From assembly GCF_964355755.1 (NCBI RefSeq), contig NC_092675.1, positions 24,406,412-24,470,411 of the forward strand: a stretch of DNA of 64,000 nucleotides. The letters are read 5' to 3'. The position numbers and the translations under genes are program-made. The notes under the pieces are model-generated. The model made no database searches and was not told where the DNA came from. It saw nothing but the letters and a program-made list of their open reading frames with translations. Below are positions 1-64,000 of this stretch, in pieces (the first letter of the stretch is position 1; the number at the start of each line of letters is the position of its first letter). The DNA is from Antedon mediterranea. Lineage: Eukaryota > Echinodermata > Crinoidea > Comatulida > Antedonidae.

Positions 1-3000
1 CAGTAATTGATTCACCGACCGTAGCAGCAACACATACAGTACCGTTAACATTAGTGGTATGCATTTCAATTATTCCTGATGACTTCTCCCACACGCTAAA
101 ACAAAACAGGTAAACAAACAATAGTAAATGTAATAGAAAATAATATCATCAATGAACATACAGCCTCAATACTTAATTTCCATAAAATATAGGAGAATAA
201 CTTTGATTTGTAACCAAACATATTATTTAAAACTTACGTTATGTTTGTAAAAATAACTGGTTCAAGACACTGGTCATCACCACAAGTTTGAATATGAACA
301 CATCCCATTGCATACGGTGTAGTAAATGATTCTGGTAATTGTGTTGTTTGTTCCCGACATTGGAGAACAAGAGCAACTTCGCTACAAGTTCCTACCACAC
401 AATAACCGGTGGTTTCCGGAATGACTGTTGCATTAGCAATTGATCCATCCTCACATAACGCAGAAACAGTAATTGATTCACCGACCGTAGCAGCAACACA
501 TAAAGTACCGTTAACATTAGTGGTATGCATTTCAATTATTCCTGATGACTTCTCCAACACGCTAAAACAAAACAGGTACACAAACAATAGTATATGTAAT
601 AGAAAATAATAACATCAATAAAAATACGGCATCAATACTTAATTTCTATCAATTATGGAAGAATAACTTTGATTTGTTACCGAAACATATTATTTAAAAC
701 TTACGTTATGTTTGTATAAATAACTGGTTCAAGACACTGGTCATCACCACAAGTTTGAATATGAACACATCCCATTGCATACGGTGTAGTAAATGTTTCT
801 GGTAATTGTGTTGTTTGTTCCCGACATTGGAGAATAAGAGCAACTTCGCTACAAGTTCCTACTTGACAATCAGCGGTAGTTTCCGGAGTGACTGTTGCAT
901 TGGCAATTGATCCATCTTCACATAACGCAGAAACAGTAATTGATTCACCGACCGTAGCAGCAACACATACAGTACCGTTAACATTAGTGGTATGCATTTC
1001 AATTATTCCTGATGACTTCTCCCACACGCTAAAACAAAACAGGTAAACAAACAATAGTAAATGTAATAGAAAATAATATCATCAATGAACATACAGCCTC
1101 AATACTTAATTTCCATAAAATATAGGAGAATAACTTTGATTTGTAACCAAACATATTATTTAAAACTTACGTTATGTTTGTAAAAATAACTGGTTCAAGA
1201 CACTGGTCATCACCACAAGTTTGAATATGAACACATCCCATTGCATACGGTGTAGTAAATGATTCTGGTAATTGTGTTGTTTGTTCCCGACATTGGAGAA
1301 TAAGAGCAACTTCGCTACAAGTTCCTACTTGACAATCACCGGTGGTTTCCGGAATGACTGTTGCATTAGCAATTGATCCATCCTCACATAACGCAGAAAC
1401 AGTAATTGATTCACCGACCGTAGCAGCAACACATACAGTACCGTTAACATTAGTGGTATGCATTTCAATTATTCCTGATGACATCTCCAACACGCTAAAA
1501 CAAAACAGGTAAACAAACAATAGTATATGTAATAGAAAATAATATCATCAATAAAAATACGGCATCAATACTTAATTTCTATCAATTATGGAAGAATAAC
1601 TTTGATTTGTTACCGAAACATATTATTTAAAACTTACGTTATGTTTGTATAAATAACTGGTTCAAGACACTGGTCGTCAGCACAAGTTTGAATATGAACA
1701 CAACCCATTGCATACGGTGTAGTAAATTTTTCTGGTAATTGTGTTGTTTGTTCCCGACATTGGAGAATAAGAGCAACTTCGCTACAAGTTCCTATTTGAC
1801 AATCACCGGTAGTTTCCGGAGTTACTGTTGCATTGGCAATTGATCCATCTTCACATAACGCAGAAACAGTAATTGATTCACCGACCGTAGCAGCAACACA
1901 TACAGTACCGTTAACATTAGTGGTATGCATTTCAATTATTCCTGATGCCTTCTCCCACACGCTAAAACAAAACAGGTAAACAAACAATAGTAAATGTAAT
2001 AGAAAATAATATCATCAATGAACATACAGCCTCAATACTTAATTTCCATAAAATATAGGAGAATAACTTTGATTTGTAACCAAACATATTATTTAAAACT
2101 TACGTTATGTTTGTAAAAATAACTGGTTCAAGACACTGGTCATCACCACAAGTTTGAATATGAACACATCCCATTGCATACGGTGTGGTAAATGATTCTG
2201 GTAATTGTGTTGTTTGTTCCCGACATTGGAGAATAAGAGCAACTTCGCTACAAGTTCCTACCACACAATAACCGGTGGTTTCCGGAATGACTGTTGCATT
2301 AGCAATTGATCCATCCTCACATAACGCAGAAACAGTAATTGATTCACCGACCGTAGCAGCAACACATACAGTACCGTTAACATTAGTGGTATGCATTTCA
2401 ATTATTCCTGATGACTTCTCGAACACGCTAAAACAAAACAGGTAAACAAACAATAGTAAATGTAATAGAAAATAATATCATCAATAAAAATACGGCATCA
2501 ATACTTAATTTCTATCAATTATGGAAGAATAACTTTGATTTGTTACCGAAACATATTATTTAAAACTTACGTTATGTTTGTATAAATAACTGGTTCAAGA
2601 CACTGGTCGTCAGCACAAGTTTGAATATGAACACAACCCATTGCATACGGTGTAGTAAATTTTTCTGGTAATTGTGTTGTTTGTTCCCGACATTGGAGAA
2701 TAAGAGCAACTTCGCTACAAGTTCCTATTTGACAATCACCGGTAGTTTCTGGAGTGACTGTTGCATTGGCAATTGATCCATCTTCACATAACGCAGAAAC
2801 AGTAATTGATTCACCGACCGTAGCAGCAACACATACAGTACCGTTAACATTAGTGGTATGCATTTCAATTATTCCTGATGACTTCTCCCACACGCTAAAC
2901 AAAACAGGTAAACAAACAATAGTAAATGTAATAGAAAATAATATCATCAATGAACATACAGCCTCAATACTTAATTTCCATAAAATATAGGAGAATAACT

Positions 3001-6000
3001 TTGATTTGTAACCAAACATATTATTTAAAACTTACGTTATGTTTGTAAAAATAACTGGTTCAAGACACTGGTCATCACCACAAGTTTGAATATGAACACA
3101 TCCCATTGCATACGGTGTAGTAAATGATTCTGGTAATTGTGTTGTTTGTTCCCGACATTGGAGAACAAGAGCAACTTCGCTACAAGTTCCTACCACACAA
3201 TAACCGGTGGTTTCCGGAATGACTGTTGCATTAGCAATTGATCCATACTCACATAACGCAGAAACAGTAATTGATTCACCGACCGTAGCAGCAACACATA
3301 AAGTACCGTTAACATTAGTGGTATGCATTTCAATTATTCCTGATGACTTCTCCAACACGCTAAAACAAAACAGGTAAACAAACAATAGTATATGTAATAG
3401 AAAATAATATCATCAATAAAAATACGGCATCAATACTTAATTTCTATCAATTATGGAAGAATAAATTTGATTTGTTACCGAAACATATTATTTAAAACTT
3501 ACGTTATGTTTGTATAAATAACTGGTTCAAGACACTGGTCGTCAGCACAAGTTTGAATATGAACACAACCCATTGCATACGGTGTAGTAAATTTTTCTGG
3601 TAATTGTGTTGTTTGTTCCCGACATTGGAGAATAAGAGCAACTTCGCTACAGGTTCCTACTTGACAATCACCGGTGGTTTCCGGAGTGACTGTTGCATTG
3701 GCAATTGATCCATCTTCACATAACGCAGAAACAGTAATTGATTCACCGACCGTAGCAGCAACACATACAGTACCGTTAACATTAGTGGTATGCAATTCAA
3801 TAATTCCTGATGAATTCTCCAACACGCTAAAACAAAACAGGTAAACAAACAAAAGTAAATTTAACAGAAAATAATATCATCAATGAACATACAGCCTCAA
3901 TACTTAATTTCCATAAAATATGGGAGAATAACTTTGGTTTGTAACCGAAACATATTATTTAAAACTTACGTTATGTTTGTAAAAATAACTGGTTCAAGAC
4001 ACTGGTCGTCAGCACAAGTTTGAATATGAACACAACCCATTGCATACGGTGTAGTAAATATTTCTGGTAATTGTGTTGTTTGTTCCCGACATTGGAGAAT
4101 AAGAGCAACTTCGCTACAAGTTCCTACTTGACAATCACCGGTGGTTTCCGGAGTGACTGTTGCATTGGCAATTGATCCATCTTCACATAACGCAGAAACA
4201 GTAATTGATTCACCGATCGTAGCAGCAACACATACAGTACCGTTAACATAAGTGGTATGCATTTCAATTATTCCTGATGACTTCTCCAACACGCTAAAAC
4301 AAAACAGGTAAACAAACAATAGTAAATTTAACAGAAAATAATATCATCAATGAACATACAGCCTCAATACTTAATTTCCATAAAATATGGGAGAATAACT
4401 CTGATTTGTAACCAAACATATTATTTAAAACTTACGTTATGTTTGTAAAAATAACTGGTTCAAGACATTGGTCATCACCACAAGTTTGAATATGAACACA
4501 ACCCATTGCATACGGTGTAGTAAATGTTTCTGGTAATTGTGTTGTTTGTTCCCGACATTGGAGAACAAGAGCAACTTCGCTACAAGTTCCTACTTGACAA
4601 TCACCGGTGGTTTCCAGAGTGACTGTTGCATTGGCAATTGATCCATCTTCACATAACGCAGAAACAGTAATTGAATCACCGATCGTAGCAGCAACACATA
4701 CAGTACCGTTAACATTAGTGGTATGCATTTCAATTATTCCTGATGACTTCTCCAACACGCTAAAACAAAAGAGGTAAACAAACAATAGTAAATTTAACAG
4801 AAAATAATATCATCAATGAACATACAGCCTCAATACTTAATTTCCATAAAATATGGGAGAATAACTCTCATTTGTAACCAAACATATTATTTAAAACTTA
4901 CGTTATGTTTGTAAAAATAACTGGTTCAAGACATTGGTCATCACCACAAGTTTGAATATGAACACAACCCATTGCATACGGTGTAGTAAATGTTTCTGGT
5001 AATTGTGTTGTTTGTTCCCGACATTGGAGAATAAGAGCAACTTCGCTACAAGTTCCTACTTGACAATCACCGGTGGTTTCCGGAGTGACTGTTGCATTGG
5101 CAATTGATCCATCTTCACATAACGCAGAAACAATAATTGATTCACCGACCGTAGCAGCAACACATACAGTACCGTTAACATTAGTGGTATGCATTTCAAT
5201 TATTCCTGATGACTTCTCCAACACGCTAAAACAAAACAGGTAAACAAACAATAGTAAATGTAATAGAAAATAATATCATCAATGAAAATACGGCATCAAT
5301 ACTTAATTTCTATCAATTATGGAAGAATAACTTTGATTTGTTACCGAAACATATTATTTAAAACTTACGTTATGTTTGTAAAAATAACTGGTTCAAGACA
5401 CTGGTCGTCAGCACAAGTTTGAATATGAACACAACCCATTACATACGGTGTAGTAAATATTTCTGGTAATTGTGTTGTTTGTTCCCGACATTGGAGAATA
5501 AGAGCAACTTCGCTACAAGTTCCTAAAACACAATCACTGGTGGTTTCCGGAATGACTGTTGCATTAGCAATTGAGCCATCCTCACATAACGCCGAAATAG
5601 TAATTGATTCACCGACCGTAGCAGCAACACATACAGTACCGTTAACATTAGTGGTATGCATTTCAATTATTCCTGATGACATCTCCAACACGCTAAAACA
5701 AAACAGGTAAACAAACAATAGTAAATGTAATAGAAAATAATATCATCAATGAACATACAGCCTCAATACTTAATTTCCATAAAATATGGGAGAATAACTT
5801 TGATTTGTAACCAAACATATTATTTAAAACTTACGTTATGTTTGTAAAAATAACTGGTTCAAGACATTGGTCATCACCACAAGTTTGAATATGAACACAT
5901 CCCATTGCATACGGTGTAGTAAATGATTCTGGTAATTGTGTTGTTTGTTCCCGACATTGGAGAATAAGAGCAACTTCGCTACAAGTTCCTACCACACAAT

Positions 6001-9000
6001 CACCGGTGGTTTCCGGAATGACTGTTGCATTAGCAATTGATCCATCCTCACATAACGCAGAAACAGTAATTGATTCACCGACCGTAGCAGCAACACATAC
6101 AGTACCGTTAACATTAGTGGTATGCATTTCAATTATTCCTGATGACTTCTCCAACACGCTAAAACAAAACAGGTAAACAAACAATAGTAAATTTAACAGA
6201 AAATAATATCATCAATGAACATACAGCCTCAATACTTAATTTCCATAAAATATGGGAGAATAACTCTGATTTGTAACCAAACATATTATTTAAAACTTAC
6301 GTTATGTTTGTAAAAATAACTGGTTCAAGACATTGGTCATCACCACAAGTTTGAATATGAACACAACCCATTGCATACGGTGTAGTAAATGTTTCTGGTA
6401 ATTGTGTTGTTTGTTCCCGACATTGGAGAATAAGAGCAACTTCGCTACAAGTTCCTACTTGACAATCACCGGTGGTTTCCAGAGTGACTGTTGCATTGGC
6501 AATTGATCCATCTTCACATAACGCAGAAACAGTAATTGATTCACCGATCGTAGCAGCAACACATACAGTACCGTTAACATTAGTGGTATGCATTTCAATT
6601 ATTCCTGATGACTTCTCCAACACGCTAAAACAAAAGAGGTAAACAAACAATAGTAAATTTAACAGAAAATAATATCATCAATGAACATACAGCCTCAATA
6701 CTTAATTTCCATAAAATATGGGAGAATAACTCTCATTTGTAACCAAACATATTATTTAAAACTTACGTTATGTTTGTAAAAATAACTGGTTCAAGACATT
6801 GGTCATCACCACAAGTTTGCATATGAACACAACCCATTGCATACGGTGTAGTAAATGTTTCTGGTAATTGTGTTGTTTGTTCCCGACATTGGAGAATAAG
6901 AGCAACTTCGCTACAAGTTCCTACTTGACAATCACCGGTGGTTTCCGGAGTGACTGTTGCATTGGCAATTGATCCATCTTCACATAACGCAGAAACAATA
7001 ATTGATTCACCGACCGTAGCAGCAACACATACAGTACCGTTAACATTAGTGGTATGCATTTCAATTATTCCTAATGACTTCTCCAACACGCTAAAACAAA
7101 ACAGGTAAACAAACAATAGTAAATGTAATAGAAAATAATATCATCAATGAAAATACGGCATCAATACTTAATTTCTATCAATTATGGAAGAATAACTTTG
7201 ATTTGTTACCGAAACATATTATTTAAAACTTACGTTATGTTTGTAAAAATAACTGGTTCAAGACACTGGTCGTCAGCACAAGTTTGAATATGAACACAAC
7301 CCATTACATACGGTGTAGTAAATATTTCTGGTAATTGTGTTGTTTGTTCCCGACATTGGAGAATAAGAGCAACTTCGCTACAAGTTCCTAAAACACAATC
7401 ACTGGTGGTTTCCGGAATGACTGTTGCATTAGCAATTGAGCCATCCTCACATAACGCCGAAATAGTAATTGATTCACCGACCGTAGCAGCAACACATACA
7501 GTACCGTTAACATTAGTGGTATGCATTTCAATTATTCCTGATGACATCTCCAACACGCTAAAACAAAACAGGTAAACAAACAATAGTAAATGTAATAGAA
7601 AATAATATCATCAATGAACATACAGCCTCAATACTTAATTTCCATAAAATATGGGAGAATAACTTTGATTTGTAACCAAACATATTATTTAAAACTTACG
7701 TTATGTTTGTAAAAATAACTGGTTCAAGACATTGGTCATCACCACAAGTTTGAATATGAACACATCCCATTGCATACGGTGTAGTAAATGATTCTGGTAA
7801 TTGTGTTGTTTGTTCCCGACATTGGAGAATAAGAGCAACTTCGCTACAAGTTCCTACCACACAATCACCGGTGGTTTCCGGAATGACTGTTGCATTAGCA
7901 ATTGATCCATCCTCACATAACGCAGAAACAGTAATTGATTCACCGACCGTAGCAGCAACACATACAGTACCGTTAACATTAGTGGTATGCATTTCAATTA
8001 TTCCTGATGACTTCTCCAACACGCTAAAACAAAACAGGTAAACAAACAATAGTAAATTTAACAGAAAATAATATCATCAATGAACATACAGCCTCAATAC
8101 TTCATTTCCATAAATATGGAAGAATAACTTTGGTTTGTAACCGAAACATATTATTAAAAACTTACGTTATGTTTGAAAAAATAACTGGTTCAAGACACTG
8201 GTCGTCAGCACAAGTTTGAATATGAACACAACCCATTGCATACGGTGTAGTAAATGTTTCTGGTAATTGTGTTGTTTGTTCCCGACATTGGAGAATAAGA
8301 GCAACTTCGCTACAGGTTCCTACTTGACAATCACCGGTGGTTTCCGGAGTGACTGTTGCATTGGCAATTGATCCATCTTCACATAACGCAGAAACAGTAA
8401 TTGATTCACCGACCGTAGCAGCAACACATACAGTACCGTTAACATTAGTGGTATGCAATTCAATAATTCCTGATGAATTCTCCAACACGCTAAAACAAAA
8501 CAGGTAAACAAACAAAAGTAAATTTAACAGAAAATAATATCATCAATGAACATACAGCCTCAATACTTAATTTCCATAAAATATGGGAGAATAACTTTGG
8601 TTTGTAACCGAAACATATTATTTAAAACTTACGTTATGTTTGTAAAAATAACTGGTTCAAGACACTGGTCGTCAACACAAGTTTGAATATGAACACAACC
8701 CATTGCATACGGTGTAGTAAATGTTTCTGGTAATTGTGTTGTTTGTTCCCGACATTGGAGAATAAGAGCAACTTCGCTACAAGTTCCTACCACACAATCA
8801 CCGGTGGTTTCCGGAATGACTGTTGCATTAGCAATTGAGCCATCCTCACATAACGCCGAAATAGTAATTGATTCACCGACCGTAGCAGCAACACATACAG
8901 TACCGTTAACATTAGTGGTATGCATTTCAATTATTCCTGATGACATCTCCAACACGCTAAAACAAAACAGGTAAACAAACAATAGTAAATGTAATAGAAA

Positions 9001-12000
9001 ATAATATCATCAATGAACATACAGCCTCAATACTTAATTTCCATAAAATATGGGAGAATAACTTTGATTTGTAACCAAACATATTATTTAAAACTTACGT
9101 TATGTTTGTAAAAATAACTGGTTCAAGACATTGGTCATCACCACAAGTTTGAATATGAACACATCCCATTGCATACGGTGTAGTAAATGATTCTGGTAAT
9201 TGTGTTGTTTGTTCCCGACATTGGAGAATAAGAGCAACTTCGCTACAAGTTCCTACCACACAATCACCGGTGGTTTCCGGAATGACTGTTGCATTAGCAA
9301 TTGATCCATCCTCACATAACGCAGAAACAGTAATTGATTCACCGACCGTAGCAGCAATACATACAGTTCCGTTAACATTAGTGGTATGCATTTCAATTAT
9401 TCCTGATGACTTCTCCAACACGCTAAAACAAAACAGGTAAACAAACAATAGTAAATGTAATAGAAAATAATATCATCAATGAAAATACGGCATCAATACT
9501 TAATTTCTATCAATTATGGAAGAATAACTTTAATTTGTTACCGAAACATATTATTTAAAACTTACGTTATGTTTTTAAAAATAACTGGTTCAAGACACTG
9601 GTCGTCAGCACAAGTTTGAATATGAACACAACCCATTACATACGGTGTAGTAAATGTTTCTGGTAATTGTGTTGTTTGTTCCCGACATTGGAGAATAAGA
9701 GCAACTTCGCTACAAGTTCCTACTTGACAATCACCGGTGGTTTCCAGAGTGACTGTTGCATTGGCAATTGATCCATCTTCACATAACGCAGAAACAGTAA
9801 TTGATTCACCGATCGTAGCAGCAACACATACAGTACCGTTAACATTAGTGGTATGCATTTCAATTATTCCTGATGACTTCTCCAACACGCTAAAACAAAA
9901 CAGGTAAACAAACAATAGTAAATTTAACAGAAAATAATATCATCAATGAACATACAGCCTCAATACTTAATTTCCATAAAATATGGGAGAATAACTCTGA
10001 TTTGTAACCAAACATATTATTTAAAACTTACGTTATGTTTGTAAAAATAACTGGTTCAAGACATTGGTCATCACCACAAGTTTGAATATGAACACAACCC
10101 ATTGCATACGGTGTAGTAAATGTTTCTGGTAATTGTGTTGTTTGTTCCCGACATTGGAGAATAAGAGCAACTTCGCTACAAGTTCCTACTTGACAATCAC
10201 CGGTGGTTTCCGGAGTGACTGTTGCATTGGCAGTTGATCCATCTTCACATAACGCAGAAACAGTAATTGATTCACCGACCGTAGCAGCAACACATACAGT
10301 ACCATTAACATTAGTGGTATGCAATTCAATTATTCCTGATGAATTCTCCAACACGCTAAAACAAAACAGGTAAACAAACAATAGTAAATTTAACAGAAAA
10401 TAATATCATCAATGAACATACAGCCTCAATACTTAATTTCCATAAAATATGGGAGAATAACTTTGGTTTGTAACCGAAACATATTATTTAAAACTTACGT
10501 TATGTTTGTAAAAATAACTGGTTCAAGACACTGGTCGTCAGCACAAGTTTGAATATGAACACAACCCATTGCATACGGTGTAGTAAATATTTCTGGTAAT
10601 TGTGTTGTTTGTTCCCGACATTGGAGAATAAGAGCAACTTCGCTACAAGTTCCTACTTGACAATCACCGGTGGTTTCCGGAGTGACTGTTGCATTGGCAA
10701 TTGATCCATCTTCACATAACGCAGAAACAGTAATTAATTCACCGATCGTAGCAGCAACACATACAGTACCGTTAACATTAGTGGTATGCATTTCAATTAT
10801 TCCTGATGACTTCTCCAACACGCTAAAACAAAACAGGTAAACAAACAATAGTAAATTTAACAGAAAATAATATCATCAATGAACATACAGCCTCAATACT
10901 TAATTTCCATAAAATATGGGAGAATAACTTTGGTTTGTAACCGAAACATATTATTTAAAACTTACGTTATGTTTGTAAAAATAACTGGTTCAAGACACTG
11001 GTCGTCAGCACAAGTTTGAATATGAACACAACCCATTGCATACGGTGTAGTAACAATTTCTGGTAATTGTGTTGTTTGTTCCCGACATTGGAGAATAAGA
11101 GCAACTTCGCTACAAGTTCCTACTTGACAATCACCGGTGGTTTCCGGAGTGACTGTTGCATTGGCAATTGATCCATCTTCACATAACGCAGAAACAGTAA
11201 TTGATTCACCGATCGTAGCAGCAACACATACAGTACCGTTAACATTAGTGGTATGCATTTCAATTATTCCTGATGACTTCTCCAACACGCTAAAACAAAA
11301 CAGGTAAACAAACAATAGTAAATTTAACAGAAAATAATATCATCAATGAACATACAGCCTCAATACTTAATTTCCATAAAATATGGGAGAATAACTCTGA
11401 TTTGTAACCGAAACATATTATTTAAAACTTACGTTATGTTTGTAAAAATAACTGGTTCAAGACATTGGTCATCACCACAAGTTTGAATATTAACACAACC
11501 CATTGCATACGGTGTAGTAAATGTTTCTGGTAATTGTGTTGTTTGTTCCCGACATTGGAGAATAACAGCAACTTCGCTACAAGTTCCTACTTGACAATCA
11601 CCGGTGGTTTCCAGAGTGACTGTTGCATTGGCAATTGATCCATCTTCACATAACGCAGAAACAGTAATTGATTCACCGATCGTAGCAGCAACACATACAG
11701 TACCGTTAACATTAGTGGTATGCATTTCAATTATTCCTGATGACTTCTCCCACACGCTAAAACAAAAGAGGTAAACAAACAATAGTAAATTTAACAGAAA
11801 ATAATATCATCAATGAACATACAGCCTCAATACTTAATTTCCATAAAATATGGGAGAATAACTCTGATTTGTAACCAAACATATTATTTAAAACTTACGT
11901 TATGTTTGTAAAAATAACTGGTTCAAGACATTGGTCATCACCACAAGTTTGAATATGAACACAACCCATTGCATACGGTGTAGTAAATGTTTCTGGTAAT

Positions 12001-15000
12001 TGTGTTGTTTGTTCCCGACATTGGAGAATAAGAGCAACTTCGCTACAAGTTCCTACTTGACAATCACCGGTGGTTTCCGGAGTGACTGTTGCATTGGCAA
12101 TTGATCCATCTTCACATAACGCAGAAACAGTAATTGATTCACCGACCGTAGCAGCAACACATATAGTACCGTTAACATTAGTGGTATGCATTTCAATTAT
12201 TCCTGATGACTTCTCCAACACGCTAAAACAAAACAGGTAAACAAACAATAGTAAATGTAATAGAAAATAATATCATCAATGAAAATAAGGCATCAATACT
12301 TAATTTCTATCAATTATGGAAGAATAACTTTGATTTGTTACCGAAACATATTATTTAAAACTTACGTTATGTTTGTAAAAATAACTGGTTCAAGACACTG
12401 GTCGTCAGCACAAGTTTGAATATGAACACAACCCATTACATACGGTGTAGTCAATTTTTCTGGTAATTGTGTTGTTTGTTCCCGACATTGGAGAATAAGA
12501 GCAACTTCGCTACAAGTTCCTAAAACACAATCACTGGTGGTCTCGGGAGTTACTGTGGCATTGGCAATTGATCCATCTTCACATAACGCAGAAACAATAA
12601 TTGATTCACCGACCGTAGCAGCAACACATACAGTACCGTTAACATTAGTGGTATGCATTTCAATTATTCCTGATGACTTCTCCAACACGCTAAAACAAAA
12701 CAGGTAAACAAACAATAGTAAATTTAACAGAAAATAATATCATCAATGAACATACAGCCTCAATACTTCATTTCCATAAAATATGGAAGAATAACTTTGG
12801 TTTGTAACAGAAACATATTATTAAAAACTAACGTTATGTTTGAAAAAATAACTGGTTCAAGACACTGGTCGTCAGCACAAGTTTGAATATGAACACAACC
12901 CATTGCATACGGTGTAGTAAATATTTCTGGTAATTGTGTTGTTTGTTCCCAACATTGGAGAATAAGAGCAACTTCGCTACAAGTTCCTACTTGACAATCA
13001 CCGGTGGTTTCCGGAGTGACTGTTGCATTGGCAGTTGATCCATCTTCACATAACGCAGAAACAGTAATTGATTCACCGACCGTAGCAGCAACACATACAG
13101 TACCATTAACATTAGTGGTATGCAATTCAATTATTCCTGATGAATTCTCCAACATGCTAAAACAAAACAGGTAAACAAACAATAGTAAATTTAACAGAAA
13201 ATAATATCATCAATGAACATACAGCCTCAATACTTAATTTCCATAAAATATGGGAGAATAACTTTGGTTTGTAACCGAAACATATTATTTAAAACTTACG
13301 CTATGTTTGTAAAAATAACTGGTTCAAGACACTGGTCGTCAGCACAAGTTTGAATATGAACACAACCCATTGCATACGGTGTAGTAAATATTTCTGGTAA
13401 TTGTGTTGTTTTTTCCCGACATTGGAGAATAAGAGCAACTTCGCTACAAGTTCCTACTTGACAATCACCGGTGGTTTCCGGAGTGACTGTTGCATTGGCA
13501 ATTGATCCATCTTCACATAACGCAGAAACAGTAATTAATTCACCGATCGTAGCAGCAACACATACAGTACCGTTAACATTAGTGGTATGCATTTCAATTA
13601 TTCCTGATGACTTCTCCAACACGCTAAAACAAAACAGGTAAACAAACAATAGTAAATTTAACAGAAAATAATATCATCAATGAACATACAGCCTCAATAC
13701 TTAATTTCCATAAAATATGGGAGAATAACTTTGGTTTGTAACCGAAACATATTATTTAAAACTTACGTTATGTTTGTAAAAATAACTGGTTCAAGACACT
13801 GGTCGTCAGCACAAGTTTGAATATGAACACAACCCATTGCATACGGTGTAGTAAATATTTCTGGTAATTGTGTTGTTTGTTCCCGACATTGGAGAATAAG
13901 AGCAACTTCGCTACAAGTTCCTACTTGACAATCACCGGTGGTTTCCGGAGTGACTGTTGCATTGGCAATTGATCCATCTTCACATAACGCAGAAACAGTA
14001 ATTGATTCACCGATCGTAGCAGCAACACATACAGTACCGTTAACATTAGTGGTATGCATTTCAATTATTCCTGATGACTTCTCCAACACGCTAAAACAAA
14101 ACAGGTAAACAAACAATAGTAAATTTAACAGAAAATAATATCATCAATGAACATACAGCCTCAATACTTAATTTCCATAAAATATGGGAGAATAACTCTG
14201 ATTTGTAACCAAACATATTATTTAAAACTTACGTTATGTTTGTAAAAATAACTGGTTCAAGACATTGGTCGTCAACACAAGTTTGAATATGAACACAACC
14301 CATTGCATACGGTGTAGTAAATGTTTCTGGTAATTGTGTTGTTTGTTCCCGACATTGGAGAATAAGAGCAACTTCGCTACAAGTTCCTACTTGACAATCA
14401 CCGGTGGTTTCCGGAGTGACTGTTGCATTGGCAATTGATCCATCTTCACATAACGCAGAAACAGTAATTGATTCACCGACCGTAGCAGCAACACATACAG
14501 TACCGTTAACATTAGTGGTATGCATTTCAATTATTCCTGATGACTTCTCCAACACGCTAAAACAAAACAGGTAAACAAACAATAGTAAATGTAATAGAAA
14601 ATAATATCATCAATGAAAATACGGCATCAATACTTAATTTCTATCAATTATGGAAGAATAACTTTGATTTGTTACCGAAACATATTATTTAAAACTTACG
14701 TTATGTTTGTAAAAATAACTGGTTCAAGACACTGGTCGTCAGCACAAGTTTGAATATGAACACAACCCATTACATACGGTGTAGTAAATATTTCTGGTAA
14801 TTGTGTTGTTTGTTCCCGACATTGGAGAATAAGAGCAACTTCGCTACAAGTTCCTAAAACACAATCACTGGTGGTCTCGGGAGTTACTGTTGCATTGGCA
14901 ATTGATCCATCTTCACATAACGCAGAAACAATAATTGATTCACCGACCGTAGCAGCAACACATACAGTACCGTTAACATTAGTGGTATGCATTTCAATTA

Positions 15001-16889
15001 TTCCTGATGACTTCTCCAACACGCTAAAACAAAACCGGTAAACAAACAATAGTAAATTTAACAGAAAATAATATCATCAATGAACATACAACCTCAATAC
15101 TTAATTTCCATAAAATATGGGAGAATAACTTTGATTTGTAACCAAACATAGTATTTAAAACTTACGTTATGTTTGTAAAAATAACTGGTTCAAGACATTG
15201 GTCATCACCACAAGTTTGAATATGAACACATCCCATTGCATACGGTGTAGTAAATGATTCTGGTAATTGTGTTGTTTCTTCCCGACATTGGAGAATAAGA
15301 GCAACTTCGCTACAAGTTCCTACAACACAATCACCGATGGTTTCCGGAATGACTGTTGCATTAGCAATTGAGCCATCCTCACATAACGCAGAAATAGTAA
15401 TTGATTCACCGACCGTAGCAGCAACACATACAGTACCGTTAACATTAGTGGTATGCATTTCAATTATTCCTGATGACTTCTCCAACACGCTAAAACAAAA
15501 CAGGTAAACAAACAATAGTAAATTTAACAGAAAATAATATCATCAATGAACATACAGCCTCAATACTTCATTTCCATGAAATATGGAAGAATAACTTTGG
15601 TTTGTAACCGAAACATATTATTTAAAACTTACGTTATGTTTGAAAAAATAACTGGTTCAAGACACTGGTCGTCAGCACAAGTTTGAATATGAACACAACC
15701 CATTGCATACGGTGTAGTAAATGATTCTGGTAATTGTGTTGTTTGTTCCCGACATTGGAGAATAAGAGCAACTTCGCTACAAGTTCCTACCACACAATCA
15801 CCGGTGGTTTCCGGAATGACTGTTGCATTAGCAATTGAGCCATCCTCACATAACGCAGAAATAGTAATTGATTCACCGACCGTAGCAGCAACACATACAG
15901 TACCGTTAACATTAGTGGTATGCATTTCAATTATTCCTGATGACATCTCCAACACGCTAAAACAAAACAGGTAAACAAACAATAGTAAATGTAATAGAAA
16001 ATAATATAATCAATGAACATACAGCCTCAATACTTAATTTCCATAAAATATGGGAGAATAACTTTGATTTGTAACCAAACATATTATTTAAAACTTACGT
16101 TATGTTTTTAAAAATAACTGGTTCAAGACATTGGTCATCACCACAAGTTTGAATATGAACACATCCCATTGCATACGGTGTAGTAAATGATTCTGGTAAT
16201 TGTGTTGTTTGTTCCCGACATTGGAGAATAAGAGCAACTTCGCTACAAGTTCCTACCACACAATCACCGGTGGTTTCCGGAATGACTGTTGCATTAGCAA
16301 TTGATCCATCCTCACATAACGCAGAAACAGTAATTGATTCACCGACCGTAGCAGCAACACATACAGTACCGTTAACATTAGTGGTGTGCATTTCAATTAT
16401 TCCTGATGACATCTCCAACACGCTAAAACAAAACAGGTAAACAAACAATAGTATATGTAATAGAAAATAATATCATCAATGAAAATACGGCATCAATACT
16501 TAATTTCTATCAATTATGGAAGAATAACTTTAATTTGTTACCGAAACATATTATTTAAAACTTACGTTATGTTTTTAAAAATAACTGGTTCAAGACACTG
16601 GTCGTCAGCACAAGTTTGAATATGAACACAACCCATTGCATACGGTGTAGTAAACGTTTCTGGTAATTGTGTTGTTTGTTCCCGACATTGGAGAATAAGA
16701 GCAACTTCGCTACAAGTTCCTACTTGACAATCACCGGTGGTTTCCGGAGTGACTGTTGCATTGGCAATTGATCCATCTTCACATAACGCAGAAACAGTAA
16801 TTGATTCACCGACCGTAGCAGCAACACATACAGTACCGTTAACATTAGTGGTATGCATTTCAATTATTCCTGATGACTTCTCCAACACG
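1..16889 (-). CDS. Distal tandem array: 36 complete module exons plus one partial
   Basis: Exons: 1-95 (partial), 238-561, 705-1028, 1171-1494, 1638-1961, 2104-2427, 2571-2894, 3036-3359, 3503-3826, 3970-4293, 4436-4759, 4902-5225, 5369-5692, 5835-6158, 6301-6624, 6767-7090, 7234-7557, 7700-8023, 8166-8489, 8633-8956, 9099-9422, 9566-9889, 10032-10355, 10499-10822, 10966-11289, 11433-11756, 11899-12222, 12366-12689, 12833-13156, 13300-13623, 13767-14090, 14233-14556, 14700-15023, 15166-15489, 15633-15956, 16099-16422, 16566-16889. Each module has eight cysteines in the order VCV, ALC, DC, GTC, QC, GC, TC, QC and normally three sequons (NGT, NAT, NIT). No copy has a frameshift or stop. Introns of about 142 bp are nearly as conserved as the exons. 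Because all exons are symmetric, gain or loss of units keeps the frame. Confidence 0.92.
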
Positions 16890-19800
16890 CTAAAACAAAA
16901 CAGGTAAACAAACAATAGTAAATTTAACAGAAAATAATATCATCAATGAACATACAGCCTCAATACTTAATTTCCATAAAATATGGGAGAATAACTTTGA
17001 TTAGTAACCGAACATATTATTTAAAACTTACGTTATGTTTGTAAAAATAACTGGTTCAAGACACTGGTCGTCAGCACAAGTTTGAATATGAACACAACCC
17101 ATTGCATACGGAGTAGTAAATGTTTCTGGTAATTGTGTTGTTTGTTCCCGACATTGGAGAATAAGAGCAACTTCGCTACAAGTTCCTACAACACAATCAC
17201 CGGTGGTTTCCGGAGTGAGTGTTGCATTGGCAATTGATCCATCTTCACATAACGCAGAAACAGTTAGAGATTCACCGACCGTAGCAGCAACACATACTGT
17301 ACTGTTTTCATTAGTGGTGTACTTTTCAATTCTACCTGATGAAATCTCCAGCACACTAAAATATAGGTTACAAAATAAACATTTTTAATTGCATTTTTTT
17401 CAAATACAACTCCATTATTATAAATATACAATAGTGAGAAAGAGTAATCTTTTTTTTTTATTAATAATTCGATTATTTGAAACTTACCTTATGTTTCTGA
17501 ACATAACTGGTTCAAGGCATTTTTCGTCACCACAAGTTTTTATACGAACACAACCCATTTCATATGGTGTAGTAAATGATTCTGGTAATTGTGTTGTTTG
17601 TACACGACATTGCAGGATAAGAGCAACACTGCTACAAGTTCCTACTTGACAATTACCAGTGCTTTCCGGAGTTACTGTTGCATTTGCCATTGATCCATCT
17701 TCACATAACGCAGAAACAGTTACGGATTCACCGACCGTAGCAGCAACACATACTGTACCATTTTCATTAGTGGTGTACTTTTCAATTCTACCTGATGAAA
17801 TGTCCAGCACACTAAAAAATAGGTTACAAAATAAACATTTTTAATTGCATTTTTTTCAAATACAACTTCATTATTATAAATATACAATAGTGAGAAAGAG
17901 TAATCTTTTTTTTAATTAATAATTCGATTATTTGAAACTTACCTTATGTTTCTGAACATAACTGGCTCAAGGCACTTTTCGTCACCACAAGTTTTTATAC
18001 GAACACAACCCATTTCATATGGTGTAGTAAATGATTCTGGTAATTGTGTTGTTTGTAAACGACATTGGAGGATAAGAGCAACACTGCTACAAGTTCCTAC
18101 TTGACAATCACCAGTGCTTTCCGGAGTTACAGTTGCATTTGCCACTGATCCATCTTCACATAACGCAAAAACAGTTACGGATTCACCGACCGTAGCAGCA
18201 ACACATACTGTACCGTTTTCATTACTAGTGTACTTTTCAATTCTACCTGATGAAATCTCCAGCACACTAAAATATAGGTTACAAAATAAACATTTTTAAT
18301 TGCATTTTCTTAAATACAACTCCATTATTATAAATATACAATATTGAGAAAGAGTAAATTTTTTTTTAATTAATAATTCGATTATTTGAAACTTACCTTA
18401 TGTTTCTGAACATAACTAGCTCAAGGCACTTTTCGTCACCACAAGTTTTTATACGAACACAACCCATTTCATATGGTGTAGTAAATGATTGTGGTAATTG
18501 TGTGGTTTGTACCCGACATTGGAGGATAAGAGCAACACTGCTACAAGTTCCTACTTGACAATCACCAGTGCTTTCTGGAGTTATAGTTGCATTTGCCATT
18601 GATCTATCTTCACATAACGCAGAAACAGTTAGAGATTCACCGACAGTAGCAGCAACACATACTGTACCGTTTTCATTAGTGGTGTATTTTTCGATTCTAC
18701 CTGATGAATTTTCCAGCACACTAAATATAGGTAACAAAATAAACATTTTTAATTGCATTTTTTTCAAATACAACTCTATTATTATAAATATATAATAATA
18801 AGAGTAAAAATTGTTTTATTAATAATTCGATTATTTGAAACTTACCTTATGTTTCTGAACATAACTGGTTCAAGGCATTTTTCGTCACCACAAGTTTTTA
18901 TACGAACACAACCCATTGCATACGGTGTAGTAAATGATTCTGGTAATTGTGTTGTTTGTACACGACATTGGAGGATAAGAGCAACACTGCTACAAGTTCC
19001 TACTTGACAATCACCAGTGCTTTCCGGAGTTACAGTTGCATTTGCCATTGATCCATCTTCACATAACGCAGAAACAGTTACGGATTCATCGACCGTAGCA
19101 GCAACACATACTGTACCGTTTTCATTAGTGGTGTACTTTTGAATTCTACCTGATGAAATCTCCAGTACACTGAAATGTAGGTTACAGAATAATCACTTTT
19201 AATAGCATTTTTTCAAATACAACTCCATTATTATAAATATATAATAGTGAGAAAGAGTAATTTTTTTTTAATTAATAATTCGATTATTTTAAACTTACCT
19301 TATGTTTCTGAACATAACTGGTTCAAGGCACTTTTCGTCACCACAAGTTTTTATACGAACACAACCCATTTCATATGGTGTAGTAAATGATTCTGGTAAT
19401 TGTGTTGTTTGTACACGACATTGGAGGATAAGAGCAACACTGCTACAAGTTCCTACTTGACAATTACCAGTGCTTTCCGGAGTTACAGTTGCATTTGCCA
19501 TTGATCCATCTTCACATAACGCAGAAACAGTTACGGATTCACCGACCGTAGCAGCAACACATACAGTACCGTTATCATTAGTGGTGTACATTTCAATTTT
19601 TCCAGATGAAATATCCAGCACACTAACACAGGTTAAATAACAAGAATATTTGTATTGTACATTGTTTAAACAATAAGTCTATCTTGATTATATTATTCTA
19701 ATGAAATCTCCAACAAACTAAACAGAACTTGTAACACATTATTAAAGTATTAAAACGTAAAACAATCTAATCTGCATAGTATTTAATGTGCAATGAAATT

Positions 19801-22800
19801 TAGTTGTTCTGTCGAAAACCAAAAATTGTTATGAGAAACTCTCCACATGTTAAATGTGTAATGGTGGTGATTGCGCTAAAACTAATAATGGGTGTATTAA
19901 ACTTACTTGACATCGTAATCGGGGACATAAGTTAGACATTTGTCATCACTACAAGTCATTATACGAACACACCCCGATTGGGTACAGTTAAATTCATCAC
20001 TTCCGTCACTACAGTCCATTTTTCCATTACATAATGTATCATATCCAATACATTCACCACTTCCACACATAAAACCATTACATGTAAGACATTTCATAAG
20101 AAAAAGAGCTTTAGAACATTCTGCATCTTGGTTGGTTGTATTCAATTGTATAGTAATGGTTTCATTATTGATGGTGCAACGGGTTGTCACATTTACTTCA
20201 GAGTTTGTCTTGACAGTGAAAACTACTTTTCCACTCGCATCAGTGAAATTTGAGTATCCATATGAATAACTATGTCCGACAATTCTGGAGAAAAAAAAAA
20301 CAACCGAAAATTAATTATGGTTATATGTCTGCTGGATATATGGCTATGACAAAACGTTCGAACCTATGACTATGGCAACAATGTGAAAAAAAGAAATACA
20401 CAGTCTTAGTATATGACCGGCATTGAATCATCCAACTAACTTTTAATCATGTGTGTATGGTTATTTTTATTCCATTGACATTAATATAAAGAAGCCGATA
20501 CAAGAGGTGGTTTATTTTATAGATAGGGTTCTTTTTAGTCAAATATAATTGTAGTTTACGTCTATAATATTACTGTTGAATGCGTATAAAAAACAAAATG
20601 GTAAATTTTATACGGCGGACACTGCAGGTTGACAGGTTGCTCGAATGTGATCAGTCAAAGCCTCATATCGCGCATGTGGTTTCTCACTGTTTAACAAAAC
20701 TAAACGCCCAAACCGAAATTGCAGTATTCGCATATAAAGACATTGCACACTCAATAACGTAATAATATTTCACTAAAACATTGATTGAATATTATAACCT
20801 ACAATCCTCAAAGACAAAAACCTACTTAGGTATGTTAATTACAATCATAATAAATACTTACTCAACGTAATGGTCAGGAACAGGTTGCGTACAATCATAA
20901 TCTAAACACACAGATACATTAAGACAAGTTTGCTCATCAGAAACAATTCCTCCCTGCCACAGTGACAAATGTGGGAGTGATGCTACCCAGTACAGCTCAC
21001 CAGAAAACACCTCAATATGTCCATAGTCTTGTGGTTTCCATGCACCTAATATGTATTACAGTAAAACCTGTTTTAGTGTACTATAATTTGTTGTTTATTT
21101 ATTGTTCTTTGTATGTTTCATTACATGACAATAAAATGACAATATAATTTACTCTGAATCTTCATTATCATAAATAATAAGTGTTGTTAGTTTATCAATA
21201 ATAGGATAATAAAATGTTAAATATTTTTCCCCCCTGTACACTAAATTTCAGCTTAATATTTAATTTAACAAAGTAAAAAACACACATAATGACAAGTCCT
21301 TTTTTGTTATGTTAAAATACCTTTTCCACTTTAGCGAATGACAATATATTATCAAGTCGGCGCTGGATGAGGTCGTGCAGTATATTGAGTTACTGTGTTT
21401 AGTGTATCTAAGACTATATATAAATTTACGTAAAGGCAAAATTCGGTAAATCGCGTGTTATTTCTAAAATATTTACTCGATGGTATATAAAGTTGGTTAG
21501 AATCTCGGTACTGATTTTAACCACCTGATTTAACCCTTTTTACTAATTAAATTTAGTTAGATAATTAGTTATTGACAATTAAAACGAATTTAGGTTCAAC
21601 GATTTGCCCCCAATAGGGGTGTTTTCTGATCGTGGTATACACTGTCTAATGGATATCCTCATGAAAAAATACCTGCACACAATAATACGAGGATACTTCG
21701 CATTTTCCTATCTCCTCCTACGATAATTGTTTTCAATAGCTGAAAACCGGTTGAACAGCTCGAGTACAGTATCATAATGTTGAAGACAGACCGAGAATCT
21801 CGGTACTGATTTTAACCTGATGTAACCCTGTTTACTAATTCAATTTAGTTAGATAATAAGTTATTGACAATTAAACGAATTTAGGTTCAACGATTTGAAC
21901 AGCTCGAGTACAGTATCATAATGTTGAAGACAGGCCGATTTTCTTTAAAAAATAATATTTTGATAGATTTAATATACGTTTATACAAATGTATTGATTTG
22001 CAATGAATGGAACATTCCCAATTATTTGGTTTAACCATGCTTGCATACATCCATAGTTTAACACAAGTAAGTAAATTTATGGGCCCTTGGAGAATAAACA
22101 TAAACAGTATTGTAATGCTATACAATACTATAGGTATTAACCACGTTTGATCATCATAGTCATATATACTTTATTGTCCATTTAAAAAACAGAAATGTGA
22201 TTTGAAAACTGGCAAAATACAAAAATATAAAATACAATTTACAAAAACACACACAAAAAGTTAAGAGGCTAAAAATTGTTAAAATTAGATAAAAATTATT
22301 ATTATTTAATTATATTATATGATTTATTATTATATTGAACTAACGATGATTTAAAGTTTATATAAAAGCATTAAAACTATAAAAATAAACAAAAGCGGTT
22401 ACATTTTACCTTTGTACTCTGGAGTTATATAAGTGTATAGCATTAGGTACAAACGAGCACCTAAACCGTTTTGTTTTGGTATTAAGTGCACGTAGTCTTA
22501 TCGCCATTTAAATCGCATTTAATTTCTTATTGTGTGTGTTTGTACCGCTAGATATAATATAAACAAATATACTAATAAACTTTATTACTGTGAGTGTGGG
22601 TAGCCCCTACTTTTAGATTATAAACACATAACAATAATTATAATAATTTATTACTGACAGTTGCTTCTCATCTTTTGTATAAATTAATAATTACAAAAAA
22701 ATATAAACGTCGTAGTGGTGTATCGTTACACGTACTTTACTATTTCAATCGACTATGACAGTGACAATTTTAACATAGTTATTAAATCGGAAATGTTTTA

Positions 22801-25800
22801 CTCTATTTAGTGGTATATTATTTATAAGCCTATAAAAAAATATGTCGTTACTTATAAAAATAAATATAAATAATAAAGAAATATAAAGAATAATTTATTA
22901 TAAAGAATATATTAAAAAAGTGTTCCTCTTTGTATCCCTCATCCCTAACCCTCAACAATAATGTTAGATAGAAAACAAAAATTGGGTTTGTTAAATAAAT
23001 CCAAATCAAACATTTGGACTCATTTTGTGACAAGTTTCTCTTTTGGAAGTAATTTCCAGGGTGCTAATTTTGGTTGACTACATAAATTATTGTGTCTATT
23101 TATTTGTTTATGTAAACGACAATGTTTTATAGTCATGCGTTACGTACATTTGAAATCGCCAGTTCTTTTACGCTGAAATTACTATGTAGGCCTATTCGAG
23201 AACCATCTGTGGACATGATCTAGTAATACATAATTGAAGCTAAAGTAATTTTGGTAAATAATTATTTCTAGATTGTACATGAATTGGATAAAGTATAATA
23301 TACGGAAATCAGCAAGCCATGACGTTTACTTTCATTATTCATGGTAGTTGTAATATTGTGATAAGTGGTGTCACTTTAATGGGCCATCATTAGTAAAACT
23401 ACCTTATGTAAGTCAGGATTCAGAACCTTTTTTCTGCGAAACCAACATACATAACCATACATGTATAGCGTTCTGATTTTTTTACTGATAATGATACTCG
23501 TCGTGAAGGTAGCGATAAATCATCGCTTGTTTGGGTTGTTCCATACCTTTTCTGGCATTCTACAATTTGTTTCTTGGCTCGTTTTACTTCAAAATCCGAG
23601 TCGATGGCAATTTGCGTTATTTTTAGTTCATATATTTCGGCCTTAACTATGGATAAGTTATAGGCCTATGCTCTGTTTCTATAACTTGGTTCACGTAAAG
23701 ATTTTATTTGTTCTTCTTTGTTTATTATACATCTTGTCCATGATTTTAGTTTTGAGTCGGGTGGGGGGGGGGGGAGTGGTAGTTTAATTAAATTTAAATT
23801 AATTAAGATTTCAGAGATTTAATTTCCGTTCTGAGATTTATATTTTCAGTTCCAATAGAGAGTTTCAGATTTTTTAATTATCGCAAATTTTCAACACCAC
23901 TCACGTTAGACAGAACGCTTACAGTTTAAAAGTAGCGATTGTGAACAAAACAACGATTACGTAACATGAACAAAAGGCACGAGTGGAGAAAGCACTGAAC
24001 TCAGTAGACCGTGAAGAATGTTAGAAATCTCTCAGTGAAAAAAAAACCAATATATTTGTTAGCCCAGAAAATAAACGCTAATTACAGGGCAAAGGTACAG
24101 TCAGAGTCGGTACAGTTCGTTATAGTGGTGGTCTATTTTAAGTGACTTAGCTTAGAAAAACAAAGGTTGTTTCTACTCTCCAGTATTTGAAAATCATGCC
24201 TTTATTTCCCCATCAAGCTAAGATAAAGTTATTCCTGAATTTACCTGTGCAGTTGTGGTTACCTAATTGATAGATTTGAGCACAAAATTGAGATATCAGT
24301 TCAAATGTACAGTGTACTTGTGTTAGACTGCCTTCGGTATTAACGGCATCAAGGGGGAAGACAGGATGTACCATGACAAGCTAACTTTGGTTAGGTAGGC
24401 CTAAGTAAAATAATTGTAATTAATAAATGAAACATTTGCTTACCGGTTAACTTCTCGTAATAAAAGGATTGGACGACATCACCTTGTTTTGCTGAACCAG
24501 GTAGTATAGGAACAGAAACAATAATTGATTCATTTAAATTAACCTCCTGACCAGTGTTTTTGTCTATCAACGTCAGATCAAAACGGGTTATCGGCTGAAT
24601 GAGTTTACCTGTAGAGAAATTGTACAGTTAGATAAAACATACAAATCAAATAGATGACAGCGTATGTTTTTAGGGCAATATAAAATAAAAAAGATGACAG
24701 TTTTTATATTTCGTTACAAAGTCTTCATTTTGTCCTCTTTCGAGTTCCCCGTGTTGTCCTGTTTTTTTTTATATTTCAATGTTATGGGCTGCCTCTCACG
24801 AGCTTTGCTTTTCTCATTTACAGCTGAGTGCACTGGGAGTTGTCGGGAATTGAACCCGGGTCTGTGTGGTAGGGTGGCCAGTTCCTTTCCACGCCGCCTT
24901 TTTCTCCCTAGTATTTTCAACTAGGTACTCATTTACAGCTGAGTGGACTGGGAGTTGTCGGGAATTGAACCCGGGTCTATCTGTATGACAGTCAAGTGTC
25001 CTAACCACTCGGCTATCCAACTCCAACTCTTTAAATAATAAAATACAAATACAAACAAAATAACATTACAATATACTAATAGTGACGGATACAAACACTA
25101 ATAAATAATAAATTCTCTTATATTATGAGGAAATAGCAAAACAGAGTGATACATGTTATGATTACAATATCTATATGAAGAAATAGTAAAACGAACATAT
25201 TATTACAAGTGATACAGGACAGTATTATATGGACAAATAGTTAACTATTTAATTATTATAATTTATTATTATTAAATTATTCTCTCCATTCAATCACACA
25301 AGCCCACAAGAGAACCACGTTTTATCACGGTATCTAAATATTCCCACAAAAACAAGTTAGTAAGCTTTCTTCGAGAGTTATATAAATCATATATTATGTA
25401 TATAATTATATAATTTTTACAATATATTGTAATAATATGTATTTCAACAAAATGATTAACACAAGCTCTTACAGTTGTAGTTTGATTGTTAATGCCGATT
25501 AAAGAATTTCGTTTACGTGGGACTCAAACGCTATGCTCTGATTCTACTGTATTCCAAAGAAGAAGAAACTAAATATATTCAATGAAATCTAAAAGCGTAG
25601 CCAATGCCAAATCGAATCTATTATCCTTAAAGTTTAACAGTCAAGGTAAATCTAATGAATCTAATAGATTAGTCTACACCTACTTAAAAAAAAATAAAAA
25701 CCTTTCATTTTAGGTATACAATAGTTGTTTAAAGGTATTTAAACAGTTCGACTCACCTTTCGGATCAACAGACGTAGGTATGTTTAATAACTGGGTTTCA

Positions 25801-26896
25801 TCACCAATGTTAGTAAAACAAACTGAAATGTCCACTGTATCGTTACCAAGGTTATCTAAACTTCCTGAAAATGTAAGGTAGTTTATAATTTATTCAAGAT
25901 GAATTTTGCAAACTTTGTTATATATTTTGTTATATATTATAAATAACAAACTAAAACAAAACAGAACATATTTTCGAAATGTATGGTCCTACAAATAATA
26001 CAATAATGTTCAGTGCATTCATCTTCTGAAACCAATAACTTTCTTTTATGAATCATCATAACAAACTTTATGAACCTAATTAAAAATTAATCATGTGAGC
26101 ATGATAGTAATTATATATATAATAATATAGGCCTACATTAATTATATAATAATTTTTTTTAATCAAAGATTCATTAATTCTCTCATTTATCTTCTCATTT
26201 ATCTTTGAACGCAAGATGCTATTACTTTAACTAATATCGCTAATGATAATAAATATTACTGATTAATATACTGGGGCAAATTCATAATTATGTGGTATGG
26301 ACGCGAGATTAATATGGACCTCTAGTTGGCCAACAAATTACAGAACCAGTACAATGTCTGGAAGTATGTAAAGTGAAAATGTATTAACTGACCAGGATTG
26401 ATATGAAAATTTGCAGTAGGGGTGGAGCTGGGAGTACTTAGCCGTGTTTGGAGGGAGAGAGAAGAACATGTTTAACCAGGAAAAGATATCATTTGTGAGC
26501 GACACTTGAAAACTCTATATCACCTTTTTAAGTATGCAAACTTACCAGGTGTAAATAAAATTGACATTTGTCCTCCCGACGGCATATCAATTTCCACCGA
26601 CGTACTCAAAGTAGTATCTACTTTTATTGTTGAGACAATCGTTAGTGGTATCAGCTCAAATTCAAAGGTTGTGTACGATGAAGTATGTTCTGGAGTTTGC
26701 CAAATTTTACTTGCTTCCAAAAAACCATGTACGTCTATGGTTATTGTGCCACTTGAATTCCCTGGTAAAAGAAAAACGTTTTCCTGTCCATCGTAGATTA
26801 TAATCAGACCACCACTTGTATGTTGAACAACTGTTACAGACGGGTTGTTTAGGTCAGCCCAACGTATGTTCGTTGGCCTTAAATAGACATAAGAAT
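1..26896 (-). CDS. Giant secreted multi-module protein (3' part), LDLa plus 43 tandem eight-cysteine modules
   Basis: Partial gene read from right to left, running off the left edge. Exons in transcript order are 26896-26546, 25864-25757, 24608-24444, 21045-20862, 20284-19907, then 42 exons of 324 nt from 19622 down to 238, and a partial exon 95-1. Every junction has GT-AG (minus strand) and the reading frame is continuous across all of them: phase 1 for the first three junctions, phase 2 from 20862 onward. About 4,960 residues are visible. There is no transmembrane segment in the visible part, and cysteines and N-glycosylation sequons are abundant, so an extracellular protein is inferred. 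The first exon found begins mid-codon, so at least one upstream exon (signal peptide) is missing from this model. I do not recognise the gene; an adhesive, mucus, matrix or immune role would be guesswork. Confidence 0.85.
12833..13156 (-). CDS. Distal module exon with weakened splice donor
   Basis: This copy has GTTAGT at its donor (complement of 12827-12832) where every other array copy I compared has GTAAGT. It is still a GT donor but deviates at the usually conserved position +3. If it is skipped, the transcript stays in frame. If it is not recognised, reading continues into the intron to a stop near 12760. It also carries CWEQ in place of CREQ. Confidence 0.8.
17032..17355 (-). CDS. Chimeric module exon at the proximal/distal border
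   Basis: A 324-nt phase 2-2 exon whose 5' half is proximal-type (SSGRIEKYTTNEN, GESLTVSALC) and whose 3' half is distal-type (GTCSEVALILQCREQ, PYAMGCVHIQTCADDQC, ending NIT). The switch occurs roughly between 17200 and 17260. The intron on its upstream side is proximal-like, and the intron on its downstream side is distal-like. The exon looks functional: eight cysteines, intact splice sites. Confidence 0.88.
17488..19622 (-). CDS. Five proximal-type tandem module exons
   Basis: Exons 19299-19622, 18846-19169, 18397-18720, 17943-18266 and 17488-17811, each exactly 324 nt and phase 2-2, with donor GTAAGT. Spacing is 449-455 bp, shorter than in the distal array. They share features absent from the distal copies: SSGRIEKYTTNENGT or a close variant, TPESTG, CSSVALILQC, PYEMGCVRIKTCGDEKCLEPVMF, and the ending NIR, which removes the third sequon. 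All eight cysteines are kept in each. Two single-residue departures: the copy at 18846-19169 has ATVDES where the others have ATVGES, and that copy also has PYAMGC (distal-like) instead of PYEMGC. Confidence 0.88.
19907..20284 (-). CDS. Giant gene, LDLa-containing exon (apparent founder of the module family)
   Basis: A 378-nt exon, acceptor TTTCTCCAG, donor GTAAGT, phase 2 at both ends. The central part is a canonical LDL-receptor class A repeat (CGSGECIGYDTLC followed by DCSDGSDEFNC), with the Ca-binding DCxDGSDE motif intact. The flanks match the tandem modules downstream. The N-terminal flank has a V-x-V-x-x-x-C...N-x-T...C...L-x-x-x-C pattern. The C-terminal flank SGCVRIMTCSDDKCL parallels MGCVRIKTCGDEKCL of the modules. 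It therefore reads as a module with an LDLa domain in its middle. It splices AA/T to the first tandem module. Confidence 0.9.
20285..20861. other. Intron of giant gene
   Basis: A 577-bp intron between the LDLa exon and the CILP/FAM171-like exon. A 60-codon plus-strand open frame at 20580-20762 has no recognisable features and is probably chance. Nothing else supported. Confidence 0.6.
20862..21045 (-). CDS. Giant gene, fourth visible exon; end of CILP/FAM171-like segment
   Basis: A 184-nt exon entered at phase 1 and left at phase 2, donor GTAAGT. It begins AWKPQDYGHIEV and includes LYWVASLPHLSLWQGG, the 'H-L-S-x-W' end of the signature that starts in the preceding exon. It then carries three cysteines in TCLNVSVCLDYDC. 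The last codon is split GA/A and joins to IVGHSY in the LDLa exon. The phase change here marks the border between the unique N-terminal region and the symmetric phase-2 module exons. Confidence 0.75.
21046..24443. other. Large intron of giant gene, with repeats
   Basis: A 3.4-kb intron bounded by exons that join in phase 1. It contains a degenerate copy of a dispersed Helitron-like repeat (about 21413-22140), a retroelement-tail-like TGACAATAAAATGACAATA near 21127-21145, and a poly-G run near 23761-23774. The remainder is AT-rich without recognisable coding sequence. Confidence 0.6.
21413..22140 (+). mobile_element. Helitron-like non-autonomous element, degenerate copy
   Basis: This stretch matches the element at 31074-31740 over most of its length, including CTATATATAAATTTACGTAA at the left, the ACTCGATGGTATATAAAGTT block and the ATAGGGGTGTTTTC block. 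The left end lacks the TC dinucleotide and the right end lacks CTAG. It has an internal duplication: the GAATCTCGGTACTGATTTTAACC block at about 21500 recurs at about 21791, along with neighbouring sequence. It encodes no protein. Confidence 0.6.
24444..24608 (-). CDS. Giant gene, third visible exon; start of CILP/FAM171-like segment
   Basis: A 165-nt exon, acceptor CTCTACAG and donor GTAAGC, phase 1 at both ends. It contains ESIIVSVPILPGSAKQGDVV followed by SFYYEKLTG at the junction with the next exon. The pattern of a beta-strand 'V-P-L-P', a spacer, an aromatic '-F/Y-Y-x-x-x-x-G-x-W' and later 'H-L-S-x-W' recalls the ectodomain of cartilage intermediate layer protein and FAM171. This is pattern memory only, so the family call is tentative. 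Confidence 0.7.
24815..24935 (-). mobile_element. Second, partial SINE copy
   Basis: 24815-24873 repeats the tail and right half of the tRNA-like head of the adjacent SINE (ctgagtg-actgggagttgtcgggaattgaacccgggtct pattern). It then diverges into a different block (GGTGGCCAGTTCC...). Probably a chimeric or nested SINE insertion; orientation is inferred from the adjacent copy. Confidence 0.55.
24951..25024 (-). mobile_element. tRNA-derived SINE head
   Basis: Minus-strand sequence with a 7-bp acceptor-like stem (GGAGTTG pairing with CAACTCC), an A-box (TAGCCGAGTGG) and a B-box (GGTTCAATTCC), as in a tRNA gene. The anticodon arm does not fold well, so a working tRNA is unlikely. The sequence continues leftwards as CAGTCCACTCAGCTGTAAATGAG-like tail (about 24928-24950), which recurs in the neighbouring copy. 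That pattern is typical of a SINE. Confidence 0.7.
25757..25864 (-). CDS. Giant gene, second visible exon (36 codons)
   Basis: A 108-nt exon, acceptor TTTTCAG and donor GTGAGT, phase 1 at both ends. It encodes a short stretch with one cysteine (DISVCFTNIGDETQLLNIP). Both neighbours join in frame, giving TPG before it and DPKG after it. The frame continuity over three consecutive phase-1 junctions is the main evidence that this short exon is real. Confidence 0.75.
25865..26545. other. Intron of giant gene
   Basis: A 681-bp AT-rich intron between two in-frame exons. I see no gene or recognisable element. Confidence 0.6.
26546..26896 (-). CDS. Giant gene, most upstream exon identified (beta-rich region)
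   Basis: A 351-nt exon encoding about 117 residues, preceded by TTTTGCAG and followed by GTAAGT. It contains no cysteine. It is rich in Val, Ile, Thr and Ser with alternating hydrophobic residues (for example SGTITIDVHGF and STIKVDTTLSTSVEIDMP), which suggests beta-sandwich folding. It ends in the first base of a glycine codon completed by the next exon (TP-G-SLDNL). I cannot assign a family. Its start is mid-codon, so further exons lie upstream, within or beyond 26897-29500. Confidence 0.75.
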
Positions 26897-26900
26897 CTGC

Positions 26901-27060
26901 AAAATAATGTAAATTGTTTCAACAAAAATGACTACTTCCCAGAAAACTGTTGCAACAAAAGCGATTAATCTACTTACCAAAAATAACATAAATTGGTTCA
27001 ACAAAAGTGTCTACTTCCCAAAATAATATAAATTGGTTCAACAAAAGTAGCTATACTTCA
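26901..27060. repeat. Degenerate local direct repeat beside a splice acceptor
   Basis: Three imperfect copies of a block close to AAATTGGTTCAACAAAAGT, two followed by CTACTTCCC, at about 26909, 26990 and 27030. The first copy lies directly upstream of the acceptor of the 26546-26896 exon, so the exon's own branch-point region has been duplicated. Confidence 0.6.
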
Positions 27061-29535
27061 TATACCAAAAAAATGTTTATATATATTTACATACCGTTAG
27101 ATAATACCAATTTTCATAGATAGACTATTTTATTGAATCATTATCGACCAATGGACTGCAACGTATCTTATTTATTATATTTATTTATAACTGTGTAGGA
27201 CTTAATTAATTACAGTAACTAAATTTAGTAATTATTTTCATACTGATAGCATAAATACTATATATTTTTCTATAACCAATTATTTAATTGTCAGTTACAC
27301 TAATTGTTCTGTTTGTATTTTTCACTTTTTATGTCATGTTTGTTTTGTTGCTGTATTTATTATCTCGTCTTGAATTTTATACCCAGGTAACCACATATCA
27401 TGTATGTATTTATATGACGATGAATAAAGAATCTTGAAAGTTTTAAAAAGGGCGTTACATATTTCTTTATTCAAAATATTTATAATATTTTGTTGATTTG
27501 ATTGAGAAAACGTTTTACTTCTAAACCAGATCCTCAAAAAAAAAGAAACAACATCTTTATATTAACATTTAAATATGTTATATATTTATGTTAAATATTT
27601 ATGTACTAATATACTTTTTTTCTTGCTTGAATACATAATACTATTATTGCGAAACTGAATATTTGAATAAAGAGAATAAATCATTTTGAGCACTTATTTC
27701 TGTAATAACACACTTGGCAGCCATATTAGGCCCACAGCAAATGTATTCATCGTTTTGCCCTTTGTATTTAACAACAACGATATTCAAGTATTGGTATTAT
27801 GTTATACTGCAAAGAATTGAAGAGACAGAAAAGATTTAGGTTAGGGCCTAGAGAAATAGGTGCCGCGACTATGGTCCAACAAAAGGCTGTACAACGTCAA
27901 CTGTTTAGTCTGATAAATTGTATAGAGGTAATATTGACAGTGTGGAAACAAAGTGTACAGCGATAGTGCAATGTTGTCAAAGTACATCCAGTGTCATTTT
28001 AAATAATTCAGAAAACTGGGATGATAAAAAAAAAAGATATTTTAATTGATGTACTTTAAAAAGGTATATTTTTCTAACACCATGATCACGTAAAGATTCG
28101 AGTGAGACATTAAATTTAAAGTTTGTTAGCGTACAGTGTCTCTGGTGACACGTACTTCATGCATGGCACACTAGACACTGTTGTCTGTTTTGTATAGACA
28201 GACATTAATAGCAATTAATTGTAATATTCCTATTTTATATTAATTTATTTTACTTTCGCATCTATAAACCTTTTCTCACTATTCATAGCAAAATCGTTAT
28301 TAACCATTAAATTAGTTGATTCACTGTGCCTAACTAACTATAGTCAGTAGCCACTAACCTGTTTCCCTGGCATTTATAGAGGTGTGTGTTGAAACAAAGA
28401 GAAAAAATGACAAGATTAACCGCTTCATTTTTCTCGATAGACCGTAAGCACGTCTCAATCTTTAATAGGCCTACTTATCCATGATATGCGGCAAAATCAG
28501 TTATATTTCCTACAGTATGTTTCGATATGTGTTTGTAATATCAGAGCTAGTTAAATATTGGTTATTGAAAGGCAAATTGTATTGTATCCTTTATGAAGGT
28601 TCTGCTTAGCCAAGCATATACAACTGATCAGTACAATTCAATTTCAACAGAATGTGTGTGTATTGTATTGGTTAAAAGCAATTGGATAAGTGAATTGACG
28701 TTGATTTATCTGTATTTTGACTTTTATATCCCAATTTAGAAAGTCATGGTGAGATGGAATGGGAAAATAACTAGTGGACAAATGGATGGAACATTTTCTT
28801 ATTTTAACTTTTAAAGGGCACTATAGTATTTTATTTAGTGACATATATTTTAATTTTAATTTGAAAAATGTATTTTTTATGCCCGTTTTTATGTCATTTA
28901 TTTACTTTTTGTTAATTAAAATCAATCAAACTACCACTTCTATTCAGTCTACATTTTCAGATTATTGTTTTCTAACAATATATAAACACGAATGCTTATG
29001 AGTGTAATGTGGCAAATAATTTCAGGTGAAAAACAAAAATATGAAATGTCATCTTTACACTGAATGAACTTATATGCCTCACATGCACGAATGTAAAACA
29101 TAAAACGCTTTAGGAGTGCTTCATAAAATGTATTTAATTGAAAACCATGTGGCCCACAATTGTCCCATCAAATGACAAGAATCTAGGCTACGTGTGGGTT
29201 ATAAAAAATATAGGTCTATGCCTATGTATAAATGTTATACTATTCGCCATCTTCTCCCTCTCACGCGCGCCAGAGCGTAAAATATCGAAAGTTTGCCAAC
29301 TTCAATAATATTACACGCATGGCGTTCCATACCCCGGTGCCTGGAAACGGGAAAACAATAATAACTTGCATACAAAGGGTTTTCCCCGTAGTAGGCCGTG
29401 CCGCGACGGTCTCTTCTTGTTGGGCAAATATTTATAAATATGTTGTGGGTCAATGGCAGCTCAAGGAAGGCCAAGGCATTTTTGGTAGGCAAATGTAATT
29501 GAAATAATTAGCATAGTTAGCAGCAGTAGCTAGGG

Positions 29536-29780
29536 CTAGGTTGTGCCGAATAGGCCTATATACCTAGTACCTAGGCCTAGCCTATTATTAGGCCTAGTTA
29601 GGCCTAGCCTACTAGACAGGGGCGCGGTGGCTTGCCGTTGGGCTAGTGGCTAGCTATCCTAGCCTATAGAGGCCTGGTGGCCTAGCTAGACAGGCTATAC
29701 TACGCATAGGCTCAATTATGGGACTACTACTACTATATAGTATAGACATAGGCCTAGCCTAGGCTAGGCCTACTTAATTT
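29536..29780. repeat. AGGCCTA/CCTAGG-rich low-complexity patch
   Basis: Dense overlapping occurrences of AGGCCTAG, CCTAGGCC and TAGCCTA on both strands. Similar smaller patches occur at about 44187-44260, 44325-44390 and 46378-46510. Being largely self-complementary, they read nearly the same on either strand. Confidence 0.7.
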
Positions 29781-29955
29781 GAGTAATTTTACCATAATTT
29801 TTTATTCTGTCAATTATAGATTATGTTCTTTTCTGCATGATCAACATTCATCTTGATTGAGCATTCCATCTTTTTGCAATATGGAAAACAGCTATTAATA
29901 TTATTGCGACTCTAAAACAATCTATGCATCAGTAAATGAGAATCCAGCACTACCT

Positions 29956-32900
29956 ATGGATACAGAGGTTTTCATTACAGAGCCAGGTGGTGTAGTGTCA
30001 TACACAAGAAGTTCAAGATCCTCTACCAACAGTAATAACAATTAATATATAAGACAAGGGCGTATCACTTGTTTTTGTATTGTGAATTGGATCCACAATA
30101 CTGATTTAAATAATATTATTTATTTTATTTTGTTGGTATTTTACATGATAAAATCCCTAGGGTTAATGGTGGGATGTCATATCAACCAGAACATTTTACA
30201 CTTCACCAGGAGGAGAAAATATGTGACTGGTCCCTGCTTTATTAACTGCATGTTAATCAATCGTAATGCTTTTTCATGAGAATCATGCTGCCTACCACAG
30301 CTGTCAATGGGAGATGCTTTTGTGTCTTGACACAAAGGCCGATATTGACATATATTACAAAATACTATCTTAACAGTTTAATAAATTTGGCTATACAATA
30401 CCACTGTCATACGTTAGAATGTATACTGATTTAAAAATCCTTGACTATAAATATATTTATTAGGATAGTTAAACGTTTCAATTTTGTACTATGCTATTAG
30501 GTGAAGGAGATCAGGAACCTGGTGAACTTCTAGAAACCAAACCAAAAGGTATGAATATGAGACATTACAGATACGTCAATTTACAAACAGTCAAAAAATT
30601 TCCAATAAATAAATTCACAGGAAAAATTTAGACTTTTCTCTCCATGAAAATAAATGTATGCTTGCCCTTGCCCTAACTAATACCGAGAAAGACTTATTTT
30701 TTATTCATAATAAATACTATTCATAATGTAGTGGGTTAAACTTTTTTTTTCAAGCTTATCAGATTCCAGAAGGATGGCCAAAGCTTCATGAAGTTATATT
30801 TAAAAAACGGGCACTTTACTTCCAAAAGCCTGCCTCAAATAGCGTCAACAGAGTTGCAGAGAATCTTCAGAAACTGCAGGACCGTCTTGAAGAATGGAGT
30901 AAAGATGTTGAGTTGGAAATTCTATCTAGTTGTGGATCTAATCTTTCAGCTTCCAAACTGGCCAAACTCGTTACCTCAAGAAAATCATCAGAAGATAAAG
31001 GTGAATTGACAATAATAATAATAGTTTGTAAAAATCATGAACAACATGAGAGACAGTGAGCATTCCCATGTTATCTATATATAAATTTACGTAAGGGCAA
31101 AATTCGATAAATCTCGGTTTATTTCTAGAATTTTTACTCGATGGTATATAAAGTTGGTTCATACTTTCGGTACTCATTTTAACCATCTGATGTAACCCTG
31201 TTTACTAATTAAATTGAGTTAGGTAATTAGTTATTAACGATTAAAACGAATTTAGGTTCAACGATTTGCCCCAAATAGGGGTGTTTTCCAATCGTGGTAT
31301 ACACTGTCTAATGGATGTCCATCTTGAAAAATACCCGCCACAAAAATGCGAGGAGGCTTCGCATTTTCCTATTTCCTCCTACGATAATTGTTTTTAATAG
31401 CTGAAAACTGGTTGAACAGCTAGAGTACAGCATCATAATGTTGAAGACAGGCCGATTTTCTTAAAAAAATACTATTTTGATAGATTTAATATACGATTAT
31501 ACAAATGTATTGATTTGCGATGAATGGAACATCCCAATCTCACAGTCTGCCAGAGTTTGGTTTAACACAAGTAGGTAAATTTATGAGCCCTTGGTTTAAC
31601 ACATACGGTAGGTAAAATATATGGGCCCTTTGAGAATAAACTTGCAATAATTTGACAATACTGTAAATACATATTAACTATTTTTGGTCCTCAATGCCTG
31701 GATGTCCATCTTGAAAAATCGAAGCGAGCGTACCATCTAGTAATAACAATTCATTGTATTCATTCCATTGCAACTGGTACCAAGATTGAATTTATTATTG
31801 AATTTGTTTTCAATTAATATTGTTTTTCTTTTTAGCATCAAGAAGGATTCGATTTGCAAGTCATTCAAGTCATTATGATTCCTCTTTGTTACCATTTAGT
31901 ATGAGTAAGCATAGCAGGCCAGAATTGGTGTCGACTTCGGATGATGGAATAAGTGAAGAATTGTCAATCCAAGGAATTGGAGCTGTCATACCAACTTCCA
32001 TTTCAGGTATAATCATTTCTTTTTTCATAATACAGAAAATCTTTGTTACCAGTGTGTAACAAAGGTTTTACAATAAAATTTAATTTAATCAAATGTATTA
32101 CTTGATTATTGTTTATTTATAGATATCATATTGTTTCGATATTATTAAATTAAAAATTATGCTCCATCTGTTGGATACAGTCCAGTTTTTCTTCGAATTT
32201 GTTGTTCACCTTTTAATTAACATCTATGGTTTAACAAATACAGAAACCAAAGCTGCTGAAAATATTGATGAAGAATCTGAAATACCAAACTTAGGAGCAG
32301 AACCAGTAATAGATGAAGTTGTAACATTGTTAGGACGACTCGAGTCTGACCGTGTTGATACTGAAAAGGCACTTTCAAAAGAAAAACAGAGGGTCGTCTG
32401 GCTTCAAGAAAGAATTGATAAGCTGGCCAATCAAAGGATGCAAGAACTGCCTAAAGCTGTTCAAAATGGTCTGTATTCATTGTATTATTAAAGAACTTAA
32501 TGTTTGGAATTATTGTTTGTTACTGTATTTCCAATTAAAATCAGTGTATCTTGTAGGCCCCAACTACATCTTATTTAATAAGAATGTAATAATCCTACTT
32601 GTACCTTGCTCTGTTTTGAATGTTCCATTTACAATGTTAAAAAGCAAAACAAAATTGTGTTTTATTTTCCATTCTAGAACATGAAGCTTGCTCAATGGAT
32701 ATCAGTGAATTAAAATGGCATTGTTCATATCGTAATCGACAAAAATCCCGCAAACAAAGCCATGTTGAGGTGGCGCAGACATTAAATTCACGTCTCAAGG
32801 AGGACATAAGCTTTGTCACAAAGCATTGGTTTGTATTTATTAGCAATATCAACAATTACTATACAACTAAATATATTTATCACATTAGAATTGATTTCAT

Positions 32901-35900
32901 AATAATCTTTTTAGTTTTTCCTTAGCTTCATTTAAATACACAATCCTAATGTTAAATCATGGTTCCTACTAGAGGCGGCAAACAAGAACGTAGATGCAAC
33001 ACAACTGAGTTGACCTATGGCAAGCAACAGTTCAAATAATCCTTCGCTTGTGATAGGTCAAATCACTTGCACTTACATCCTTATGCGTTGTGTCTTAAGC
33101 CTGGTTTCCATAAAATCGCTACATGACAGAGCGGTAGCGATTCTATGGAAACGCTAGAATTTATCGGGGATCTAGTACGCGAGCGCTAAATATTCTTTGG
33201 TACGCGTATACGATTCATTGCAGACACAATCGGCAAAGTTGAACATGGTTGAACTTTGCCGATTTGACTGCGATGAATCGGGGAGCCTTCCCGATTGCGT
33301 CGGCGACATCTGCGCGTGTAGCGATTTTAATGGAAACCAGGCTTCACTGGGAACTAAGCCTTAAAGTGCAGTCACTCTTATTCCTGACATAATTTAAATG
33401 CATATGATCTCAACCACGTTCTTTCATTTGGTGATTTAGTACTTTTTAGCTTATTGTAATGTTTAATATTTTATTTAATATGATTATTATTTTATTTAGT
33501 CCTCTTGTTGAAGAGAAGTTAGAACTTGAAAGAGGTGCAATGGCATTGATTGACAATGCACAAAAACAGGTATTTATTTTTTATTTATTTAGGATATTTA
33601 AATGGCATTGTATTGAGTGATAAATAATAAATAACTGATCCACTAAATGTTCTGAATTGTAATACTACATATTTTATTACACTTACTTATTTACTATTAC
33701 AATAAAAATAAGTGCAATTTCTGGTATATATTTTTTTTTCTCATATCAGGTCTCATAGGGGTCAATGTTTTCAAATCTACCCCTACCACCAAATCATGCC
33801 TCAGCCCTATAAAACATTTTTTTATTTTACAGTATATTACAAATCCAGCATCACAACAAAATATGCTCTCAGTTACACATTGATTTAATTATTTAATTTA
33901 AAGAGTGATTGTAGTAATTATATTCCTTGACGTTCCATTTCTTAAAGAAGATAGTTTAATATACAGTAATTGATTTTTTTGTGTTAAATATTGCATTGCA
34001 GACTACACTAGAGCAACTGAAAACAGAAGCCAAGTTAAAGCGTACAAAAGATAAATCAAGAGAGGCTCATGGGAAGGCTAACATGGAGCGTGCTCATATG
34101 AGAAAGGAGCTAGACTCTGTCTGGGAAGTTCTGAAAGAGATTAAGTAATCATAATAAACTTATAAATGATTTACAAAAGAAACCAATATAATAATATACT
34201 GGCTTAATTGTACCCCTTCTGACTAAACCAAGTCTATTAGTTTTATTACCACTTGTTAGTATTATTGATACCAAAATTGTGTTGTTTTTTGTTGGGGCCA
34301 TTTAGTATTCAAGATTCAATTTATTGTCATATAATATTACATACATGACATTTGTTTCCTGAGCTTAGAAACATAGTACAATACAATTTAAAACACAATA
34401 TAAAAACTTAACAGCTTTACAAATTATCTTGAAAAATGTGAAAATGCACAAATATTCAGACATCAAATTAAGTTTAATTATTTGGAAAATTACCATTCAT
34501 AAATGTATTATTATTATTATTATGCCACTTTTACCTAATTTGTATACATTTTTATTTTGTATTATGTTTTGTTGGGTCTTTCTGAGACAGGCCTTGGCCT
34601 CTAAGTCTGATCCAAATTAATGATATCTTTATTTGTTTATATTGTTTACATTGTTTAAGTTTCCATTAATTGAATAAATGTGAAATGAAATGAAAAATGT
34701 ACATTATATAGATGAAAAGTATAGAAAAAAAGAGTCTCTAAATCGGTTGGTTTTAACTTTGCATTGCCAATTTCTCAGACCAGATCTATTAAAACTTACA
34801 ATACTATCTAGTGTTGTAAGTTTTAAAAGATCTGGTAGAAATTGTCAATGTTAGTAATTTATCGTTAATTATACATACTAAATTTCAAAATTCATATTTT
34901 GTTTTGTGGGTTTGTTATTATAGAATGGAGTTAGATGAAGCTAAGGCCTTACATTTAAGCTATTCTCACAACTGTACTGACTTAAGAGATAAATTGAATG
35001 CAGACAAACAAGAGAAAATAATACTTGGTATGTTAGCTATATTATTAGATCAGAAATCTCTGATTTTGTTGGATGTAGTATTGTGATTATAGTAAAGAAC
35101 CTTTCTTATTCTTGGTTGTTTATCCAGAATTTTGTCCTGTAGCTTTTTCTACAATCCATCTAATCTATAAATTATATGTCATAAAAAAAGCAGCTGCCAT
35201 GTTTACAGAATCAGTAACTGATTGTCTTTGTAAGTAAAATTAATTTTCCAATGTGTAGCAATATGTGAAAATGGAGGCTGTCTACTCTTAGTAAAGCTTT
35301 TACTTATTTTCAAGAAAGGCCCGTTTTCACACAAACACGTCAAATTTAACGGATGTATAACAGCGTAATTTAGTGAATGAATAATGTAGTGTTTTTAATA
35401 CAGCATGGTTTCCATATTAATAGTAATTTCATTGTATTTAAAATTAAACACATTTACATTTACAGAAACAAAGAGTCAAAATGCAAAAATATCTGAAAAA
35501 ATGACAGCTAACAAGGTTAAGACAATACAAGAGAGTATAGTGAATGCTGAATATGAACACAGAAAACTGGCTGATGATAATTATGTTATCATTAATGCAA
35601 TTGATGAAACAGTGAGTATATAGTTTCTTTTTGTTATTCTCCACAATTTAGTTTTGAATGAGAACAAATAAGGTTTTAATCAGTGCTATCACAATAGCTT
35701 ACATGCAGTATAATATGGTGGTTATAATATGAATGATTAGATACAATTCCTTACAAGGCATAGTTCATACTAAAAATAATAACATTTTATTTTTACTATT
35801 TAAAGAAGAACCCAATCTGTCTTATTATGTAAATACAAGAGAAAGACCAAAATCAACATGGATGATGAAAGTTAAAAAGGAAATCAAAATTTATGTAGCC

Positions 35901-38900
35901 ACAACTCAAAACCATATCCTTCCCATAACAGAGTAAAATGGCATACAATAGTTGAAAGCATCATTGCAAGATGAGAGGCATGACTGATAAAGATAAATAC
36001 CACTGTAGCGCTCCATATATACAGTGGTGTCATGTAGGATAAACAATTATCCTCCTTCTGGCATGGAAATCACACCAATTGGTGATCTGTACCAGAAGAA
36101 GGATCGCCCAAAAAAAGATTTTTCACAATCACAACTGGTGATCCACTTTTGGGTGTGTCGAGTTGGAAATCTCAAGTGTGTTATTTAGTAGACCAACTTG
36201 ATGATCGATAAAATCGACAGCCCTATGCCTACCGCCAATAACACATTAACATTAATTCATCATTTGTTCATTGTTCAGGTGCTCATACAGTATTTTGAAA
36301 GTTTAATCTTGAAACAATCATAAACTTTAATACGCACAATGCTTTTTTTTTTCTAGAAAAAGAAAACTGAAAAAGTCACAGAGGCAAATGTGAAGATGGA
36401 AAAAACCACATTAGAGGAGTTGCGGCACATGCAACATAGATCAAAAGAACTGCTAATGGAAAATGAAGATATTAGAGAAAAGTTAAGAGGAAGGTTAGTA
36501 TAGTACAATGTATATGAAATCTAAATCTTTCAAGATTCTATGTGAGACATTTTTATCAGCCTTTATTGACATGTATATCAACGGATTTTTCACAATACAC
36601 TGAATTTTCTATGTTTTTAAATGTTCAATTCAATGTTACATTGCATTTGTGCTGGTCACTTAACTCATCCTGGTGAGATGAGTCATTTAGTTCTTTTACT
36701 AATGTTTTCCCCCTCTCTTTATATCTAGTGAAAAACAGAAAGTTTCAAATGCCAAGAATTCTGAAAGGATACGACGTGAATTTGAAAAAGTAGATGTTCA
36801 ATTAAATGTTGTAGATGAAGAGTTTGAAAAAATAAAAGTGATATATGAAGCAATGAAAAACAAACTGTCGGGTGAAGAAGACAAGGCTAGACTATCTGAA
36901 GATAGTTTTCAGGTACACTTCAAAAGATCTTGTTTTGAATCTGAAAAAAGTAAACTTTTCTGTTTTGATTTAAACTTCTTAAAACAAATATAATTTGCAC
37001 ACAATGAGTGAATCTAACTCAAAATACAAAGCCACTTCTATCTATCTATCTTACCAAAATTTGGACCAGAATCATTATAAATTGGGTTTTCCCGATTTGT
37101 GATAGTCACAAATACAACAGTTTGAAAGGTTTTAAGAAAAGCTGACCATGTCATCATTGAAGAAGAAAAAATAATGCCCAAAATAGCACATGATACATAA
37201 TCAACCAATCAAATGGCATAGATACAATGTAGTTTTTTGGGATTTTTTTCCTAACCGTTTTACTGTTTAAAGTAATATTATAAATATTTTATAATTAGGG
37301 AACATGTGATAGTTTAAGGAAACAGGTTAAAGAGGAAACTCATTCTAGAACAGTTCTGCAAGCCAGGATTGCATCTGACACAACAGATTTACAGAAGCAA
37401 CGTGTAGAAGCAAGAAAGAAGAAGGCAAAGGTGTCAAAGAAAGCCACTGAACTGCAAAATGCTGTTGCAGTATTGTTAGCAGAAGTAAAGAAACTCCGCC
37501 AAGAACATTTTGAAAAGTCACAGGTATATCAAATCTCAATGACATTTATCTTTGACTTTACTTCTACATTTTCTGCTATAAAGCTGTCTACAATATCAAA
37601 CCTTATGTTACAAAAAAGTGACGTCAATTCACTATCATATTTGGACATATTACTACCATATTTTGACACATCACACCTTTTGCCTACTGTTGATAGTGCA
37701 GAGAGAGCTTAAGAGTCTTTGGAAGTTTTTGTAGATGAATATAAGATTTATTTTTCTTTTAGGCAAATGGTAAATTACGAGCCTTGATTGACAATTCAAA
37801 AACAGAAACTGTAGACACAAATAATGATCTAAAAGGCATGATTGAAAAACTTCAACCAGAAAAGAAAAGATTAGCAGTAAGTATTATTGTGAAGATGGGT
37901 TGGGTGAATTATTTTTTTGTCAAGGGTCAATAATTATTCACATTTTGAGCAATAAGATTGAGTTACTGCTTACTTATTCATTGGCTATCAAATTTAAAAA
38001 AAAAAAAGTGCAAGGAACATGCATAATATAACATATGCAATTCTTGTACATGCAATACTATAATGCAAAATATGTTCATGTAAATGACATGCAAGTCAAT
38101 TGTAGAACTAAAAAACGTATTGTCTGTGATATACGTCATAATAGCATATTACTCTAGATGGGCATTATCTCATAGATATAAAACTATGACTATGGCAGTT
38201 CATCTCATATATCTATATAATAGATCAATTACACATGGTGCCTATAAGTAAATCTGTATTTTCTACCACAGACAGAGAATCTGAACAAAGTGAAACGTAT
38301 AGATCATATGAAGTATCGTACCGACCTCATTCATAACAAGCTAGAAGAAATGGAGCAGTCAGCCAAGTATATGAACAGAGTGATCAACACAACAGAAGAT
38401 GCTATAGAAGATTTAGCGTAGGTTTTTTTTTTGTATAAGAGCGTGTGTGTTGGACATTGCATTTCTGATCGTGAGCTCGAAAGTTTGATTTCAATGCTCA
38501 TTGAATTCACTTTACTTGCTTTTTTTTACTTTGCTAAACTCTACCAACATGTACAAATGGGTACCTGGTAAGCACAAACTGCGCGGCTTTCTATAGCTAC
38601 CAGATATGGAAGTATGTTTCAAAAAATTGAATAGGGTAATAATGTGAAGTGCTTAGAAGCGTTTTTGAAACATTTTATATCTTGTTTATAGGAGTAACAT
38701 ATGGATGTATGTAGGATACTGTTACTACTCGCATTTAAATGCTTTTATTTCAGTGAAGAGATGAATGAGGTATCAGTTCAATTAGAAACAGGTCAAAAAA
38801 TGCAGGAAGAGTTGAAGTCATCTCTTGAAGAAGTATCGCAACAGATCAATGTGCGTAAAAACCGTCATGATGATCATATGACAGAACGACGCAAAGTTTG

Positions 38901-39881
38901 GTATGATCTTGAAGTAAGCTGGTTTTTTGTATTGATTAATAATAGATTAAAATATTTTAGAAGAATATTATATAGCTATAAAAACCATTTACCCTATGAC
39001 TGGAGAGGGACCCCAACATCCATCATTGCATACATATATAAACTAGAAAACATTTTAGTATCCATATAAATATGCAATTGCTGATACAGGGATAAAACTA
39101 TTAAATTAATAATAACTGTAAATAGAATAGGCATAAGTATCAAACATCGCAGATTAATAAATTTCGCTCCTAGTGGCTTCATTTACCCAGTGTCCATAAT
39201 TAAGCCTGATTTTGGGACATTTTTGAGCCTAAATAAAAAAAAAGTTATTGTTTGCATGTTATATTACATTTTTTTAAGGTTGAGCTTTGTCAAAAGTTAA
39301 CAGAGAATAAGAAGCTTGCATCACAGTACCGTGGTAAACAACAGCGAATGTATAGCATTAAAAACAGACTGATGAATCATTTTGAAGATCGTATTAAGAT
39401 GGAATCAAGCTTGAAAGACCACAAACAGGTAATTTAGTATTATTAGTGAAAATATATTCACAAGGTGTATCCACGCAGCCTACAATGTATGATACTGAAG
39501 CCTACAGGAATATTGTGTAGTTTTTCTAGACGCTTTTCTCTCAATACTTCGCTTCACTATAATATGTATATCTTCACAATATAAATTTAAACTTTTTTTT
39601 ATCATTTGTAGTTAAATGGTTTACAAAATCGTTTGCACAACACATTGGCGCAGTACTATAAAATCCGTGGACTGTACAACGAAAATGAACTGTCTCGCTT
39701 TGAGGAGATCTCAGATGCTAATTCTAGTAGAATACTGGATCTCCAAGAAGACATGGACACATGTATCGCTACTGTCAGCAAATTCCTTTTAGATCAGGTT
39801 GATGGAACAGCAGCTAAAATGGTCACAGCTACTGCAAGGGCTGCTCTGAAAGATGACAAGCCTTCTATTCAAGCACAGTAA
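29956..39881 (+). CDS. Long coiled-coil protein, 18 exons (possibly CCDC178-like)
   Basis: Exons 29956-30031, 30501-30548, 30755-31000, 31836-32006, 32244-32468, 32678-32828, 33500-33569, 34002-34144, 34924-35027, 35466-35611, 36357-36493, 36729-36912, 37299-37523, 37763-37876, 38272-38417, 38754-38913, 39279-39428 and 39612-39881. All phases match, giving 921 residues. From about residue 150 it is mostly charged heptad-like coiled coil rich in Lys, Glu and Gln, without signal peptide or membrane segment. The first exon opens upstream to an acceptor at 29932, so the ATG at 29956 (MDTEVFITEPG) is the first in-frame Met in it, not a proven start. The first donor (GTAATA) is weak. Length and pattern fit CCDC178, but I cannot confirm this; other ciliary or cytoskeletal coiled-coil families are possible. 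It converges with CFAP53. Confidence 0.8.
31074..31740 (+). mobile_element. Non-autonomous Helitron-like element
   Basis: A 667-bp element in the intron between exons 3 and 4 of the coiled-coil gene. It begins TCTATATATAAATTTACG after an A and ends ACCATCTAG before a T. This matches the Helitron rule of 5'-TC and 3'-CTRR inserted between A and T without target duplication. A short GC-rich stretch (CGAAGCGAGCG) lies just before the 3' end, where Helitrons carry a hairpin; the hairpin here is weak. No Rep/helicase is encoded. A degenerate copy lies at 21413-22140. Confidence 0.7.
33099..33342. mobile_element. MITE with about 25-bp terminal inverted repeats
   Basis: Left end GCCTGGTTTCCATAAAATCG pairs with the right end GATTTTAATGGAAACCAGGC, giving arms of about 24 bp with one indel, around 244 bp in total. 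It contains a further strong palindrome CGGCAAAGTTGAAC / GTTGAACTTTGCCG near 33231-33261. The flanks are TTAA on the left and TTCA on the right, so a target duplication is not proven. It sits in an intron of the coiled-coil gene. Confidence 0.7.
34145..34923. other. Intron with retroelement-like tails
   Basis: Intron of the coiled-coil gene. ATTCAATTTATTGTCATATAA (34314-34334) on one strand and GAATAAATGTGAAATGAAAT (34673-34692) on the other resemble the AT-rich 3' ends of LINE/SINE elements that recur elsewhere in the window. No coding sequence. Confidence 0.4.
35612..36356. other. Intron with a short hairpin
   Basis: A 745-bp intron of the coiled-coil gene. It includes an imperfect inverted repeat with arms CCTTCTGGCATGGAAATCAC and GGTGATCTGTACCAGAAGAAGG (about 36053-36105). 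The open frame at 35733-35936 is unsupported. Confidence 0.45.
37877..38271. other. Intron, nothing notable
   Basis: AT-rich intron of the coiled-coil gene. I see no element in it. The same is true of the introns 36913-37298, 38418-38753 and 38914-39278. Confidence 0.5.
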
Positions 39882-39905
39882 TTGTCGGAATTATCTTAAT
39901 TATTA

Positions 39906-39911
39906 AATAAA
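39906..39911 (+). terminator. Poly(A) signal of the coiled-coil gene
   Basis: AATAAA 25 bp after the TAA stop at 39879-39881, in a T-rich context. It is the first canonical signal downstream. Confidence 0.6.
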
Positions 39912-40785
39912 ATTAATTTTGTAGGTTGTCAGCTTTGATAAAAGTATTTGTTGTTGGTTTTTTTTTTTATTTACGTATTTAAAATTGGCATTTCAACCAC
40001 ATATAACTTTTGAACAGGACATTAAATACTTTTTTCAGACATAAACTGTGTTATATAATAACTATTGTGCGATAAAGTGTAATACTTATTATTTCATACA
40101 GCACACTGGAGTAATTTTGTGGATTTGTCTGTGTGGATAATGATGTTTACACAGGCCCTAGATTTGAAGGGTGCTACTGGATGTAACAATTACATTTTGT
40201 CATTTTACATCCAGTATATGATTTGTCTTTCAATTTACATTGATGATGATGCTATGTTCTTCCAGATAGTAAATAAGTTTACTTATTTCTTTACTTATTG
40301 TTTGTTTTTTTTGTTGTATATCTTTATTTGCCTGAATAAATGAAATTCTCATATTTACAAAATAAAATTTGTCTTTTTTTCATTCTGTAACTTTAATTAA
40401 TCTTTTTTTAATATAGCAATAACAATGAAATAAATAACATTTCTATATACAATTGTTGTAATTTTAGTTTGATTGTATTTTGTTAAAGATAGTTAAATTA
40501 CCAATCATATTTATTTTATCAAATTGTAATAGCCCTGTTTCTATGTTTTGGAAAGGCCCATTCAGTTTCCTTCGGAATAAAGTACTATTGAATTGAATAA
40601 ATTTCAATATTATTTCCAAAATTACGTCTATTTTTCATATCATAATTACTTAAAAAAGAAGTTTACAGTAATAATATTAAATGATTTAATATGACAATAA
40701 ATGATTTAATCCTATTAACAAACATATCTACAGTACTACACACTGACATTTAAACAAATTATATACAATTTATTTTTAAATGGAA
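39912..40785. other. Convergent intergenic region between coiled-coil gene and CFAP53
   Basis: About 0.9 kb, AT-rich. It contains a LINE-tail-like segment at about 40520-40605 (ending GAATAAAGTACTATTGAATTGAATAAAT). Both genes end here, so their 3' UTRs may approach or overlap. A TTTATT (minus-strand AATAAA) at 40769-40774 is a possible but very close signal for CFAP53. Confidence 0.5.
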
Positions 40786-43700
40786 TTATAATAATGGACT
40801 GCCTGTTTTGCTATTTCTTTGCATGTGAACTCGTCTCATAGGATGGGCTTTGTCTACATTTGGTCTAGCAAGTGCCTCTTTTAACTTTGCCTGGTAACTT
40901 GCTTCTGCCTCTATTCCTTTAAGGTAATGTCTGTATTCCTCATCTTTCTTAACTTCTTTTTGCCGATTTATGTATTCTGCTTGTTGCAATAGGTCATTCT
41001 GATATTTCAAATTTTGTTGTCTGATATTCAACTGGTGTTCCTCTTCCAGGTGTTTGTGCTCTGTCATTGCAGCCTGCATCAATTCACGCTCCTTCTGTGC
41101 CACCTTTTGAGCTTCAGAATTTGCAATTACTAAATAAATACAATAGAAGTCGTTATCAAATTAATCTATACAAACTTATAATTAGCAAATAATATTACCG
41201 TATGTGACATGGTATCAAGGGCAAGCATTTTTTAAATGGGGGGAATCGCTAAACATATAAAGTCTGTCAAAAATAAATATCAAAAAGTAGTTTGGATCTG
41301 GATTAGACTCCAAGTAGAATCTCATGTTAAGCTTAATTCCACCCCATTATTTAGGCTACATTTAGACAATTATCTTGGAGTATAATCCCATCCTTTAACG
41401 TTCATCAAATTTCATACCCAGATCATATACGGTAAATAATCTAATATTTTTTTTAAAGTAATTATACTGTCCTGAAAGTTATTAATAAAAACAGTTACAA
41501 GATTCAACTTACAACGTTCTTGTACTTGTTTGTGTCTGACACTAAGGACGTTATCCATTAATTGTTTTCGTGCTGCTCGTTCCTTTGCCCATTGGTCTAG
41601 TCTTTTTTGCCATTGTTTACGAACTTCTTGATCAATCATTTGATCGATTGCTTTATCTCTTCTAGCTTCTTCTTTCATTTGTTGTTTTAGATAATCTCTA
41701 TAGACTCTATCTTCTTCTCTTAGCACTTGCTAAAAAAAACAAAGATACAAAAATGTTAACTACAGAAAATTGCATTAATTTGAGTCCAATTCAGCATGTA
41801 CTGCATGAGGTACTATAACATAGTGGGATTTATCCCTTACTCTCTTAAACCCCTAGTTAACAGGTTGCAGGTTCTATTAATTAGTTAGTTCAGGTTCATT
41901 TTTAATACTACCATATATAACATCAGTAAAGAAAAACATAGAATGAATTGTAACAGTAAAGTATACAAAAGACAATTCCTCCAAAAATTGTACTATATAT
42001 TTTTGTGAGAACAAAAATTGGAAATGTCACTCTCACTATGACTTAGTGTTGCCAAAATCAGAAGGAGGTACAGTAGGGCTATAATACTAATTGAGTAAAG
42101 AAGACTTCACAGGCTGTGAGAAGATCATCACCAGCAAAATATGCTAGCAATTTATTTAATGAAAGCTTTCGATGAATAAGACACAATTGTACTCACTTTC
42201 TTCTGGGCAACCTCAAGTGCTTCATTGTGTGTTTCCTGCAAAAGGTTCTCTAAGATGTTCATTTCATGCGCTAATTCCTCCTGCAATTCTCTTGCTTTAA
42301 TCTTCATTTTTAGCTTAATTGACGTATCCAAATCTTGTCTTGTTTCTGCCTGGCTCCTGTGTTTTTCTCGGACAGCCAAGTCTTCTTCAAGTTTGCGAAG
42401 TTCTCTTTCTTCGGACTATGGAGAAATAAACCTTACTGATTATATAAAATCATCAGTGTAATCGACCTTTTAGTCTATATACGATTATTTAAATTTTCTC
42501 AAAAATTTCATTATTCAATGTTGTCACCATCACAATTATGTTTCATGAGTATTACATTACTTTCATTTTAAGACTGAAAAATTTCAGTCATATACCTATT
42601 CAAATAATACAAAATACAAAATACAAAAAAAGTTATGTGCACATATTTTAACATGCAAAAAGTTGTGTTTGCTCAGACCATATAATCAAAGATACTGCAA
42701 ATGATGAATGAATGATTTAATAATATACAAATATGTTTATGAATGTATGGTACAAATAATAGCATGAGGTGAATGATAAAAGGTTATATCAGATTTTTTT
42801 TTTTCGTGCAAGTACTATTAAACAATCGTTTAATAGTGCGTACAATTGCACGCCATGTGATCCACAATCATCCAATCAAATGACAGGAATTTATATAGGT
42901 GTTATATAATATATTACACACATGTCAATCCACAAGTTAAACCCTGTCTCTGTATATAACTTACCAAAAGTCTTCCTTCTTCTTCCTTCAATTGTTTTTC
43001 CTGCTTTCTCTGTTCCTCGAGAGAAGCTCTTTGCTTCTGTAGTGTTTCCACCATCTCTTTATTCCTTTCATGTTGTTTTTGTGACTCATCTGCCTCTCTT
43101 AATGCCTTTGCCTGTCGATCCTGTTCCCAGAGGTCTGCATACATTTTATCTTCATCTCTTTTTTGCATTTGCATTTCACTCTTCATGCGAAGCTGTTCAA
43201 ATCGTTCTGTACACACCTCATCCATATGACGTCTTGAGAGTGTCGCTCTAAGTTCCTCACATTCCTCTCTTTAAAAACATAACATTGAAAGATCATTGAC
43301 ACAGTGCTTCTTGTTTAAAAAATATATCATAAGTATGCTGCAAAAAACTATCCAGTCGACTGGTTTCAATTAGTTGTTTGGAAATTTGAGAGGTTCAATT
43401 CAACAACTAAGATGACACTCCAGTGGAATTAAAACTCATCCTTACTAGCTTTTCCACAAACAATAAATCTACTGAATCGTACAACCCTGGCCTGGTGGTA
43501 TGTGTCTTTATTGGAGTTTTATTTTGATGATTTGCTAATACTAATCTAGAAAGAATTTAATTAAATAACCATAATTTATATACTGTACCTCCATCTTTGA
43601 TCAAGTTTCTCAGCAACTATTTCAAGCCTTTCATTTTCTCGTTTTTCTTTCAAAAACTTTGCTCGTGTTCTCATCTTTGCTTGTCGTTCCAACAGTGTTT

Positions 43701-46584
43701 CTTGGCTGGCTTCCATTTCAATAATGTATCCACGTTCCTCAGTAGCAAGTAGGTTTCTCAATCTAAATTATCCAGAAAAGTTTTTGAAAAGAAAAAGGAA
43801 ATGGAAGTCCAAAAAATTGTAGGTATAACTTAATCAAACCTTGGACAATAAATAAATAATCAATTGAAGAATAACGAAAAAAATCTTTATCATAATACCT
43901 TTCTCTCCTGTCTTCTAATGCAAATTCTTCCTTCTGTAACAAACAGTTAACTCGACCAGTCACTGTGTTGTTCTGAATGCGTTTGTCTGTGATTCTCTCC
44001 CAATCATTTTTCAGATCACACAGCTTGTTATATTTTGTGATTGATTCTGCCTCTTCCCTTAAATCATCTTTACGTCTTCGTTCTAAAATAAGATGATCTG
44101 TAGGCTGCTTGCTGGGATATTTTGCTCTCTAATTTAAATAATAAATGTATTTGTTACATTATTACAGAGATACAGTAGGACCTACCTAGCCTAGGCCTAT
44201 GTACTATTAGTAATAAAACTGGAAGTAGCCTAGGAGGCCTAGCCTACGCATAGGCTAGTATATATTCGTGAATGTCTTAAAAATGCTTCACACCAACCAA
44301 ACATTATGGTACTTGTTATTGTTAAGGCCTAGTTAGTCTAGTAGTACTAGGCCTAGGCCTAGCTAGGCTAGTATCAATACTAGGCCCTATTACTATTAGT
44401 ATAAATGTTATGCGCGATTTGAACGATTTGCGCAATTTGAAATTGCGCAAAAAAAATCCTTGCGCAATTTGAATTGAAACATGTGTTTCAAATTGCGCAA
44501 GCAACGTATTAAATTGCGCAAGTAATCTGCAAATTGCGCAAGGTTTTTTCGACAGATTGTGAAATCATGCACACCCATATTTTTATAGTAATTTCTAAGA
44601 ATGATTCAAAATTAAAGATAAATATCGCATTTCCTTATTTTAGTAGTGCAAATATTGTTATAAGTTAGCATACCGTCGAAGAACCGACGAAGGAAAACGA
44701 AGCGGTGGTGTTCCACCAGGCGGGCGCGGCGCGGGCGGCCGGCTATACTACTCTAGCCTAGCTAGGGTCTGGTGGACTACTGATACTGACTAGGTTACAT
44801 GGCCTAGCTTAAACTAATATTAAAAACTTAATTTTTACATTTATTTTGATTTATTTCAAGTTACAGTGATAATATTATTTAATTGTAATAATAAATGTTA
44901 TGTATTTATTATACACATGTTATCTTCGCATTTATTATGTTTTATTTTGAGTTATTTAGTTTCCAATAAATTATTATACGCCGTGGTTAGGATTCCGGCA
45001 CCGGAACTCAACTGCCCACCGTTAGGGAATCCGACACGCTATTGCGCATGTCCAGAGCTCTGGGAAGTGAATTAATTATAGCTTGCACTAATAATAGTGC
45101 CACACCACGGAGAGTCGGAGTGTTATAGGGATTTACTGTAGCCTAGATAGTCGTTGCGCGAGCGAGAGAGCGATGGATGAAACTTGGCCTATGCCATACA
45201 TGAATTAATAATTAAAATATGACTACGCGTTAAAATAATTATAATGATATTAATAAGTATCAGTATCTATCTAAGAATCGTAATGCTGTTTTTAGCGTTG
45301 TGACCCTGACTTCCCGAACAGTTTTTTCACATCCACGCGGTGGCTGCCTTCAACAAATCAACTTGTGATTGCATGTTGTATATGTAGGCCCTACAGTATA
45401 ATGCGTTATGAAAAATCAAAAAACTAGTCATGTAATTATATAATTCATAATGATATGAATTTAATATATGAATGAAGCAACCACTTTTTAATTACAAAAT
45501 AAATACTATAGGCCCACAACTGGTCACGTAGTCTAACTGGGATGCTAGTCAAGTCGCCCCATCGCAAAGTCGCCCCATACAAAGTCGCCCAATACAAAGT
45601 CGCCCCATCGCAAAGTCGCCCCAAAACAGTCGCCCCATCGCAAAGTCGCCCCATAACAAAGTCGCCCCGGCACAGTCGCCCCATCGCAAAGTCGCTCCAT
45701 CACAAAGTCGCCCCAACACAGATATGATTAAAACAGCGTACTAACTTTGTATTGGGCGACTTTGTATGGGGCGACTTTGCGATGGGGCGACTTGACTGGA
45801 TCCCGTCTAACTGGTAGCCCTAGCTTAGATTAGTGGATCCCATATTAGAAGGCCTCTAGGCTAGTTCGCCGTGTGGCGCAGCTATGAAATAATCCATCGC
45901 TGTTGATAAGTATAGAGTCGCCGATTACCTCGCTCTGGGCATGCGCAATAGCGTGTCGGAATCCCTAACGCTGGGCAGTTGAGTTCCGGTGCCGGAATCC
46001 TAACCACGGCGATTATTATAATACCGATTGTCTGGTAGAATTTTGTTGCGCTATTTGAAAATTTACAGTTCGTTTTCAAATTGCGCAAAGGTGTCATATT
46101 GCGCAAGAACTATCTTGCGCAATTTACAAATTGTGCAGCGCAATTTAAAATTGCGCAAAGATTTTCTTGCGCAATTTGAAATTGCGCAAAAAAATCCTTG
46201 CGCAATTTTAAATTGCGCAAGAATTCTTTGCGCAATTTCAAATTGCGCAAGGATTTTTTTGCGCAATTTCAAATTGCGCAAATCGTTCAAATCGCGCATA
46301 ACATAAATAATAAGTAAATACATTTTAATATCTCAATAAAACTGGAGCCTAGCTAGAGCCATACAACATCATGTCCTGGGCCTAATACCTAGGCCTGGCC
46401 TAGCCTAGTCCTACAGTATATATCCTACATGTTTTATTAACATGCATGCCTAGTAGGGCATAGTAGGCCTAACTAGGCTAGGCCTAGCTAGAGTACTAGC
46501 TAGAAGGCTACTTACGATGGCAACCGAGTGAGGCGTTGGGCCCGTAAATTCACGTGTTTTTCTGGGTTTTTGGGTGGCTAACAT
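40786..46584 (-). CDS. CFAP53: Cilia- and flagella-associated protein 53 (CCDC11)
   Basis: Seven exons in transcript order: 46584-46516, 44128-43899, 43762-43589, 43268-42965, 42415-42197, 41729-41513 and 41129-40786. All join in frame at GT-AG sites to give 518 residues, against 514 for human CFAP53. Landmarks remembered from the vertebrate protein are in order: GPTP near residue 15, HLILERRR, LRNLLATEE, FLKEKRENER, VAEKLDQRWREECEELR, LKEEEGRLL, ARKQLMDNVL, and HPMR near the C terminus. The protein is highly charged helix throughout. CFAP53 is a microtubule inner protein and centriolar-satellite component needed for motile cilia and left-right asymmetry. The start is the first in-frame ATG of the first exon (MLATQKPRK). 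An RFX-type X-box lies about 200 bp upstream. Intron 1 contains a nested transposon-like element. Confidence 0.95.
45539..45804. mobile_element. MITE with 53-bp perfect inverted arms and 8-bp target duplication
   Basis: The arms 45548-45600 and 45744-45796 are perfect reverse complements, built from a 16- to 17-bp AGTCGCCCCATCGCAA-like repeat. The termini extend to GGGATNC-AGTCAAG on both sides. The flanks carry an 8-bp direct repeat GTCTAACT at 45531-45538 and 45805-45812. Eight-base duplications are typical of hAT elements, also of P and Merlin. The element is inserted inside the larger fold-back element. Confidence 0.75.
45548..45720. repeat. Short tandem repeat, about 16-17-bp unit
   Basis: About ten imperfect copies of AAAGTCGCCCCATCGC-like units (variants CATACA, AATACA, CATAACA, CAACAC). 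The plus-strand open frame over it (45542-45727) is an artefact of the repeat. Confidence 0.8.
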
Positions 46585-49500
46585 GGTAGTTGTTCTCTTC
46601 AAAATTGAACTGTATTAACAAAAAACAATTCAAATTCTGAATATGTATCCAAATAAAATGTTTAACAACAAGAAACCAATTTCATTCTAGGCCTACGTGC
46701 AAGAAAAACCATTTGCTGTCCCACAGTGATACAGCACACAACAACACACATCGTTTTGTGTCATCGCTTGTTGACAGTACATCACGTTGCCGTGGTTATA
46801 TGGACTACTATGGAACGCCGTTCATGCAATAATTTATGGACCCATAATTTATTGAGTTATTTCACGCGAAATACCAGGGAGTTATAAATAGCCGGTGGTT
46901 ATTTTAATGTAATTCATTGAAATAAAAGCTAGTTCTCATGGAATGAAATATTAGTAAAACTCAAAAGCCTGTTTAGGCCTAAGTATTACTATATTTCATT
47001 TATTCCACATTTATTTAGTCATCAATTACAGTACATCATAATTACAGTACAACTGAGAACAGGGATCCTGCATAAAAAAGCTGTAGCTTCGTTTTTTTGT
47101 AGGACCCTTTTACGTTACATTAGGTGGGAAACCCACCAATCTCATAATCAACTTTGTTCCACACAGCATAAAAATTAATTTAAACTTACAGTTAGTGTAG
47201 TAGTAGAGGCACAGCAAAATCGGTCAATGAGTTCAAATCGGGCATTGCTAAATATTGGTCTGACCACCACATCAAGTTTCGCCCGTACGTTAATGAAGAG
47301 TTTGCAGTTATGACGATGGAGGGACAAATGAGCTAGTTCTCAATGTCCGAAGTTCAAGGTAAATTCAAGGTAAATTCTGAATAAGAATTTCCGAAACTAG
47401 ACATACTGCAAACACTCGTTTTATTGACATCTTGTAAACTAGGACTGAGCATGCTCAAACCCTAAAGCACGTCTTGGGGGAAGAAGCTGGAGGGAGAAGA
47501 AGAGAGAGAGTAGAGTATTATTGTTCTGAAATAAACAAGAAATATTTCTTACAAAAAAGTTGCTCGCTTGTTGACGTAACTGTTTTAAAGATATATTTTC
47601 CCCCTGAAAAATATTTTTTATTTCAAATTTTTTTTTTAATGTGTCATTTTATTGTCACATAATATAGTTATTAATTGCCTGAAGAAAAAAAATGTAATTT
47701 AAAGCAAAAAATACATACTGTCCCTGTCAGACAATGGTTTTTGGGTTATAATTAAACGTTTCTTTTCTGTTTTTATATGTGAATAAATATTTACAGAAGT
47801 GAATTATAACTTGTTTGTATTTGAAGTAAAATACAACAAGATATACTTTGATATGTCATAATTGTGCAATTGAAATTGAAAAATAAAAAATACTGAATCT
47901 CTAAAAGATGTGCTTATTAAATAATTTATAATATTACTTTATTATACTAAACAGACTCAATTTTTGTCACTTTAGTTTATTTTATTGCTAAGGTCAAGTA
48001 TGGGGGTCACTTCATCAAGCCTCAAGCCTTCATTCATAATTCATATCTTTGTTTCTTTGCAAGTACAGATCGTTTCTCGTTCGAAATGCCATTGAAGATG
48101 TTGCCATTTGCTCCCCAGTGTTTTCTTTAACTACAGGTTTTTCCACTATATTGCTTCTTCTGTCTTAAAATATTTTTTTAATGATGGCAAAGTAATAGTA
48201 GGCCCCTAATAGATTTAATGCTCCATCTGCATTCAAAGTTTCGATTCCATTTCCTGAAATTTTTTTTAAATACTGCTTGTTGTAGAAATTTAAATACTGT
48301 AATTAAGTACCAATTATCAATTTATTCACCATTTCAAATTATTTCAAATTCATAAAGATTTATAACAAATGCTGGTGTGGATGACATAAGATCAAAGCTT
48401 GTTTACCGGTCACCGGTAGTGATGGCAAGTTAGAAAATTACCCAAACCCTTTGAATACCGTTGATATGCAGTATCTTTAACTGATGGTTCTTCATCCTTG
48501 TTGGCACAATATAATGTCCTTTATGCTCGATGAATCTTGGAAACAGCATTATAATATAAGCCAAAAAAGTTGTTGACTTGGTCACCAAACAGGTAAAATT
48601 CTAGCAATGAAATAGCAACTTTGATTGCAGATGAAGATGCTCACTTGTTATACCAAAAACTGCAATATGACATTATTTATTTCATGTGTCATTTCAATTT
48701 TGGATGTTTCCATACACGTTTGATCCAATAGACTGGAGTAATAATGTTTCACAACATTAGGCGCTATATAAATCCACGATATTATTGTATGAAAACTATT
48801 AATTTGATATCTAATTATTATACTATATGTGTATAGGCCTACATATTACCACTAATTGCAAAGCATATATAGCTTAATATTTAATGGGCTAGGCCGGCTA
48901 TGTGCAGGTGTTCACGGGTCCCCAGGGCACAGAGAACTACATGCACAACAGGCCTAGGATATGCGCAAAAGCAAGGGCAAGTCAGAAAATTATGCGAGGC
49001 ATCGTTTTACCATCATCAAAAAATGCGAGGCATCATTTTATCATTTCCCAAAATTTAGGATCGATTATTATTCTTTGAAAACAGAACAGTATCAGCAGTA
49101 ACATATTACAGCATTTTTATTGACAAATTAACAAATATATTGAGATTAAACGTGTTTTTCACCAATAAATGCATGAGAAATTGACTCATTCCACTTTGTT
49201 TTAGTCCTCTATTATCATTTTGGCCGTGAAGCTTAATAATTCTATTTCCTTATTCTGAATTGAAGGCATATAATACTGTAGATGAAAAAACCTCAAAAAC
49301 GAAACCTCTACTTCCTCTGGTATCCAGTATCATTTACACTATTGATAATTTTATAAATTACAGTAGGCCTACGTTTTTTTTTGTAAACATTTTGTACTGT
49401 ACTTTTATAAGTGTTACCCTAAATTTCACAACAATCATTAATATAATATGGTAATATCAATGCATAAATAAAATAAATTATACACTACTTTTTAGCAGTT

Positions 49501-50034
49501 TTCTCAATTTATATATTATTATTATTATACTGATGTCTTTATCAATTGTTGTTTGTATACATGTAACATGTTTGTTTTTTTACCAATTTTACAATCTATT
49601 TCTATTCCGAGAAATGTTTTGATATAAATACGTTGTTGTTGTATTGAATTAATTCTGTGATGTCTTTTTGACCAACTCTTTCATTATCATTATGAACAAA
49701 CAATTTGAACATTGTAGTCAACTTATACACGATATGACTTGAATGATAAAATAATAAAAACAGTCGTTACATAAAAATAAACAACATAGCATGATGAGTG
49801 TATACACGAATCTATTTCGATACGCTAGGCCTATTTTAAAAATATAAATAATTAATTATTAGGCCTATAATATAGCATAATAGCACGTTAAGAAATGTCT
49901 CGCACCTTTTTGAAATTGTAAACTATATGCCTCGCACCTTTTTGAAATTGTAAACTATATGCCCCGCATGCCTCACACTTATATTTGGTGTGCCTCGCTG
50001 CCTCGCACAATCAAATTGGAACAATACAATGAAA
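46585..50034. other. Gene-poor intergenic stretch
   Basis: No supported gene. 46585-46900 is the CFAP53 upstream region. 48765-48790 (GGCGCTATATAAATCC) resembles a LINE 3' end. 48406-48420 holds a short palindrome ACCGGTCACCGGT. 49900-49962 has two direct copies of a block of about 32 bp (CTCGCACCTTTTTGAAATTG...). Confidence 0.5.
46786..46799 (-). promoter_or_regulatory. Candidate RFX X-box upstream of CFAP53
   Basis: On the minus strand the sequence reads ATAACC-AC-GGCAAC, one base from the palindromic X-box GTAACC-NN-GGCAAC bound by RFX transcription factors. It lies 202 bp upstream of the CFAP53 ATG in the right orientation and distance range for a ciliary gene promoter. The motif is seen; binding is inferred. 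Confidence 0.6.
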
Positions 50035-50106
50035 ACCCCAGTGGTCTAATGGTTAGGAGATCTGCATATCAAGCAGAAGGTTCCGGGTTTGAATCTCGGA
50101 GAGGGC
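50035..50106 (+). tRNA. tRNA-like sequence, probably a pseudogene or SINE head
   Basis: It has an A-box (TGGTCTAATGG), a B-box (GGTTTGAATCT), a 5-bp anticodon stem (TCTGC/GCAGA) with a 7-base loop ATATCAA, a 5-bp T stem (CCGGG/CTCGG) and a T5 run at 50107-50111 that could end Pol III transcription. The loop would give anticodon AUC (GAU, Asp), which is not the normal eukaryotic Asp anticodon. The acceptor stem pairs at only three of seven positions. A functional tRNA is therefore unlikely. Confidence 0.45.
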
Positions 50107-50534
50107 TTTTTCTCATTCTCACAGGTTTCGTTATTTTTATTTTTTCTAATTAATTAAATTTCATTATATCGGGCGGATTAGAATTTATTCTGTGATGTTG
50201 ATATACTGTATATATATATTTTTTCTCTTTTGTGGCGCAAACACTACTTTTATTCACATTCCTATTATCTCATGTCATTAAATCATATTATTTAACACAT
50301 TTTGTTAATTCCAAATGTCATCAGTAACATTTTTACATTTATGAATTCCGTATTACCTCCTTTTTTCATTAATTTTCTTATATTTTTCTAAACACTTGAC
50401 AATGATCATCATTATCATCTATCTCGTTTTAAAATATTTTACAAACAAAGAACAATCCCTTTGTGAGTTTTTTATTTTCATTTCTTTGTTTGCCTCGCAC
50501 TTTGTTACTACCCTGTTTGTGTGTGTGTTTAAAA

Positions 50535-50875
50535 TAGGCGCCATCTTTGATTTCAACATGGCGGCTGTTTACAACTTTAATAACAATATATTTGGAATCC
50601 TCAGTATCACAAACATAGGTACTGTATAGACATCATTTCTAACCTACTATGTTACTTATATGTCAAGTTATAAGCCAAAATACGTTTTAAATGGCGACCA
50701 TCTTGAATTCCAACATGGAGGCTGAAATAGAATATTTACAACTTTAATAACAATATATTTGGAATCCTCAGTATCACAAACATAGGTATAGACACCATTT
50801 TTAACTTACTACGTCACTTAAAAGTCAAGTTATAAGCCAAAATAAGTCTGAAATGGCGGCCATTTTGTTTTTCAC
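50535..50875. repeat. Two-copy tandem duplication, period about 167 bp
   Basis: The block TTTACAACTTTAATAACAAT to TCAAGTTATAAGCCAAAATA occurs at 50568 and again at 50735. Each copy is framed by CATGG(C/A)GGC and GCC/GCGACCAT motifs (TGGCGGCCAT-type palindromes). Confidence 0.8.
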
Positions 50876-53555
50876 ATTTTAAGGGTGAAGATCTAAAAAT
50901 TGAGCTGGGTAAACAGCAAATTTGAATTCAGCACCCCAAAATTACCCTAAAACACATGTTTATTCGCTTTTAACACGAAATGCCTACAGCATCTTATTAG
51001 AGTGGAAATATGACTATCTTGACTAGTCTAATATATCTTTATTATTCAAATGTAAACAGTACGATAAATTTGAACAAAGTACATCGTCGAGATTGTACTT
51101 AATGCTTTTAAACGGAGCGAGGTTTTACACCTTTTTACCCACATTGTGTCCGAAGTCATTCTGAATCATGCAACATTCTACCATGGCTTCTTGCTGTGGA
51201 GTCTGGTGTAACTGGTGTCAGTGCAGGGTTGGGCTTAAGAATCTATCATAGGTCATTACGACGAGCTTTGAAGTTAAATTTGACGATGTGTACGTCACTG
51301 GCTATTTTACCTTTTTTACCAATCAACAATGACTCGTTAAGTTGTTGACATCTTGAGGTCGTTGCCTGGAAGTATGATTGAGAAAAATCCCGCCTTTGTC
51401 AACTTACAATTCGTGCTTGCTTACCTTACTAAATGGACCAATGATACAAAACGGAAAATAAATCCGGCTGTCCGGTTGTATTCTTGTCGTCGACCACCTC
51501 TTCCAGAAATCGTCGACCTACGTATACTGCTACATGTTGCTACACGGTTAAAATTCTTGGCATCCTTAATTTTTGATGAGAATTCAAAATGGAACAGTAA
51601 CACCGATTCTCTATTAGACTGGGGGTGTGTGGTGTAGGCCTACTGCTAAAAGGTAAAGGAATACAATGCGAAATTTTATACAATTTGAAATGTCACCAAC
51701 ACCATGATCAACGTTCAATAAGAGAAATCGAAAAGTGTAGTTTAGCTATAAAGTATTTTTTGAAGATATTAATCAGTACAGTACTTTTCATAGTAAGTAA
51801 GCGTCGTAATGTATCTTTAATCACTTACCATGACTTCGGGAATGTGTTCGATTCAAGTTAATATATAAAAAAGGTAATCAGTTTCGCAGCAGCAGCTGCT
51901 AAACACGTTGTTCTTGAAATAAAACAAAAACCATGAGTTTTAAAAAGAAGATTGCAATGTCTTTTGTTAACACATGGGAGCCGCGAAATTATAAACCGAG
52001 CGTGTGTTTTTTATGTTTTTGTTATTTAAGCGGAACGTCCCAGTGACCAGTTCGATTACAATCAAAACGTCCTGCAACACAAGAGTTGTTGTAATTTAAT
52101 TGTGGTGTGATTTACTGTATAAGCCAATAACAAAACAAGTATTCCTGTATTTTTGGGAGTATTTCAAAATTTAATGTATTTCTCTTGCATCAGTTAAAAC
52201 ACGTCATATGAAGAGAATCATTCAATTTTTACGTAATTATTATCGCATCGTTAAAAACAGTATGGTATTCCTAAAGTTGTATTGTCCTCCAAAAATCAGA
52301 CTTTGAAAATGCCATTCAATCGTTTTAATAAGGTCAATAAAAAAAACCCGGAAAAATAATGTGTTCAGTTTAAATAAAAGAATTCAACCTAATTTGTTGT
52401 TTATATTATATTAAATGGCATATTTAACAAATATTTATTTGTTATTGTTTTTTTAGGGGACAATATATCTTTAAATTGTTATTGTTTAGAAATATTAAAA
52501 AAACACAGACTTAATATAAAAGGCAAGACTGAAATGGTTACTGTAGCTTAATAACATTAATAATCTAAATACTGACTACAACGATACTGTAAGAACAGTA
52601 GCTGGCTGTGGCGTAAACACACTCATCGATAAGAAATACTAATAGATCATACATGGTAAAATTCATAACACATTTGACCATACAGGTATTTATTTTCACA
52701 ATGATTTCACCGGCCAATGAATTTCTGTACGGAGAAACAACCGTGATGGTATTTTGACTACTGTTTAATTTCATGGCGGACATGGGCTACAAAGCGTGTG
52801 TTATCACTAATTGCCGTGCAGTTACTTTGCGGTAATTAAGTTATTTACCCGTAAACATGCCCTTTATAAACAAAAAAAGAACAGTAAATTCACACGATAG
52901 TTGACTTTACAAAACCGCCACAAAATTGGCAAGTTTTAGCACAAACTTACATCTACATGAGGGACCGATATCAGCTGCAGGTCTATCAGTAAGTGGCCAT
53001 AGTAGGTTTCAAGTTGATAGAATGGCTACTTACGATTCTTTTTACTGTTTTGCAATCATCCTAAATAGTTTCCAAGGCCCTAAATACCTTCCCATGCACA
53101 CATTTCTATCGGTTAAATTTGGGATAGGATTAGACATGCCAAATTCATAAATAATCTAGCGCTCGCTTTGAAAATTATCATCTATGCAATTTCACATTTT
53201 GGCCCATCCTTCATTAAAGAACTAGACGAAAATAGCGTATTGTTTATAGTTGAGTTGAGTGAATACTTGTTAGATATTATATAAAACTAGAATTCGTGGA
53301 GTTGGTAGATGGCAACATTTCGCATTCGAATAAACCGACGCTTTCGCACAAATAAATTAGTCTCTAGTGGAATATAGGCTTCACTTCTACTCTGTGCCAC
53401 GTTTCGACGTGGAATTCGCTGTTCCCCGCGTTCAGTGCCACCGACATTTACACTTTATAATTGGAATTGTTACGCAGTAAAAACATTCCACAGTTTCAAA
53501 CATGAAAAAAAAACATATATTATTTTAAACTAACAAAGACTAATGTAATTGATTC
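50876..53555. other. Intergenic, nothing supported
   Basis: AT-rich sequence between the tandem duplication and the Ly6 gene. The largest open frame (51353-51637 plus, 94 codons) has no recognisable domain, no visible splice context and an unremarkable composition. Confidence 0.45.
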
Positions 53556-54784
53556 CTAAAACATTGTTGTACTAAGCAGACTTGTGAACATAATAGTTGC
53601 AAGATTAATAACAACACTAACAGCACTTGATGGCGTTGTCATATCTTTGGCTACTGGTTCTGTTGGTTCAGGTTCTGCTACCCCAGCTCCTCCAGCTCCT
53701 CCGGCTCCAGCAGCGTCTCCGGCTCCCCCAGCTCCGCCTGCACCTCCGGTTCCTGCTGCGTCTCCGGCTCCTCCAGCTCCGCCTGCACCTCCGGCTCCGC
53801 CTGCACCTCCTGCTCCGCCTGCAGCAGCAACAAAATCTCCATTGCAGTTATCTGTATCACAGCAACTCATGCATATGTCCATTCCTTCGACATTCATACA
53901 ACCTGCCATACAATATTGCTCGCAAGTCCTGGAGTACAATACCATTTGGTTTCCCATAACATCCATCGTTGTTTGGGAGGTCTGAAAGTGAAAAAATAGA
54001 TTTGTTTACCGTATGTCTATTGCAAAGTTTAACTAATAAAATTAGTGAATTTTTCAACCCTATAATTGTTGAACGGTTACTTATAGTAACTACAGTAGTC
54101 TAAATATAAATAAATAAATACTGTAGAATTATTTTCTATTATGTATGTTGCCGGCCATATTGTTTGAAATAGGATCAACGACGCATGTGAATTAACTCAA
54201 AAAGCGAGAGTAAGATGATTCATCGCGTCGTAATTGGTCAAATTATTCACGATTACGTTGCGTTTCAGTGACAACCAATATTTAATAGTAAAATACCGTA
54301 TGTTCCATAGACTTACCATGCACTTTCCTGTACATGATACTTTTTGAATGCCGGCAGTGGCTCCTAGCGTGGCTCCACAATTAGTTGGATTCTCCATCGA
54401 GGTACAATTGTAACACATGAATGCGTTGCTAACATCTGTAAATCAAAATAATGAGTGTTAATCACATTTTTAGATTTTATGCAATCGTCCATCAAACGTC
54501 TGTGGACAAGCTGTTATTTTAGACTGCAGTATTACGTTAACTTATACCCATTCTAATTTTTATCAAATTGATACAATAAATTGTTGAAACTATTGAAAAT
54601 TAAATTGCCAAGAATAACACAATTGGACAAATTTTCTAAAACGATGCATGTCTGCAAAATGCGTGTTTCATTTTAAAAAGTTAAATTTTAAAGCCATAAA
54701 CATACAACATCATTAGTGTATTGTATTATACTTACCAATCATGTACAGTGTGAACACTGCTAAAAGTAATGATTTTGAGTTCAT
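53556..54784 (-). CDS. Ly6/uPAR-like GPI-anchored protein with Gly-Gly-Ala repeat stalk
   Basis: Three exons, 54784-54736, 54435-54317 and 53981-53556, joining in frame to give 197 residues. Residues 1-17 (MNSKSLLLAVFTLYMIG) form a signal peptide. The next part is a three-finger Ly6 domain: MCYNC near its start, VSCTGKC, then RTCEQYC and the diagnostic CCDTDNCN end. A stalk of about 50 residues follows, made of repeated GGA with GDAAG interruptions. It ends in an EPEPTEP stretch and a hydrophobic C terminus (VVINLATIMFTSLL) of the kind that directs GPI anchoring. The cell-surface location is inferred from these signals; ligand and role are unknown. The repeat stalk is unusual for this family. 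Confidence 0.88.
53683..53824 (-). repeat. GGA-codon microrepeat in Ly6 stalk
   Basis: GC-rich 9-bp-periodic coding repeat (Gly-Gly-Ala) with two interruptions encoding Gly-Asp-Ala-Ala. It stands out sharply from the AT-rich surroundings. It also opens long frames on the opposite strand, which are shadows. Confidence 0.85.
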
Positions 54785-56690
54785 CTTTGGATGTTAGTCT
54801 ATACATAAAAGAAAAAAAAACAATTGTTATTGTATTGAAACTATTAAATCATGATTGATAATGATAATGATAACTGATAGTGATTAAAACCCGAATACAG
54901 TTACTAATTTGTCAGTAGGTCAAAGTATATTTAAGGAAATTTTGTAGGCCTGTTCCTATATTCCAGATATGGAATACAGTACAAATTCTTTCAGGCCGGA
55001 GAGAGATGTGTCCTGTCAACAAGATCTGAAGGACCCACCAGATTGTTACATGAACTTTGTTGTACTTTTCCGAAAACAACATGAATTAGTCTGCAGTTCC
55101 TTATCAAATTAATTCGAACAAGATGGCAGGTGGTCATGTTATACAGTATATAAATTTAGATGCCCCAAAGTCAGTTTCTGACTGAGATTGACGATATTTT
55201 TTAATACATGTCAATATGCTTGAAGAGAAAATGTTATATGTAAATTCAAGGATTGATGACCACAAATATAATAAATGCGTCGACCAATTAATTGTGTGTT
55301 ATAACGCAGCTTATTCTGGCATCTTTCTGAATTTTCTTAAAAGCCAGGTGCGAGCAAAAAATGTTTATTTATCATTAATTCCAATATTTATCAATCTATA
55401 GTTTCCCGGTCCCCTATAATTTTTTTTAATTTATATGTTTTACAAGATCTTTGTTGAAAATAAGCACTATTTACACAGTAAATCTCTAATTTTTTTGTAC
55501 ACTATATTAATGCCGAAAAGCAAGAGGTTCTCGTGGTTAATGGATTAACAATTAATATTTCAGAAGTTACAACCTAGACTAAAAGTTATGTATCGCATTT
55601 AAACGTTAGCCACTACGAATGATTTACGATTAATGAAAACCCTTAAGAAGGACTCGGACTGCGATAAGTCAGTCCTTGGAGCCAAGTGGAAAAAGATATT
55701 TCCGGGAAATTATTAAATTATGATGCTACATCCGTTATCATTATAGGCCTACAATTTTATAGTGATGTACGTATTATTTAGTCTGTCGCCCCCTATAATA
55801 ATTTTAAACGCACTCAACTTACTTTACAATTTATGATTTTTTAGTCAGTATTTATTTTTCAGTCAGTATTAATTATTCGAAACACTTGACACATTTTACG
55901 CCTATTGTGTAAAAGACAGTCTGTGCAGATTTTTAAATATAGGCCTAATCGGTGTTTTTTTTTTTCATTATGAGCATGTATTTATTTTTCACTTTTTAAT
56001 ATCTAAAAAGGATTGAAAAAATCATGATACTATAGGATATTCGTAACGGTTAAATTAATTTAACAAGTTAATACAAATTGCGATAGAGTACTTGAATACA
56101 ATAATAAAAGACAGTTTATACAACATACGACAACTTTGAAATTACAATAAGTTATGCGTTCTATTTTTATAGACGATAATGGCAAACCGGGACGCATTAT
56201 TTTTTCCTGTGAGGTTAAAGCTCGAGTCCCACGATCGGGTTTTTTCTTCAGTCTTCCAAAGGGACACTGTATTGATTGATGGAAAGTGCCTGTTTCCAGT
56301 CACCTTTAGGGTCAAATCTATTATTTTAACTGCTCCCTTGTGTATAAAAGAGAGAAAATAGTGACTTATAAGTTTTAGTGCATGTCCTATTATTAACGAA
56401 ACTGACACCAGTTTTTTACACCAATAGCCAATCAGATGGGCAGGAATTTGGCTTGGTAGGGATCAACATCTGAATATTGTAGCAGAGAGATATAATATAG
56501 TTCTTTTGATTATAGATACCTGAAATAACATTAGTTAGGAGTTGAATGGAATACAAAGATTATAAAGTGTTATTAAAAGTCATAATATATTATATATTTA
56601 TATATAATTATAGATAAAATTATTATATTTTTCTATGTCTTCTACTTCCAGTTCCTTTATTAAATCATGGTATGAGGAAATCTGTGATAA
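54785..56690. other. Intergenic, nothing supported
   Basis: The first few hundred bases should hold the Ly6 promoter, but no clear motif is seen. Open frames at 55216-55401 and 56142-56408 have no supporting features. A short inverted repeat (AAGGACTCGGACTG / CAGTCCTT) lies near 55648-55678. Confidence 0.45.
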
Positions 56691-57275
56691 TATATCAATC
56701 AATCAATCAGATTTATATATCGCCAGTATCCATAATAATGTTCAAAGGCGCTTGACAAAGTTAAGCAGAAAATGCCTCTGTGTAAAAATGGGTTTTTAGT
56801 CGTGTTTTGAAAGTGTTGATGTTTTCAGATGTCTTTATGTCGATTGGCAGTTTATTCCACAAAATGGGTGCTGCACAGGAAAATGCACGATGGCCTCCAT
56901 ATGTCTGAAGTTTCCATTTAGGAACATGAAGGAGAAGTTTATTAGATGAACGCAGTGTACGAGACTAAGTGTAAAGTACAAGAAGATCAGCAATATACTG
57001 AGGTGCAAGTCCATTTAGAGCTTTGTATGTAATGAAAAGCAGTTTGAATTTAATACGGAATTGAACGGGCAGCCAATGCAAGTTCCGAAGTACTGGTGTG
57101 ATGTGTTCATGTTTTCTAGTACTGTACGAGTGATGATCAGATTCTGGCAGCAGTGTTCTGAGCACGCTGAAAAAGAGATACCGTATGAATCCGGTAGGTA
57201 GTCCAAACAAGAGTGCGTTTCCATAGTCGAATTTAGCAGAGAGTACAGCGTAGATTATGGTTTTACATGATTCCG
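56690..57275 (-). mobile_element. Non-LTR retrotransposon (LINE) 3' fragment
   Basis: On the minus strand a decayed reverse-transcriptase C-terminal region is readable. AKFDYGNALLFGLP corresponds to the 'S-R-L-D-Y-C-N-S-L-L-Y-G-L-P' motif. HITPVLRNLHWLPV and FITYKALNGLAPQYIADLL then match the conserved end of ORF2 in CR1/L2/Jockey-type LINEs. The 3' end carries a GGCGATATATAAATCTGATTG-like tail ending in (TGAT)n at 56694-56712. Frame disruptions and 5' truncation show it is dead. Confidence 0.8.
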
Positions 57276-57312
57276 GAGATAAATATATTATATATACAGT
57301 ATAAATAGCGAC

Positions 57313-57348
57313 TTAGTAGTAGTAGTAGTAGTAGTTTAGTAGTAGTTA
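57313..57348. repeat. (AGT)n microsatellite
   Basis: Run of TAG/AGT trinucleotides with one interruption, just right of the LINE fragment. Confidence 0.8.
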
Positions 57349-59261
57349 AACCGAATATAGGAAAAGGTACATACAAATGATTTCTCTAGAAATCAACATA
57401 CATCTTAATTTGTATATTGTTGCTTTTTGCGAAAGTTTCGGGTTTTTTCTAAAAAGAAAATTAAACCACACCCTAGCAGATCAGATGGTGATTGTTGTTT
57501 TTGTCTACAGTATATTTTTTTATGACGATGGTTCTGACCTCGCATTGACCTGGGTTGCATGAGGTATCCTCCACGAGTGCGGTCTCCCAACATGGTCGTC
57601 TTTGACATTTTTGTGATACAAGGAGAGAATAGCTATACTTTTCTTTAACCACGGTGTTAAATTAAAATACAGTATATATTTTTATAATATTTCTATAATA
57701 AAAGATAATTTAAATGTATGTGATTTCTTTTAAATGTCAATAAACTGAAAACTTTGAGCTAATACAAACAAGATACTGTACATAAAATTGGAATTGCAAG
57801 ATATCTAAAAACCAATAAAAAGTACAGAAAAGCAAACATTTAGAATTCGAAATTGCGACGTACGACGAGAGAAATTAAACTAAAAGATTAGAACTATAAC
57901 CACTAGAGGTGTGTATTATCATCATTCTAAAGATTTACTTCTTTCTGATCATCAAATATTCGATGACACGCGAACTTCCACATAATAAAATCTATATTTT
58001 TTTCGGACATACAGGTTTTTCTCTTTTCATAAGCTTTACATAAATAGGTTGCAAAAGACTAAATTTTTTGGGTTTCATTGTTTACAAACATATTTTTTAA
58101 CATGTATACATTTAAATCAGAGATACATTTTTTTCTTAATGTTTTTATAAAAAGGACAATAAAAAGAAAATGTTTTTCATCTTCTAAACTTAATTGATCA
58201 CAAAACATACATATTCTAGATTATCGGTTAATTTTTAAATGTCGTCCCTTTTCAATGAACAGATTATGGCACGATAATCTAAAGCGTGATATTAGTGTTC
58301 TATACTTAAAATTTAAATCATAAAAAACTCATCGTAAAAATGGTCAAACTTATTATTTTTATAAAAATTAAGACGTGTATTATTACTAATAACAAGACAA
58401 GAATTGAATATCGTATAAAGCTAAACTTATATTGTTTTAAACATAAATCCAAGGCTCGGGCGTGGCACTTGGCTACTCAACTTCTTCACAAGATTGTGTC
58501 AGAGTTGAACATTATGTCATCACATGTCTTCTGCATTATGAGGTATCGCCGTTTAAACTAGTTATGGATGTACACAACTGACAGTACACACAGGGAGTGG
58601 CTCGCAGATGTGAAATATATTTAAAACTTCGCTGAGACTCAATGTACCATAATTTCAACAATTAACTGTACCTTGGGCTACTTTATTGTTCAATATTAAG
58701 GAAAATTATAAAATACGAATTGAATTATCGTTAAAATAAACATTTTTTTGCAAAAAAAAGAAAACAATTTTACATCTTTTTTCCTAAGCTAACATGGAAA
58801 ATGAACCATCACAAATTGATAATTAATATAATAATAAAAGGAAATTGAACGAAATATAATTTATTGAAATAAAAAACAACTATTAACTTACTGTAAACCT
58901 GATAAGAAATCCGAGGTTTCGAACGAGTTAAAGCGGCAGGAGAAGTGATGGAAGTATTGTAGCATGAGCAAAGCGATGCTGGTTATGCTAATCATGACCT
59001 TGTAGCAAACCGGCCAATAGAAACAACTGAAGACAAAATGATGAATGCACTCTCGGGATTGGATCAATTCCTAATCGGACGGCCAAGAAAGGTAATACTG
59101 TACTTACTGTAAATCATGTTGATTTTAAGAAAGGTGGTGTCTGGTACCAACCTGCTCACCATCTACGGTCAACGCGGATTTTTGTATACTGCGGTGTCAT
59201 CAGGTACCAACCAAGAACAAGACATGAAAATACATACAAAATCCGTTTCATGAAGGTTACA
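57349..59261. other. Intergenic, nothing supported
   Basis: AT-rich, no recognisable gene or element. Short open frames at 57377-57562, 57405-57608 and 58340-58561 lack any support. Confidence 0.45.
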
Positions 59262-59408
59262 TATTGTTTAACAATCAGAAAGATAATTATGTTGAGCAAA
59301 AGTAAGTTTACTGTACATCATTAGTCTTAAAAATAATAAATTAAAGTCTAATAATGTATAGTAAACTTACTTTTACACAACAGATCTTTCGGATTGTTAA
59401 CAATTTTT
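59262..59408. mobile_element. Imperfect long inverted repeat (possible MITE)
   Basis: Arms of about 68 bp (59262-59330 and 59341-59408) are reverse complements at most positions, including AAAAGTAAGTTTACTGTACA against TGTATAGTAAACTTACTTTT. The loop is only about 10 bp, so the unit would form a stable hairpin. No target duplication identified. Confidence 0.65.
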
Positions 59409-62400
59409 AAACCTACATGAATGGAATGAACAAAGTGTAAATGTTTGTTTCTGATTAAGTTCACCAAAATTGGAAATCAAGAAGTTGATTAATTAGCATA
59501 AATAATAAAGGCCGCCATTTAGGCCTACCAGTTTCTTCATGATTTAACATAGGCATACATCCACATTATAACTGGGCATGCATCAAAAATATTCTGGAGA
59601 CCTTGGAAAGATTACACAGTTTCCAATTCAAAGTTAATCCTTACCGAAAATTAATGATAGGACGTGGCAATATCCGATCTTCTATTTTTTTACTGATTGT
59701 TTATCCTGGCCCCGATCCTGGCCTGGACAGAAGATTGCTTGGCTGAATATTTAGAAAATAATCTTCATCACTTTGTTTCTTTGAAAAGGCAGAGCTTACG
59801 ATTCTAAATAATCTGGAATTGTTTCATCATAACAGTTCCGTTTCTGTCTATAATAATAATAAAATAATAATTTATTTTAACAGGGAAAAGCTTTATCACC
59901 ACAAAGGTGTTCTTCTACAAGGAAGAGCAAGAAAATAAACGAGTTTAAAAACTATATAATACCAATATAACTAACTTATTGTATAAGAATATTCGTTGAT
60001 ATTCGTATGATCATACCGTATGAACGCAGTAAGCCACAGTACCGAGCTTTGAAATTATAATTACAATCATTAGTAAATTATATAAATTACATGTCCTTGA
60101 ACTTGTAGTAAAAGTCATCAACAGTGGTAGTGTACCGTACAAACCTATTTCTCCATGACCGTACGCAACATTACAATACCGGGTACAATGCATACACTTT
60201 TATTATGTAGATTGTGTAAATACGATTAAGATTAATAGAAGCATGTTCTAAACTATATTTGATGGTGCTCAGCTTATATTTGTTCTATTGAATCAATGTT
60301 ATCTTTTTCTTCGATTTTTTTCTCTTTCACAATGCAAGGATTTGAAAATAAATGTCATAAAAAATCTATCCATCTATTTTAAGAAAGTATCAGACCGCGC
60401 TATTTAAAACATCATTTTTAGAACATGTTTCTTCTCTTCATAATTTATTGGAATAATTTAATTTAATTTTCATCAAAATATGTATTAATTGCAAATAAAA
60501 ATAGCTACATTGCTGCTCAATTTGTTTTTGGATTTTTTTCCCATTTGTTTTTGGTATTTTTAGCTTAACATTGTGTTTTGTCGTGTAGCGTGATGCCCAC
60601 AATGTAGTTTTTTTATTTCTTGTTTTTCTCTATTATTTCTTGCATCGCACACGTGGATGTGTGCCACTGTTACCAAATTGGAATTTCCTAATAAACATTA
60701 TTATAGCAGATGTATCGGAAGTTTGTAGATCGTGCAGGAAACTCTCACTTTCGTTTTAATTTAACACCAAGGCTCAAAGCTGGGTACTGTATAACCATGG
60801 AGCTATAAGTATTAAGTAACAGTTGATATATTCAACATCCATGGTTGAAGCATGAAGAATTTCTTTCTTTATGGTTAAAGCACTGTGAGGGTGAGCGCGG
60901 ATGTGAACCAAAGTCAACAATTTCCATTTTGATTTCCAAACGATATAATTTGGTTATGATGCGAGTTTGTTGCACAATTGATTTATTCAATAATATGGCA
61001 ATGTATCGTTTCTACATTGATGAAAATAAGTCGCAGTTTCAGAAACCGTTTTATATATGTAGATCGCGAAAATTTTAAATTTTAAACATGATTCTTTTTT
61101 TGTGAACCCATTTCTGCAGTCAAGAAAATACCGGGTTTGGGTTTTTTTGTTGTCAAAACACGGTATTAATACCGCTCAACTGAAACAGGCCCGTCATCAG
61201 AGAAATGCTTCTTCTCATGTGTGGCAATTATAATCTGTATTAATCTTCTCACTTTGGATGTTGGGGGAAAAAAACAAAAACGTCTCTGCCGGATTGATTA
61301 TTGACTTATGACTAATGCGTGGTTTGAAATTGATGCAAACGTAGAAACAAACATGTTTATTGCCTAGGCGTCTTTTCGGGCACTGCGTGTTACAATCGCA
61401 AATGTAGAAATCGCCACAGGTAAAATAGATATATATTCATGTATAACGTATAGGCCTAGGTCTCTGTAAACTTTGAACTCCAAATAAGCAGAGGAGAAAG
61501 AAAGAAGAATAAGGAAGACAAATATCCGTCCTGTGTAGAGGTAATTATTACCTCCGCGGTAATAGCGTATCATATTGCGCGCCAGGCCTATCACATTTTG
61601 AACGTCACACACTTTTGTGATGTAATGTCATTGAAAGGTACCGTACCACCTGGTTGCATGTCACGGAATCGCCGATCACGAAATTCTGCTTGAGCCTGAG
61701 GGTAGGAGGAAATCATAGGTTTAAAGCTTTATATATTGCATTATTTTGGATGTACTAATAATTCAGAAATACTAATGTTTAGAACTTATTTGTAAAAATA
61801 TTATCTGAAGATTTGCTAGACCTACATTTATTTATTGTTTTTTTTTTAAAGGGAAGAAGAGAAATGTAACATTAAAGGTCAGATCTATCAGAATATCCAA
61901 TTCAATTCTTAATTAATATTTCCATGAAGTAAACTACAACAATTACAAAAACACATTTCCATGTCATTATTTTTATTTCATTTATAGCCAACATAAATTA
62001 TTCGAGACATTACATTATTTTAACACTCTTCTTCATTATTTATTTTTCCAAAATAAAAGGCAGGCAAGCTTCTACGTGATAGTGATATAGTTTCCTAATG
62101 TTTTCGTCCTCTTGAATATAACTGGCGAAAGGCGCGGCGGGAAAATATGCGTGAAACGTCGACTGTGACCTTTCCATTACAAAATCCACTAATTGGCATA
62201 AATTTGGAACCACGATGTATGATGTGTACATACAGTAAGAATGCACCCATTTAGAACAAAATAATGAATCATAAGTATTTTAGGTTAATAAAAACAATAA
62301 AAACAACAAAAACAGAAAGTATAAGTACCATGAAGTAAAGAACAAAATAAAGTGAAAATGTGTTGTTTAATAATATATACTGTACTGTATATATTAATGT

Positions 62401-62624
62401 AAAATCTGTGAAATAGTATACATATAAAAACCTTGAAAATATTCTGAGAAAGTGGTGTCGACTTTCAATAAATATGATGACCCAGTTATGCAATCACCCT
62501 ACAAACTGTATAAAAATTAGTAACCTTTCCTTAACATTTGTACATGTACCTGGTTCATGGTTTGTATTTTAAAGTTAAACTAATTTGTATTTGAGGTCCG
62601 GGGGAGGGGGACGGGGGTTTGTGT
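59409..62624. other. Intergenic, nothing supported
   Basis: No exon could be supported. Minus-strand open frames at 61364-61612 and 62040-62246 and a plus-strand one at 60845-61078 were examined and not accepted. Confidence 0.45.
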
Positions 62625-63080
62625 TAGTGGTGTGGATAATTGTTTTTCCCACTAAATCATAATATCTATATTACGCCAGCCTCATTAGAAATTATGTTAC
62701 AAATAAATACACCAGAATGACTTAAATATTAAAAATAGATTATGAATTTATGAATGGTAATAGGAAAAAATAATAAAAATGATAGATTGCACATTAAATG
62801 CAGAAAAAAAATGTTAAATAGTTTATGGATGATGAGTAATGGATACTGATAATAGTGGTGTGGATAATTGTTTTTCCCACTAAATCATAATATCTATATT
62901 ACGCCAGCCTCATTAGAAATTATGTTACAAATAAATACACCAGAATGACTTAAATATTAAAAATAGATTATGAATTTATGAATGGTAATAGGAAAAAATA
63001 ATAAAAATGATAGATTGCACATTAAATGCAGAAAAAAAATGTTAAATAGTTTATGGATGATGAGTAATGGATACTGATAA
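62625..63080. repeat. Exact 228-bp tandem duplication
   Basis: 62625-62852 is repeated as 62853-63080. I found no difference between the copies, including internal poly-A runs. It is non-coding and begins TAGTGGTGTGGATAATTG. Confidence 0.9.
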
Positions 63081-64000
63081 TACAAACTGGCGAATATGTG
63101 CAGTAATATTGACACTATGTCATGCAATCCCTCAGTTATTTGATTTTCTCGTAGAAGTCCTGCTTAAAATAAGTAATGACGTCACTTGAAATACGAATTA
63201 TCATAATCCACTTCTCCACGATGGTACAGCTCTAAAATAAGGAATCAATAATTATCTAGCATTACTATCATGTTATCAGGAGTAGTCAAATGGAACTTTT
63301 GTTCACTTTAGCATAATTATAATAATTTTCTCATCTTTATAATTTCATATTATAAGATTATCAGTATTGATGTTCTTTTGTTAATGTTAGTACACTGATT
63401 TACACAAAACTGTAGTACAAATGACTTTAATGCTTATGTCAATAATCTCTTCTTACACCCTTGATAGTAAACAGAAAAAGGACAAGAGCAAAAATAATGG
63501 AAGCATCATAATAGTAAGAAGGTTTGTCATGACTACTCTGTATTCTGTTATCCAGTAGGCAATACATTCATGTCATTAGAACATTCATGAGTTCTCATTG
63601 GTGTAACATTTTTTCACATCACAAAAAAACAAAAAAGTAGTTAAAAATGTAATTACAAAATTCAAAGTTAAGTTTCTGATTTTAAGTATAGTCTAGTATG
63701 TCAATTGATGTAAAATTAAGAATGTTTATCCATCAGTATTATCAAAATGAGAATACACAGTTGCACTAATCATGGAGTAAAGAATCTGATTCAAACCATG
63801 GAGGTATAAAATATTATTTTATACCTCCATGTTCAAACCATACTTCCCTACTTCCACAATCGGACCTACATCAGAGTTGGTGAAAATTGGTTTTTAAGAT
63901 ATTGTAGGTTGGTTTTGTGGAAGTTGCTTATATTGTTAATTTTCTGGTGTGTAATTTTTTTTCTTCTTGTTTTGTTTTGTATGATTTGTATAATGGATGT
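63081..64000. other. Intergenic, palindrome only
   Basis: AT-rich sequence to the window edge. Apart from the palindrome at 63797-63832, I see no gene, RNA or element. Confidence 0.4.
63797..63832. repeat. Near-perfect palindrome
   Basis: CATGGAGGTATAAAATA and its reverse complement are separated by only about two bases, giving arms of about 17 bp. It would form a hairpin; no function can be assigned. Confidence 0.85.

Follow-up and report, generated by a model that had tools for sequence, protein, structure and literature searches.

What kind of protein is encoded by a run of dozens of exons that share one length and one phase? The question is raised by a stretch of 64,000 nucleotides of the crinoid Antedon mediterranea (hereafter the window), which corresponds to C6:24406412-24470411 (C6 being contig NC_092675.1) in the genome assembly used for searches, of 354 Mb and 18 contigs. 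Features are given in window positions; coordinates below zero lie to the left of the window, a coordinate c converting to C6:24406411 + c. We assign a probability of roughly 0.68 to the reading that the array forms the outer arm of a single giant glycoprotein, a type I membrane protein of the MUC4 type, as predicted from the genomic sequence. The best reading of the locus would be a tethered, mucin-like surface protein, heavily glycosylated and lengthened by exon duplication.

The window contains 42 complete module exons on the minus strand, from 238-561 to 19299-19622, each exactly 324 nt long, with one leading and two trailing bases (phase 2-2), an AG upstream and a GT downstream. TRF resolves positions 1-19630 into a single array, 42.2 copies of a period of 467. 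Module exons 1-6 with their introns occupy 17032-19622, where exons 1-5 are diverged by 22-25% from the core and exon 6 is transitional (7%), while exons 7-42 with their introns (238-16889) form a homogeneous core with a mean exon difference of about 4-5%. Exon 43 (1-95) is cut by the window edge, and the gene continues to the left, where exons 44-91 lie on the same strand at -371 to -22557; in the assembly the array runs on in register and gap-free up to module 91 (C6:24383854), spanning 42 kb in all. The initial annotation, which had counted 42 consecutive stop-free exons plus one truncated at the edge and had expected a higher true number, is borne out on each of these points. Across the whole array, 87 exons measure 324 nt and four measure 321 nt, all 91 are free of stops, GT and AG are intact in all 90 internal introns, and the donor reads GTAAGT in 87 of them.

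Such regularity could be the product of an assembly artefact that has inflated the copy number, or of a dead satellite, a reading with which the identity of some unit pairs (modules 26-27 and 30-31) is consistent. However, 83 of the 91 exon sequences are distinct, which argues against a copying error in the assembly, no N gaps occur in the genome stretches fetched across the array, and a non-functional repeat fits poorly with the lack of any stop or broken splice site and with the retention of the cysteines, so that we regard this explanation as extremely improbable. Identical neighbouring blocks, found at lags of 3, 4 and 8, look like traces of recent unequal exchange. The eight cysteines, also recognized in the first reading of the window, are present in 91, 91, 91, 91, 91, 91, 90 and 89 of the 91 modules, in turn, and few residues of the modules are variable. 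Among 132 distinct changes in the core, about five stops would be expected without constraint and none was seen (P ~0.007). Within the core dN/dS was 0.52, against 0.36 among modules 1-6 and 0.37 when these were compared with the core; a cruder tally of distinct derived states in the core gave 0.76, so constraint within the young core is mild. Judged by the absence of stops and by dN/dS of 0.36-0.52, the array is not a chance open reading.

The exon had been equated with the module unit, an equation that does not survive alignment. In 14 modules drawn from the giant gene and three paralogues, the eight cysteines align across the intron position, and they do so only when the tail of an exon is read on into the beginning of the following one; the exon is therefore not the structural domain, and the fold crosses the intron. 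The intron site is the same in all paralogues, after the first strand of the fold. Each exon is therefore predicted to cover the greater part of one fold and, after an 18-residue linker, the opening strand of the fold that follows. The linker contains 37% Thr+Ser+Pro, a modest proportion for a mucin domain. Sequons, two or three per module, occur in all modules, in agreement with the N-glycosylation proposed at the outset.

A Pfam search with the 14-row module alignment returned no member over its curated cut-off, the best score (E 0.0038) belonging to an unrelated family, and no SEA match was found in the modules. Up to E 5, a profile search of PDB gave only two matches, a transthyretin-like protein (E 0.49) and a collagen adhesin with CnaB-like repeats (E 1.1), neither of them significant and both sharing one fold. 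The module has no significant match in Pfam or PDB, and the claim that no named family exists holds for the module, which no Pfam model covers, but not for the chassis of the protein, which is of the known MUC4 type. AlphaFold gave no usable model of the exon-frame module (14 window sequences; pLDDT 44), so the fold call rests on the alignment of cysteines and motifs together with the sub-significant PDB matches. On this basis, the module is likely a transthyretin-like sandwich. It shares the pattern T(D/N)xxGxv(c) with transthyretin-like, CnaB and carboxypeptidase regulatory-like sandwiches, the fold of both PDB matches, whereas such sandwiches are without the four presumed disulphides of the module. 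Two cysteines kept by all other rows of the alignment are both missing from one diverged module, module 0, and this paired absence suggests that C21 and C54 of the exon are bonded to each other.

The flanks of the array, where exons were placed by splice-site scores and frame, bear on whether it is a free polymer. To its right within the window, also on the minus strand, lies the putative N-terminal head. Candidate coding exon 1 (28359-28428) would encode the signal peptide MKRLILSFFLFVSTHTSINA-RET, ends in phase 1 and opens the stop-free model; it is the sole match in a scan of 26.9-37.2 kb for an ATG with a hydrophobic stretch and a donor in the required phase. It is followed by the N-terminal region in coding exon 2 (26546-26896, with 26896 as its first base), which is beta-rich and has a homologous exon in paralogues, and in coding exon 3 (25757-25864), and by a FAM171-like region in coding exon 4 (24444-24608), all three in phase 1-1. 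The FAM171-like region matches PF10577 with E 1.4e-6; the match of 28.2 bits, under the curated cut-off of 31.2, covers about one third of the model and pairs residues ~158-238 of the signal-less N-terminal model with PF10577 positions 169-249. Coding exon 5 (20862-21045) ends the FAM171-like region, supplies the first strand of module 0 and switches from phase 1 to phase 2. Module 0 itself (19907-20284, phase 2-2) is a module exon into which an LDL-receptor class A domain (PF00057, E 6.9e-10) is inserted; it is 25% identical to the amplified modules.

Several repeats accompany this region. A dispersed repeat with at least 40 copies genome-wide at ~95-97% identity is found at 21414-22099 and 31075-31641, one copy lying in an intron of the giant gene. 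Its signal-peptide-like ORF, at ~21.7 kb and 31.4 kb, was considered as a first exon and rejected as a decoy, as it sits in this repeat. Two nearby copies of a tRNA-like stretch (GGGAATTGAACCCGGGTCT...) at 24817-25065 are probably tRNA-derived repeat fragments; ARAGORN and Rfam reported nothing in the window.

To the left of the window, the minus strand continues with a terminal module exon that has no linker (-23831 to -24066), followed by two HYR, two LDLa, two sushi and two EGF_CA domains (-24328 to -28352) and by a NIDO-AMOP-VWD (GDPH)-C8-3_MUC4 block (-29213 to -35217). Next come an Ig/cadherin-like region with ~17 EGFs (-36727 to -47152), SEA-like exons (-47654 to -48125), a single Thr/Glu-rich exon of 3,489 nt with 22-aa repeats (-48501 to -51989) and, at -52393 to -55837, a SEA-like region, an EGF, a transmembrane helix, a tail and the stop. 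Pfam supports the two HYR domains (E 9.5e-25), NIDO (PF06119, 92.6 bits against a cut-off of 25, E 4.1e-26), AMOP (PF03782, 39.1 bits against 25, E 9.9e-10), VWD (PF00094, 43 bits, over its cut-off, E 7.6e-11) and the MUC4-type C8-3 domain (PF23263, 43 bits, over its cut-off, E 2.7e-11); matches in the predicted protein also include two LDLa, sushi and EGF_CA. The SEA-like region has a counterpart in a C8 paralogue that scores 18.4 bits for SEA, below cut-off. The GDPH of the VWD domain lies near residue 11,185. The only strong hydrophobic peak in the protein (hydropathy 3.2, near residue 13,922) is followed by KRR and a short tail, a clear prediction of a single C-terminal transmembrane helix. 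At least 21 stretches in the genome match the MUC4-type C8-3 domain, and by domain content the nearest relative of the C-terminal half is MUC4.

Taken together, these exons give a model that is stop-free from window position 28428 to -55837, with 143 exons and 42,090 nt including the stop codon (at C6:24350574), or 14,030 codons. The predicted protein has 14,030 aa, 1.50 MDa before glycosylation and 329 sequons, and the array accounts for 9,824 aa of it (70%). Its domains follow in the order FAM171-like head, LDLa-bearing module, 91 modules, terminal module, HYR, LDLa, sushi, EGF, NIDO-AMOP-VWD(GDPH)-C8-3_MUC4, ~17 EGFs, Thr-rich repeat exon, SEA-like region, EGF, transmembrane helix and short tail. 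On the 5' side of the array, exons are 1-1 up to the switch at 21045-20862, module 0 and the 91 modules are 2-2, the terminal module returns from phase 2 to phase 1, and the exons 3' of it are mostly 1-1 with a few phase-0 joins, mainly in NIDO, VWD and SEA-like parts. The 3' half of the model includes weak splice choices around -26728, -33543, -37917 to -38427, and -52520. From this continuity we infer that the array and its flanking domains form one gene and one transcript. The ~1.3 kb between the last module and the next exon might instead separate two adjacent genes, a 5' array gene and a MUC4-like gene, wrongly merged in the model; but the 2-to-1 switch of the terminal module exon is exactly the one required, the array has neither a stop codon nor an exit of its own, and a paralogue on C6 keeps the same order over the same junction, all of which makes such a merger highly improbable.

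That paralogue belongs to a small family. A search of the genome with the module recovered a second array, of six exons and a terminal module, at C6:24176275-24180391 (C6b), and single matches at C6:24285563 and C8:23152055; a search with the LDLa module added a locus at C8:23235444. The four paralogues carry 0, 0, 2 and 6 extra module copies, compared with 91 in the giant gene. C6b, the nearest, repeats the exon order of the giant gene, with FAM171-like, LDLa module, six modules, terminal module, HYR, LDLa, sushi, EGF, NIDO, AMOP and VWD with GDPH. The other C6 paralogue (C6c) has the LDLa module, a terminal module with a long Thr-rich run, and then LDLa, sushi and NIDO. On C8, one paralogue (C8a) has two extra modules, the LDLa module, a terminal module with a Thr-rich run and a SEA-like region, and the other (C8b) is similar, with no extra module in the stretch read. 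In a module tree, whose support is rough and which includes long branches, the giant-gene modules group together (93/95), as do those of C6b (92/98), both apart from the LDLa modules, and the two C8a modules are placed with the LDLa type. The separate groups of giant and C6b modules imply that each array grew independently; so, as far as this rough tree with its long branches can be followed, arrays in the family would have grown at least three times, and the same family also lengthens through Thr-rich repeats.

Clustered paralogues with very different copy numbers, and LDLa, sushi and CUB domains nearby, would also suit a polymorphic recognition receptor, for immunity or allorecognition, in which individuals differ in the number or the sequence of their modules. 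The modules, however, are homogenised and not hypervariable, with a mean exon difference of ~4%, dN/dS below 1 and a paucity of variable residues, and we consider a recognition role improbable. Further upstream, both C6 paralogues show exons for LDLa, CUB and trypsin; none was seen in the 10-19 kb upstream of the giant gene. Upstream of one C6 paralogue (C6:24185434-24187171), near its trypsin, CUB and LDLa exons, there is also a long run of SSSSDY/SSSSDD repeats.

Among known proteins, MUC4 has NIDO, AMOP, VWD with GDPH, C8-3_MUC4, EGF and a transmembrane helix in the same order, as well as a long repetitive N-terminal extracellular region, which in MUC4 is one large PTS repeat exon, whereas here it consists of 91 folded, cysteine-rich, one-exon modules. 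Relative to MUC4, the giant protein adds HYR, LDLa and sushi domains and a FAM171-like head, its EGFs are far more numerous, and a Thr-rich exon stands apart, close to the membrane. That 3.5-kb Thr/Glu-rich repeat exon and the Thr-rich linkers are candidate O-glycosylated PTS features. SUSD2, mesh and coral mucin-like proteins have the same NIDO-AMOP-VWD core block, and we know of no comparable module array in them. The ectodomain of FAM171A/B resembles the N-terminal region through PF10577, but the score is below cut-off, the FAM171 cytoplasmic part is absent here and the architecture differs. MUC16, in which NIDO, AMOP and VWD are not known to occur, is the nearest working parallel, among membrane mucins, to an array of folded domains. 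Its tandem repeats alternate a folded domain with a Thr/Ser/Pro linker, as here, although that domain is an SEA with 2 Cys rather than an 8-Cys module, and it has 19 copies in a long-read model of MUC16/CA125 (63 in an older one) against 91 (PMC10829539). The open-access literature yielded no match for the architecture or for giant arrays of identical exons. The module is unnamed and the chassis of a known kind; the protein would be a striking extreme of surface-coat proteins such as human MUC4.

These parts suggest how the tethered protein might work. Each module would fold as a small beta-sandwich with eight cysteines, with an 18-residue Thr-rich linker after it, and 91 of them would form a long, disulphide-stabilised rod or brush, N-glycosylated and probably O-glycosylated, that would keep the FAM171-like/LDLa head far from the cell and could serve as a barrier or coat. 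The EGF, Thr-rich, SEA-like and transmembrane parts would tether the protein, and the NIDO-AMOP-VWD block probably self-cleaves at GDPH yet stays assembled. As cleavage regions of GDPH and SEA-like type separate the array from the membrane, the array could alternatively be freed by such cleavage, or by transcripts ending before the transmembrane exon, as a soluble polymer acting as a secreted matrix, mucus or adhesive protein, and papers on the coral skeletal matrix do discuss NIDO/AMOP/VWD mucin-like proteins. The model, however, ends in a transmembrane helix and tail, and GDPH cleavage in VWD domains is reported to be autocatalytic and to stabilise the domain, not to dismantle it (PMC10880436), so that the two halves are expected to remain together; we therefore hold secretion to be unlikely. 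Of the polymer-like extracellular protein first envisaged, the giant extracellular glycoprotein of symmetric exons with a mucus or surface-coat character stands, and the free polymer gives way to a protein with a FAM171-like/LDLa head and a MUC4-type half bearing a transmembrane helix.

The exon structure also offers a route by which such an arm could change length. As the exon is symmetric (2-2) and the introns lie inside the fold, unequal exchange at any intron adds or removes whole periods with frame and fold intact. The gene design is instructive in this respect, since the exon that duplicates is one period of the fold, offset from its borders, and a change in copy number leaves every fold whole. 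Whole-period exchange probably produced the copy numbers of the family (0, 0, 2, 6 and 91). More tentatively, and with the odds against it, this undescribed module family could act as a length-adjustable molecular ruler on the cell surface, with unequal exchange changing exon number between individuals or species, such that the exon count would directly set the thickness of the coat or the reach of the head and animals would differ in count (91 here, 0-6 in paralogues). Five members within one genome constitute a natural series for relating exon duplication to protein length and length to the cell coat. If transcribed as one unit, the protein would rank with the largest membrane mucin-like proteins on record and would contain what is, to our knowledge, an extreme series of near-identical folded modules encoded by one exon each.

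Other features were recorded elsewhere in the window. Coiled-coil exons on the minus strand at 42917-44128, of which 42917-43270 matches the TPH domain (PF13868, E 2.3e-7), probably belong to a cilia-related gene. A minus-strand ORF at 53556-54005 has a Cys-rich part with sub-threshold, Ly6/three-finger-like character, together with a Gly-Ala repeat and a hydrophobic tail, and the plus strand is also open across the Gly-Ala repeat. Among simple repeats, a GC-rich minisatellite with a 16/46-base unit (AAGTCGCCCCATCACA) lies at 45551-45721, a tandem array of a 31-base unit that holds the palindrome GCGCAATTTcAAATTGCGC at 46138-46282, and an exact tandem duplication of a 228-base unit, in two copies that are 100% identical, at 62625-63082.
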